Shown piece by piece: positions 1 to 49,062 of a DNA stretch of 49,062 bases. Below the pieces are notes generated by a model, which did not search any database, was not told the DNA's origin, and was given only the letters and a program-made list of their open reading frames with translations. The stretch spans positions 1-49,062 of the forward strand of contig CALAOR010000031.1 in NCBI GenBank assembly GCA_937889595.1. The letters run 5' to 3'. The first letter of the stretch is position 1. Each line of letters opens with the position of its first letter. Source of the DNA: an uncultured bacterium (GTDB lineage Bacteria > Oederibacteriota > PGYV01 > Palsa-1178). The position numbers and the translations under genes are program-made.

Positions 1-2
1 CA

Positions 3-1505
3 GTACCAACAGCGGTAGGAACAGCAGTGCCGACAGCGGTTAATACAGCAGTGCCGACAGCGGTTAATACAGCAGTGCCGACAGCAGTAAATACAGCAAT
101 ACCAACGGCGGTTGATACAGCAGTACCTACAGTGGTAGGAACAGCAGTGCCAACAGTAGTGGACACAGCAGTGCCTACAGCAGTAAATACCGCGGTTCCA
201 ACAGCGGTTGATACAGCAGTGCCGACAGCGGTTGATACAGCAGTGCCGACAGCGGTTAATACAGCAGTGCCGACAGCAGTAAATACCGCAATACCAACGG
301 CGGTTGATACAGCAGTACCAACAGCGGTAGACACAGCAGTGCCGACGGCAGTGGACACGGCAATACCAACGGCTGTGCCAACTGCTATACCTACAGCAAT
401 ATCTACTTTGGTTTCTCAAGTTGATATTGGAACTTCGGGTACATACGGTGTTCTTTCAAGCACCCTTACATGCAACGGGGCGTCATCATCTATTACAGGA
501 GACGCCGGATATACAAGTTTATCAGGGTCACATACGGTCAGCGGAACAAACTATGTACCCGCGCCTGCCCAGGCAGGCCAGGACCAGGCCGCTGCTCTTG
601 CTTTGATGAATGGGCAGGCATGTTCCTATACTTTCCCGATCGGGGCTATTGACCTGGAATCCGATACAACCCACGGGACAACAGGGGTTTATACTCCCGG
701 AGTGTATTGTATCACGGGCGCGATGAGCATAGGCGGAGGCGGAACAATAACTTTAAACGGCAAGGGAATTTATATTTTCAGGTCTACGGGCGCCCTTACA
801 ACAACGGATAATTCACAGGTTGTATTAACAGGCGGGGCAGATGACTGTGATGTGTTTTGGACCCCGGGCGCGGCCACAACACTTGGCGCTAATACAACAT
901 TCATAGGGACCGTCATTGATGATGCTGGTATTACAGCCGGTACTACGACCTCATGGACAGGAAGGGCATTGGCCTTTGGCGGAGTAGTCACTTTGGACAC
1001 GGATACCATTGCGGTACCTGCTTGCGGGTCCGTTAATACCGCGACCTTTACCCCAACAGCGACTGAAACGGTAACTCCAACCTGTACGGAGACGCCGGCG
1101 GACACGGATACGCAAACGCCTACATATACACCTACAGCGGTCAATACCTCGACGCAGACCGCCACTATTACCGCCACAACAACACCGACATCCACTCCGA
1201 TACCACTGCCTCCGGATAAGACCATATTTCCGAACCCTGTTAATCCCTATACGCAAAACCTGAATCTTGTCACTGATTATACTGTAAACATGAGCGAAGT
1301 CAGGCTTGAAATATTTACTTCCGGATACAGGAAAGCAAGGGAGATTGTAACAGGCCCCGTGCTTTCAGGAAAAAGAATTGTCGTCATTCCCGCGGATAAA
1401 TTAAAGGATCTGTCGAGAGGGACCTATTTCATGAAAATAACAGCGAAAGACATCAATGGAAGATCCGACAAAGGATATATAAACAGGTTAGTGATCCTTT
1501 ATTAA
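3..1505 (+). CDS. Secreted ice-binding-like (DUF3494) protein on an octapeptide stalk, 5' partial
   Basis: The reading frame is open from the first bases, so the N-terminus and signal peptide lie outside the window. The visible part begins with about fifteen Pro-Thr-Ala-Val-(Asn/Asp)-Thr-Ala-Val octapeptides (to about base 365). A domain from about 419 to 1015 follows that matches the DUF3494 ice-binding-like fold: the motifs GVYTPGVYCITGA, GKGIYIFRSTGAL, CDVFWTPGAATTLGANTTF and GRALAFGGVVTLDTDTI follow the family order. A Thr/Pro linker comes next (about 1020-1205). The last 95 or so residues (PNPVNPY...GTYFMKITAKD) resemble FlgD-Ig or secretion-sorting domains and are related to the end of the GH74-like protein at 42955. 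The family includes ice-binding proteins and adhesins; ice binding here is not shown. No clear terminator follows. Confidence 0.85.
   Translation, partial: VPTAVGTAVPTAVNTAVPTAVNTAVPTAVNTAIPTAVDTAVPTVVGTAVPTVVDTAVPTAVNTAVPTAVDTAVPTAVDTAVPTAVNTAVPTAVNTAIPTAVDTAVPTAVDTAVPTAVDTAIPTAVPTAIPTAISTLVSQVDIGTSGTYGVLSSTLTCNGASSSITGDAGYTSLSGSHTVSGTNYVPAPAQAGQDQAAALALMNGQACSYTFPIGAIDLESDTTHGTTGVYTPGVYCITGAMSIGGGGTITLNGKGIYIFRSTGALTTTDNSQVVLTGGADDCDVFWTPGAATTLGANTTFIGTVIDDAGITAGTTTSWTGRALAFGGVVTLDTDTIAVPACGSVNTATFTPTATETVTPTCTETPADTDTQTPTYTPTAVNTSTQTATITATTTPTSTPIPLPPDKTIFPNPVNPYTQNLNLVTDYTVNMSEVRLEIFTSGYRKAREIVTGPVLSGKRIVVIPADKLKDLSRGTYFMKITAKDINGRSDKGYINRLVILY
6..365 (+). repeat. 24-bp in-frame tandem repeat coding the octapeptide stalk
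   Basis: Fifteen 24-bp units, each coding PTAVxTAV/I, run without interruption; the array probably starts before the window. Units differ mainly at codon 5 (Asn, Asp or Gly) and at synonymous sites. Period 24 keeps the frame, so copy number can change without breaking the protein. The array may also be the reason the contig starts here. Confidence 0.9.
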
Positions 1506-1695
1506 AAAGCGGATTATTCTGCCGTAGAACAGGGCGATTTTTAACGCAGTTTAAAATGTATTTTTGTGTGTCTAAAGACGCCGCCTAATACCATTAGTTA
1601 TGCGTTGTATAATGTTCTTTGCATGTCAAAAAAGAATATGACCGCAAGTCTGGAACCGTGCTATTATGTATTCACAATAGTACATACGATTTTGC

Positions 1696-1723
1696 TTGAA
1701 AAAGCGCGGATTTTCTGTATAAT
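1696..1723 (+). promoter_or_regulatory. Probable sigma-70 promoter for the LacI gene at 1820
   Basis: TTGAAA at 1696-1701 and a consensus TATAAT at 1718-1723 are separated by 16 bp. Transcription would start near 1730, at the edge of the palindromic element at 1731. The rest of the stretch from 1506 to 1695 shows no gene or other structure that I can support. Confidence 0.6.
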
Positions 1724-1730
1724 GACACGG

Positions 1731-1784
1731 CATTTGGATACTGTCGGAAAAGCATGGTTTTATAGGGTTTCCCGGCAGTATTAT
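1731..1784. repeat. Palindromic A-B element, copy 1, at the LacI start site
   Basis: ATACTGTCGGAAA (1738-1750) faces TTTCCCGGCAGTAT (1768-1781) as an imperfect inverted repeat around ATGGTTTTATAGGG. The same two half-elements recur at 38703-38753 and 38918-38965, also before a LacI-family gene. It lies just after the -10 box, where a repressor operator would sit, but could equally be a dispersed palindromic repeat. Confidence 0.6.
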
Positions 1785-1819
1785 TGACCTGCAAATTTGG
1801 AAAATATTGAGGGGTGTTT

Positions 1820-2824
1820 ATGGCTGTTACTATAAAGGATATCGCAAAGGTGGTCGGCGTAACCCCGACCACGGTTTCTATGGTTGTGCGCGGGGACAAA
1901 AGAATAAGCATTGCTACAACTGAAAAAGTGCAAAAAGTCATTAAAGAAATGAATTACAGGCCGAATTATATAGGACGGAGCCTGGTTAAGGGCCGGACAA
2001 ATGTAATTGCCATCGCATCGGGGTTCTTCTCAAACATGTTCACCGTTGAGATCATGCGCGGCATGGAATCCAAACTGATACCCACAAATTACCGGATAAA
2101 CCAGTATGCGACCCGCGGCATCATGGAAAAAGAAGATGACATGTTCAGGGAAATATTGTATGGCGCAAGGCCCGAAGCGCTGATATGCGTGAGTTTAAAA
2201 CCATCACCGGAAATAATAGCGGAATATAACAAAGAAGGGCTTCCTGTAATATCGGTTGAAGAGAGTGCCGGAGGTATTTCAACCGTTAAAACCGACAATG
2301 AAAAGGGAGCCTTTATGGCAGTGGATTATCTTGTTAAAAAAGGCAGAAATAAAATAGGGATCGTGGCCGGGAAGTCTGCAGGCAGCCCTGGAAGCGCAAA
2401 CTCCTATGAAAGGCTGAAGGGCTACAAAGATGCCCTGACCATGCACGGCATCAGCTTTAATCCTGAACGCGTCGTGGAAGTCGCTGACTATACGTTTGAA
2501 GAGGGCCTTGAAGGGTTTAACAGGATGCTCAGGCGGGATGCGCTATTTGACGCTGTATTCTGCGCCGCGGGAGACATGACAGCGGCGGGCATCATAAGAA
2601 GGGCCGAAGAAAAAGGCATTAAGATCCCTGAGGATTTGTCGGTCATAGGCTACGACAATATGGTTATCGCATCCATAGTCAAGCCGGCTTTAACAACAGT
2701 CAACCAGCCTATATTTGAGATGGGAAGGTCTTCGATTGACCTGGCCATGGACTTAATAAATAAAAAGGAAACGGTTAAAACCATCACGTTCCAGCCAACG
2801 CTTGTTTTCAGAGCCAGCGCGTAG
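1820..2824 (+). CDS. LacI-family transcriptional regulator
   Basis: A 334-residue LacI/GalR repressor. The N-terminal HTH (VTIKDIAKVVGVTPTTVSMVV) is followed by a hinge region (RSLVKGRTN) and a periplasmic-binding-like effector domain. Typical segments of that domain are DYLVKKGRNKIGIVAG, AVFCAAGDMTAAGIIRRAEEKG, IPEDLSVIGYDNM and the end motif LTTVNQPIFEMGRSS. The start is ATG 1820, because GAGGGG at 1809-1814 is well placed before it; an in-frame GTG at 1814 lies inside that ribosome binding site. The aldolase and dehydrogenase genes follow after a 200-bp repeat-filled gap, so it may control them and itself. The effector is unknown. Confidence 0.9.
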   Translation: MAVTIKDIAKVVGVTPTTVSMVVRGDKRISIATTEKVQKVIKEMNYRPNYIGRSLVKGRTNVIAIASGFFSNMFTVEIMRGMESKLIPTNYRINQYATRGIMEKEDDMFREILYGARPEALICVSLKPSPEIIAEYNKEGLPVISVEESAGGISTVKTDNEKGAFMAVDYLVKKGRNKIGIVAGKSAGSPGSANSYERLKGYKDALTMHGISFNPERVVEVADYTFEEGLEGFNRMLRRDALFDAVFCAAGDMTAAGIIRRAEEKGIKIPEDLSVIGYDNMVIASIVKPALTTVNQPIFEMGRSSIDLAMDLINKKETVKTITFQPTLVFRASA

Positions 2825-2835
2825 GGTTAAAAATA

Positions 2836-2957
2836 ATTACTAATTACCAATCACCAATGACTAATTACTAATTACTAATGACTAATGACTAATTAAGACT
2901 TTAAATCCTGAGGTTTAATTAGTAATTAGTCATTAGTAATTATTCATTGATAATTTG
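2836..2957. repeat. Heptanucleotide tandem repeats in inverted orientation
   Basis: Eight consecutive 7-bp units of the ATTACTA type (ATTACTA, ATTACCA, ATCACCA, ATGACTA and so on) fill 2836-2891. After an 18-24 bp spacer, six units of the complementary TAATTAG type fill 2916-2957. The two arrays can pair as one long AT-rich hairpin between the LacI gene and the aldolase gene. There is no T-run directly after it, so calling it a terminator is not justified. Confidence 0.8.
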
Positions 2958-3036
2958 CCCCATCCCGCATTTTTCATTAACAAAACACGGCGTATTATGT
3001 TATAATTTTTTTAAATAAAACGGAGGTGTTGTGCAT

Positions 3037-3918
3037 ATGAAAAAAATATTTGACTACAAAACCGAATGGAGCGGCCTTAAGAACAGGATGGCCCAGATGT
3101 TCAACCCGTCTTCAGGCAGGACCGTACTGCTTGCTGTGGACCACGGGTATTTCCAGGGAGCGCCCGCCGGGCTCGAGGATTTAAGGAAGACGATAGAACC
3201 GCTGCTGCCTTTCTGCGACGCGGTAAGCCCGACAATAGGCGGGTTAAAATCAAGTTTTAACCCATGGATAAAAACGCCGATAATACTCAGGGCCACCGGC
3301 GGTAACAGTATGCGCAAGCCAGCCGAGCTGGACGACGAGATAGTTACTGTTTCCGTTCAGGAAATATTAAATCTGAACGCGATCGGGTTTACGACATCCT
3401 GCTATATAGGCCTGCCTCACCAGCTTGAATCCATAGGTAATCTTACCTCCCTGACAGACGAGGCGCACAGATACGGCCTTATTTCCATCGGCATTACAGC
3501 GGTGGGCAGCGACCCTGTGCTGGGTAAGTTTGTGAAAGGCGAGAGGGAAGACGGCGGGGAACTCTCCGCGGAAGATAAAAAAGACGCCCTCAAATATCTG
3601 AAGCACGCGTGCCGCGTGGTTTCCGAGAACGGGGCCGATATAGTAAAAACATACTACTGCGACGGCTTTGAGGAAGTGGTCGCGTCATGCCTTTCGCCCA
3701 TAGTGATCGCGGGCGGCACAAAAAGGCCAACAAAGGAGGCCCTTGAATTCACATATAACGCGGTAAAAGCCGGGGCAATAGGCGTGGACATGGGCAGGAA
3801 TATTTTCCAGAATGAGTTTCCCGTGGCCATGATACAGGCGGTCAGGGCCGTTGTGCATGATAATAAAACTGCGGCGCAGGCTTTGGACCTGTACAACAGC
3901 CTAAAGGATAAAAAATGA
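3037..3918 (+). CDS. LsrF-like class I (DeoC/FbaB fold) aldolase or thiolase
   Basis: A 293-residue TIM-barrel aldolase. It resembles E. coli LsrF over its whole length: FNPSSGRTVLLAVDHGYFQG near the N-terminus, IVKTYY with the probable Schiff-base lysine at residue 204, PIVIAGGTKRPTKEALE, and the phosphate-binding end GAIGVDMGRNIFQ. LsrF cleaves or transfers from phosphorylated autoinducer-2. Related DhnA-type enzymes are fructose-1,6-bisphosphate aldolases, so the substrate is uncertain. No lsr transporter or kinase is nearby. The start is ATG 3037 because GGAGGTG at 3022-3028 is 8 bp upstream; the GTG at 3031 is too close to it. Its stop overlaps the start of the dehydrogenase gene (ATGA), so the two are probably translated together. 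Confidence 0.8.
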   Translation: MKKIFDYKTEWSGLKNRMAQMFNPSSGRTVLLAVDHGYFQGAPAGLEDLRKTIEPLLPFCDAVSPTIGGLKSSFNPWIKTPIILRATGGNSMRKPAELDDEIVTVSVQEILNLNAIGFTTSCYIGLPHQLESIGNLTSLTDEAHRYGLISIGITAVGSDPVLGKFVKGEREDGGELSAEDKKDALKYLKHACRVVSENGADIVKTYYCDGFEEVVASCLSPIVIAGGTKRPTKEALEFTYNAVKAGAIGVDMGRNIFQNEFPVAMIQAVRAVVHDNKTAAQALDLYNSLKDKK

Positions 3919-4937
3919 AAGTAGGGATGTATTACAATAATTCGGACGTCAAGGTGGAGCTCCAGCCAATCCCGGAAATAGGCGCGTCCGACATACTGGT
4001 TAAGACCGTAGCCTGCGGCATATGCGGCAGCGATGTGCTTGAATGGTACAGGATAAAAAAGGCCCCGCTTGTCTTGGGGCATGAGTACGCTGGGGTAATT
4101 TCAGCAACCGGCACGGATGTCAAAAATTTTAAAATCGGGATGAGGGTTTTTGCGACCCATCATGTTCCTTGCGGGGAATGTTATTACTGTAAAAGCGGGC
4201 ATGAAACAGCCTGTGTTGTTTTTCAGTCAAAAAATAATTTTGCGCCCGGAGGTTTTTCCGAGTACCTTAAGGTCTCGGGCAAAAGCGTTGAAACAGGTGT
4301 TATGACGCTTCCGGAAAATATGTCTTTTGAGCAGGCAACATTCATAGAGCCTTTGGGGACTGTAGCCCGCGGGCAAAGGGCGCTTCATATAAAGAAAGGC
4401 GATTGCGTGCTGGTGCTTGGATGCGGCATTGCCGGATTGCTCCATGTTAAGCTGGCAAAAGCCAAAGGCGCGGGTGTGATAATAGCGACGGATACAAACC
4501 AATACAGGCTTGATGCCGCAAAAAAATTCGGGGCTCACAGCGTTGTAATGGCGGGACAGGACCCCGCGGAAGCGGTGAAAAAGGCCAATAACGGCAGGCT
4601 GGCCGATAAAGTCATCATATGCACGGGCGCCAAATCAGCCGCGGAACAGGGATTGCAGGCAGTGGACAAGGGCGGTTGCGTCCTATTTTTTGCCGTGCCA
4701 AAGCCGGGCGAGACCATTGCCATGGATTTTAACCCGTACTGGAGGGACGACATAAGCATAAAGACCAGCTATGGAGCGGCGCCGCGTGATAATAAGGAAG
4801 CTATTGAACTGATAAGCTCGGGTTTGGTACGCGTGGACGACATGATAACCCATACTCTTGGGATTGATGAAATAGCAAAAGGATTTAAGCTTGCCGCTGA
4901 AGGAAAGGAATGTCTGAAGGTGGTTATAAAGGAGTGA
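3915..4937 (+). CDS. Zinc-dependent medium-chain alcohol/polyol dehydrogenase
   Basis: A 340-residue MDR-family dehydrogenase of the sorbitol/threonine dehydrogenase type. Catalytic zinc ligands are C37 (CGICGSD), H56 (GHEYAG) and E145 (FIEP). The structural zinc loop has C86, C89, C92 and C100 (CGECYYCKSGHETAC). The Rossmann nucleotide-binding loop reads VLGCGIAGLLH, with an acidic residue at the end of the second strand (IATD), which suggests NAD rather than NADP. The gene overlaps the aldolase stop by 4 bp. An aldolase plus a polyol dehydrogenase behind a LacI regulator suggests sugar, polyol or inositol catabolism, but the substrate cannot be read from sequence. Confidence 0.85.
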   Translation: MKVGMYYNNSDVKVELQPIPEIGASDILVKTVACGICGSDVLEWYRIKKAPLVLGHEYAGVISATGTDVKNFKIGMRVFATHHVPCGECYYCKSGHETACVVFQSKNNFAPGGFSEYLKVSGKSVETGVMTLPENMSFEQATFIEPLGTVARGQRALHIKKGDCVLVLGCGIAGLLHVKLAKAKGAGVIIATDTNQYRLDAAKKFGAHSVVMAGQDPAEAVKKANNGRLADKVIICTGAKSAAEQGLQAVDKGGCVLFFAVPKPGETIAMDFNPYWRDDISIKTSYGAAPRDNKEAIELISSGLVRVDDMITHTLGIDEIAKGFKLAAEGKECLKVVIKE

Positions 4938-4941
4938 AAAA

Positions 4942-4969
4942 TTCGGAGTTCGGGGTTCGGAATTCGGAA
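4942..4969. repeat. TTCGGAR heptanucleotide repeat, copy 1
   Basis: Four 7-bp units (TTCGGAG, TTCGGGG, TTCGGAA, TTCGGAA) lie directly behind the dehydrogenase gene. A second, shorter array of the same heptamer is at 33465-33485. The remaining bases up to the pyrophosphatase gene (4970-5153) are AT-rich. They include a TATACT at 5126-5131 that could be a -10 box, but no convincing -35 precedes it. Confidence 0.75.
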
Positions 4970-5153
4970 TTAGGTAGTTAATTATAAAACTCCGGCTTCA
5001 ATTGGCCGCAGTTCAAAATAGCACCAAAAAGATTCTAACTATGCTGTTTTTATTAGAAAAATCTTTACAAACCATTTTCTTTATGTGAAAATAAGAACAT
5101 CGTTTTTCGGAATTATGAAATAAACTATACTTATCTCAAGGAGGTATTAGCAA

Positions 5154-7550
5154 ATGACAGACACAGCAGCAGCAGTAGCAGTACAGCAGGCTGTCCAGGT
5201 CGCGGCAACAGTTGTTCAGAAGTCGGCAGAGCACATCAAACTTGCTCCGCTGTCACATTCTGAACAGACATGGATCTGGATAGTCTGGGCAACATCAATA
5301 CTTGCCCTCGTTTACGGCGTTTACCTGATGTTTGAGATCCTCTCGAAGTCAAGGGGAACGCAGAAGATGATCGAGATCAATGCCGAGATCAAGAAGGGCG
5401 CGAAAGCGTATCTTGTGAGGCAGTTTTCAACAATCATCTGGCTGGTTCTCGGATTAATGGTTGTATTGTTCTTTAGCACGGTTGTTGATGCGTCGCTTGG
5501 ATATTCGGCGGAGCAGGTAATGAAGATAAAAATAGGAAGATCGCTCGCGTTCTTCCTGGGCGCACTGGCTTCTGGACTTACAGGAACCATAGGGATGCTC
5601 CTGGCTGTCGAAGGCAATGTAAGGGTCGCGGCAGGCGCGGTGGACAAAGGAAAGAAGGAAGCTATAACAATCGCTTTCAGGACCGGCTCGATCGCGGGAA
5701 TGTTCACGATCGGACTTGGGCTTCTCGGCGCGACATCGATATTTTTAATATTCCAAGCTGAAGCATCGGCTATATCCGATGTGTTGGTCGGATTCGGGTT
5801 CGGCGGATGCCTGCTCGCTCTCTTTATGAGGGTCGGCGGCGGAATATTCACAAAGGCGGCGGATGTAGGAGCCGACCTGGTTGGTAAAGTGGAAAAGAAC
5901 ATACCTGAAGATGATCCGAGGAACGCCGCAACAATAGCCGACAATGTCGGGGACAATGTGGGCGACTGCGCGGGGATGGCAGCGGACATTTTCGAGTCAT
6001 ATGAAGTGACGCTTGTCGCGGCCATGATACTCGGCGCGACAGTTTTTGGGAACATGGGTGTCATATTCCCGCTTTTTGTGCGCGCCGTCGGGGTCATAGC
6101 TTCGATCATCGGCACGTACGCTGTAGCTTCAAAAAGTGAGACCGAACACGCCATGAAGCCGATACAGAGAGGGTTCATGCTTGCTTCAGTATTATCCATA
6201 ATCGGATTTGCGATCATCACATGGAAGTACCTTGTTCCCGCAATCACCGAATGGATGGGCAAAAAACCCGAGCTGTTCGTGGGCGCGCCGGCAAACGGAG
6301 CCACAATACTCGGCTGGAAACTTTTCATTATTACCACAGTCGGTATATGCCTCTCGTTCGTCATCTCGCAGATGACGGAACATTTTACGACCACTGAGGC
6401 AAAACCGGTTAAAGACATAGTAAAATCAACGCTCACGGGTCCTGCGACTGTTATACTCGCGGGAACAGCGGAAGGTATGGAGTCCTCGGTTTGGGCCATC
6501 CTATCCATTGCCATATCGCTCGCGGTATCGATCCTTGTATTCGGGATAATGCCGGTAGGCACTGCGGCTGCTGTAGGCATGCAGACCCTGTACGGCATAG
6601 CTTTGATCGGCCTCGGGATGCTCACGGTTACAGGCATCATCGTGTCTGAAGACACGTTCGGCCCTGTATCCGACAACGCGCAGGGGATCGGCGAAATGGC
6701 CAAGCTACCGGAAAAAGGAAGAAAAGTACTGGACGAACTCGACGCGGTTGGAAATTCGACAAAAGCAATCACCAAAGGATTCGCGATCGCAACGGCTGTT
6801 ATTGCCGCTGTATCGCTTTTCTCTTCATTTAATGAAGTGACAGGAGTAGGCTGCATAAACCTTTCGAGCCCGATAGTATTCATCGGACTCCTGATCGGCG
6901 GCGCGGTACCGTTCCTTTTCTCCTCTTTGCTCATCAGGGCAGTGGGAAGAGCGGCGTTCCTGGTTGTTAACGAAGTAAGAAGGCAGTTCAAGGAAATCAA
7001 GGGCCTGATGTCCGGAAAGGCAAAACCTGAGTCGGCAAAAGTCGTGGACATATGCACCAGGGCGGCCTTAAAGGAACTCGTAAGCCCGGCTCTTCTGGCT
7101 ATACTGATGCCGGTTGCCATGGGCTTCCTGTTTAAAGCGGAAGGCCTGGCCGGATACCTCGCGGGCGTAATTCTCGTGGGTCAGCTGATGGCGGTATATC
7201 TTTCAAACGCGGGCGGCGCGTGGGATAATGCCAAAAAATCAGTGGAGCAGATGGGCTTTAAAGGCACAGACAGGCATAAAGCAGCGGTCATCGGCGACAC
7301 AGTCGGCGACCCGTTCAAAGACACGGCAGGACCTGCGTTAAACCCGCTTATCAAGGTCATGAACCTTGTAGCGCTTTTGATCGCGCCGATCATCATAAGG
7401 TTCCCGGGTTATGACTGGGTCACGATCACTGTGGTAGTCGTTTGCCTTGGTATAGTAGGAACAGGATTGTTGTTCTCCAAGCGGGACGATGAGACAGTGG
7501 AAAAGATCGCGGCGGAAGTCATCGCGAGGACGTCCAAAGGCAGGAAGTAA
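5154..7550 (+). CDS. hppA: Membrane-bound ion-pumping pyrophosphatase, K+-independent H+ type
   Basis: A 798-residue polytopic membrane enzyme that couples PPi hydrolysis to cation transport across the cytoplasmic membrane. The catalytic signature DVGADLVGK (about 237-245) is followed by [20 protein letters not shown]. The C-terminal acidic motif is [18 protein letters not shown]. At the family's K+-dependence site the sequence is GNSTKAIT, with Lys537 and Thr540. In known enzymes Lys here marks K+-independent, H+-pumping forms and Ala marks K+-dependent ones. The ion-gate helix reads [10 protein letters not shown], as in K+-independent proton pumps. The first 45 or so residues, rich in Ala, Val and Gln, are an extension beyond the usual start. 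The start is fixed by AAGGAGG at 5138-5144. It appears monocistronic, ending in a strong terminator. Confidence 0.95.
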
Positions 7551-7584
7551 AAAACGCACGGCGCAAGCCGTGAATGTAATATGA

Positions 7585-7620
7585 ACAAAGGGCCGGTGAT
7601 GAACCGGCCCTTTGTCTTTT
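7585..7620 (+). terminator. Rho-independent terminator after hppA
   Basis: A perfect 13-bp stem (ACAAAGGGCCGGT / ACCGGCCCTTTGT) with a 5-base loop is followed by CTTTT. It sits 35 bp after the hppA stop. Confidence 0.9.
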
Positions 7621-7914
7621 GTATGTTAGCTTTGAGGAGCTTGCGCGACGAAAAGCTTACATACAAATGTACCCGCTCAAGTCGAGGAGCTATTGCGACG
7701 AGACAAGAGGTACTTTTTGTATGTTAGCTTTGAGGAGCTTGCGCGACGAAAAGCTTACATACAAATGTACCCGCTCAAGTCGAGGAGCTATTGCGACGAG
7801 ACAAGAGGTACTTTTTGTATGTTAGCTTTGAGGAGCTTGCGCGACGAAAAGCTTACATACAAATGTACCCGCTCAAGTCGAGGAGCTATTGCGACGAGAC
7901 AAGAGGTACTTTTT
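7621..7914. repeat. 98-bp direct repeat, three tandem copies
   Basis: Units at 7621-7718, 7719-7816 and 7817-7914 appear identical. Each unit contains an imperfect inverted repeat (GTATGTTAGCTTT / AAAGCTTACATAC) and two related sub-blocks (GAGGAGCTTGCGCGACGA and GAGGAGCTATTGCGACGA). Since 98 is not a multiple of three, the reading frame changes between copies and the short open frames across it are not believable genes. It lies between the hppA terminator and the toxin-antitoxin promoter. It may be a minisatellite, a binding array or a small structured RNA. Confidence 0.9.
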
Positions 7915-8004
7915 AGATCAAAACATCCGGAGAGCAGATAGTAGAAAAGTGAAAATATATATATAGGGGCAACGGAATCGTGTGTTGGAAAACAAAACTC
8001 CATA

Positions 8005-8033
8005 TTGACAGAAAACAGAACATTTGTTATAAT
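8005..8033 (+). promoter_or_regulatory. Consensus sigma-70 promoter of the toxin-antitoxin pair
   Basis: TTGACA (8005-8010) and TATAAT (8028-8033) are both perfect and separated by 17 bp. AACAAA (7991-7996) and TTTGTT (8023-8028) form inverted half-sites around the -35 box and could be the antitoxin operator; that part is weak. Confidence 0.85.
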
Positions 8034-8054
8034 TGATTTGAAAGGTGGTGCCGG

Positions 8055-8831
8055 ATGACTACGCAATCATTAATTAAAAAAATCAGGGGAAGCAGAAATC
8101 TTTCCCAACAGGAACTGGCCGATATGGTTGGTATTTCCAGATCGGCTTTGGTACAGATTGAGAACGGAAACCGCAGGATTTGCGCAGAAGAATTGAAAAA
8201 GTTATCAGAAATTTTTGAGGTGAGCGCGGATTACCTGCTGGGAGAACGGGATGACACGAAAATATCGCTGGAGTCTGATAAAAAAAATAAAATAAAAGAA
8301 GAAATAAGGATATCTGTGCCCGCCATCAAAAAAAATAAGTTCAAGCAGGTATTGTTATATCTGCTTGAAAAATGCGCAGGTAAACCGAACGTGGGGCAGA
8401 CTGTGATATATAAACTGCTTTATTTTGCGGATTTTAATTTTTACGAACTTTACGAGGAACAAATGACGGGAGTTACTTACAGGAAACAAAAATTCGGCCC
8501 TGTGCCATTAGAGTTCCCGGATATCATAAAAAGCATGGAGAAAGACGGCGAGATAAAGGAAATCGAGGACAAATATTATGATTACCCCCAAAAGAGATAT
8601 ATTCCGCTTGTAAAGGCGGATCTAAACCAGCTTAAAGCAAGCGAAAAAGACATAATAGATAAGGTGATTGACCAGTTATCAGATAAATCAGCTGCTGATA
8701 TCAGCGCGTACTCGCATGAAGATGTACCGTGGAAGGCTACAAACGACAAGGAAATAATTGATTATGAACTTGTTTTTTACAGGACTATGCCCTATACGGT
8801 GAGGGTATATAAGGAAGACAGGGAAGAATAG
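8055..8831 (+). CDS. XRE-HTH plus Panacea (DUF4065/SocA-like) antitoxin
   Basis: A 258-residue protein. Residues 7-62 are an XRE/Cro-type HTH (LSQQELADMVGISRSALVQIENGNR...VSADYLLGE). After a Lys-rich linker, residues 96-230 match the Panacea/SocA-like domain: KLLYFADFNFYELY, TGVTYRKQKFGPVP and the end region ISAYSHEDVPWKAT. Panacea domains neutralise many unrelated toxins, and an N-terminal HTH usually gives autorepression. The next gene begins at the base after this stop and codes a RelE/ParE-like protein, which supports a toxin-antitoxin reading. The ribosome binding site AAAGGTGGTG precedes ATG 8055. Confidence 0.88.
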   Translation: MTTQSLIKKIRGSRNLSQQELADMVGISRSALVQIENGNRRICAEELKKLSEIFEVSADYLLGERDDTKISLESDKKNKIKEEIRISVPAIKKNKFKQVLLYLLEKCAGKPNVGQTVIYKLLYFADFNFYELYEEQMTGVTYRKQKFGPVPLEFPDIIKSMEKDGEIKEIEDKYYDYPQKRYIPLVKADLNQLKASEKDIIDKVIDQLSDKSAADISAYSHEDVPWKATNDKEIIDYELVFYRTMPYTVRVYKEDREE

Positions 8832-9173
8832 GTGGATTTTAACACTTTGCCGGAATTTGACAGGGACTTGAAAAAGCTGTCCAAACGTTTTAGAAGTTTA
8901 GAACAGGATATTGAAGTGCTTAAGAAAGTACTTTCAGTAATGCCGGAGGCCGCGCCGCCGCGCAGTTTCCGCATAGCGGGAACGCATTCCGGCACGCCGA
9001 TAATTAAGGTCAAGAAATTCGCGTGCAAATCACTGAAAGGATCCGGAGCAAACAGCGGGATCAGGGCTATATATGCGTATTGTCAGGAAAGATGTGAGAT
9101 AAAATTTCTGGAGATATATTTTAAAGGCGATAAGGAATTAGAGGATAAGAACAGATTTAAATTGGATAAGTGA
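8832..9173 (+). CDS. RelE/ParE/HigB-like toxin paired with the Panacea antitoxin
   Basis: A 113-residue protein with the usual size and layout of RelE/ParE-fold toxins: an N-terminal helical pair (EFDRDLKKLSKRFRSLEQDI), then beta strands with IIKVKKFACKSLKGSGANSGIR and the end strand KFLEIYFKGDKEL. RelE-type members cleave mRNA and ParE-type members poison gyrase; the sequence does not decide between them. The start is GTG 8832, directly after the antitoxin stop, so translation is coupled. The antitoxin-first order and the shared consensus promoter fit a type II module. Confidence 0.78.
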   Translation: MDFNTLPEFDRDLKKLSKRFRSLEQDIEVLKKVLSVMPEAAPPRSFRIAGTHSGTPIIKVKKFACKSLKGSGANSGIRAIYAYCQERCEIKFLEIYFKGDKELEDKNRFKLDK

Positions 9174-9238
9174 TAAAAAATATTTAAATCGCTTGAAAAC
9201 AGAAACTTAAATAACTTTATTATAACTGGAGGTTTTAC

Positions 9239-10339
9239 ATGGAGGTAGGAATTGTAGGTTTGCCAAACGTGGGTAAGTCGACCACTTTTAATGTTTTAAC
9301 AAAAACGGCGGGGGCGCAGGTGGCAAACTACGAATTTTGCACCATTGAGCCCAACGTCGGCATAGTCGCCGTCCCCGACCCGCGCCTTGATTTTTTGTTC
9401 AAGGTCTACAACGACGGCAAAACGACCTACGTGCCCGCCACATTCAAGTTCGTTGACATAGCGGGCCTGGTCAAAGGCGCAAGCAAGGGTGAGGGTCTTG
9501 GAAACAAGTTCCTGGCTACGATAAGGGAGGTAGACACCATAGCGCATGTAGTGCGCGTGTTTACCGACGCCAATGTCATCAGGACCAAGGGAAAGCTCGA
9601 CCCTATCGGCGACATAGAAACCATAGAAACTGAACTCATGCTTGCCGACCTGGAAGTTGTTTCCAAAGGTTTCACCAAAATTGAAAGAACAGCAAAATCC
9701 GGGAATGACAAGGAAGCGCTGATTAAGTATGATGTGTTGAAAAAAGTTAAAGACGCACTTGAAAAAGGCCTGCCTGCCAACGCGGCAGGTTTAACCAAGG
9801 AAGAAAAGCCGCTGGTTAAAGAACTGGGGCTTATGACCTTAAAACCAATGCTTTATGTTTTGAATACCGACGAGGATAAGATACAGGATTTTGACACGCA
9901 CTTTCCCGAGTTGGTGGCATACATTAAAAAACGCAATGCCGAGTATGTGGTTATATCCGCCAAGATCGAAGGCGAGATGATGGAACTGGGCGAAGAAGAA
10001 AGAAAGGATTACTTAAAGGAACTTGGTTTTGAATATAAGGGTTTTGACGAGTTCATACAGCACGCGTACAGGCTGTTAGATTTGATAACGTTTTTGACCG
10101 CAGGCGCGCAGGAAGTCAGGGCCTGGCCCATAAGGCGCGGCTCGACAGCCGTGGAAGCCGCGGGCAAGATACACTCGGACATCCAGCGTGGTTTCATCAA
10201 GGCGGACATAATGAAGTTCGAGGAGTTCAAGAACGTAAAAGACGAGGTTAAGATGAAGGACATGGGGCTCCTGCGCAGCGAGGGCAGGGAGTATATAATG
10301 CAGGACGGGGATATGGTGCACTTTAAGTTCAATGTTTAG
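9239..10339 (+). CDS. ychF: Redox-regulated ATPase/GTPase YchF (Obg family)
   Basis: A 366-residue P-loop protein, standard length for YchF/OLA1. Motif G1 is GLPNVGKST at residues 7-15 and G3 is DIAGLVKGAS. The atypical nucleotide-specificity region YVLNTDED explains why this family prefers ATP. The C-terminal TGS domain is visible in FLTAGAQEVRAWPIRRGSTA. It acts in the cytosol, associates with ribosomes and is linked to stress response. GGAGG at 9226-9230 fixes ATG 9239. It is separated by only 65 bp from the toxin gene, but its function is unrelated. Confidence 0.96.
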   Translation: MEVGIVGLPNVGKSTTFNVLTKTAGAQVANYEFCTIEPNVGIVAVPDPRLDFLFKVYNDGKTTYVPATFKFVDIAGLVKGASKGEGLGNKFLATIREVDTIAHVVRVFTDANVIRTKGKLDPIGDIETIETELMLADLEVVSKGFTKIERTAKSGNDKEALIKYDVLKKVKDALEKGLPANAAGLTKEEKPLVKELGLMTLKPMLYVLNTDEDKIQDFDTHFPELVAYIKKRNAEYVVISAKIEGEMMELGEEERKDYLKELGFEYKGFDEFIQHAYRLLDLITFLTAGAQEVRAWPIRRGSTAVEAAGKIHSDIQRGFIKADIMKFEEFKNVKDEVKMKDMGLLRSEGREYIMQDGDMVHFKFNV

Positions 10340-10395
10340 AGGAAGAGTTTGAGAGACTGGAGTCTAAAGTGTTGCCAAATTCCGGAGGATTATGA

Positions 10396-10698
10396 ATGCT
10401 GACTTTTGCTATGATTTTTGGCAATGTTTTAATAATTGGCTTTTATTTGCTGTTTCTTTGGAATTTATTCAGCGCTAAAAGTCTGACTTGGATAGGCAGA
10501 ACCGTTTATGTTATTTTGGCTGTTGCTGGAGGGGCAATAGGATTTATCTTTTTTAATTTCGTTTTCCTAATGTGTTCTGAGCAGCCCTACAGATCGTTTT
10601 GGGAGGTTCTATCTTATTGGTCGTTTTCATTGGTTCCCGCGTTGCTTCCTTTTGGCATTATTTTTTTTATAAAATGGATCCATATGGCTCTCAAATAA
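10396..10698 (+). CDS. Small three-helix membrane protein, unknown
   Basis: A 100-residue hydrophobic protein with three likely membrane segments (about 4-24, 36-58 and 75-96). The short loop between helices two and three carries MCSEQPYRSFWEVL. GGAGG at 10384-10388 stands 7 bp before the ATG, so it is probably translated. I do not recognise a family. It follows ychF by 56 bp and may be read from the same transcript. Confidence 0.6.
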   Translation: MLTFAMIFGNVLIIGFYLLFLWNLFSAKSLTWIGRTVYVILAVAGGAIGFIFFNFVFLMCSEQPYRSFWEVLSYWSFSLVPALLPFGIIFFIKWIHMALK

Positions 10699-10825
10699 AA
10701 AAATAAAAGCAGGTTACGCATTTATCGTTCCGTTATGGTTGGCGTGCAGCCCAATGGCGCAAATATCAATGATATCTTATTAAAACCGAACTTTTCCATT
10801 ATTTCAAACGTCTAACACTGTGAAA

Positions 10826-10854
10826 GTTAACAAAATTCACCATGTTATGTTAAC
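10826..10854. promoter_or_regulatory. Paired GTTAAC sites upstream of the efflux genes
   Basis: Two GTTAAC palindromes (10826-10831 and 10849-10854) lie 23 bp apart, start to start, in the AT-rich leader of the TolC/RND pair, just before a TATATATTATTATTG stretch. The spacing of about two helical turns would suit a dimeric regulator. No gene is visible between 10699 and 10960. Confidence 0.35.
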
Positions 10855-10960
10855 TATCTTTATATATTATTATTGTAGACAGGCTGACGGTATTGATTAT
10901 TGTTTTTTTTTCTGATATCATTATCAGGTTGTTAAAAACTCATCAAAGGCGGTATTGATC

Positions 10961-12217
10961 ATGAAGAAGTTGTCAATTGCATTTATTTTTTTGTTGTTTG
11001 TCCCTGTTCTTATGGCTGAAGGCGTGACGAACACTCCCTTGGCTTATACGGATTGTTATAAGATCGCGCTGGCAAATTCCGACGCGGTGAAGATACAATC
11101 CGAGCGGCTCACCCAGGCCAACGCGGCTAAGATCAAGTCTTTCGGCGCGCTGCTCCCGACAGTAACGCTCGACCACGAGCGCGATTTCGGCATAAACGGC
11201 AGCCTATATTTCGACAAGGGCTGGGTCAGTTCCATAACCGCGACACAGCCTGTATTTCACGGACTTGAAAAGATAAACGCGATCTCCGTATTTGACAGGG
11301 AAGCTTATAAGGAAGAACTTAACCTCATATCCGCAAAAAGGTCCCTGGCGCAAAACACTGCGGCGGCATTCTACGCGCTTGCGTCCGCGCAGGCCGATAT
11401 GCTCAACCTTCAGGACGGCTTGTCTTTATTGCTTGAAAGAGTAACCCAGTTAAAGCAGTGGCTGGGTATAGGCAAGTCAAGGCTAAGCGAGGTTTACGCT
11501 ACTGAATCAACTGCGGCGCTGCTCGCGTCCCAGCTTGAACAGGCAAAGGCGCAGGTTGACGGATATTCAGACGCCCTGTCAAGGGTATTGGGAATTGAAT
11601 ATCAGGTAACCGTCATACAGCCGGCAGAGAGTACTGACGGCGCGGCAGATATTAATGTAACGTTCACGGCTCAAAACCGTTCGGACGTGCTCGCGCAAAA
11701 AGCTGAATTGGAAGCATCTGATAAAAGAATAGCCGCGGGGCTGGGCACATTGCTTCCGCAGGTTGACTTATCCGTCACAAAGCCGCTCGGCGGCTCGGCA
11801 TATCTCGGCACAACGGCTTATAAGGACACGGGCTGGCAGTTCATGCTTTTGGCCCAGTGGCCGTTATTTGAGGGCGGCTCCAGGGTGTTCGACAGTATTT
11901 CCGCTTTTTCGCAGAGGGAAGCCGCTTACCGGCAGTACATTTCAACATTACTGGATGTAAAATATGAGGTGAAGTCAAGGGTCCGGGATTATGCCGCGTC
12001 CGCAAAAATAGTCGCGGTTATGAAGGACGCCTTTTCAAAGGCATCGCAGTCTTTAAAGGCCCAGCAGGCTGATTATAAATTCGGGCTTGTGACGAATGTG
12101 GACGTCCTGCAGGCCATGTCAAACAACACGTCGGTCAAGCAGTCGCTGGACAGGGCCATAGTGCAAAGGGAACTGTATAAAAAATCGCTGGAAATATCCT
12201 CGGAGGTTGTAAAATGA
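10961..12217 (+). CDS. TolC-family outer-membrane efflux channel
   Basis: A 418-residue protein with a Sec signal peptide (MKKLSIAFIFLLFVPVLMAEG). It shows the double TolC repeat: long amphipathic helices (SDAVKIQSERLTQANAAKIKSFG, LISAKRSLAQNTAAAFYALASAQAD) separated by short strands, then LLPQVDLSVTKPLGG in the second half. It would form the trimeric outer-membrane exit duct for the RND pump coded next, whose start overlaps this stop by 4 bp. The start is ATG 10961, with AAAGGCGG 8 bp upstream. This gene implies an outer membrane. Confidence 0.9.
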   Translation: MKKLSIAFIFLLFVPVLMAEGVTNTPLAYTDCYKIALANSDAVKIQSERLTQANAAKIKSFGALLPTVTLDHERDFGINGSLYFDKGWVSSITATQPVFHGLEKINAISVFDREAYKEELNLISAKRSLAQNTAAAFYALASAQADMLNLQDGLSLLLERVTQLKQWLGIGKSRLSEVYATESTAALLASQLEQAKAQVDGYSDALSRVLGIEYQVTVIQPAESTDGAADINVTFTAQNRSDVLAQKAELEASDKRIAAGLGTLLPQVDLSVTKPLGGSAYLGTTAYKDTGWQFMLLAQWPLFEGGSRVFDSISAFSQREAAYRQYISTLLDVKYEVKSRVRDYAASAKIVAVMKDAFSKASQSLKAQQADYKFGLVTNVDVLQAMSNNTSVKQSLDRAIVQRELYKKSLEISSEVVK

Positions 12218-15200
12218 CACTATCAGAACAATCCATAAAAAATCCGGTCATGGCGTGGATGATAATGATCGGCATAGTCGTATTCGGCGCCATTTCGTAT
12301 ATGGGCCTCGGAGTCTCGCTTATGCCTGACGTGGATTTCCCCGTGCTGACCGTCAGCTTATCATGGCCGGGCGCGGCCCCGGAAGTTGTGGAAAACGAAG
12401 TAACCGACATGGTCGAGCAGTCAATAATGGGGGTGCAGGGAGTTACCGAATTAACATCTTCATCTTCCAGGGGCAGGGCAAACATAACCGTTACTTTCAA
12501 TCTGGATAAGAATATTGACGTCGCGTTCCAGGAAGTGCAGAGTAAGATTTCCCGCATACAGAGGGATCTGCCGCTTGATCTGCTTCCCATAGAGATTAGC
12601 AAGAGCAACCCCGACGATTCGCCGATTGTTTGGATAACCCTTTCGGGCAATAAGCCCGTGCAGGAACTTATGGAATACACAAAGGACCACCTTCAGGACC
12701 AGTTTACGCCCATACCGGGAGTTTCAGAGGTTATGCTGGGCGGATACCTCGACCCGGCGCTCAGGGTATGGCTCGATCCTGACAGGATGCGCGCGAAAGA
12801 AATAACCCCGGATGATATAATAGGCGCGATACAGTCCGGCCATCAGGAAGTGCCGGCGGGTTATATTTCCAACCCGCAGAGGGAAATATCGATGCGCGTG
12901 ATTGGAGAGGCCGGCAATGTCAAGGAGTTTTCCGATATAATCATACCGGCAAGGAGCGGCGCGACCATCTGGAATACCCTGAGGATAAAAGACGTTGCCG
13001 ACGTGGAAGAGGGAACGGAAGATGACAGGTTCAGGTCAAGGACACCCGAAGGCAGGGCCGTCGGCCTGGGTATAAAAAAACAGCCGGGTTCGAACTCGGT
13101 GGATGTCGCGCACAGGATAAAGGCAAAGATTGAGGAGGTGCGGAAATATCTGCCGCAGGGCATGAGCCTGGCAATAAGGTTTGATTCCACAAAATTCATA
13201 GAGGATTCCTCAAAGGAAATGAATTTCATAATATTGCTTTCCGTCATCCTCACTTCGCTCGTGTGCTGGCTCTTTCTCGGGTCTTTCGGGACGGCCGTGA
13301 ATGTATTTTTGTCCATACCCATGTCCATTTTCGGCGCGTTCTTTGTTATTAAGGCGTTCGGGTTTACCCTGAATACCTTTACGTTCCTCGGGCTTTCCCT
13401 TGTCATAGGCATAGTTGTAGACGACGCTATCATGATGGTGGAGAACATTTCCCGCCACAGGGAAGAGGGGCAGTCAAAGATCAAGGCCGCCATTAAAGGC
13501 TCGCACGAAATAACATTCGCCGCCATTGCCGCGACAATAGCCATACTTGCCATATTCCTGCCCGTTATTTTCATGCAGGGCGTGATCGGCAGGTATTTCT
13601 TCCAGTTCGGCATCACCATATCGGCGGCGGTCATGATATCGCTTCTGGCGGCTTTGACGCTTACGCCCATGTACGCTGCCCAGTTCCTTTCAGACACGCA
13701 CGTCAGCGCGAAGTCCAAGCCCTTTATGGAAGTTTTCATGAATAATTTCAGGGAGTGGTATTCGAAAGTATTGAAGGTTTGCCTTGATAACCGGTGGAAA
13801 GTGGTCCTTGTTTCTGTGGCTTTTTTCATGCTGTCAATGGTATTATTTGTTTTTATTAAAAAGGAATTTGTGCCTTCGCAGGACCAGGGCAGGATAACCG
13901 TCAATATAAACGCTCCTCCCGGCGCTTCGGTTGATTTTACCAACGATATTATGCTGCAGGCCGAGAAAATAGTGTCGTCGCGGCCGGACGTGGAAGCCTA
14001 TTTTTCCAACGTGAGGCCCGGCGCCGGCGGGTTATTCGTGACGCTTTATGACAAAAATAAAAGGCCGGTTGACCCGGATACGAAAAGGCGCATGAAACAG
14101 CAGGAAATCATAGACGCGCTGAGGAAACAGATAAAGAAAATCCCGGGTGTCGCGACCGTAAATATACAGGACATGTCACTCATGGGATTCACCGCCAAGC
14201 GCGGCTATCCCGTGGAATTCATGATCATGGGGCCGGACTGGGACAAGCTCGCGGAACTGTCGGTTTTAATGACGGCGGAGATGGAAAAGACCGGCATCAT
14301 GGTCGACGCGGATTCCGATTACAAGACGGGCGTAACCGAACTGATTGTCATGCCTGACAGGAAAAAGGCCGCCGCGCGGCAGGTGTCCATGGAAACCATA
14401 GGCAATGCGTTAAACACTCTTTTCGGGGGCGTGCGCACCGGCAAATATTCAAAAGGCGGAAAACGGTATGATATTATACTTGAGCTCAAACTCGCGGACA
14501 GGAATGACGCCAAGAATGTGGAGAAAGTGCTTGTCAGGAATAACAGGGGGGAACTGATAAAGCTTTCCGATGTGGTATCCATCGCGGAAAAGCCCACGGT
14601 TATGTCGATCACAAGGGAAAACCGTGAAAGGGCTATAAGGATGTTCTCGAACGTCGCGACAGGCAAATCTCAGGGCGAGGCGATGAAAGCCGTGCAGGAT
14701 ATCGGAAAAAAATTATTGCCCGAAGGATACAGGATATTCTTCACTGGAAGCTCGCAGACTTATAAGGATTCTTTCACGGGCCTTTATATCGCGCTCGCGC
14801 TTGGTATATTTGTGGCTTACATGGTGCTCGGCACCCAGTTCAACAGCTTTGTCCACCCGTTATCGGTGCTGCTCGCACTGCCGTTTTCGCTCACAGGCGC
14901 TTTTATAGCCCTGTGGCTGAGCGGGAATTCGCTCAATATATACAGCGCCATAGGGGTTATACTCCTTATGGGAATAGTGAAAAAGAACTCGATACTTCTT
15001 GTTGATTTTACCAACCAGCGCAGGCTGCAGGGGATGAGCGTCAAAGAGGCCCTGATTTCCGCCTGCCCGGTGCGTTTAAGGCCAATTATCATGACCTCCG
15101 CCGCCACCATAGCGGCCGCCATACCGTCTGCGCTTTCCGTAGGACCTGGCGCTGAGACGCGCACGCCAATGTCCCTGGTCATAATAGGCGGCGTCATATT

Positions 15201-15360
15201 TTCCACAGCTTTCACGCTTTTCGTGGTGCCGTGCGCTTACAGCCTGATGTCAGCCTGGGAAAACAAGAAACACGTAAATGCAGTGCATGAGGCTATGAAG
15301 GAACTTGGCGAGGACGTTGAAAACGCTGAGGCCGTTAAGCCGAAAAAACGGGCAAAATAA
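12214..15360 (+). CDS. RND-family multidrug efflux permease (AcrB/MexB-like)
   Basis: A 1048-residue inner-membrane pump with the HAE1 layout: TM1, a periplasmic porter domain, TM2-6, TM7, a second porter domain and TM8-12. The proton relay is intact: Asp403-Asp404 in IGIVVDDAIMMVENISRH, and the conserved lysine in MGIVKKNSILLVDF of TM10. The N-terminal MTLSEQSIKNPVMAWMIMI is typical of the family. The C-terminal tail is Lys- and Glu-rich. Together with the TolC-like gene it forms a two-gene unit. The periplasmic adaptor normally coded beside such pumps is missing from this window. Drug or lipid substrate is unknown. Confidence 0.95.
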   Translation: MTLSEQSIKNPVMAWMIMIGIVVFGAISYMGLGVSLMPDVDFPVLTVSLSWPGAAPEVVENEVTDMVEQSIMGVQGVTELTSSSSRGRANITVTFNLDKNIDVAFQEVQSKISRIQRDLPLDLLPIEISKSNPDDSPIVWITLSGNKPVQELMEYTKDHLQDQFTPIPGVSEVMLGGYLDPALRVWLDPDRMRAKEITPDDIIGAIQSGHQEVPAGYISNPQREISMRVIGEAGNVKEFSDIIIPARSGATIWNTLRIKDVADVEEGTEDDRFRSRTPEGRAVGLGIKKQPGSNSVDVAHRIKAKIEEVRKYLPQGMSLAIRFDSTKFIEDSSKEMNFIILLSVILTSLVCWLFLGSFGTAVNVFLSIPMSIFGAFFVIKAFGFTLNTFTFLGLSLVIGIVVDDAIMMVENISRHREEGQSKIKAAIKGSHEITFAAIAATIAILAIFLPVIFMQGVIGRYFFQFGITISAAVMISLLAALTLTPMYAAQFLSDTHVSAKSKPFMEVFMNNFREWYSKVLKVCLDNRWKVVLVSVAFFMLSMVLFVFIKKEFVPSQDQGRITVNINAPPGASVDFTNDIMLQAEKIVSSRPDVEAYFSNVRPGAGGLFVTLYDKNKRPVDPDTKRRMKQQEIIDALRKQIKKIPGVATVNIQDMSLMGFTAKRGYPVEFMIMGPDWDKLAELSVLMTAEMEKTGIMVDADSDYKTGVTELIVMPDRKKAAARQVSMETIGNALNTLFGGVRTGKYSKGGKRYDIILELKLADRNDAKNVEKVLVRNNRGELIKLSDVVSIAEKPTVMSITRENRERAIRMFSNVATGKSQGEAMKAVQDIGKKLLPEGYRIFFTGSSQTYKDSFTGLYIALALGIFVAYMVLGTQFNSFVHPLSVLLALPFSLTGAFIALWLSGNSLNIYSAIGVILLMGIVKKNSILLVDFTNQRRLQGMSVKEALISACPVRLRPIIMTSAATIAAAIPSALSVGPGAETRTPMSLVIIGGVIFSTAFTLFVVPCAYSLMSAWENKKHVNAVHEAMKELGEDVENAEAVKPKKRAK

Positions 15361-15390
15361 AATTTTGTAAAATAACATACAGGGTTCCGT

Positions 15391-15418
15391 AGAGAAGAGG
15401 GGGATTGCCCCCCTCTCT
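15391..15418. terminator. GAGAGGGGGC-type hairpin after the RND gene
   Basis: AGAGAAGAGGGGG pairs with CCCCCCTCTCT around a 3-4 base loop, 30 bp after the RND stop. It belongs to the hairpin family also seen at 24923, 31834 and 33516. It may end transcription, but no clear T-run follows. The rest of the gap to 15574 holds only a pyrimidine-rich stretch and the AAAAGGAGG of the next gene. Confidence 0.5.
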
Positions 15419-15574
15419 AACGGCTTGTTTTTGTTTAATAATCAAAACGCCTTTCTCCTTACCCTTAATCCTTATCCTTAGACACTCCCCTAAAGCGGAT
15501 TAAACATAAAAATATGCTTCATGTAACCCCTTACTTCTGATACAATTAATCAAATGATATAAAAAGGAGGCCCC

Positions 15575-17263
15575 ATGCTAAGTTTAAAGAACGACAAATT
15601 CAGGAACCTGCTTATACAAAAAAATGTATTCACAGCCGACACGATAAAACGCTATATGGACGACGGCAAAGATCTTATAGAAGGGCTTATGCTCAAATAC
15701 AAGGTGGAAGAGGAGCCTGTGCTTAGGGCCGAAGCCGAAGCCATAAATATTCCCTATATAGACCTTCGCGAAAAAAATCCGGAACCGGAAGTTGTAACTT
15801 TAGTCACGCAGGAAATATGCATGAAAAAGGACCTGATCGTCTTCGGGAATTCAGGAGAAGTCCTTGACGTGGCAATGGCAAACCCCAATGACGTGGTAAC
15901 CATAGACCAGCTTGAGAAAAGCACTGGCCTTAAAATAAGGCCCCACCTGGCCTCGCGCGGTGCAATATCGCGGAAAATAAACGAATACGCCGACCATTTC
16001 AAGTCCGACATGGTGAAAAAACTCCTGCAGAGCATAAGCGACGACACTTACCAGCTGACAAAAAAGCTGGGGTTTGAAATACGGGGGATCGAGGAGCTTA
16101 CCGAACAGGCGCCGATTGTAAAAGCCGTCAACCTTATCATACTCGGGGCTTTTTTAAAAAGAGCGAGCGACATACACCTGCTGCCCACAAGGGAAAAACT
16201 CAAATGCCTGTACAGGGTTGACGGGCTCCTGATGGAGGACCAGATGTTCCCGGGAACTATGGCGCCGGCCATCATATCGCGGCTGAAAATAATGGCAAAG
16301 CTGAACATTACCGAGAAGCGCATGCCCCAGGACGGCAGTTTCCATATAGTTATAGAGGGAAGGGAAATTGATTTCAGGATGGCGGTAACGCCGACAATAC
16401 ACGGCGAAAAAGCGGTACTAAGGATACTCGACAAAAGCGCCATAATACTAGGGCTGGAACACCTGGGGATAAATGAGGACAATTTAAGGGTCTTATTGGA
16501 AGTCATACAGAAACCGAACGGGATCATCCTGATCTCGGGCCCGACAGGTTCGGGAAAAACCACAACGCTTTACTCGGCCCTTGACGCCATAAATAACGGA
16601 GAAAAGAATATCACAACGGTTGAGGACCCCGTGGAATATGAAATAGAGGGCATAACCCAGATACAGGTGCACGCCGAAATAGGGCTGACTTTTTCCCATG
16701 TGTTAAGGTCGATCTTAAGGCAGGACCCGGACGTAGTTTTAATAGGTGAGATCAGGGACCTTGAGACTACCGAGATTGCGTTAAGGGCGTCGCTCACGGG
16801 CCACCTTGTATTCGCCACTGTCCACACAAATGACGCGCCGAGCGCGGTAACCAGGCTCTTTGAAATGGGGGCCGAACCATACCTGATAGCCTCATCTCTG
16901 CGGGCTGTCATGTCCCAACGGCTTGTCAGGACAATCTGCGTTAAATGCAGGGAAGAGTACCCGATATCAAAAGAAATGGCGCAGAAATATTTCAAGGATG
17001 AAAAAGTGACGAAACTTTACAAAGGCAAAGGCTGCGTGTACTGTTTTAACACGGGCTACAGGGGCAGGACCGTTATATCCGAGATCTTTGAGGTAAAAGA
17101 TTACATAAGGGCGCTGATAATCGAAAAAGCGACTTCCGTGGCAATAAAGGAAAAAGCAATGGCGAACGGCTTTAAGGCAATGTTTACCGACGGCATGGAC
17201 AAGATAAAGCGCGGGATAACAACGTTAGAAGAGGTAGTAAAAGTGACGGAAGACGCCGAGTAA
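15575..17263 (+). CDS. Type IV pilus / type II secretion assembly ATPase (PilB/GspE family)
   Basis: A 562-residue hexameric ATPase. The first 140 or so residues form a MshEN/T2SSE N-terminal domain (YIDLREKNPEPEVVTLV...VAMANPNDVV). The catalytic core has Walker A GPTGSGKT (about residue 322), the Asp box ITTVEDPVEYEI, Walker B RQDPDVVLIGEIRD and the His box TGHLVFATVHTNDA. A tetra-cysteine zinc module follows: CVKC and CVYC around GYRGR. It would power pilin assembly or export at the inner membrane. No pilC, pilT or pilin gene is adjacent, so it stands alone here and PilB cannot be told from GspE. AAAAGGAGG precedes the ATG. Confidence 0.93.
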   Translation: MLSLKNDKFRNLLIQKNVFTADTIKRYMDDGKDLIEGLMLKYKVEEEPVLRAEAEAINIPYIDLREKNPEPEVVTLVTQEICMKKDLIVFGNSGEVLDVAMANPNDVVTIDQLEKSTGLKIRPHLASRGAISRKINEYADHFKSDMVKKLLQSISDDTYQLTKKLGFEIRGIEELTEQAPIVKAVNLIILGAFLKRASDIHLLPTREKLKCLYRVDGLLMEDQMFPGTMAPAIISRLKIMAKLNITEKRMPQDGSFHIVIEGREIDFRMAVTPTIHGEKAVLRILDKSAIILGLEHLGINEDNLRVLLEVIQKPNGIILISGPTGSGKTTTLYSALDAINNGEKNITTVEDPVEYEIEGITQIQVHAEIGLTFSHVLRSILRQDPDVVLIGEIRDLETTEIALRASLTGHLVFATVHTNDAPSAVTRLFEMGAEPYLIASSLRAVMSQRLVRTICVKCREEYPISKEMAQKYFKDEKVTKLYKGKGCVYCFNTGYRGRTVISEIFEVKDYIRALIIEKATSVAIKEKAMANGFKAMFTDGMDKIKRGITTLEEVVKVTEDAE

Positions 17264-17399
17264 ACCATAAAACTTGGAGCCATCTTCGTGGTATTTATTG
17301 GGATGGCGCTTATAACGCCCAATCCCTTATAAGGTCGTGTTTTGTCATGTGCATAGTTCCGTAAAGGTTTTGTAACGCGAGATTTGGCCTTGTTTAAAA

Positions 17400-17428
17400 T
17401 TGACAAACCCGCCCCATCGCAGTATAAT
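17400..17428 (+). promoter_or_regulatory. Consensus promoter of Ehr cluster A
   Basis: TTGACA (17400-17405) and TATAAT (17423-17428) are perfect and 17 bp apart. Transcription would start near 17435 and leave a leader of about 155 bases before the EIIA-like gene. The stretch between the PilB-like gene and this promoter (17264-17399) shows nothing else that I can support. Confidence 0.85.
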
Positions 17429-17532
17429 TCATTCTATTATCACGCTAAAAGCAGGGAACTGCGGGTTTTGCTTTTGATACGGGTCGAAAACCCGGTGGAC
17501 AATATGCTAAAACGGCTTGTAAAGGAGATTGG

Positions 17533-17601
17533 ATGAGGGATTGTCTTAATAATGAAGGATTTTACATACTAAACCGGAATTGGGACTTTTTATGGAACTG
17601 A
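17533..17601 (+). CDS. Possible 22-residue leader ORF overlapping the EIIA-like gene
   Basis: ATG 17533 is preceded by AAAGGAG (17520-17526), a far better ribosome site than the one before the EIIA-like gene. The frame codes 22 residues ending NWDFLWN and stops at 17601, 10 bp inside the EIIA-like coding region. It could couple translation of the regulator or act as an attenuating leader peptide. It may also be chance. Confidence 0.4.
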   Translation: MRDCLNNEGFYILNRNWDFLWN

Positions 17602-18260
17602 CTGTTAAGGACGTTGTGAAACTGCTGATTATACCGCAGCCCGAGCTTAACAAGCTCGTCCAGAAGAAAGAAATACCATTCCAGAAGATACGGGATGTCC
17701 TTTACTTCAATAAACAGCAGGTTGTGGACTGGGCCTTGGGCCGCAACATGCCCATCAATATATCTAATCACACAAAAATGAGCGATTACCATATAGAATC
17801 CCTCAAACCCCTGCTTTCTGCGGACTCTTTTTATTATTCCTGCGACTTAACCGAGGCCGACTACATAGAAAAAATGACCAAACTCATCAAACTTGAAAAG
17901 ACCGTGGATACCGATATCATAGCCCAGCTTTTAAAGAGCAGGGAAGAGCTCATGAGTACCGCCATCGGCAACGGCATCAGCATACCCCATCCGCGCGTGC
18001 CTTTGATGCTCGGCAGCGACAAGCCTTTGATCAACTTTTTCTTCCCTGTAAAGCCGCTTCAACTCAAATCGCTCGACGGAAAGCCCGTGCATACGATCAT
18101 CCTTCTTATATCGCAGACCATAAAACAGCACTTGAGCCTGCTGGCGCATATCAGTTTCCTGCTTTCCAAAAAGGAGTTCCAGCAGGCCCTGGAAAAGCGG
18201 CTGCCATATGGTCAAATAACGGATCTTATAGGCACCATAGAAAACGGCAGAAATGTTTAG
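17592..18260 (+). CDS. HTH (excisionase-like) plus PTS EIIA domain regulator of Ehr cluster A
   Basis: A 222-residue protein. Residues 1-50 look like an excisionase/MerR-type HTH (ELTVKDVVKLLIIPQPELNKL...FNKQQVVDWAL). Residues 75-220 are a fructose/Ntr-type PTS EIIA domain, with the phospho-acceptor His133 in GNGISIPHPRVP. The architecture suggests a DNA-binding protein whose activity depends on phosphorylation, but no EI, HPr or EIIBC gene is in the window. The hydrogenase-like HyfB gene overlaps its end by 8 bp, tying it to cluster A. A paralogue in the same position heads cluster B. ATG 17592 has a weak ribosome site and may rely on the leader ORF. Confidence 0.82.
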   Translation: MELTVKDVVKLLIIPQPELNKLVQKKEIPFQKIRDVLYFNKQQVVDWALGRNMPINISNHTKMSDYHIESLKPLLSADSFYYSCDLTEADYIEKMTKLIKLEKTVDTDIIAQLLKSREELMSTAIGNGISIPHPRVPLMLGSDKPLINFFFPVKPLQLKSLDGKPVHTIILLISQTIKQHLSLLAHISFLLSKKEFQQALEKRLPYGQITDLIGTIENGRNV

Positions 18261-20229
18261 CTTGAGGGATATGTTTTTTATTTCCATGCTCATACAGGCC
18301 GCCTCAATACTCGCACCTGTTTTTATCGGCGGCCAGCGAAGGGCTTCCGCTCTGGCCCACATCACCCTTGTTGCCGGCCTCATCACCGGTTTTATATCCT
18401 CGTTCCTTGCCGTGTTTTTTCCCATGGCACACACTGTGGGAACGGGATTTTTCGGATTGCCGCCGGAGTATTTCAGGTTTGACCCGCTGGCTTTGTATTT
18501 CCTTTGCGTTGTCCAGGCTGTGGCCATACCCACCGCCGTATTCAGTTACTCGTACCTGGAGCATTATATCGGCGAAGGCAGGTCCGTGAAGAGCCTTTAT
18601 GTTTTCTTTGCCGGCATGCTCATTGCCACCCAGATGGTCGTGACAATCAACCACGCCATTGTATTCCTGGTATTCTGGGAAGCCACATCCATGTCGGCTT
18701 ACCTGGGTATGATATTTGAAAAGGAAAAGAAAGAGGTGCAGAAGGGGAGTTTTTATTATTTTGTAATGAACCATGTCGTGATATTTCTGCTTTACATATT
18801 TTTCTTCATCCTGCACCGGCAAACCGGCTCATGGCTTTTGAGCGATTTCCGAGTTGTCACCGGCAATTCGGGTTTGACCGCGCTTTTATTCCTGCTCGCG
18901 CTTGCTGCTTTCGGGATGAAAGCGGGCTTTATGCCGTTCCACTTTTGGCTGCCGCGGGCGCACCCAATCGCGCCATCGACGATAAGCGCTTTTCTTTCAG
19001 GCATCATAATCAAGCTCGGCATTTACGGGCTGTTCAGGGCCTTTCAGATACTCAGCCCCGCGCCTTTATGGATAGGGTGGCTCGTGCTGGTTGTATCCAT
19101 GATAACGGCCATATTCGGAGTGTGGTACGCGCTGGCCCAGCATGACATAAAGAAGCTTCTCGCTTACCATTCGGTCGAGAATATAGGCATCATCGGCATC
19201 GGGATGGGCATAGGCTTCATAGGTTCGGCTTATGCCAATATACCCATGCAGATTCTCGGGTTTGGCGGGGCGCTCCTTCACGTTCTGAACCATGCGGTTT
19301 TCAAAAGCCTTTTATTTTTGGGCAGCGGCGTGATCAACAACAACCTCGGCACACGCAATATAGAGCTCATGGGCGGAATAGTGCACAAGGCCGGTTTTTT
19401 TGTTTTCCTTTTCCTCACAGGTTCTGTGGCCATATGCGGAATACCGCCGCTGAATGGTTTTGTATCTGAATTCATAATATTCAACAGTTTTTTCACGGCT
19501 GCGCGGGAGCTGAAGGAATATTACCCGCTTATGATGCTGGTCTCGGCAGTGGGCCTGGCTTTTGTCGGCGGGCTGGCAGTGGCTTGTTTTACCAAAATAA
19601 ACGCCATAATGTTCCTGGGTACGCAGCGCGGCGAAACAAAACCTTTTCATGTCTCAGCCTATGATTATATATCGCTCGGCGTGCTGGCGCTTTTGTGCGT
19701 GGTCATCGGCTTCTGTCCGGTTCCATTCATCAATGCCGTGAATAATGTGGTATCGGGGATTGTGCCGCAGGGCGGGGCCGAACTCCTGAACATAAACTGG
19801 CTTTATATAACCGTCATCTTTACGTTATTCTCCGCGGTTGCTTTGGCAATGTACTTTATAAGCAAAGCCATGCGGAAAAAGTTCGGCTTCAGGGAGTCTG
19901 ACGCCTGGTGTTGCGGCTATAACAGGCTGGGACCGCGCATGCAGTACACAGCCTCGTCTTTCGCGGACCAGATAAACGACATAGCGCGCGCCCCGCTGGG
20001 CTACCATAAAAAGGGCAGGGCGGGCGAGGGCATCTTTCCGCCTTCATCGGGTTTTGAAAGCCACTCAGCGGACCTTGTGGACAACAGGATAATAGTGCCC
20101 GGTTACAAAAAATTCATAAGCCTTATGTCCGCGATAAGGCTGCCGGGCAATACCGACATAAGGTATTATGTCGCGTATATACTCATCATGATAATCGTTT
20201 ACTCGGTGGTGGGGTTCCTATGGCATTGA
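18253..20229 (+). CDS. HyfB/HycC-like antiporter subunit of Ehr cluster A
   Basis: A 658-residue polytopic NuoL/MrpA-type protein of the HyfB subgroup. Ion-translocation residues are in place: Glu in FWEATSMSAYLGM, and Lys in MKAGFMPFHFWLP and in GIIIKLGIYG. HDIKKLLAYHSVENIGI is the conserved mid-protein loop. The soluble C-terminal part, DAWCCGYNRLGPRMQYTASSF, is characteristic of HyfB and absent from Nuo subunits. It would translocate H+ or Na+ within the membrane arm. An alternative start, ATG 18271, exists. The gene overlaps the neighbours on both sides (8 and 10 bp). Confidence 0.92.
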   Translation: MFSLRDMFFISMLIQAASILAPVFIGGQRRASALAHITLVAGLITGFISSFLAVFFPMAHTVGTGFFGLPPEYFRFDPLALYFLCVVQAVAIPTAVFSYSYLEHYIGEGRSVKSLYVFFAGMLIATQMVVTINHAIVFLVFWEATSMSAYLGMIFEKEKKEVQKGSFYYFVMNHVVIFLLYIFFFILHRQTGSWLLSDFRVVTGNSGLTALLFLLALAAFGMKAGFMPFHFWLPRAHPIAPSTISAFLSGIIIKLGIYGLFRAFQILSPAPLWIGWLVLVVSMITAIFGVWYALAQHDIKKLLAYHSVENIGIIGIGMGIGFIGSAYANIPMQILGFGGALLHVLNHAVFKSLLFLGSGVINNNLGTRNIELMGGIVHKAGFFVFLFLTGSVAICGIPPLNGFVSEFIIFNSFFTAARELKEYYPLMMLVSAVGLAFVGGLAVACFTKINAIMFLGTQRGETKPFHVSAYDYISLGVLALLCVVIGFCPVPFINAVNNVVSGIVPQGGAELLNINWLYITVIFTLFSAVALAMYFISKAMRKKFGFRESDAWCCGYNRLGPRMQYTASSFADQINDIARAPLGYHKKGRAGEGIFPPSSGFESHSADLVDNRIIVPGYKKFISLMSAIRLPGNTDIRYYVAYILIMIIVYSVVGFLWH

Positions 20230-21146
20230 TGAACATATTCGAGGGCCTGGCCTCGCTTTTCTTCGTGCTGCTGTTCGCGCCGCTTTTTGCCGGGCTGGTG
20301 AACAAACAGAAGGCCATGATGACAGGACGCGTGGGAGCGCCCGTTTGGCAGCCTTATTACGACCTTTTCAAACTGTTCCGCAAGGAAACCATAAGAGCAA
20401 AAAGCGCCTCCTTTATAAGCGGTCTCTCGCCCGCGATAAACTTTGCTGCAGTAATCATAGCGGCGTCAATGCTGCCGGTGTGCAACGCGCACCCGCTTAT
20501 CAGTTTCAAAGGTGACATCATACTTTTCGCTTACATACTCGGTACGGCCAGGTTCTTCCAGATACTCGCGGCAATGGACATAGGCTCCTCATTCGAGGGG
20601 ATGGGCGCGTCCAGGGAGGCTTCATTCGCGATATTTGTGGAGCCCATATTCTTTTTCACGCTTGGTTCGATCGCCTTTATAACCGGGTTCACCTCCATCA
20701 GCGACATTTACCGCTCCATCGCCATGGACAGGATGTCTTACACCGTTTTTATAGTGGTATGTTCCATATCTTTTTTCATACTCGCGGTGACAGAGTGCTC
20801 GCGAATGCCTGTGGACGACCCGAACACGCACCTGGAGCTGACCATGATACACGAGGTCATGATACTGGATAATTCCGGACAGGACCTGTTTTTTTACCAG
20901 TACTCGGGCAATATCAAGCTGCTTATATATATCGTGCTTGAGACGGCGTTTTATTACCCCCTCGGCGCGGGATTGACGGCGGTCGGGGTCACTATTTTCG
21001 CGCTGAACATATTATTTGTTTCCTTTGTGCTGGCCGGGGTGGAGACCGTGACCAGCCGTTTCAAACTGAAAGACATGCCGCATTACCTTTTATTCGCGGC
21101 CGCCATAGGCATATTAAATCTGCTGATATTTACCTTCAACAAGTGA
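20220..21146 (+). CDS. HyfC/HycD-like (NuoH-type) membrane anchor subunit of Ehr cluster A
   Basis: A 308-residue membrane protein with about eight helices. The family signature VDDPNTHLELTMIHEVMILD and the motif DIGSSFEGMGASREASFA mark it as the HycD/NuoH subunit that connects the peripheral electron-transfer arm to the membrane arm. PYYDLFKLFRKE after the first helix is the usual cytoplasmic loop. The start at 20220 overlaps the HyfB stop. Confidence 0.93.
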   Translation: MALMNIFEGLASLFFVLLFAPLFAGLVNKQKAMMTGRVGAPVWQPYYDLFKLFRKETIRAKSASFISGLSPAINFAAVIIAASMLPVCNAHPLISFKGDIILFAYILGTARFFQILAAMDIGSSFEGMGASREASFAIFVEPIFFFTLGSIAFITGFTSISDIYRSIAMDRMSYTVFIVVCSISFFILAVTECSRMPVDDPNTHLELTMIHEVMILDNSGQDLFFYQYSGNIKLLIYIVLETAFYYPLGAGLTAVGVTIFALNILFVSFVLAGVETVTSRFKLKDMPHYLLFAAAIGILNLLIFTFNK

Positions 21147-21156
21147 GGGCCCTATA

Positions 21157-21789
21157 ATGGAAAATGTGCTGAGCATCCTGTTCTGCCTGTCCCTGCTTTA
21201 CCTGGCGCTTACATCCAGGGTCAAGCACTGCGTCAATGTGCTGCAGGCGCAGGGGATAATACTTGCTGTGATAAACACCTTGCCGCTTTTTCACCATTTC
21301 ACTCTTGGGGAGATTATCCTTCCCGCGGCTTTGCTGGGGATAAAGGGCGTGCTCATACCGTTCTACATAAGGAAGATAATCACGGACCTGGATATTAAGG
21401 ATCCTATAGAACCGACCATACAGCAGTTTACTTTCATCATGCTCGTTATAACCCTCATGTCCGCCGTATTTGTGGCCTCTGGCATACTGGCGAAAAGCAC
21501 GGAAATAAACATAATACCTTTTGCCAGCGGCTTCTCGGCCATAATAACCGGCATACTTGTCATAATCTTCAGGAAAAAACTGTTGGTCCATGTCATGGGA
21601 TTTTTAGCCATGGAAAACGGCATATTCCTTTTTGGCTCGGCGATCGCTTTCAAGCTGCCCGTCATAATAGAACTTGGCATGCTGCTGGATATATTTGTGG
21701 TGGTGTTCCTGATGGGTATCGCCCTGAATAAAATAAGCACGACCCTTTCGGGTTTTGAAGCCGCGCAGTTAAGGAGGCTTAAGGACTGA
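21157..21789 (+). CDS. HyfE-like (NuoK-type) membrane subunit of Ehr cluster A
   Basis: A 210-residue protein with about six membrane helices, as in HyfE. The motif VHVMGFLAMENGIFLFG holds the conserved membrane Glu of the NuoK family, and IELGMLLDIFVVVFLMGIALNKI is the usual end. It probably takes part in ion translocation. It starts 11 bp after the HyfC gene and its last base overlaps the HyfF start (TGATG). Confidence 0.88.
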   Translation: MENVLSILFCLSLLYLALTSRVKHCVNVLQAQGIILAVINTLPLFHHFTLGEIILPAALLGIKGVLIPFYIRKIITDLDIKDPIEPTIQQFTFIMLVITLMSAVFVASGILAKSTEINIIPFASGFSAIITGILVIIFRKKLLVHVMGFLAMENGIFLFGSAIAFKLPVIIELGMLLDIFVVVFLMGIALNKISTTLSGFEAAQLRRLKD

Positions 21790-23234
21790 TGGCGATAATC
21801 TTTTCACTTACTGGGCTAATACTTGCCTCGGGGGCGGCCTGCTGGTTCGTCAAAGACCTGAAAGCGCAGTATTTCATATCCCTGTTCGCGGCAGGGGCCC
21901 ACTTGTTGTTTTCCTTCGCCCTTTTCACTGGCATTTGCGCGCCGCAGCTTGCTTTTTTGAGCCTGGACCCTTTAAGCCGGTTGTTCCTCATAGTGGTTTC
22001 AAACGTCTACTTTTGGGTTGTGCTGGTATCTTACCAGTATCTAAAGCAGTCAACGGCAAAAGGCTCCGGTAAGAAGTACTACTTCATATTCTTAAACGTA
22101 TACCTACTGGCCAACAGCGCGGCCATACTTTCCAATAATTTCGCCATGTACTGGGTGGTCTCCGAAATGACGACGCTTTCCGTGGCGCCGCTCATATACT
22201 ACCTGCGCGACGAGGAGTCGCTCGAAGCCATGTGGAAATACCTGTTCCTGGTATCTGTCGGCATAGCCGCCGTTTTCATAGGCATCATATTCCTGGCGCT
22301 CTCCGCGACGGGCACGGTTGTGGAAGGCAAGCAGCTTTTCTTCACGGATTTCATAAGGCACGCGGCGCTTTTAAACCCGGTGTGGCTCAAGGCGAGTTTC
22401 ATATTTATTTTCGTGGGAATGAGCACGAAGATAGGCATAGCGCCCATGCATTCGGCCGACGTGGACGCCACAAGCACGTCGCCCGGACCGATCGCGGCCC
22501 TTATGTCCGGCTCATTGCGCGTTACCGCGCTTGTGGGATTGATGAGGATACTTCAGATAGTCAGGGGTACTTCGGTATATGAGTTCGCGCGGTTCATCAT
22601 GATAATAGGGGGGCTGCTTTCCATATTTACGGCTTTTGTTTTTATATTCAGGGTGAGAAATTACAAGAGGCTGTTCGCTTACTCCAGTGTGGAACATCTG
22701 GGGCTGATTGTCCTGGGTGTGGCGACCGGCGGGCTGGCTTTTATAGGGGCCATGTACCACATAGTCTACAATTCGATCAATAAGGTTGTGATATTCTTTT
22801 GCGCCGGTTCCATAAACCAAAAATACGGTACGGTTGACTCGGAAAAGGTAAGCTCGCTGCTGGAAAACATGCCCTGGACAGGATGGATATTCATGTTCTC
22901 GTTCCTGGCAATCTCTGCTGTCCCGCCATTCGGCATATTTTTCAGCGAGCTTAAGGTTTTCGAGGGCATGCTTTTTTCCAACAGGCCCTGGGTGCTTTTT
23001 GCCGTGCTCTTCTTCATGCTTTTTATATTCATAAACATGGGCCGCGTGGTGCTCCAGATGCTCTATAAAAAGGACGAGAATTCAAAGGTGGTAAAAGAGA
23101 GGGAAAGGGTCAATATCACGCACGCAGTCTCGCTTATACTGCTTGTGATGCTCATCGCGCTGGCGCTGTTTACGCCAAACGTTTTAAAGTCCACCATTAT
23201 TGATATCGCGAAAGACTTTGGTGCAGCCTCATGA
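21789..23234 (+). CDS. HyfF-like (NuoN/MrpD-type) antiporter subunit of Ehr cluster A
   Basis: A 481-residue polytopic antiporter-like subunit. Conserved features are the Glu in WVVSEMTTLSVAPLIY, the Lys in STKIGIAPMH, and YKRLFAYSSVEHLGLI. In place of the usual HTWLPDA(H/Y)SEAPSP loop it reads HSADVDATSTSP, so the Trp, Leu, Pro and Glu positions have changed; the cluster B paralogue keeps the standard form. The large-subunit gene overlaps its end by ATGA. Confidence 0.9.
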   Translation: MAIIFSLTGLILASGAACWFVKDLKAQYFISLFAAGAHLLFSFALFTGICAPQLAFLSLDPLSRLFLIVVSNVYFWVVLVSYQYLKQSTAKGSGKKYYFIFLNVYLLANSAAILSNNFAMYWVVSEMTTLSVAPLIYYLRDEESLEAMWKYLFLVSVGIAAVFIGIIFLALSATGTVVEGKQLFFTDFIRHAALLNPVWLKASFIFIFVGMSTKIGIAPMHSADVDATSTSPGPIAALMSGSLRVTALVGLMRILQIVRGTSVYEFARFIMIIGGLLSIFTAFVFIFRVRNYKRLFAYSSVEHLGLIVLGVATGGLAFIGAMYHIVYNSINKVVIFFCAGSINQKYGTVDSEKVSSLLENMPWTGWIFMFSFLAISAVPPFGIFFSELKVFEGMLFSNRPWVLFAVLFFMLFIFINMGRVVLQMLYKKDENSKVVKERERVNITHAVSLILLVMLIALALFTPNVLKSTIIDIAKDFGAAS

Positions 23235-24709
23235 ACACATTACAAGTATCCAACGGACAGGCGTACCTGTTGAAAGATATACCCGTTGTTAAAAAGGACA
23301 TTTTCTTCGGTGATATAATTGCCGGGCTGAATAAGGGTATGAAAATAAGCGCGCTTTTTCCGGCAGACAGGCGGGATAAGTCGGCCCTGATCTGCGTGCT
23401 CGCGGACCCGGCGTCGAGTTCATTCCGCCTTTCAAAGTGTGTTTTTGAAAGAGGCAAACTTTCATTTGAAAGCCTGGCAAACGCTTTCCCGCAGGCGGCC
23501 GGGCTGGAAAACGAGCTTGCCGAGGATAGCGGGTATGTGCCGCTTAACCACCCGTGGCCGCGGCCGGTAAGGAAACAAGATATAATGCCGGACGGCTCAA
23601 CGTATAATTTTTATAAGCTCCTGGGCGACGAGGTGCACGAAGTAGCTGTCGGCCCCATACACGCAGGCGTCATAGAACCGGGGCATTTCAGGTTCCAGTG
23701 CCACGGCGAATATATATTCAACCTTGAAATAAGCCTTGGCTACCAGAAACGCGGGGTGGAAGAACTTATGATAAGTTCCGGGCCGGGCAGGAGGATCGTC
23801 CTGGCCGAATCAGCCGCGGGCGATACGGTTATGGGCCACGCGCTCGCGAACGCCGGGGTAGTGGAAGCTTTATCAGGCGCAAATGTCCCGTTACGCGCGC
23901 AGGTCATAAGGGCCATGGCCGAGGAACTTGAAAGGATAGCCATGCACTTAAGCGGCCTGGGAGGTGTGGCAAACGACATTGGTTTCGCCATAGCCGCGTC
24001 CTCGTACGGCAGGTTAAGGACGTTGATGATCAATTCGCTCGGCGCGCTCTCAGGCTCAAGGTTCGGCAGGGGCCTGACCGCGTACGGCGGTGTGAATTTT
24101 GATTTTGACCGGGATGTCATAAATATTATACTTGCAAACCTGGAAACCGTAAGCCGGGATGTCGCGGCCATAAACAAATGCCTGTTCTCATCCGGGGGCT
24201 CCATGCAGAGGTTTGAAAAAACAGGCATAGTGCCGAAGCACGCGGCCAGGGACCTTGCGTTTTCCGGGCTAACGGCGCGCGCATGCGGCATAGAAACGGA
24301 CACCAGGATAGATTTCCCGTACGGCGCTTACAAATATTATCCGGTCTCGCTCATGACCATGCCCGAAGGCGATGTCTTTGCCAGGACAAAACTGCGCACA
24401 CTGGAAATAGAGGAATCATTGCGTTTCCTTTTCGAACAGATAGAAACGGTGCCGGGTGGGGAATTAAAGTCAAAATGCGGCCCCATGGCCGGCAGCAGCG
24501 GAGTGGTCTCGGTTGTGGAAGGCTGGAGGGGAGAGATACTCCACATAGCCCTGACAGATGAAAAAGGCGAACTAAGCCAGTACAAGATAAAGGATCCGTC
24601 ATTTAACAATTGGTACGCGCTGAGTATGGCGGTGAGGAACGCGGCGATCTCGGACTTCCCGCTGTGCAATAAAAGCTTTGACCTGTCGTATGCGGGGCAT
24701 GATCTGTAG
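23231..24709 (+). CDS. HyfG/HycE-like large subunit without Ni-Fe ligands, Ehr cluster A
   Basis: A 492-residue protein: residues 1-125 are NuoC-like and 126-492 are the hydrogenase-large-subunit/NuoD-like domain (VHEVAVGPIHAGVIEPGHFRF). The first Ni-Fe cysteine motif, CxxC in group 4 hydrogenases, is here ESAAGDTV with Ala196 and Thr199. The second, near the C-terminus, reads SFDLSYAG with Ser486 and Gly489. All four ligands are therefore gone, so the protein cannot bind the usual Ni-Fe centre. This matches energy-converting hydrogenase-related (Ehr) complexes, whose substrate is not established. It overlaps HyfF by 4 bp, while the small-subunit gene follows only after a 344-bp repeat-rich gap. 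Confidence 0.92.
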   Translation: MNTLQVSNGQAYLLKDIPVVKKDIFFGDIIAGLNKGMKISALFPADRRDKSALICVLADPASSSFRLSKCVFERGKLSFESLANAFPQAAGLENELAEDSGYVPLNHPWPRPVRKQDIMPDGSTYNFYKLLGDEVHEVAVGPIHAGVIEPGHFRFQCHGEYIFNLEISLGYQKRGVEELMISSGPGRRIVLAESAAGDTVMGHALANAGVVEALSGANVPLRAQVIRAMAEELERIAMHLSGLGGVANDIGFAIAASSYGRLRTLMINSLGALSGSRFGRGLTAYGGVNFDFDRDVINIILANLETVSRDVAAINKCLFSSGGSMQRFEKTGIVPKHAARDLAFSGLTARACGIETDTRIDFPYGAYKYYPVSLMTMPEGDVFARTKLRTLEIEESLRFLFEQIETVPGGELKSKCGPMAGSSGVVSVVEGWRGEILHIALTDEKGELSQYKIKDPSFNNWYALSMAVRNAAISDFPLCNKSFDLSYAGHDL

Positions 24710-24712
24710 GAA

Positions 24713-25030
24713 CTTAAGGCTGTTCGTGGGTTGTAATGTTCGAGATTTGAAAGTCGAGATTTGATCAGCAAGCTTGGAAGGTATTATAGAAGGGATGCCG
24801 GGCCGGTTTTTGTCCTTGTAGGGGCGGACTCACGCTACGCGTGACTTCGCTATGTGTCCGCCCGCTGAGGGCTTTTGATTTTGAACTGTCTTTGTTTGCA
24901 AAGTTGGATTTTTAAATTTGTAGAGAGGGGGCTTGCCCCCTCTCACAGCAGGATCTTAAGGATGTTGGTGGGTCGTAATGTTCGAGATTCGAAAGTCGAG
25001 AGTTGATCAGCACGCTTGGAAGGTATTATA
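24713..25030. repeat. Two direct copies of a TTCGAGATTTGAAAGTCGAG element with hairpins between
   Basis: Two copies of about 76 bp lie at 24713-24788 and 24954-25030, both running from CTTAAGG through GTCGAGA and TTGATCAGCA to CTTGGAAGGTATTATA. The core has a 7-base rhythm (TTCGAGA TTTGAAA GTCGAGA TTTGATC). Between them are two hairpins: GGGCGGAC/GTCCGCCC at 24822-24863 and the perfect palindrome GAGAGGGGGC-TT-GCCCCCTCTC at 24923-24944. The block separates the large- and small-subunit genes; no gene is visible in it. An inverted copy lies at 25820. Confidence 0.85.
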
Positions 25031-25053
25031 TTAGAACACTTGGAGGTTTTAGT

Positions 25054-25812
25054 TTGTCCATATTTGATTCAATTAAGCTTAGGATCCTACAGGGAGACCC
25101 GATCGTCCACGACGTCCGCGGCGCAAAACCGCCGGCGCGTTTCCGCGCTTTCCCCGAGGTGGACCCAAAGGCCTGCGCGCAGGGGTGCGACGCCTGCGTT
25201 AAGGTTTGCCCCACTAACGCTATTACCCTAAACCCGCTTAAAATAGACCTTGGCAAATGCGTTTTCTGCCCGGCATGCGAAATTGCGTGCCCAAAAAAAG
25301 CAATTCATTTTACGAATAATTACATAATGGCCTCCACGCGCAGGGAAGATCTGTTAGTCCCCGGCTTCGCGCAATCAATAACACCTGAAAAAGCCTCAGA
25401 AAAAATCCGTAATTATTTCGGCCGTTCCCTTAAGTTAAGGCAAGTCTCCGCAGGAGGCTGCAACGGCTGCGAACTGGAACTTAACGCCTTAAACAACGTA
25501 AACTTCGACATGGGCCGCTTCGGCATAGAATTCACCGCGAGCCCAAGGCACGCCGACGGCATAGTGATAACAGGCCCGATAACAAAGGCCATGAAAAACG
25601 CGCTTGATATCTGCTATGAAGCCGTTCCAAACCCGAAGATAGTTATCCTGACAGGAAGCTGCGCCATTTCGGGCGGAGTGTTCCAGGAGTCAAAGGAAAC
25701 AGACAGGAAGTTCATGGAAGAGAACAAGGTTGACCTGTACGTCCCGGGCTGCCCGCCGCATCCGCTGACGTTTATTTGCGGGGTTTTGGATTTTCTGGGG
25801 AGAAAAGGATGA
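25054..25812 (+). CDS. Fused 2[4Fe-4S] ferredoxin / HyfI-NuoB-like small subunit, Ehr cluster A
   Basis: A 252-residue protein. The N-terminal third is a two-cluster ferredoxin (HyfH/HycF-like): C41, C45, C48 and C52, then C69, C72, C75 and C79. The rest is the NuoB/hydrogenase small subunit. It keeps the four ligands of the proximal cluster: C136 and C139 in GGCNGCE, C203 in GSCAISGG, C233 in PGCPPHP. It should carry electrons from a soluble donor to the large subunit. The start is TTG 25054 behind GGAGG (25042-25046). This gives the same N-terminus as the cluster B paralogue (SIFDSIKLR against MFDILRIRL). The gene is flanked by inverted copies of one repeat. Confidence 0.88.
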   Translation: MSIFDSIKLRILQGDPIVHDVRGAKPPARFRAFPEVDPKACAQGCDACVKVCPTNAITLNPLKIDLGKCVFCPACEIACPKKAIHFTNNYIMASTRREDLLVPGFAQSITPEKASEKIRNYFGRSLKLRQVSAGGCNGCELELNALNNVNFDMGRFGIEFTASPRHADGIVITGPITKAMKNALDICYEAVPNPKIVILTGSCAISGGVFQESKETDRKFMEENKVDLYVPGCPPHPLTFICGVLDFLGRKG

Positions 25813-25819
25813 TAGCGCG

Positions 25820-25930
25820 TATAATACTTTCCAAGCTTGGTTCACACGCCAAAGCTTCAGCGACGGCGTGCTGATCAAATCTCGACTTTCGAATCTCGAA
25901 GGTCACGAGTTGGCAAACAGCTTTAAATGT
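25820..25930. repeat. Inverted copy of the TTCGAGA element after the small-subunit gene
   Basis: Read on the - strand this is the same element as at 24713 and 24954 (TTCGAGATTCGAAAGTCGAG, TTGATCAGCACG, then CTTGGAAAGTATTATA), with about 29 bp inserted before the CTTGGAAAG part. Together with the upstream copies it frames the small-subunit gene with inverted repeats. Confidence 0.8.
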
Positions 25931-25989
25931 TCTGCGGGCGGTCTTTTAGTTGAGGGTGGCAAATCCGCATCTAGGCGCAGGCCGGTGGG

Positions 25990-26003
25990 TCGCAGGCCTG
26001 CGA
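25990..26003. repeat. Perfect 14-bp palindrome
   Basis: TCGCAGGCCTGCGA, followed by CTACA. On the - strand it starts TGTAG, like the TGTAGGGGC hairpins elsewhere in the window. The gene-free stretch 25813-26180 holds this, the inverted repeat before it and the promoter after it; nothing else is evident. Confidence 0.7.
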
Positions 26004-26083
26004 CTACACGAACAAACTTTTAATAAGCGTATTAGATTTCAATGTCTCGTTGACCCCGCGTCCCTTATTTTTTCTCCGCCGCC

Positions 26084-26112
26084 TTGACAAAACTTCCACC
26101 AAGTTGTATTAT
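26084..26112 (+). promoter_or_regulatory. Promoter of Ehr cluster B
   Basis: TTGACA (26084-26089) and TATTAT (26107-26112) are 17 bp apart, the same layout as the cluster A promoter. Transcription would start near 26119. Confidence 0.75.
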
Positions 26113-26119
26113 AACGTTC

Positions 26120-26218
26120 ATGTACGATTGGTTTTTTTATTCCGCTCACATATATCAGACGAAGAAAGCAGACAAAAGCGATGGAACTCAAAATGAAAGA
26201 TGTCATGGATATTTTTGA
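26120..26218 (+). CDS. Possible leaderless 32-residue ORF overlapping the second EIIA-like gene
   Basis: ATG 26120 falls almost exactly on the predicted transcription start, so a leaderless ORF is possible. It codes 32 residues beginning MYDWFFYSAHIYQ and stops at 26218, inside the EIIA-like gene. There is no ribosome site. It is reported because cluster A also has a short aromatic-rich ORF overlapping the same gene start. Confidence 0.2.
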   Translation: MYDWFFYSAHIYQTKKADKSDGTQNERCHGYF

Positions 26219-26861
26219 ATTACCTGAGAAGGAAATAGTGCGGTTCATAAAATCCAAAGCCTTCCCTGTACACACAATCAACCATCAAAACCTGTTCAAC
26301 AAGGAAGAGATCCAGGAATGGGCGATCAAAAACAACATAACCCTGTCCGAAAAACTCCTTTCTTTGGCCGGATCCGAGCTTCCTGTAAGCTTATCCGGGC
26401 TTATACAGAAGGGTGGGATCATTTACGGCGTGCGCGGTAAGGATTCCAGGGAACTTCTTACTGAGGCAGTCGGGCGGATGAACCTGCCTCCGGAACTCAC
26501 CGTTGAGGACGTCCTGGCTTCGCTGATCGAGCGAGAGGAAATGATGCCGACCGGGGTGGGAAGGGGCATCGCCATACCGCACCCCCGCACCCCCATAATC
26601 GCCGATGTGGACCATGAATCCATCACCGTGTGCTCCGTGGCCGGTACCGTTGACTATCACTCAGTGGACGGCAGGAATGTCCATACTTTATTTATCATAC
26701 TCAGCGCCAACGCGAAAAGGCACCTTGAAATATTGTCAAAACTCCTGTTCCTGTGCCAGCAGCCCAAATTTGTCAACATGCTCGCTTTTGGCACACCGTT
26801 TAAGGATGTTATGGATTATATTGTCTCCGCGGAGAAGAATATGCCGGTGCGCGGCAGATGA
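26181..26861 (+). CDS. HTH (excisionase-like) plus PTS EIIA domain regulator of Ehr cluster B
   Basis: A 226-residue paralogue of the protein at 17592. Residues 1-50 form the HTH-like part (ELKMKDVMDIFELPEKEIVRFI...FNKEEIQEWAI). The EIIA domain has its phospho-acceptor His134 in GRGIAIPHPRTP, and SVDGRNVHTLFIILSANAKRHLEILSKL is the usual second half. It overlaps the HyfB gene by 4 bp. The same placement before two Ehr clusters suggests that it regulates, or is regulated with, the complex. The ribosome site is weak. Confidence 0.82.
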   Translation: MELKMKDVMDIFELPEKEIVRFIKSKAFPVHTINHQNLFNKEEIQEWAIKNNITLSEKLLSLAGSELPVSLSGLIQKGGIIYGVRGKDSRELLTEAVGRMNLPPELTVEDVLASLIEREEMMPTGVGRGIAIPHPRTPIIADVDHESITVCSVAGTVDYHSVDGRNVHTLFIILSANAKRHLEILSKLLFLCQQPKFVNMLAFGTPFKDVMDYIVSAEKNMPVRGR

Positions 26862-28846
26862 ATATCTTCTTCCTCGGGGTGGTGGTCATCCTTGGGGGGG
26901 GAGCACTGTCGTTGTGTTTTTGTGAAAGGAATAAGGCTTCCGTTGTTATTATTTTTACCGCTTTAGGGGCGGGTTTGACCTCGTTTTTCTCGCTTAATAT
27001 ACTTGCCACGGGCATAGCCCGGGAATTGACCGTAAATTTCAGCGCGCCCATTGGCACGGCTGTTTTCAGGGCTGATGCCCTGTCGGCATTCTTCATCCTT
27101 ATAATTTCTGTCATGGGGTTTCTTACAACCATCTACGCCAAGGGGTATATGTCCGCTTACCTCGGGCAGGGGCGCGCTTTTGGGGCCCACTTTCTTTTCC
27201 TTCCTATACTTATCCTTTCCATGATGATGGTGGCTGTATCTTCGCATGTCATAGTGTTCCTTATCATGTGGGAAATAATGTCGCTCTCGTCGTTTTTTCT
27301 TATGACTTTTGAGAACGAGAAAAAGGACGTGCTTGAGGCGGGGATATACTACATAACGGCCATGCACATATGCGTGGCTTTGCTGGTGGCTGGATTTTCC
27401 GTGCTTTCGCTTTTGTCCGGCAGCCTTGATTTTGCCTCCTTTAAACCCGCGCTTTCCGCGGCCAAACCGCTTGCGGCTATTGCCGTGTTCGCCGCGCTTT
27501 TTATCGGGTTCGCTATAAAGGCCGGGCTCATGCCTTTTCATACCTGGCTGCCTTTGGCGCACCCGGCAGCGCCGAGCCATGTTTCGGCCATTATGTCCGG
27601 GGTAATGATAAAGCTCGGGATTTACGGGATTTTGCGGCTCATTACTTTTTACACCTTCATAGACTCCCGCGTCTCTTTCGCGGTTTTGGCTTTCGGCCTT
27701 ATTACCGGGCTGTTCGGCATATATTTTGCCATGGCCCAGCGGGATATAAAGCGGCTGCTGGCTTACAGCAGTATTGAGAATATAGGCATCATGACCACGG
27801 GCATCGGGCTGGGGCTTATAGGCTTGAGCTTCGGGAATAATTACATGGCTTATCTTGGTTTCGCGGGCGCGTTCCTGCACCTGCTTAACCACTCGATATT
27901 CAAGGAACTCATGTTCTTCGGCGCGGGGAGCGTGTACCTGAAAACCCACACCCGGGATATGGAGCATCTTGGAGGGCTCGCAAAGCAGATGCCTTATACA
28001 GCCGCATTTTTTTTCGTGGGTTCGGCCGCCATATCCGCGCTTCCGCCTTTGAACGGGTTTATAGGGGAGCTGGTGCTTTACCTTGCCATGTTCTCGGGCA
28101 TTACCCTGAAATTCGTACCTGCCGTAATGTCTGGCGTTTTTTCCGTAGCTGTCTTAAGCTTTACAGGCGCCATGGCTGTTGTGGTTTTTACAAAGATGTA
28201 CAGCACCGTGTTTTCCGGGACACCGAGGAACAACAGCATTACGATAAAGACGGGTGAGTATAAATTCATGACCTTTGCCATGGCCGCGGCCGTTTTGTTC
28301 TGCGTTGTTATCGGCGTATTACCGCAGTATTTTTTCCGCCTGGCGTCAATCCCAGCCTCTTTGATGATGGCGCTCTCTGCCGCGGCTGTGCCTGATACAT
28401 CCGGGGTTGTGAACGCGCTTCAGATATTGTCGGTATTATTCATTTCCGCAGTCATTGCCGCGGCTGCGCTTTACCTTGTAAAAAAAGCCCTGTTAAAGGA
28501 CAAAACCGCGAAAGCTTCCACCTGGGGCTGCGGCTATCAGGCGCCCTCAAGCAGGATACAGTACACCAGCTCGTCATTCGCGGCCACGTTCCTGAAACCC
28601 ATAGGGCCGTTCATGCGTCTTGAAGAGGATACAGTGAACCCGGAAGGGTTGTTCCCGCGCAGAGCCTCATACGCGTCAAAATCCCGCGACTTGATAGCGG
28701 CATTCGCCATCAAGCCCGCCTTAAGGCTGATTGGTTTTTGCATGAGGGCTTTCTCGTGGATACAAAACGGGAACACACAGCAGTATATATTGTACGGGCT
28801 CGTATTCCTGATCATTTCGATAGTATGGGCAATGGGGGCGAAATGA
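26858..28846 (+). CDS. HyfB/HycC-like antiporter subunit of Ehr cluster B
   Basis: A 662-residue paralogue of the subunit at 18253. Key residues are the Glu in MWEIMSLSSFFLMTFENEKK, the Lys in FAIKAGLMPFHTWLPLAHP and MIKLGIYGILR, and the conserved loop RDIKRLLAYSSIENIGI. The HyfB-type C-terminal segment STWGCGYQAPSSRIQYTSSSF is present. It should be an ion-translocating membrane subunit. Confidence 0.92.
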   Translation: MNIFFLGVVVILGGGALSLCFCERNKASVVIIFTALGAGLTSFFSLNILATGIARELTVNFSAPIGTAVFRADALSAFFILIISVMGFLTTIYAKGYMSAYLGQGRAFGAHFLFLPILILSMMMVAVSSHVIVFLIMWEIMSLSSFFLMTFENEKKDVLEAGIYYITAMHICVALLVAGFSVLSLLSGSLDFASFKPALSAAKPLAAIAVFAALFIGFAIKAGLMPFHTWLPLAHPAAPSHVSAIMSGVMIKLGIYGILRLITFYTFIDSRVSFAVLAFGLITGLFGIYFAMAQRDIKRLLAYSSIENIGIMTTGIGLGLIGLSFGNNYMAYLGFAGAFLHLLNHSIFKELMFFGAGSVYLKTHTRDMEHLGGLAKQMPYTAAFFFVGSAAISALPPLNGFIGELVLYLAMFSGITLKFVPAVMSGVFSVAVLSFTGAMAVVVFTKMYSTVFSGTPRNNSITIKTGEYKFMTFAMAAAVLFCVVIGVLPQYFFRLASIPASLMMALSAAAVPDTSGVVNALQILSVLFISAVIAAAALYLVKKALLKDKTAKASTWGCGYQAPSSRIQYTSSSFAATFLKPIGPFMRLEEDTVNPEGLFPRRASYASKSRDLIAAFAIKPALRLIGFCMRAFSWIQNGNTQQYILYGLVFLIISIVWAMGAK

Positions 28847-29766
28847 CAACCATAACAGCCAACATACTGTTCATCCTCATCATGCCGTTCCTTTTTATCG
28901 GTGTTATCAACCGCGTCAAGTCTTTTTGGGCCGGCAGGCAGGGGCCTTCCGTTATACAGCCTTTCTTTGATTTTTTCCGTCTCCTGAAAAAGGGCGTTGT
29001 GTTAAGCCGGGCAACCACCGCGCTTTTCTATTGGGCGCCCATTGCCGCGTTCATTGCTGTGCTGGCGGCCGCTTTTATCGCACCCATGGCAGGGGGCCGT
29101 TCCATACTTGCTTTTCAGGGCGACATGATAGTTTTCATATATTTGCTCGGGGCCGCCAAGTTTGTCAATATAGCCTCGGCAATGGAGACCGGGTCCAGTT
29201 TTGAGGGAATGGGGGCGGCGCGTGAGGCTGCTTTCACATCGCTCATCGAACCGGCATTCTTTATAATAATGGGGGCCTCTGCCGCAGCTTCCGGTGTGAT
29301 GGATTTTTCCGGGATAAGGGCCATGGCCGCCAACCATGAGGCCTCCGGGGTGCTTGCCGCCGTATTGTGCGGCTCCGCGCTTTTTATTATGCTGCTCACC
29401 GAAGGCTCGCGCGTGCCGGTGGACGACCCGAACACCCACCTGGAGCTTACAATGATACACGAGGTCATGGTGCTTGACAATTCCGGGCCGGATCTGGCGC
29501 TCATAAATTATTCGTCAGCCCTGAAGATGTTCGTTATCGCGTCTGTCATGGCAAATTTTCTGATTCCGGCCGGATTAAATCCGGCTTTGGCCGGCGCCCT
29601 TTTTGCCGCTGTCATTCTGCTCTCGGCCGTCATAGCCGGGTGCGTCGAGTCCCTTATGGCGCGCCTGCGCATGTCCCACGTGCCGCAATTTGTATTTTTC
29701 ACCGTTTCCATCGCCATAGTTGCTTTTTCCATCGTGCTCCTGAAGATGAGCGGGGGGCTGAAATGA
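28843..29766 (+). CDS. HyfC/HycD-like (NuoH-type) membrane anchor subunit of Ehr cluster B
   Basis: A 307-residue membrane protein with the HycD signature VDDPNTHLELTMIHEVMVLD and METGSSFEGMGAAREAAF. The start is ATG 28843, which overlaps the HyfB stop (ATGA) and is preceded by GGGGGCG. A longer in-frame reading back to 28738 adds only residues from within the HyfB gene and is not credible. It aligns end to end with the 308-residue cluster A paralogue. Confidence 0.93.
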   Translation: MTTITANILFILIMPFLFIGVINRVKSFWAGRQGPSVIQPFFDFFRLLKKGVVLSRATTALFYWAPIAAFIAVLAAAFIAPMAGGRSILAFQGDMIVFIYLLGAAKFVNIASAMETGSSFEGMGAAREAAFTSLIEPAFFIIMGASAAASGVMDFSGIRAMAANHEASGVLAAVLCGSALFIMLLTEGSRVPVDDPNTHLELTMIHEVMVLDNSGPDLALINYSSALKMFVIASVMANFLIPAGLNPALAGALFAAVILLSAVIAGCVESLMARLRMSHVPQFVFFTVSIAIVAFSIVLLKMSGGLK

Positions 29767-30398
29767 CGGAGGTTCTCATAGCCATATTCGGGATAACCAT
29801 GCTTTATGTTTCATCCACATCCAGGGTGGAAGCATACATCAGAGTGCTCGCCGTGCAGGGCGTGATATTATTTCTGATGGTACTGCTCGACCACGCCCAT
29901 CTGGAAGTTTTAAACCTCGTGTTCCTCGGCGCCGAGACGCTGCTTTTTAAGGCGATAATCATTCCGGTGTTCCTCATGTTCACCGTGAGGAAAAATAACA
30001 TACAAAGGGAAGCGGAGCCTTTCATGCCGAGTTTTTACTCCGTACTTATCACCACAGCCATATTCGCCTTTGGTTTTCTCATAGCGTTCTGGGCGTCTTC
30101 GAACGCCTCCAATGTCAGGCCGCTGTATTTCGGCGTCTCAATCGCTACCATAATAACGGGGCTATTCATAATCATAAGCCGCAAGAAAATAATAACCCAT
30201 GTCATGGGTTATATAATGATAGAGAACGGTATTTTCATGCTGGCCATGTCCGTGGTAGGCGAGATGCCAATGATAGTCAACCTCGGAGTGCTTCTGGATC
30301 TTTTCGCGGCCATATACCTGCTCGGTCTTTTTGTGACAAAAATAAACTCCACCTTTGACGAACTGCACATAGATTCGTTAACTAATCTGAGGGATTGA
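29763..30398 (+). CDS. HyfE-like (NuoK-type) membrane subunit of Ehr cluster B
   Basis: A 211-residue membrane protein with VMGYIMIENGIFMLAMS (conserved membrane Glu) and VNLGVLLDLFAAIYLLGLFVTKI. The start is ATG 29763, an ATGA overlap with the HyfC stop; a longer in-frame reading from 29640 lies inside HyfC. It is the counterpart of the gene at 21157. Confidence 0.88.
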   Translation: MTEVLIAIFGITMLYVSSTSRVEAYIRVLAVQGVILFLMVLLDHAHLEVLNLVFLGAETLLFKAIIIPVFLMFTVRKNNIQREAEPFMPSFYSVLITTAIFAFGFLIAFWASSNASNVRPLYFGVSIATIITGLFIIISRKKIITHVMGYIMIENGIFMLAMSVVGEMPMIVNLGVLLDLFAAIYLLGLFVTKINSTFDELHIDSLTNLRD

Positions 30399-30401
30399 AC
30401 C

Positions 30402-31811
30402 ATGATACCCATAATACTTTTCCTCGCGCCGGCCCTGGCCATGGCGCTTTTTATATTCAGGTCAAAAAAGTTGAACGCCGTGGTTATTTGCCTTTACTCG
30501 TTCACTCACCTGGCGTGTTCGGTCACGCTGCTTGTGCACCCCGCGTCATATGGCCGGTATTTCCAGGTTGAGCCTTTAAACCTGTTTTTCCTTGTGGTGT
30601 TGAGCGTTGTGCTGGCCGGCATTTCCGTATACAATGCGGATTTTACCCTTAAATCCGCTGTCCCGGCCCGGAAATCCACTTATTATTCGGCTGCAGTATT
30701 GGTGTTCTCGGCCGCTATCAGCGGAGTTGTGCTCGGCGCGAATCTGGGCATGATGTGGGTCTGCCTGGAAACCACCACTATAACCGGCGCGTATCTCATC
30801 TATTATAAAACAGGGAAAGAGCCGCTTGAGGCGGCGTGGAAATACATGTTCATCTGCTCCATAGGCATCGCTTTCGCTTTTGTGGGATTGATATTCCTGT
30901 CGCTGGCTTTTACCGGCAGCCAGCCATCGTTGTTTTTTACGGACATAAACGCGCACGCCCCGGTATTCAATAAATTCTGGCTGAAAATGTCCTTTGTTTT
31001 CATGGCCATAGGTTTCGGCACAAAGGCGGGACTCGCGCCGGTACATACCTGGCTGCCCGATGCCTATTCCGAGGCGCCGTCGCCTGTATCGGCACTGCTC
31101 TCGGCCGCGCTTTTAAATTCGGAACTGCTGATAATAATCAGGATATTGAAGATAATGAAGATAGCCGATCTTGGCGGGTTTGCCTCGGCGTTCCTTATAA
31201 CCATGGGAGTCCTGTCAGTTTTTGTGGCGGCAGTTTATATAATAAGGGTGGGCAATTATAAGAGGATGCTGGCGTATTCGTCCATAGAGAACATGGGGCT
31301 TATAACCATAAGCGCGGCAATAGGCGGCCCGGCCGCATTCGCCGCGGTGCTGCATATAGCCGCGCACGCTTTTTCAAAAGCGTCGCTTTTTATGACGTCG
31401 GGCAACATACTCAAAAGGTATTATACAAGGGAAATAAACGGCGTGACAGGCCTGCTCAAAGCCGACCCCAAGGCGGGATGGTCGTGGATAGCGGGTTTTA
31501 TCCTGCTGTGCGGCATACCGCCGTCGCCGATATTTTTAAGCGAATTCATAATGATAAGGACCATGTTCGGGCGCGGAATGTGGTGGCTGGCAGTGCCGGT
31601 AATGCTTCTGGTCACGATAGTGATCTACGGCATGGCGTCAACGATGTTTAAAATGAGTTTCGGCAACCCGCAAAAGGGCATATCGCAGGAAAGGTTCAAT
31701 ATACTCAACTACGCGGGCCAGTTTGTTTTTATAGCGGTACTTTGTCTGCTGGGCATTTACATGCCGAAGGCGATAAGCGATTTGATAACCGCGGCGGCTT
31801 CGTTAATGTAG
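30402..31811 (+). CDS. HyfF-like (NuoN/MrpD-type) antiporter subunit of Ehr cluster B
   Basis: A 469-residue antiporter-like subunit with the full family loop GTKAGLAPVHTWLPDA and SEAPSPVSALLS, the Glu in WVCLETTTITGAYLIYY, and YKRMLAYSSIENMGLI. Its paralogue in cluster A has lost this loop's consensus. Unlike in cluster A, the large-subunit gene does not overlap but follows after 168 bp that hold a large hairpin. Confidence 0.92.
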   Translation: MIPIILFLAPALAMALFIFRSKKLNAVVICLYSFTHLACSVTLLVHPASYGRYFQVEPLNLFFLVVLSVVLAGISVYNADFTLKSAVPARKSTYYSAAVLVFSAAISGVVLGANLGMMWVCLETTTITGAYLIYYKTGKEPLEAAWKYMFICSIGIAFAFVGLIFLSLAFTGSQPSLFFTDINAHAPVFNKFWLKMSFVFMAIGFGTKAGLAPVHTWLPDAYSEAPSPVSALLSAALLNSELLIIIRILKIMKIADLGGFASAFLITMGVLSVFVAAVYIIRVGNYKRMLAYSSIENMGLITISAAIGGPAAFAAVLHIAAHAFSKASLFMTSGNILKRYYTREINGVTGLLKADPKAGWSWIAGFILLCGIPPSPIFLSEFIMIRTMFGRGMWWLAVPVMLLVTIVIYGMASTMFKMSFGNPQKGISQERFNILNYAGQFVFIAVLCLLGIYMPKAISDLITAAASLM

Positions 31812-31833
31812 GAAATGTTTTACCTTCGTAATT

Positions 31834-31947
31834 TGTAGAGAGGGGGCTTGCCCCCTCTCACCGCCAGCTTTATATGCGGGCCCTGCGATTAAGGCCCGCT
31901 GGGAGAGGGGGACAAGCCCCCTCTCTACAGGTTTTTGTTTTTTTTGT
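31834..31947 (+). terminator. Three-hairpin element with T-run between HyfF and HyfG of cluster B
   Basis: TGTAGAGAGGGGGCTTG (from 31834) is complementary to CAAGCCCCCTCTCTACA (to 31929), giving arms of about 26 bp. Each arm is also a GAGAGGGGG/CCCCCTCTC palindrome, and the centre holds GCGGGCC/GGCCCGC (31876-31899). The right arm is followed by GGTTTTTGTTTTTTTTG. This could terminate or attenuate transcription between the membrane and catalytic genes, or be a mobile palindromic element. Confidence 0.7.
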
Positions 31948-31979
31948 TACATAGAACATATTTTGGTTAAGGAGCACTA

Positions 31980-33458
31980 ATGGGCTTTAAGGTCATCAAA
32001 AACAACAGGACAGTCAAACTAAAAGACATGGCTGAAATGCCTTTGGATACTCTTCGGCATCGTATTATATCCTCATGCCTTAAAGGCCGGCGGCTTATCG
32101 GTTTTTTTGCCGGGCCTCACGAAAAACTTTACGTCATGCTCGCGGACGACGCGGGTTCCACCATACTTACGGCCTGCGCCCCGCTTAACTCTATAAAACA
32201 CTACAGGTCGCTTACGCCTGACCTGCCGCAGGCTCATATGTTTGAGCGCGAATTTTACGAGGAAACCGGAATAGAGCCCATCGGCCATCCCTGGCTTAAA
32301 GGCGTGCGGTTCCCGGAAGACCGGCCTGACTTAAACTCAACTATGGAATCATACAAATTTTTCAAAATGGAAGGCGAGGAAGTGCATGAAGTCGCTGTCG
32401 GGCCCGTGCATGCCGGGATCATAGAACCCGGGCATTTCAGGTTCATGTGCCATGGCGAGCGTGTTTACCACCTGGAAATACAGCTTGGTTACCAGCACCG
32501 CGGAGTCGAAGGGCTTTTTGCAAAACACGGAAACAAACTCATGCCGCATCTTGCGGAGTCAATAACCGGCGATACGGTCATTGGCCACGCGCAGGCTTAC
32601 TGCGGTGTTATAGAAGCCCTGTCAGGCACTTTAGTTACGCGGCGCGCGCACGCCATAAGGGGCGCGGCCCTGGAACTTGAGAGGGCGGCCATGCATACGG
32701 GCGATCTGTCGGCAATCTGCGGGGATGTGGCTTATCTGATCGGAAATTCAGTTTTTGGGGCCAACAGGACCACGATAATAAACACATCCATGCTCTTAAC
32801 CGGCAGCAGGTTCGGCCGCGGGCTGCTTAAGCCCGGCGGGGTCGTGTCGGACATAAACGCGGAAACAGCCGCGAAGGTGAAGAAAAACATCTCGGCCGCG
32901 TATGAAAATATAAGGATAATGGCCCATGAAATGTTCTCTGCGTCGAGTGTGCTTTCCAGGATACAGCAGACAGGCGTCCTTCAAAAACAAACGGTCATGG
33001 AAGCCGGAGTGATCGGGTTTGCGGCGCGCGCGTCAGGAGTCGCGCTTGATTCGAGGGCCGACCACCCATATGGCATTTACAACTACATGCCCATACACAA
33101 GCACACCATGGACTCGGGCGACGTCTTTGCCAGGAGCTATTTGCGGTTCCTTGAAATACAGCAGTCGGTTGAACTGGTAAAAGAACTGATGGATAACCTG
33201 CCGCCGGGCGCCATTTGGAAAGAGCCTGCCGCACTTGAACCGGATTCATTTTCGGTTTCAATGGCCGAAGGCTGGCGGGGGGCGATAGTGCACGCGGCAA
33301 TCACGGATAAAAAAGGGAGCATATGCAGGTATAAGATCAAGGATCCGTCGTTTAACAACTGGTACGGGCTCGCGCTGTCGCTGAGAAATGAAGGGATCTC
33401 GGATTTTCCGGTGATCAACAAGAGCTTCAACCTGTCGTACTGCGGGAACGATCTTTAG
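31980..33458 (+). CDS. HyfG/HycE-like large subunit without Ni-Fe ligands, Ehr cluster B
   Basis: A 492-residue paralogue of the gene at 23231, of exactly the same length. GPVHAGIIEPGHFRF and YQHRGVEGLF are conserved. The first Ni-Fe motif reads ESITGDTV (Thr196, Thr199) and the second SFNLSYCG (Ser486, Gly489). A cysteine at 488 is out of register by one residue. It is therefore an Ehr-type large subunit, not a hydrogenase. AAGGAG at 31969 precedes ATG 31980. Confidence 0.92.
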   Translation: MGFKVIKNNRTVKLKDMAEMPLDTLRHRIISSCLKGRRLIGFFAGPHEKLYVMLADDAGSTILTACAPLNSIKHYRSLTPDLPQAHMFEREFYEETGIEPIGHPWLKGVRFPEDRPDLNSTMESYKFFKMEGEEVHEVAVGPVHAGIIEPGHFRFMCHGERVYHLEIQLGYQHRGVEGLFAKHGNKLMPHLAESITGDTVIGHAQAYCGVIEALSGTLVTRRAHAIRGAALELERAAMHTGDLSAICGDVAYLIGNSVFGANRTTIINTSMLLTGSRFGRGLLKPGGVVSDINAETAAKVKKNISAAYENIRIMAHEMFSASSVLSRIQQTGVLQKQTVMEAGVIGFAARASGVALDSRADHPYGIYNYMPIHKHTMDSGDVFARSYLRFLEIQQSVELVKELMDNLPPGAIWKEPAALEPDSFSVSMAEGWRGAIVHAAITDKKGSICRYKIKDPSFNNWYGLALSLRNEGISDFPVINKSFNLSYCGNDL

Positions 33459-33464
33459 CGGGAA

Positions 33465-33485
33465 TTCGGAGTTCGGAATTCGGAG
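33465..33485. repeat. TTCGGAR heptanucleotide repeat, copy 2
   Basis: Three 7-bp units (TTCGGAG, TTCGGAA, TTCGGAG) directly follow the large-subunit stop. The same heptamer stands behind the dehydrogenase gene at 4942. Confidence 0.7.
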
Positions 33486-33515
33486 TGCGGGTTTTGATTG
33501 AAAAGTTATGGGTTT

Positions 33516-33625
33516 CGTAGAGAGGCTGCTTGCTGCCTCTCTGACGCGGGCTTTACAAAACGCAGGACCATGCAAACGGTCGTTCCAAAGGCCGACGATG
33601 AGCGGCAGCAAGCAGCCGCTCTACG
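33516..33625. repeat. Paired hairpin element between HyfG and HyfI of cluster B
   Basis: CGTAGAGAGGCTGCTTGCTGCC (from 33516) is complementary, with slight mismatch, to GGCAGCAAGCAGCCGCTCTACG (to 33625). Each arm folds on itself as well. It is built like the element at 31834 but with GGCTGCTTGC in the arms instead of GGGGGCTTGC. It sits in the same intergenic position as the cluster A repeats. Confidence 0.75.
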
Positions 33626-33672
33626 GGATGTTGTGGGGAACGAAGTGCTTTGAAATTGAATGAGGAGAACAT

Positions 33673-34428
33673 ATGTTTGACATTTTAAGGATCAGGTTAC
33701 GGCAGGGGTACCAGGCCATACCTGACGTTAAGAAAGCCCAGATCATAACTCAGTTCCGCGGTTTGCCGGAGGTTTCGGTTGAACAGGTAAACGCTGATTT
33801 TACCGCGGATACGGTATGCCCGGTCAATGCCATTTCCAAGGCGCCGTTTTCCCTGGATATGGGAAAGTGCGTGTTTTGCGGTGACTGCGTAAGGGCGTGT
33901 AAAAATAATGAAATTAAATTCACCAATTACCACAAGACAGCCGTTGACTCCCCTGAAAAACTGGTTGTGACAAAGAATAAAGGAAAACAATTTCTTGAAA
34001 AAGAAGCAATTAAGTCACGTGCGGATATCAAAAAAATATTCGGAAGGTCCTTAAAACTGAGGCAGGTTTCAGCCGGCGGGTGCAATGGCTGCGAGCTTGA
34101 ACTTGCTGCCTGCGGAAACGTGAATTTTGATATGGGAAGGTTTGGAATAGATTTTGCCGCGTCCCCAAGGCACGCTGACGGTATAGTAATAACAGGGCCG
34201 ATAACACAAAATATGGCCCCGGCGCTGCTTGATACGTATGACGCAATACCTGATCCGAAAATAATAATACTCGCTGGTTCCTGCGCAATATCAGGCGGGG
34301 TTTTCGCGGATTCAAACGCCCTAAACAGGGAGTTCCTGAATAATCATAAGGTTGATTTGTACGTGCCGGGGTGCCCGATCCACCCTCTTACGTTTATAAA
34401 TGGGGTGTTGTCGCTGATAGGGGTGTGA
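33673..34428 (+). CDS. Fused ferredoxin / HyfI-NuoB-like small subunit with one ferredoxin cluster lost, Ehr cluster B
   Basis: A 251-residue paralogue of the gene at 25054. The NuoB-like part keeps its proximal-cluster ligands: C137 and C140 in GGCNGCE, then GSCAISGG and PGCPIHP. In the ferredoxin part the second site is complete (C66, C69, C72, C76). The first retains only C49: the segment corresponding to CAQGCDACVKVCP in cluster A reads NADFTADTVCP. One [4Fe-4S] cluster is therefore missing. GAGGAG at 33662 fixes the start. Confidence 0.9.
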   Translation: MFDILRIRLRQGYQAIPDVKKAQIITQFRGLPEVSVEQVNADFTADTVCPVNAISKAPFSLDMGKCVFCGDCVRACKNNEIKFTNYHKTAVDSPEKLVVTKNKGKQFLEKEAIKSRADIKKIFGRSLKLRQVSAGGCNGCELELAACGNVNFDMGRFGIDFAASPRHADGIVITGPITQNMAPALLDTYDAIPDPKIIILAGSCAISGGVFADSNALNREFLNNHKVDLYVPGCPIHPLTFINGVLSLIGV

Positions 34429-34516
34429 TATAATACATTTCCGGCTGGGGAAAGCCTGCGGTTAAAGCGGAAAATAGCGGTCGTATTTTGTGTTTAATTC
34501 ATAATATGAGGGCAAA

Positions 34517-35506
34517 ATGAATAAATTATGGAAATCCGGGTTTGCAGGCTTGTTTTTTTTATGCTGTTTTTTCATTTATGCCGCACCCGCAAAAACTACC
34601 CCGGCTAAAAAACCCGTCAAATACTCCTGTGAAGAATACGCCGGCAGCCTGGTTAAGCTGGATACAAACGGAAAAATTCTTGTGCCGTGGCCGGACGGCA
34701 ATCATACGGATATGATCTTTTCCGACGGCATTTTTATGTTGGATGACGACACCAGGATTATTGTTATCCTGTTAAAGAAAAGCCCGGAGGTAAATCAATT
34801 CGGGCACACCGCGTTTTTTAAGATATTTAATACCGTGGATAAAAGCTGGACAGACATAGGAACAGAGGCGCTTGATGAAAAACACTCAATTGTTCCGGTT
34901 AAGGCTGATTCCGCGGTATTTTCCTTCATAAAACTTCCCGATGCACTTCAGCCGGAGCAGCCGGTTGAAATGGCGTCCTATACGGTCAGTGACAAAAGCA
35001 GGACTTCCGTTTATTTGCAGGATCAAACCGCGATTAAAAGGCAGCTGTACTACGGGAAATACGAATTGTCGGGATTATCCACGGAACCAATCGTGAACAA
35101 TTACAGTGAATTTATCAGCGCTCAGCGGCTGGAAAATGACGGGGAGCTGTATGACGGACTTGTTACGGTGCAAAGAAATACCAGGGTTAAGACGGAAGTT
35201 TTAAGGTTCGGGAATAATCCATGTTATTTGCGGCATTCAGGGAACATCACATTTGATTACAAGGACCGGAGGAATTTTTTATTCGGTTTTTATAATGTGC
35301 CGGCAAAAAACATGATATATTACATGGACGGCAATAATATGGTTTTCAGGCATTATGAAAATGGCGTGGGAGTTAAAGAATACCTGAACCTGACACGTTT
35401 AAGGGCCGTCAGCCAAACTATGTCGAAACTGCTTTTTATGGCTGAAGATGATTTTGGGGCAAGGATAATTGTCTTGCCGTTTGATATGAAAATGCTGTCC
35501 CAATAA
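34517..35506 (+). CDS. Exported protein of unknown function
   Basis: A 329-residue protein with a Sec signal peptide (about 1-24, ending YAAPA), then a Lys/Pro/Thr-rich stretch and a region of alternating hydrophobic and polar residues that suggests beta structure. There are no membrane helices in the mature part and only two cysteines. I do not recognise a family. GAGGGC precedes the ATG. It starts 88 bp after cluster B and could be read through from it, but nothing in the sequence links it to the complex. Confidence 0.7.
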   Translation: MNKLWKSGFAGLFFLCCFFIYAAPAKTTPAKKPVKYSCEEYAGSLVKLDTNGKILVPWPDGNHTDMIFSDGIFMLDDDTRIIVILLKKSPEVNQFGHTAFFKIFNTVDKSWTDIGTEALDEKHSIVPVKADSAVFSFIKLPDALQPEQPVEMASYTVSDKSRTSVYLQDQTAIKRQLYYGKYELSGLSTEPIVNNYSEFISAQRLENDGELYDGLVTVQRNTRVKTEVLRFGNNPCYLRHSGNITFDYKDRRNFLFGFYNVPAKNMIYYMDGNNMVFRHYENGVGVKEYLNLTRLRAVSQTMSKLLFMAEDDFGARIIVLPFDMKMLSQ

Positions 35507-35646
35507 GCGCTTTGGATTTGAAACCGTGTTACAAGGGATGATAACATGTGTTTTATGTGTTTTATGCAGTTTATTATTGACAAAATAGTTAGGCTGTGAT
35601 TATATGTTAATTGCTTGGTAAATATAGACTATCAGGAGGTTTTCAT

Positions 35647-36120
35647 ATGCTTAAAAATGGCTTTGTTATTTTTATTATTATAATCATTATGTTCCTTGTT
35701 TCAGGATGCAAAGGCACAAGGACCGTTAAGGTCGTTGTTGCCAATGCAGGCGTCTGGTATGTAGAGATAAATGAAGACAGCGGAGTGATGACAAGGACCG
35801 GGTATTTCACTGAAACATATGACCTGGGAAATAGTTTATCCAACATTATTGTGGACGCGTGGAGGGTTACCACCAATGCCAATTATGTCTCGGATTCGCA
35901 TGTCGCGCCCATGACCGTCTCGATAGTTGAGCAGTATGATAACGGCTTCCTTTATACCGCCACATCGGACATAAAGGCACAGATAGTGAATACGTATTAT
36001 CAACCGCCATATTGCACTTTTGTTCCGGTAACTGCGGCGGATTCCGCAAATTACAGGAGTCCTTTAACGGGTAATCCGCTGGCGGTAGCTACTGTTACAT
36101 ATGATTTTACGCCGAAATAA
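35647..36120 (+). CDS. Small lipoprotein of unknown function
   Basis: A 157-residue protein with a lipoprotein signal: a charged start, a very hydrophobic Ile-rich core, and the lipobox LVSGC with the acylated cysteine near residue 21. The mature part has no motif I can name. The start is ATG 35647 because AGGAGG (35634-35639) is 7 bp upstream; the in-frame start at 35611 lies before that site. It would sit on the inner face of the outer membrane or on the inner membrane. Confidence 0.75.
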   Translation: MLKNGFVIFIIIIIMFLVSGCKGTRTVKVVVANAGVWYVEINEDSGVMTRTGYFTETYDLGNSLSNIIVDAWRVTTNANYVSDSHVAPMTVSIVEQYDNGFLYTATSDIKAQIVNTYYQPPYCTFVPVTAADSANYRSPLTGNPLAVATVTYDFTPK

Positions 36121-36211
36121 CAGGGCTTTATACCGGGTTTGCGGGTTTTATCCGCAGTGTTTAAATATCCGGATTGTTTTATTAAAATCACTGATTTTCA
36201 GGAGGATTTGA

Positions 36212-36736
36212 ATGTTCAAACGCGCGGTTTGTTTTTCAATGATATTATGCATTGCGCTTGTATCCGTACCCACTTTAATGTTCGCCAAGTCGTATGCGTC
36301 TGACGTGGTAATTGATGAAGTAATACTTGAACCAAAGGACCCCATAGTTGCGACGGTTATCGCCATAGGCCCGGGGCTTTTGGCGCACGGATGGGGCCAG
36401 TTTTACAGCGAGAACTACAGGATGGGTTTGACGCTCCTCGGGCTCGAGCTCGCATCGATAGTGGTCATGGGTTATGGCGCCATACAGAACACATCGCCGG
36501 GTATGTTTGTGGGCGGAGGCGGGGACGTGGCGGACCAGCGGAAGATGGGTGGTAATAAATTTGCCGTAGGCGTACTGCTTTTCGCAGCCACCTGGTTTGC
36601 CGACATTGTGTTGGCGGGCCGTTCGGCAGAGGCTTATAACACCGAACACAATCTTGAATTTAAGGTCCAGGAGGAATCATTATTAAACGGAAATTCAGAT
36701 AATACTTTCGCGGCTGTATATAATTACAGGTTTTAA
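36212..36736 (+). CDS. Small exported or membrane protein, possibly P13/DUF5683-like
   Basis: A 174-residue protein. A signal peptide (about 1-25) is followed by a Gly-rich hydrophobic segment, PGLLAHGWGQFYSENYRMGL, then two more membrane-spanning stretches (LLGLELASIVVMGYGA and FAVGVLLFAATWFADIVLAG). GxGQFYxxNyxxGl is reminiscent of DUF5683/P13-type membrane proteins, which is a tentative match. The tail (FAAVYNYRF) ends in an aromatic residue, as outer-membrane proteins often do. Confidence 0.55.
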   Translation: MFKRAVCFSMILCIALVSVPTLMFAKSYASDVVIDEVILEPKDPIVATVIAIGPGLLAHGWGQFYSENYRMGLTLLGLELASIVVMGYGAIQNTSPGMFVGGGGDVADQRKMGGNKFAVGVLLFAATWFADIVLAGRSAEAYNTEHNLEFKVQEESLLNGNSDNTFAAVYNYRF

Positions 36737-36756
36737 TTTTTAAAACCACACATATG

Positions 36757-36816
36757 GGCCGCTTATGTGCGGCCAAAACAGAAAATAAAGCGGGCCGGAT
36801 TAATTTCTCCGGCCCG
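36757..36816 (+). terminator. Two hairpins before aspS
   Basis: GGCCGC/GCGGCC (36757-36774) and the 9-bp stem CGGGCCGGA/TCCGGCCCG (36791-36816) lie between the small membrane protein and aspS. They may end the upstream transcript or regulate aspS; there is no T-run. No T-box features are present. Confidence 0.45.
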
Positions 36817-36837
36817 TACCATTGAAAGGACAAAAAT

Positions 36838-38601
36838 ATGATCAAAAGGACCCATTATTGCGGAGAAGTAACCGAAAGCCTGCTTGGCAGTGAAGTAGCC
36901 ATAAACGGCTGGCTTGATACCAGGCGCGATCACGGAGGCGTGATATTCCTCGACATCCGCGATAAATACGGAAAAGTGCAGGTTGTGTTTGACCCGGAGA
37001 TTAACAAGGAACTCCATGAAACAGCGCACAAACTGCGTTCGGAGTTTGTCCTTGGAATCAAGGGCAAGGTGAGGAACCGCCCCGAAGGCACAAAAAACAC
37101 GAGGCTTAAGACCGGCATGATCGAGATTGTGGCCTCTCAGGTGGAGGTTTTTAACCAGGCGCTGCCGCTTCCTTTCCCCATAGATGAAAGCGCGGAAGTA
37201 AACGAGGATTTAAGGATGAAATACAGGTATTTGGACCTGCGCAGGCCGAAAATACTCAACAACATGATAATCAGGCATACCCTCACGAAACTGATAAGGA
37301 AATATCTGGATGAAAATAATTTTGTGGACGTGGAAACACCCGTGCTTTTCAAAAGCACGCCCGAGGGCGCGCGCGACTATCTTGTGCCGTCGCGGGTCAA
37401 TCCGGGCATGTTTTTCGCGCTGCCGCAGTCGCCGCAGATGTTAAAACAGCTCCTGATGGTGGCCGGGCTGGACAGGTATTATCAGGTTGTAAAATGTTTC
37501 CGTGACGAGGACCTGCGCGCGGACAGGCAGCCGGAGTTTACGCAGATAGATATAGAGATGTCGTTTATAGATGAGGACGACATCATGGGTCATTCGGAGA
37601 ATTTTATACGCAATGTTTTCGAGCACGTGCAGCAGGTGAAGCTGCCGAACCCGTTTCCGCGCATCACGTGGGAGCGCGCCATGGAAGAGTACGGCAATGA
37701 CAAGCCGGATACGAGGTTTGCCATGAAGTTAAAGACAGTAAGCGAAGTATTTGACGGTTCGGATTTTAAAATATTCAGCGAAGCAGTAAAAACAGGCGGG
37801 GTTGTAAAAGCCATGAATTTCAAATCCTCCGCCGACAAGCTTTCACGCAAGGATATTGACGACCTGGTGGCCTTTGCCATAAGGCAGGGCGCGGGCGGCA
37901 TGGCCTGGATAAGGTTCGCGGAAAAACCCGAGTCTCCCATAGTCAAGTTCATCAGTGAAGACCGGTTAAATAAGCTCAAAGAACTGATGAATGTGGAAAA
38001 AGGCGACATAGTGTTTTTTATGGCCGATAAAAAAGAAAAGGTGAACGACATCTTAAGCAGGGTAAGGCTCCACGTGGGGGAGAAGTACGCCATGTACGGT
38101 GAAAAGACCCTGGAGTTCCTCTGGGTGGTTGATTTTCCGCTGGTTTCTTACAGCGCGGAAGAAAAAAGATATGAAGCAAACCACCACCCTTTCACTGCTC
38201 CCAAAGAAGCGGATATACCCATGCTTGATACGGACCCGTTGAAGGTAAAAGCAAGAGCGTATGACCTGGTTTTGAACGGCACCGAGATAGGCGGAGGTTC
38301 CATCAGGATACACGACTCCGCGCTTCAGAAGAAGATGTTTAACCTGATGAACATAGACGACGCATCTGCTGATATGAAATTTGGATTCCTCCTGGAGGCG
38401 TTAAAATACGGGGCGCCCCCACACGGAGGCATAGCTTTTGGGCTGGACAGAATGGCCATGATTATCACGGGCAGCCAGTCGATCAGGGACGTCATAGCTT
38501 TCCCCAAGACTTCCAAGGCTCAGTGCCTGCTCTCAAACGCGCCGTCGGAAGTTGAATTAAGGCAGTTAAAAGAGTTGAGCATAAAAGTAGACATACAATA
38601 A
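36838..38601 (+). CDS. aspS: Aspartyl-tRNA synthetase, possibly non-discriminating
   Basis: A 587-residue bacterial-type class II synthetase. The N-terminal OB-fold anticodon domain (GWLDTRRDHGGVIFLDIRD) is followed by the catalytic core with motif 2 FRDEDLRADRQPEFTQID, the GAD insertion domain and motif 3 GIAFGLDRMAM. At the tRNA-discrimination positions known from Pseudomonas it has His32 (RRDHGG) and a Gly in RPEG. That combination is found in enzymes that charge both tRNA-Asp and tRNA-Asn. If so, a GatCAB amidotransferase must exist elsewhere. GAAAGGA precedes the ATG. It is unrelated to its neighbours. Confidence 0.96.
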   Translation: MIKRTHYCGEVTESLLGSEVAINGWLDTRRDHGGVIFLDIRDKYGKVQVVFDPEINKELHETAHKLRSEFVLGIKGKVRNRPEGTKNTRLKTGMIEIVASQVEVFNQALPLPFPIDESAEVNEDLRMKYRYLDLRRPKILNNMIIRHTLTKLIRKYLDENNFVDVETPVLFKSTPEGARDYLVPSRVNPGMFFALPQSPQMLKQLLMVAGLDRYYQVVKCFRDEDLRADRQPEFTQIDIEMSFIDEDDIMGHSENFIRNVFEHVQQVKLPNPFPRITWERAMEEYGNDKPDTRFAMKLKTVSEVFDGSDFKIFSEAVKTGGVVKAMNFKSSADKLSRKDIDDLVAFAIRQGAGGMAWIRFAEKPESPIVKFISEDRLNKLKELMNVEKGDIVFFMADKKEKVNDILSRVRLHVGEKYAMYGEKTLEFLWVVDFPLVSYSAEEKRYEANHHPFTAPKEADIPMLDTDPLKVKARAYDLVLNGTEIGGGSIRIHDSALQKKMFNLMNIDDASADMKFGFLLEALKYGAPPHGGIAFGLDRMAMIITGSQSIRDVIAFPKTSKAQCLLSNAPSEVELRQLKELSIKVDIQ

Positions 38602-38675
38602 GATCAAAGGCTTCAGAGAGTGGAAAGTAGAAGGGCAGGCTCCTGAACCATTTGATGAAGCCCGGTTTTTTGTAG

Positions 38676-38696
38676 GGGCCGAATATTATTCGGCCC
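38676..38696. repeat. TGTAGGGGC-type palindrome, copy 2
   Basis: GGGCCGAATA and TATTCGGCCC form a perfect 10-bp palindrome after TGTAG. Relatives are at 24822-24863 and, reversed, at 38979-38999 (GGGCAGCAT/ATGCTGCCC then CTACA). Confidence 0.7.
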
Positions 38697-38702
38697 ACAA
38701 CG

Positions 38703-38790
38703 ATGGCTTTTATGGGCTTTCCGACAGTCTCATTTGGATACTGTCCGAAAAGCCTGCCATGTACCTGAACTACTGCGAATGGTACATGGC
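38703..38790. repeat. Palindromic B-A element, copy 2, plus a 10-bp inverted repeat
   Basis: Half-element B (ATGGCTTTTATGGGC then TTTCCGACAGT) is followed by half-element A (CATTTGGATACTGTCCGAAAAGC), and the two pair around CTCATTTGGAT. Directly after, GCCATGTACC (38756-38765) and GGTACATGGC (38781-38790) form a perfect inverted repeat with a 15-base loop. Confidence 0.75.
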
Positions 38791-38802
38791 CTTTATGATA
38801 GG

Positions 38803-38906
38803 TCGTGTCCGGTACGAACTTTAATTTATCTATGGATTTTGCGCTTATATTATATAGGGGAATCGCGCAAAGGCCATAGATAAATTAAAGTTCGTACCGG
38901 ACACGA
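38803..38906. mobile_element. 104-bp MITE-like perfect inverted repeat
   Basis: Arms of 33 bp (38803-38835 and 38874-38906) are perfectly complementary, beginning TCGTGTCCGGTACGAAC and ending with its complement. After two mismatches they continue with TTTGCGC/GCGCAAA. The loop is 20 bases (38845-38864). It is non-coding and lies between two copies of the B-A element, as if inserted there. No target-site duplication is clear and no transposase is nearby. Confidence 0.65.
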
Positions 38907-38917
38907 TAAAGAATTTC

Positions 38918-38999
38918 ATGGTTTTATAGGGTTTTCGGATAGTATCATTTGGATACTGTCGGAAAGCCCGCAAGGGGCGGGCAGCATGATATGCTGCCC
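38918..38999. repeat. Palindromic B-A element, copy 3, and adjoining hairpin
   Basis: Half-element B (ATGGTTTTATAGGG then TTTTCGGATAGTAT) and half-element A (CATTTGGATACTGTCGGAAAGC) are joined as in copy 2. The hairpin GGGCAGCAT/ATGCTGCCC (38979-38999) follows. The whole block from 38602 to 39044 contains no gene that I can support and precedes a LacI-family gene, like copy 1. Confidence 0.7.
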
Positions 39000-39044
39000 C
39001 TACAAATGCAGACAGATAAGCCGTAAAACCAGCAGGGAGTATAT

Positions 39045-40034
39045 ATGAAACGGACCACCATCAAGGACATTGCCCGGATCGTCGGCGTAACCCATGTGAC
39101 TGTATCCAAAGTTATCAATAACAAGGGAAGGATAAGCCAGGAAACCAGGAAAAAGGTACTGGCCGCTATCAAGCGTTTTGAGTACTACCCCAATTACGCG
39201 GCAAGGAGCCTTGTAAAAGGCAAAACAAACAATATCGCCGTGGTTGAACCAGGATTTTCCGCAGGTTTTCCCAACATTATTATAAGCGGCATACAGGATG
39301 CGCATGTGCTCACCGGTTATGATCTTAACCTTTATACATCAAGCGGGACAAGCGCGGGCGCCGTACATATATTAAAAAGGATCGTTTTTGAAAAAAGGGC
39401 AGATGTTGTTATTGTAGTATCGATGGGCATGGACGAAGAAATCTTCCTTGAATACAAAAAAGCGGGCATACCTGTCATCCTGATTGAAACCGAGACAAAG
39501 GGAGCAAGTTCAATACTCGCTGATAATGAGGCAGGCGCATACCGGGCAACCGGATACCTTATTAAAAAGGGAAGACGAAGGATAGGGATAGTCGCGGGAG
39601 ACCTAAAATACAGCAGGCCGCAGACCGAAAGGTACGCTGGTTTTATGCGCGCGATGCATGAAACCGGAATTGTCCCTCCAAAAAATCTCATAGCCACAAC
39701 CAGCCATTACTCATACGCTGACGGGCGGCAGGCGTTCAAGTCGCTCGCGGAAAAAGGCGCAGACGCCATATTCAGCATATCCGGGGACCTTGTGGCTTAT
39801 GGAATGCTCGCTGAGGCTGGAAAACAGGGCATGCGGGTTCCGGACGATATTTCAATAATAGGGTTTGATGATGATTTATTATCGACAAATATTGACCTGA
39901 CCACGGTAAAGCAGCCTATTTATGAAATGGGTAAAAAAGCTTTTGAACTTGCTGTTTTAGCCGCCGAAGGAAAGCTGATAGAACCCCAAATAATCGTATT
40001 TGAAACGGAATTAAAATACAGGGGAACCGCCTGA
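39045..40034 (+). CDS. LacI-family transcriptional regulator
   Basis: A 329-residue repressor. The HTH reads TTIKDIARIVGVTHVTVSKVI, the hinge RSLVKGKTNNIAV, and the effector domain has GYLIKKGRRRIGIVAGDL, GADAIFSISGDLVAYGMLAEAG and the end motif LTTVKQPIYEMGKKAFELA. It is more like the regulator at 1820 than like the two that follow, and both stand behind the same palindromic element. GGGAG about 8 bp before the ATG is the ribosome site. The target is unknown. Confidence 0.9.
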   Translation: MKRTTIKDIARIVGVTHVTVSKVINNKGRISQETRKKVLAAIKRFEYYPNYAARSLVKGKTNNIAVVEPGFSAGFPNIIISGIQDAHVLTGYDLNLYTSSGTSAGAVHILKRIVFEKRADVVIVVSMGMDEEIFLEYKKAGIPVILIETETKGASSILADNEAGAYRATGYLIKKGRRRIGIVAGDLKYSRPQTERYAGFMRAMHETGIVPPKNLIATTSHYSYADGRQAFKSLAEKGADAIFSISGDLVAYGMLAEAGKQGMRVPDDISIIGFDDDLLSTNIDLTTVKQPIYEMGKKAFELAVLAAEGKLIEPQIIVFETELKYRGTA

Positions 40035-40099
40035 TTATCCCGGCGGTCTTATAAAAAATATTTTTATTATTTAAAGAGTATTGTTTCCGGATAATTTAT

Positions 40100-40128
40100 T
40101 TGACTAATTTATAAATGTTGTGTATGTT
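40100..40128 (+). promoter_or_regulatory. Possible promoter of the LacI gene at 40290
   Basis: TTGACT (40100-40105) and TATGTT (40123-40128) are 17 bp apart. They imply a leader of about 155 bases. The rest of the 40035-40289 gap shows no gene. Confidence 0.4.
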
Positions 40129-40289
40129 AATATTTAGATATGGCGGGTGTTTTTTTTATTTTGCCAGGGTACACGATAACCTGTTGACGGGTTTTCCCGG
40201 CGTTTGCGGTAAAACGGGCGGAAAGGTCTTGTAATGGATATTTAGGCAGGTACCATGGTGTTATTATATTGCAACTGGAGGAGGGTTAA

Positions 40290-41324
40290 ATGAAAAAGAT
40301 AACGATAAAGGATGTTGCGGAGGCTGCAGGGGTTTCATACGTCACTGTTTCAAACGTTATTAACGGCAAGGGCCGTATGACCGATAAAACAAGGGATAAA
40401 GTCCGGGCATGCATCCAAAAAATGAATTTTCACCTTGACGATAGCGCCAGGACCCTTGCCAGCGGAAAATCAAATACAATAGTTTTTATAAGCTCATACC
40501 TTACTTCCCCTTTTGTGACCGGGATACTTGAGGGGGTGGAGCGGCAGCTTTTTGACACCGGAAATTCGGAACTTACGCTCACGCACAACTCCACAAAAGG
40601 CTCGAATGCAACAAAGCAAAAACTGATAAATGACATGATATACGGCAAAAAGGCCGATGCCGTAATAATGCTGACAATTAAACCGGATGACTCCCAGATA
40701 AATGAATTTAAAAAAGCAGGTATCCCGCTTGTCCTCATAGAAAGCAGCTATGTGTTAGGGGCAAATACCATCAGGCTCGATAATTACAAAGGCGGTTATG
40801 TCGCCGTTGATTATCTTCTGAAAAAGGGAAAAAGGAAGATAGCTGTAATTTGCGGTCCTTTTGGCCCGTCAGCGGAAGGCGAGCCTGAAAGTTCGAGCGT
40901 GACCGAAAGATATAAGGGTTATAAGGCCGCTTTGAAGGATAACGGCGTTGAATTTGACAAGAGCCTGACATATAATATAAAATACTATATCCAGGAAGAA
41001 GGCGTAAAATTACTGGATACAATGCTGGGGGAGCATAAGGATATAGACGCCATATTCTGCGCGGCAGGCGACATGGTAGCGCTTGGGATAATTTACAGGG
41101 CAAAACAGCTTGGGAAAAGGATACCGCAGGATATAAGCATTGTGGGATATGACGACATAACGATAGCCGGCTTTTTGAACCCCCCGCTTACCACCATCAG
41201 GCAGCCGCTGGACACAATGGGAAGAAAAGCGTTTGACCTTGCCATGGATATGCTCAAGGGAAAAACAAAAGGGGCGCATGAGATCCTTATCATGCCGGAA
41301 CTTGTAATAAGGGAATCTGCGTGA
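40290..41324 (+). CDS. LacI-family transcriptional regulator, paralogue 1 of a tandem pair
   Basis: A 344-residue repressor with the HTH ITIKDVAEAAGVSYVTVSNVI and the hinge ARTLASGKSNTIVF, including the Leu that in LacI proteins inserts into a central CG step. The effector domain has DYLLKKGKRKIAVICG, IDAIFCAAGDMVALGII and IPQDISIVGYDD. It is closely related to the next gene, and its last 125 bp plus 11 bases beyond the stop codon are identical to it. GGAGGAGGG precedes the ATG. No metabolic gene is attached, but the GH74-like gene downstream has matching operators. Confidence 0.92.
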   Translation: MKKITIKDVAEAAGVSYVTVSNVINGKGRMTDKTRDKVRACIQKMNFHLDDSARTLASGKSNTIVFISSYLTSPFVTGILEGVERQLFDTGNSELTLTHNSTKGSNATKQKLINDMIYGKKADAVIMLTIKPDDSQINEFKKAGIPLVLIESSYVLGANTIRLDNYKGGYVAVDYLLKKGKRKIAVICGPFGPSAEGEPESSSVTERYKGYKAALKDNGVEFDKSLTYNIKYYIQEEGVKLLDTMLGEHKDIDAIFCAAGDMVALGIIYRAKQLGKRIPQDISIVGYDDITIAGFLNPPLTTIRQPLDTMGRKAFDLAMDMLKGKTKGAHEILIMPELVIRESA

Positions 41325-41335
41325 AATAATCCGGC
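41199..41335. repeat. 137-bp tract identical to 42366-42502
   Basis: From AGGCAGCCGCTGGACACAAT through the stop codon to AAATAATCCGGC, the two adjacent LacI genes are identical in all 137 bases, while the sequence just upstream differs at many positions. The partner copy lies 1167 bp downstream. This is the mark of recent gene conversion or recombination between the paralogues. Confidence 0.95.
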
Positions 41336-41381
41336 CTAGCGGGAGATATCCTCCCAACATGTCCGGCCCAAATAAACCATA

Positions 41382-41410
41382 TTGATTTTGATACTGAAGT
41401 TGTTTAGAAT
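41382..41410 (+). promoter_or_regulatory. Probable promoter of the LacI gene at 41457
   Basis: TTGATT (41382-41387) and TAGAAT (41405-41410) are 17 bp apart. The palindrome GGTTAACC (41421-41428) lies near the predicted start site and could be an autoregulatory operator. Confidence 0.5.
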
Positions 41411-41456
41411 AAACCATGAGGGTTAACCTCTTAATATTATTACCGCAGGAGGTTAA

Positions 41457-42491
41457 ATGAAGAAGATAACTATCAAGGATGTGGCAAAAGCCGCGGGTGT
41501 TTCTTACGCAACGGTTTCAAACGTAATTAATGGAAAAGGGCAAATGACGGGGAAGACGCGGGAAAAAGTCCGGTCCCATATTCAAAGGATGAATTTTCAC
41601 CCTGACGGGAGCGCCAGGGCCCTTGTCAGCGGAAAATCAAATACTGTTGCCTTCATAAGCAAATACCCCACGTCCCCCTTTGTTACCGGGATATTCGCGG
41701 GAGTGGAGAGCGAGCTTTATGACACGGGAAATTCCCACCTCACCTTAAATCACATTTCAACTAAAAACTCGCGGACAATAAAACAAAAGCTCATCAACGA
41801 CCTTCTTTACGGCAAAAGGGCAGATGCCCTGATAATTCTTACGATAAAACCGGATGACTCCCAGATAAAGGAATTCAAAAAAGCCGGAATACCCATTGTC
41901 ATGATAGAAAATAAAGCCGTGGCCGGGACCAATTCCGTAAGGATCGACAATTTTAAGGGTGCTTATAATGCCGTCGAGTACCTGCTGAAAAAAGGGAAAA
42001 AGAACATAAGCATAATTACCGGGCCGACCGGACTGTCCGAGGGCGGTGAGGACGAAAGCCCGAGCTTGGGCGAAAGGCTCAGCGGCTACACGGAGGCACT
42101 GCGTTATAACGGCGTAGAATTCGACAGGAGCAGGGTATACAGCGCAAAACATTATACCCAGGAGGAAGGCGTAAAAATGTTTGACGCAATTTTGCGGGAA
42201 AAACCCGATACCGACGCGATATTCTGCGCGGCAGGTGACATGGCGTCGCTCGGGATAATTCACAGGGCAAAACAAATCGGGGTAAGGATACCGCAGGACA
42301 TCGCATTGATAGGATATGACGACATACAGATATCCGCTTTTATAACCCCCGCGCTCACAACCGTGAGGCAGCCGCTGGACACAATGGGAAGAAAAGCGTT
42401 TGACCTTGCCATGGATATGCTCAAGGGAAAAACAAAAGGGGCGCATGAGATCCTTATCATGCCGGAACTTGTAATAAGGGAATCTGCGTGA
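41457..42491 (+). CDS. LacI-family transcriptional regulator, paralogue 2 of a tandem pair
   Basis: A 344-residue repressor nearly collinear with the gene at 40290. The HTH is ITIKDVAKAAGVSYATVSNVI, differing from paralogue 1 at one position of the recognition helix (Ala for Val), so the two probably see the same or overlapping operators. The effector domain is more diverged (KKNISIITGPTGLS, TDAIFCAAGDMASLGII), which allows different inducers. AGGAGG precedes the ATG. It is the last gene before the GH74-like gene and its paired operators. Confidence 0.92.
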   Translation: MKKITIKDVAKAAGVSYATVSNVINGKGQMTGKTREKVRSHIQRMNFHPDGSARALVSGKSNTVAFISKYPTSPFVTGIFAGVESELYDTGNSHLTLNHISTKNSRTIKQKLINDLLYGKRADALIILTIKPDDSQIKEFKKAGIPIVMIENKAVAGTNSVRIDNFKGAYNAVEYLLKKGKKNISIITGPTGLSEGGEDESPSLGERLSGYTEALRYNGVEFDRSRVYSAKHYTQEEGVKMFDAILREKPDTDAIFCAAGDMASLGIIHRAKQIGVRIPQDIALIGYDDIQISAFITPALTTVRQPLDTMGRKAFDLAMDMLKGKTKGAHEILIMPELVIRESA

Positions 42492-42522
42492 AATAATCCG
42501 GCATAAATGCGTATAACCCATG

Positions 42523-42536
42523 ATTAAGCGATTAAT
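42523..42536. promoter_or_regulatory. Distal LacI-type operator of the GH74-like gene
   Basis: ATTAAGCGATTAAT, a palindrome with central CG. It is centred 289 bp upstream of the proximal operator at 42811. Between the two (42537-42810) the DNA is very AT-rich and without genes. Confidence 0.65.
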
Positions 42537-42810
42537 TATTATTTTTCATGACAGACTGATAATTTAAAATAATGAGTTATTTTTTACATGCAAAAGCCGG
42601 AAAAAAATCCAACTAAACGGAATTATCAGCCTTATATATATTCAAAAATCATTAAAAATTCAATAATTACGCGCCTAATTGAAACGTAAAAATAACTTTT
42701 TATCGTTTTTACGGCATATTATAGCCATGACTGCATATCAAAATAAGAAAACAATGTGGATAAGTCAATTGCGCATGTCATAAAAGCATAAAAATCTAAA
42801 AAGTTCCTGT

Positions 42811-42826
42811 AATTAAGCGATTAATT
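42811..42826. promoter_or_regulatory. Proximal LacI-type operator of the GH74-like gene
   Basis: AATTAAGCGATTAATT has 6-bp perfect arms and a central CG, the form typical of LacI-family operators. It ends 18 bp before the -35 box, exactly as the site at 46522 does before its own promoter. Confidence 0.75.
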
Positions 42827-42844
42827 GGAATAATCACTATCCAT

Positions 42845-42873
42845 TTGACATTGTCATATTCGGGAAGTATATT
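42845..42873 (+). promoter_or_regulatory. Promoter of the GH74-like gene
   Basis: TTGACA (42845-42850) and TATATT (42868-42873) are 17 bp apart. GGAAGTATATTTA around the -10 box is shared with the promoter at 46556. Confidence 0.8.
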
Positions 42874-42954
42874 TACTATCGTGAAACAATATTGATTAGT
42901 ATATTTGTTTTGAACCGGCTGTATTATTTAAACGATTTAAAAATGGAGAAAGCA

Positions 42955-45900
42955 ATGCCAAAACGAAACTGCAAGGGTCATAGCAGTATTGTAAATATTA
43001 TCATACCGTTATTTTTATTGATTATAATCATGCCTTCATTTCTCAGCGCGGCCTACACCTGGAAAAATGTAGTGTTCCCGGCAGGCGGTTTCGTCGCCGG
43101 CGTGGAATACAGCCGCGCTGCTTCAGGATTAATTTATGCGCGCACCGATATGGGCGGGCTCTACCGCTGGGACAACACCAACAGTGTCTGGGTGCCGCTA
43201 ACCGACTTCCTCAGCGACTGGAACTTATACGGCGGGGAAAGCATAGCGCCTGACCCAAAAGATCCCAATGTGGTATACGCTGCGATCGGCCAGACCTACA
43301 ACAACTCCAACGGATTCATCCTTGCTTCAACGAATCAGGGCAACAGCTGGACCCAGTACAATATCGGCGTCATCATAGGCGGCAACGCAGACGGCCGCAA
43401 CGCCGGGGAGCGGCTGGCCGTGGACCCAAACCTCACCAGCAAACTTTATTTTGGTTCGCGCTCCGGCGGATTATGGGTAAGCAATAATTCGGCTGCTACC
43501 TGGGCCAAAGTGGCAAGCTTTCCCGTGAACGGCGACGCGGTCTATGGGTTGAGTTTCGTTATCTTCGACCCGAACGGCACCGTGGGCACTGCGTCGCAGA
43601 CAATTTATGTCGGAGTAGAGGCAATGTCATCGGGGAACAGCAATATCTATCGTTCCACCAACGGCGGCAGCACGTGGGCCATTATTCCGGGTGGCCCGGC
43701 AAATATGGTTCCTCCGCGCGCTTCTCTCGGCGCAGACGGGAATTTATGGATAAATTACGACAGCGGAGGCTACGGACCCAACGGTATTTCCGGCGGGCAG
43801 GTCTGGAAGCTGAATACCACTACCCTGGCCTGGACGCATGTTACGCTGACCGGCCCGACGGGCGGAGGTTTCGGCGGGATATGTGTGGACGCACAGAACC
43901 CCCAGCATGTAGTGGTTACAACCCTGGATTGGTGGAACCCGGATAAAATTTACTCAACCATCAACGGCGGAACAAGCTGGACATTGGTAAGTAATAACGG
44001 CGGAGCGAATCAGGCCACCTATAACGATAATGGTGTCAAGTACATATACTGGTGTGGGAACGCCAACTCGGGCGGCGGCGGGTGGATGGGGGACGTGGAG
44101 ATAGACCCTTTCAATTCCAATAAAGCGATTTATACGACAGGGCAGGGTGTCTACAGCAGCGCCAACATCTTAAGCACTCCGACTTCAGCCGTCATATGGG
44201 CCTTCACTGACTACGGCCTGGAGGAAACTGCGGTCCTTGATATGACAGCCTCTGTAGCGGGCGGTGTTTTATTCAGCGCAGTGGGTGATATAGCCGGCAT
44301 GAGGCACCCTGATATAACCCTTCCTTCGCCCAGCGGGATGTATTGCAACCCATTTTGGAGTTCTACAAGCGGCATTGATTTCGCCCAGCTCAACACAAAT
44401 ATCGTCGTACGGGCGGGCAACGCTACCCCTTATGGTGCTTATTCAACAAACAACGGCGTGAGCTGGACCGGTTTTTCCAGTGTGCCGGCCGGAACCAATT
44501 CCCAGATAGCGGTTTCAGCTAATGGGACCAACATTCTCTGGGGGCCTTCCAACGCAGCAGCGTCCTATTCCATTAATAACGGTTCGAGCTGGACAAGTGC
44601 AACCGGCCTGCCCAGCGGCGCAAAGATAGCATCCGACAGGGCAAATAACAACATTTTTTACGGCGTTTCCGGGACCACGCTTTACGTGAGCACAAACGGC
44701 GGGGCCAGTTTCTCCACGGCCGGGACATACTCAGGCGCGGCAAGCCGGCCGCGTGCGGTTTTTGGGATTGCCGGGGAAGTCTGGGTCCCGACCGGAACCG
44801 GCCTTTACCTTTTCACCAATGTGGGCCTTGGAGCGGTCACCACCACCCATATCGCCAACATATCCAAGGCTACCGCGATTGGGTTTGGCAAGGCGGCATC
44901 CGGTCAGACTCATCCAGCGCTTTACCTTATAGGAAACGTGGGCAATATTGCGTTGCCCTACGGCTTATTCAGGTGCGACGACGGCGCGGGAACCACATGG
45001 ACCCGCATTAACGACGCCAACCACCAATTCGGAGGGCCGTCTTATGCGAGCGGTGATGAACTGGTTTACGGCCGCATGTATATCGGCACCAATGGCCGCG
45101 GTATCCTCTACGGGGATATTGCCGTGGCAGGAACCAGCACGACTACCCCTATTCCGACTTTCACCCGGACCCCAACCTGGACCTCCACTATTACAAATAC
45201 ACGGACAATTACATTTACAGGGACTGCGAGTCCGACATTTACATTGACAAGGACAAATACTGCCGTAAATACGCTGACCAGTACACCTGTAAGCACTTTG
45301 ACAAGTTCAGCCGTGGCCACAGCGACATTTACCGCGATAAGTACAAATACGCCGGTTACCTCCCCCACAAATACTGTTCAAGGGACAATAACCAATACAC
45401 CGGTAAATACTTTTACATATACGGCAACAAGCATGGCAACAGTATCTTCCACGTATACTCAAACACGGACCAGTACTCCTGTTAACACGCGGACAGCTTC
45501 ACCTTCTCCTCTGGGTACGAACACAACGGTTCCCACTTCCACAAATACATTAATTACCACATCCACGGATACACCGTTGGGAACGCCGGTAAATACTTCT
45601 TCAGCAACTGCAACAAAGACACCGCTTAATACAGCGACAAATACGCAGGTAAATACTTCCGTCAACACGGCGACAACAACGCCCACAAGAACATTTACGG
45701 TTACATCTTCAAACACGGCTACGCTGACCAGAACAGCCGCCCCAACCGGCACAAGTACGGTAACTTTGACATTTACGGGCACTCTCACGAGAACCCCGGC
45801 TGATACGCCGTCTTATACCGCCACTTTGACGCCTACGAGAGCTGCCACGCCGGATAATTTTGAGATAAAAGACCCGTTGGTTTATCCAAACCCATACAAC

Positions 45901-46158
45901 GTATCGCAAAATATATATTTTGGTTTTACCATATCCCAGGATTGCAGTGATGTTTACATCAAAATTTATACAATTTCTTTCAGGCTGATATTAAAAGAGA
46001 CACTTGGTTTAAGCTATGCTGGAAGGGTTGCAAAGCCGGTGCCCCAGTATTGCTTCGCCCGGCTCGCAAACGGAACCTATTATTACGTCATAACCGCAAA
46101 GAACGGTTCGGGAAAAACAGTCTCTTCTAAAATCAGTGAATTAATCATCTTAAGATGA
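42955..46158 (+). CDS. Secreted GH74-family xyloglucanase-like enzyme on a Thr-rich stalk
   Basis: A 1067-residue protein. The signal peptide (about 1-33) ends at FLSAA. The GH74 double seven-bladed propeller spans about 34-725: YTWKNVVFPAGGFVAGVEY, IYARTDMGGLYRWD, ERLAVDPN, and several TNGGSTW or TNGGASF blade motifs. Probable catalytic acids are Asp65 (ARTDMGG) and Asp445 (AVGDIAG). GH74 enzymes cut xyloglucan outside the cell. A 240-residue TxTxTPT stalk follows. The C-terminal 95 residues (VYPNPYN...NGTYYYVITAKNG) are related to those of the protein ending at 1505. The start is ATG 42955, because GGAGAAA just upstream is a suitable ribosome site; ATG 42943 also lies in frame. LacI operators upstream suggest induction by sugar. 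Confidence 0.9.
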   Translation: MPKRNCKGHSSIVNIIIPLFLLIIIMPSFLSAAYTWKNVVFPAGGFVAGVEYSRAASGLIYARTDMGGLYRWDNTNSVWVPLTDFLSDWNLYGGESIAPDPKDPNVVYAAIGQTYNNSNGFILASTNQGNSWTQYNIGVIIGGNADGRNAGERLAVDPNLTSKLYFGSRSGGLWVSNNSAATWAKVASFPVNGDAVYGLSFVIFDPNGTVGTASQTIYVGVEAMSSGNSNIYRSTNGGSTWAIIPGGPANMVPPRASLGADGNLWINYDSGGYGPNGISGGQVWKLNTTTLAWTHVTLTGPTGGGFGGICVDAQNPQHVVVTTLDWWNPDKIYSTINGGTSWTLVSNNGGANQATYNDNGVKYIYWCGNANSGGGGWMGDVEIDPFNSNKAIYTTGQGVYSSANILSTPTSAVIWAFTDYGLEETAVLDMTASVAGGVLFSAVGDIAGMRHPDITLPSPSGMYCNPFWSSTSGIDFAQLNTNIVVRAGNATPYGAYSTNNGVSWTGFSSVPAGTNSQIAVSANGTNILWGPSNAAASYSINNGSSWTSATGLPSGAKIASDRANNNIFYGVSGTTLYVSTNGGASFSTAGTYSGAASRPRAVFGIAGEVWVPTGTGLYLFTNVGLGAVTTTHIANISKATAIGFGKAASGQTHPALYLIGNVGNIALPYGLFRCDDGAGTTWTRINDANHQFGGPSYASGDELVYGRMYIGTNGRGILYGDIAVAGTSTTTPIPTFTRTPTWTSTITNTRTITFTGTASPTFTLTRTNTAVNTLTSTPVSTLTSSAVATATFTAISTNTPVTSPTNTVQGTITNTPVNTFTYTATSMATVSSTYTQTRTSTPVNTRTASPSPLGTNTTVPTSTNTLITTSTDTPLGTPVNTSSATATKTPLNTATNTQVNTSVNTATTTPTRTFTVTSSNTATLTRTAAPTGTSTVTLTFTGTLTRTPADTPSYTATLTPTRAATPDNFEIKDPLVYPNPYNVSQNIYFGFTISQDCSDVYIKIYTISFRLILKETLGLSYAGRVAKPVPQYCFARLANGTYYYVITAKNGSGKTVSSKISELIILR

Positions 46159-46232
46159 AAAAACACTTTAAATCAGGAATTAATTTCTCTTTAACTAAAA
46201 TTGCCCTGCCATAAATGCATTATAACCCTTAG

Positions 46233-46246
46233 TTAAGCGATTAATT
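46233..46246. promoter_or_regulatory. Distal LacI-type operator of the gene at 46727
   Basis: TTAAGCGATTAATT, the same core as the operators at 42523 and 42811. It is centred about 291 bp upstream of the site at 46522. The surrounding ATAAATGC...TATAACCC block also matches the sequence around 42505-42520. Confidence 0.65.
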
Positions 46247-46521
46247 ATTATTTTTAAGGGGCGGTCTGATGATTTAAAAAAATATGAGTTTTTTTACCGG
46301 TAAAAGCCGAAAAATAAAATCCTACTAAATCGATAGTGAATTTTACATACATGTAAAAACCATTAAAAAGACAATGATTTAACGTGCAATTGAAGCGTTT
46401 AGACAGGTTTTTATCATTTTTTCAGAAAGTTTTGGACATGCCTAAAAATAAAAACAGAAAAAAATGTGGATAATGCCTGTTTTGTAGGTTTTAAGAGGGC
46501 GGAAACCTGAAAAATGCCTGT

Positions 46522-46537
46522 AATTAAACGGTTAATT
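46522..46537. promoter_or_regulatory. Proximal LacI-type operator of the gene at 46727
   Basis: AATTAAACGGTTAATT, with 6-bp arms and central CG, ends 18 bp before the -35 box. The stretch 46247-46521 between the two operators is AT-rich, has no gene and is partly alignable with 42537-42810 (for example AATGTGGATAA in both). Confidence 0.75.
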
Positions 46538-46555
46538 GGGATTATTGCTTTCTGA

Positions 46556-46584
46556 TTGACTTTGCTATGTTTAGGAAGTATATT
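46556..46584 (+). promoter_or_regulatory. Promoter of the secreted protein gene at 46727
   Basis: TTGACT (46556-46561) and TATATT (46579-46584) are 17 bp apart. Transcription would start near 46591 and give a leader of about 135 bases. Confidence 0.75.
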
Positions 46585-46683
46585 TAGCAACATGGAACAA
46601 AGGTAAGGAACACCGGGTACACATGAACCTGATATGCCGGCATCAAGTACAGGGTTTTAGAAATGCTAACATATGGGCTCTTA

Positions 46684-46707
46684 AGCACATGGAACAAGAA
46701 ATGTGCT
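46684..46707 (+). promoter_or_regulatory. Leader hairpin before the ribosome site
   Basis: AGCACAT (46684-46690) and ATGTGCT (46701-46707) pair around a 10-base loop, 5 bases before the GGGGAGG ribosome site. It may affect translation. I could not match the leader to a riboswitch class. Confidence 0.35.
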
Positions 46708-46726
46708 GGAGCGGGGAGGCAGATGT

Positions 46727-49017
46727 ATGACAGGTATTAGCAGGCTGTATAATTTAAAAGCAAATCAGGCGGGATTAATCAATAATAAGACCAAAACAGT
46801 TTTCTTCATGTCCGTTATTTTCATGTTATTTACCGTAAGCGGGTTTGGCTGGGTGAATCCCGGTTTTGAAACCGGGTTAATAGGGCCATGGACAACCCAG
46901 ACAAATGTCGGAACAAAAATGATACAGTTACCCAGGGTGACGGTCGTAAATAATACTGCTCCGGCCCCTCATACAGTGGGGACATTAAATTCGGCAGGGT
47001 TAAGTCGAGTACATAGCGGAACTTACGCCGTGGAGCTTTTTTCCGGGCGCGGCGATACTGTAGGGCACGAGGATTGGGCACAGGTGAAGCAAACTGATAC
47101 CGTGCCTACGAACGGGAATTACTGCCTGTCATTCTGGTTCGCTGCTGTTTTATCAGGAAAACACTATCTCACGCACGGCGCGCCTGGGGATGACGCGTTT
47201 ATACTTGCTGAAGTTCTTAATGCCGCAGGAGGTGTTATTGCAAGCCAGAGTTTCAATTATTACACGATGTTTAATCAGATGGTAGACGACGGCGCTGACC
47301 CGTGTGGCGGTCCTGATCCCGTGGATTGCAGCAACGGCTCCACAGACGCATGGGCGCACCTTGCGTGGACCCAGTTTTATATAAATCTTTCCGCGTATGC
47401 AGGGACCCCCGTTACTGTCCGTTTTACTGCTTATGGATGCGACCAGGGCGGACACAATAGCTATGGTTATCTTGATGATGTCAGCTGGCTTCCATGCCCG
47501 CCTACGAGCTTGACACTGAAAAAAGCAAATAATCCCGTGCAATCAGTGGTGGTTCATAAGAACGGAACCATCACATATACGCTTACATACGCCAATACAG
47601 GATTGACTGGCGTGCTTGGCGTAAAAATATGCGACGGCGCGCCGGCAGGAACCACTATAGTAAATAATTCGGCTAAAAGCGTCCCTTTCTATTCTCTGGT
47701 GGATATAAGCGGGGGCACAATATGCTGGGATATGGGCTACCTGCCTCCCGGCGCAACCGGGACACTGTCTTTTGATGTCAAGGTAAATTCGTCCTGCGTT
47801 TCATTATCAAATACTGCGTATGAAACGGACCTTGAGACAGCCGGGCTTATTTCAAATACTGTATTTAACATTGTAGACGGGTGTCCTCCCACTGCAACCC
47901 CTACAAAAACATTGACACGTACTTTAACCCCGACTTTTACCAGGACTTACACGCCAACTGTTACCGTGACTATTACTGTGACAAAAACACCCACTGTAAC
48001 CGTGACAATAAGCAAAACATTCACGCCGACCGTTACGGTCACGCCGACCTTCACTTTTACGCGCACATTTACGCCTACGTTTACAGATACGCCGACATTT
48101 ACGCCCACGCCGACTTTCACTTATACGCGCACATTTACTCCTACATTTACGGCAACGCCGACTTTCACTTTCACGCGCACATTTACGCCTACGTTTACAG
48201 ACACGCCTACGTTTACGGCAACTCCGACTTTTACCGATACACGCACATTTACGCCTACGTTTACAGACACGCCTACGTTTACGGCAACTCCGACTTTTAC
48301 CGATACACGCACGTTCACTCCCACGTTTACAGCGACGCCGACTTTCACAGATACACGCACATTCACGCCCACGTTTACCGCAACTCCCACGTTTACGGCG
48401 ACGCCGACTTTTACGGATACCCGGACCGTCACTGATACGCCCACATTTACCGAGACTGACACTCCCACATTTACGAGTACCGCGACAAAAACATATACTC
48501 CTACATATACAGCCACCCCTACTTTTACAGAAACCTGTACGACCACGATAACACCTACTATCACAAATACGCCGATAAAACCCGAATACATGATAACAAT
48601 AAGGGTTTACAATTCAGCGGGTGAAGTTGTGCGCACCTTAATTGTTGCAGGCACGTATAATGCGATGGCAAATGTTGTGACCGATATTAACGGCAACCAG
48701 TCAGCTACAACCCTCGGTTACGGCGATTTGATGAATATAACAATACCCGGAGTGGAGCTTGACGGTTCAGCTTTAAGCGTCACATGGGACTCAAAGACAG
48801 ACGGCGGGCAGTTAGCCGCGTCAGGCGCGTATACAATCAGGGTTGACCAGATTGACACATACAACCGCGACACAGCTGTGATAATACCCGTGACAGTTAT
48901 CAGGAACGAAACATACGTGCAGCTGAATATATATAACAGCGCCGGAGAACTTGTGAGGTCAATAATTGATTATAATTTTGTATTCCCGCCGGGTTCCGTG
49001 CCCGGGCCCGCCACAGG
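46727..49017 (+). CDS. Secreted CBM-like / DUF11 protein on a Thr-rich stalk with FlgD-like end, 3' partial
   Basis: The frame is open from ATG 46727 to the adapter at 49018, giving 763 residues. The signal or anchor helix ([19 protein letters not shown]) is followed by a jelly-roll, carbohydrate-binding-like domain ([14 protein letters not shown]...[13 protein letters not shown]). A DUF11-type Ig-like domain comes next ([18 protein letters not shown]...[13 protein letters not shown]). Then comes a (TFTPTFT)n stalk at about 47890-48570. At least one FlgD-Ig-like domain ([22 protein letters not shown]) follows, and a second begins at [19 protein letters not shown] at 46713 fixes the start. No catalytic motif is visible. 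Its promoter region mirrors that of the GH74-like gene, so the two are probably co-regulated. Confidence 0.82.
48060..48420 (+). repeat. Degenerate in-frame repeats coding the (TFTPTFT) stalk
   Basis: Units such as acg-cgc-aca-ttt-acg-cct recur. A perfect 66-bp period is visible from 48181 to about 48312, coding 22 residues. The complementary strand is also open, giving a Val/Gly-rich reading that is only a shadow. Confidence 0.8.
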
Positions 49018-49062
49018 AGATCGGAAGAGCACACGTCTGAACTCCAGTCACGCCAATATCTC
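49018..49062 (+). other. Illumina TruSeq adapter with index GCCAAT (artefact)
   Basis: AGATCGGAAGAGCACACGTC begins at 49018 and continues through the constant adapter, the 6-base index GCCAAT (index 6) and ATCTC to the last base. This is library adapter, not genome. Residues read from it should be removed, and the secreted protein gene before it is cut at 49017. Confidence 0.98.

Follow-up and report, generated by a model that had tools for sequence, protein, structure and literature searches.

Two neighbouring operons encoding complexes related to energy-converting hydrogenases (Ehr) are each headed by a gene for a helix-turn-helix domain fused to an EIIA phosphotransfer domain (HTH-EIIA), and this link between putative regulator and complex is conserved and probably functional. 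It had been proposed in a preliminary description of this DNA and is upheld by conservation of the pairing in three phyla and by the PTS equipment of the host. Judged from the sequences, we consider it rather likely that HTH-EIIA is a local regulator of Ehr expression responding to PTS phosphorylation, and the data suggest that sugar/PEP status may control Ehr production. No report of the pairing was found in the literature searched.

Two Ehr operons in tandem

The window, i.e. the whole stretch of 49,062 nucleotides from an uncultured bacterium that was analysed, carries two tandem seven-gene operons, A and B, at positions 17592–34428. Inspection of the letters had indicated the same gene order twice, namely HTH-EIIA, hyfB, hyfC, hyfE, hyfF, hyfG and ferredoxin-hyfI, and both order and span were recovered here. 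This order is not due to chance, because it recurs in three phyla. The features are as follows.

17400–17428, + strand: sigma-70-type promoter of operon A, TTGACA-17-TATAAT (12/12 consensus, best of 34 matches in 19 kb; called by consensus match alone)
17592–18260, + strand: HTH-EIIA regulator A, 222 aa, phospho-His133 (PF00359, E 5.7e-19; HTH_17, E 5.4e-5)
18253–20229, + strand: hyfB_A, antiporter-like membrane subunit (PF00361; NCBIfam hydrogenase 4 subunit B, 2.7e-139, under cut-off)
20220–21146, + strand: hyfC_A, NuoH-like membrane subunit (PF00146, E 2.7e-30)
21157–21789, + strand: hyfE_A, small membrane subunit (without Pfam match; named from position and homology among loci)
21789–23234, + strand: hyfF_A, antiporter-like membrane subunit (PF00361, E 6.6e-34)
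23231–24709, + strand: hyfG_A, large subunit without NiFe cysteines (PF00346; DPSFNNW replaces DPCxxC)
25054–25812, + strand: hyfI_A, two [4Fe-4S] ferredoxin motifs fused to a NuoB-like small subunit (PF01058 and Fer4 families); start most likely TTG 25054
26084–26112, + strand: sigma-70-type promoter of operon B, TTGACA-17-TATTAT (11/12 consensus, second best of the 34)
26181–26861, + strand: HTH-EIIA regulator B, 226 aa, phospho-His134 (PF00359, E 5.6e-23; HTH_17, E 3.1e-4)
26858–28846, + strand: hyfB_B, antiporter-like membrane subunit (PF00361, E 1.1e-54)
28843–29766, + strand: hyfC_B, NuoH-like membrane subunit (PF00146, E 1.5e-26; ATGA overlap with hyfB_B)
29763–30398, + strand: hyfE_B, small membrane subunit (homology among loci; ATGA overlap with hyfC_B)
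30402–31811, + strand: hyfF_B, antiporter-like membrane subunit (BLASTP to F subunits of related clusters)
31980–33458, + strand: hyfG_B, large subunit without NiFe cysteines (motif reading)
33673–34428, + strand: hyfI_B, NuoB-like subunit with one complete [4Fe-4S] motif (first motif minus three Cys)

As had been noticed before, the HTH-EIIA genes overlap the first membrane-subunit genes, by 8 nt in operon A (18253–18260) and by 4 nt, ATGA, in operon B (26858–26861).

Ehr complexes, which reportedly go back to Marreiros et al. 2013, lack the metal site of their hydrogenase relatives. We assign both complexes of the window to Ehr and not to the hydrogenases, because both CxxC pairs of NiFe hydrogenases are absent from HyfG_A and HyfG_B. 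Among the HyfG proteins read with an intact C-terminus, D[PA]S replaces DPC and none contains RxCGxC; a [NiFe] group 4 hydrogenase was accordingly rejected, both the L1 (RxCGxC) and the L2 motif (DPCxxC) being missing from HyfG. The membrane and peripheral subunits of Ehr are present, i.e. antiporter- and NuoH-like (PF00361, PF00146) as well as NuoB/NuoD-like proteins (PF00346, PF01058). Thus, the window complexes share with Ehr, as described in PMC6349859, the group-4-hydrogenase subunit set, the antiporter-like subunits and a HyfG without Ni/Fe ligands, but they differ in the HTH-EIIA gene heading each operon and in the fusion of ferredoxin to HyfI; as a further contrast, none of the window ORFs read was recognised as a formate dehydrogenase gene. 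The best solved relative of HyfG is formate hydrogenlyase subunit 5 (7z0s), and E. coli formate hydrogenlyase and hydrogenase 4 (Hyc, Hyf) likewise possess HyfB-, C-, E-, F-, G- and I-like subunits, whereas the window HyfG proteins lack the NiFe cysteines. The E. coli genes hyc and hyf are under the control of FhlA/HyfR and not of a PTS-domain regulator.

The ferredoxin part of HyfI_A retains both [4Fe-4S] motifs, CAQGCDACVKVCP and CVFCPACEIACP. In HyfI_B the first motif retains only one of its four Cys, a loss also seen in genomes G042, G043 and G040. The two copies may, as suggested before, serve different electron donors or ions; this loss of Fe-S ligands is the only sequence hint found that complexes A and B differ.

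The HTH-EIIA proteins and their association with Ehr

The EIIA domain adopts the fold of 3urr and 1a6j, as indicated both by sequence and by Foldseek, and exhibits the phospho-His, partner His and Arg of PtsN/Fru/Mtl-type EIIA (PF00359). Alignment with PtsN of solved structure confirmed that the phospho-histidines singled out earlier, His133 (A) and His134 (B), are kept. The equivalents of His133 and His180 are invariant in all 53 Ehr-linked proteins, and the catalytic Arg117 is found in 47/47 once six odd members are set aside, which reside in hyfB-EIIA-hyfB operons and lack the Arg117 and Thr123 equivalents. As to the N-terminus, described before as an excisionase-like HTH, both proteins match HTH_17, albeit with 23.8 and 21.4 bits under the curated Pfam cut-off of 27; in alignment A2, a match to HTH_17 at E ≤ 0.001 was obtained for 12 of 13 proteins, with a best E of 2.2e-16. 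The AlphaFold model of HTH-EIIA A is of moderate quality (pLDDT 72), with a usable EIIA part and an HTH part of low confidence.

Identity with PtsN itself was rejected, as the scores against the equivalog TIGR01419 are 39.3 and 50.0 bits (curated cut-off 138.7 bits). PtsN/EIIA-Ntr and the EIIA-Fru/Mtl domains share the fold and the active-site Arg, His and His, but here EIIA is fused behind a DNA-binding HTH and encoded inside an energy-conservation operon. Transcription factors controlled by the PTS include MtlR, LicR and LevR with their PRD/EIIA domains, and HTH-PtsN of chlamydiae. All of these join an EIIA to a DNA-binding domain; in contrast to the MtlR/LicR/LevR type, the window proteins consist of one HTH and one EIIA without PRDs, and they seem to control the genes of a redox ion pump instead of sugar genes.

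The host possesses a complete PTS phosphate chain: a search for EI and HPr genes, as proposed at the outset, retrieved EI, HPr, HprK, a separate canonical PtsN and a mannose-type PTS (EIIABCD-Man). EI is present in 48 of 50 carrier genomes.

In three phyla, 59 of 74 high-scoring HTH-EIIA genes directly precede hyfB. All fusions adjoin hyfB in the host phylum (9/9) and in the third phylum (11/11), and 39 of 54 high-scoring ones do so in the second, where 12 lie apart and 3 were undetermined. In the tree, all 53 Ehr-linked HTH-EIIA proteins fall into one clade (98 SH-aLRT), and the label for Ehr linkage changes 5 times as compared to 36 in shuffles. Distances of HTH-EIIA and HyfB co-diverge (r = 0.75, 49 pairs, 0/2000 permutations as high), to which shared species history can contribute. 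The pairing is therefore neither unique to this genome nor accidental. Its conservation, put up for scrutiny by the preliminary description, holds for this one clade, which is strongly tied to Ehr in three phyla, but not for HTH-EIIA fusions as a whole, which often stand away from Ehr in the second phylum searched. Conversely, many Ehr clusters lack HTH-EIIA, and none of 20 in the 580–620-bit HyfG band is headed by it.

Proposed regulation and competing explanations

HTH-EIIA A and B are each closely preceded by one of the two best-matching sigma-70-like promoters within 19 kb, and TTGACA sites comparable to the operon B promoter are found upstream in G044, G043 and G042. In many relatives, the HTH-EIIA gene carries a candidate operator, GACATTTnnGGACA, at its -35 box. 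The candidate occurs upstream of 29 of 59 clade genes, as compared to 0.7 in shuffles and 11 of 396 other genes, which suggests that HTH-EIIA may regulate its own expression in these relatives. Neither the window genes A and B nor the A-type relatives showed this operator box in their upstream regions, and an operator common to the FCPU426 A and B copies was likewise not found; promoter elements alone recur. Several genomes have the box at the promoter of HTH-EIIA; most of the remaining genome matches are inside genes and look like chance, so a wide regulon was rejected. Action of orphan HTH-EIIA in trans, by way of this box, on unlinked Ehr operons was also dismissed, the box being absent from their readable upstream regions.

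We propose that each HTH-EIIA locally controls transcription of the Ehr operon that begins with its gene. The N-terminal excisionase/MerR-like HTH would bind the operon's own sigma-70 promoter, and the C-terminal EIIA would be phosphorylated by HPr on its invariant His (PEP → EI → HPr → EIIA), so that DNA binding would track PEP/pyruvate and the state of sugar flux. The output would be the amount of Ehr, a complex-I-like oxidoreductase and not a hydrogenase, which presumably pumps ions and takes electrons from ferredoxin. In relatives, the candidate operator overlaps the -35 box, and our guess for the sign is therefore repression; it may be lifted once EIIA is dephosphorylated, i.e. at high sugar flux with much reduced ferredoxin.

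EIIA had been suggested to set either expression or activity of the complex. Of these, expression is the favoured option, given the HTH domain, the promoters and the operator candidate that recurs among relatives. EIIA-Ntr acts on TrkA or KdpD in E. coli, and PtsN-type EIIA proteins acting on ion transporters are known. Kdp control by PTS-Ntr is mentioned in PMC3162934. With this precedent, phospho-dependent docking of EIIA on a membrane or peripheral subunit could tune pumping by Ehr itself, the HTH being secondary, and both the translational overlap and the co-divergence with hyfB/HyfB would fit a physical partner. We nevertheless regard this as unlikely, since the HTH match is kept in 12/13 members scanned, the operator-like box recurs at the gene's own promoter in relatives, and the box is shared by related orphan members, which have no Ehr next to them.

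Somewhat less probable still is that HTH-EIIA is a repressor or autoregulator whose EIIA serves only as a dimerisation or small-molecule module and stays unphosphorylated in the cell. The six members from hyfB-EIIA-hyfB operons indicate that a departure from PTS chemistry has occurred in at least part of the family. However, the active site is full in every other Ehr-linked member, and the near-ubiquity of EI among carriers, together with HPr and HprK in the host, speaks for phosphorylation.

Origin and significance of the pairing

Mere hitchhiking of HTH-EIIA with Ehr, without a functional tie, is improbable: fusions are common elsewhere, including the 12 high-scoring ones apart from Ehr, but members of one clade occupy the position immediately upstream in three phyla, and A-type operons are 60–70% identical throughout between this host and MAGs of another phylum. 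A recent tandem duplication within this lineage, implied by the earlier proposal to date it with gene trees and suggested by the same gene order side by side, can practically be discarded, since identity between A and B is only 30% for EIIA and 44% for HyfG, whereas their EIIA are 60% (A) and 39% (B) identical to the respective G045 copies, the tree contradicts it, and B lies without an intervening A next to RND genes in same-family G042 and in the same neighbourhood in same-genus G044. Each operon resembles counterparts of its type in other genomes more closely than its neighbour, and by this comparison A and B are old, separate lineages; operon A was probably acquired.

More broadly, the chances are about even that HTH-EIIA proteins represent widespread minimal PTS-switched transcription factors recognising a tandem GACA-type half-site with a 10-bp period, and that one clade among them has long served as the dedicated Ehr regulator across three or more phyla, coupling a ferredoxin-fed ion pump directly to PEP/sugar status. 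Many uncultured anaerobes possess Ehr, a poorly understood pump. A conserved PTS-type regulator would reveal when the cell wants Ehr and suggests a context of fermentative sugar flux and reduced ferredoxin. The pairing also supplies an operator box that can be tested and a small regulator of two domains, which should be easy to express. Control of transcription by the PTS would thereby extend from sugar genes to energy conservation.

Make-up and origin of the tandem operons

The window is contig C31 of a 3.42 Mb host assembly (99% complete), and the gene order HTH-EIIA, hyfB, hyfC, hyfE, hyfF, hyfG and ferredoxin-hyfI proved to be identical in its two operons, A and B, as the preliminary description had stated. 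Both NiFe cysteine pairs are absent from HyfG of A, of B and of the Ehr relatives read; the best solved relatives of HyfG are formate hydrogenlyase subunit 5, membrane-bound hydrogenase and complex I 49-kDa-type subunits. Based on this active-site loss and their subunit make-up, A and B are classed as Ehr complexes. Both [4Fe-4S] motifs are kept in HyfI_A, while three of the four first-motif cysteines are missing from HyfI_B (33673-34428) and from its relatives in three genomes of candidate division FCPU426 (G042, G043 and G040); because of this loss, electron uptake may differ between A and B. In locus L091 of another phylum, 2-oxoacid:ferredoxin oxidoreductase genes, identified by reading of the sequence, adjoin the HTH-EIIA/hyfB pair, which together with the ferredoxin domain of HyfI would fit reduced ferredoxin as the Ehr donor.

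The two operons share 30% identity in EIIA and 44% in HyfG. Identity of operon A to its counterpart in the Lentisphaeria MAGs runs from 60% (EIIA) to ~70% (HyfI, HyfE), and to the A-type operon of G039, a genome from the host's taxonomic order, it is 50-65%. Operon B matches G044, from the host's genus, as well as G043 and G042, all three being of the host's family. A neighbourhood of HppA pyrophosphatase, YchF, TolC and RND genes (5154-15360) is shared by the window with G044 and G042 and leads in these two genomes to Ehr B. There B directly follows the TolC-RND genes (G042) or lies in the same neighbourhood (G044), in both cases without A, while the window has A and a pilB-like gene between the TolC-RND genes and B. 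A was thus probably inserted beside B in the host lineage, possibly by transfer. A separate tandem exists in G045, where B comes first and A second, with HTH-EIIA on each.

A 35-nt element, GAGAGGGGGCTTGCCCCCTCTC, is intergenic in both operons (24915-24949 and 31830-31864), and an 81-nt direct repeat lies between hyfG_A and hyfI_A (24708-25030), with inverted copies after hyfI_A (25866-25908). Elsewhere, three LacI-type regulators, two of them very similar, stand in tandem downstream of aspS (39045-42491) and another at 1814-2824; low-complexity repeat ORFs occupy both window ends (27-1505, 47881-48435), and a TQT-repeat protein is also encoded on host contig C34 (L037).

Linkage of HTH-EIIA to hyfB

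All nine HTH-EIIA fusions in 45 host-phylum genomes lie directly upstream of hyfB, and scanning of genome contigs revealed the pair also in Lentisphaeria lake MAGs and one further MAG. In the phylum of the Lentisphaeria MAG (388 genomes searched), 47 genomes carry 54 high-scoring HTH-EIIA genes and 43 of these genomes also encode an Ehr-type HyfG; by manual count, 39 of the genes directly precede hyfB and 12 lie apart, the remaining three being at contig ends or ambiguous. Among 82 genomes of a third phylum, every one of the 11 high-scoring genes (the first of them in L091/L096) precedes hyfB, unlike the three weaker fusions. Viewed from HyfG, HTH-EIIA is upstream of 37 of 53 proteins scoring at least 650 bits, 3 of 9 scoring 620-650 bits and none of 20 scoring 580-620 bits. 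The preliminary description had considered the functional link weak should the fusion lie mostly away from Ehr or the pairing be unique to this genome. Most high-scoring fusions precede hyfB and a lower-scoring class is mostly located elsewhere; the outcome is thus split: one clade is Ehr-bound, but the architecture as such is general.

In a quick tree with long branches flagged, this clade of 70 holds all 53 Ehr-linked proteins (SH-aLRT 98), and the linkage label requires five changes as compared to 36 on average when shuffled. Distances among HTH-EIIA proteins are correlated with those among HyfB (r = 0.75, 49 pairs; reached by 0 of 2000 permutations), which would fit co-inheritance, with a contribution of shared species history.

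Further neighbours were recorded. A short ORF before hyfB of an Ehr operon (L206:5912-6127) resembles a truncated HTH of HTH-EIIA, perhaps a decayed copy. ArsR-like genes lie just upstream of hyfB or HTH-EIIA in two other FCPU426 genomes (L078:11166-11543, L077:1111-1443), in G039 the HTH-EIIA gene overlaps with one for a SulP-like transporter (L073:11260-12936), and a beta-carbonic-anhydrase-like gene is upstream in G030 (L076:15435-16094). Orphan HTH-EIIA genes occur in L137, L146 and L150, near KefB-like antiporter genes (L137, L146) and an NhaD/ArsB-like permease with CBS and EIIA genes (L146, L150); here, too, EIIA is connected with ion transport.

Regulator, phosphate supply and candidate operator

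Regulators A and B both comprise ~225 aa. By Pfam, a PDB profile search and Foldseek of an AlphaFold model, the C-terminal domain is a PtsN/Fru/Mtl-type EIIA. Similarity to HTH_17 lies in the N-terminal 50 residues, where A and B score below the curated cut-off; 12 of 13 aligned HTH-EIIA proteins match this family. Retention of the phospho-histidine, noted in the preliminary description, extends to each of the 53 Ehr-linked proteins in the tree, as does that of the second histidine. The active-site Arg is present in all except six odd members, which are flanked by hyfB on both sides or are closely related to members so placed. The order hyfB-HTH-EIIA-hyfB was seen in Ehr operons L141, L183, L190, L191, L195 and L210; aligned EIIA examples from such operons have lost the active-site Arg and Thr and kept both His.

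A check for EI and HPr elsewhere in the host genome, proposed in the preliminary description, located both on contig C34, in a row of rpoN, hpf, ptsN, hprK, mannose-type EIIA, EIIB, EIIC, EIID, HPr and EI (ORFs without library scan were named by reading of the sequences). EI is present in 48 of the 50 genomes carrying HTH-EIIA, the exceptions being G043 (91% complete) and G026 (65% complete).

Sigma-70-like sites upstream of the HTH-EIIA genes
17400-17428, operon A, match 12/12, best in 17000-36000
26084-26112, operon B, match 11/12, second best in 17000-36000

In relatives, the -35 box of the HTH-EIIA gene often falls within a direct repeat, GACATTTnnGGACA, a candidate operator of which an inverted copy is sometimes near the start. 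Such an operator box precedes 29 of 59 clade members (0.7 expected from shuffles), 17 of 37 members outside the clade (0.6 expected) and 11 of 396 further long ORFs of these loci. A second GAC follows 10-11 bp past TTGACA at 15 of 39 sites upstream of clade members, as compared to 32 of 645 sites in the loci overall, clade-upstream sites included. These counts overstate somewhat, because some of the sequences had been inspected before the regular expression was set and close relatives are included, yet the excess is large. Neither A nor B of the window is preceded by a recognisable box, and only one or two of the ten third-phylum loci read have it.

Ehr, EIIA and EIIA-type regulators are already known kinds; no account of Ehr and an EIIA-type regulator as one conserved, dedicated unit came up in the open literature searched, most subscription journals lying outside. 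The main rival reading is direct contact of EIIA with the pump. Local transcription regulation is favoured because of the HTH, the intact phospho-site, the operons' own predicted promoters and the candidate operator of relatives; HTH-EIIA would thus serve as a local, PTS-switched transcription regulator of its Ehr operon.
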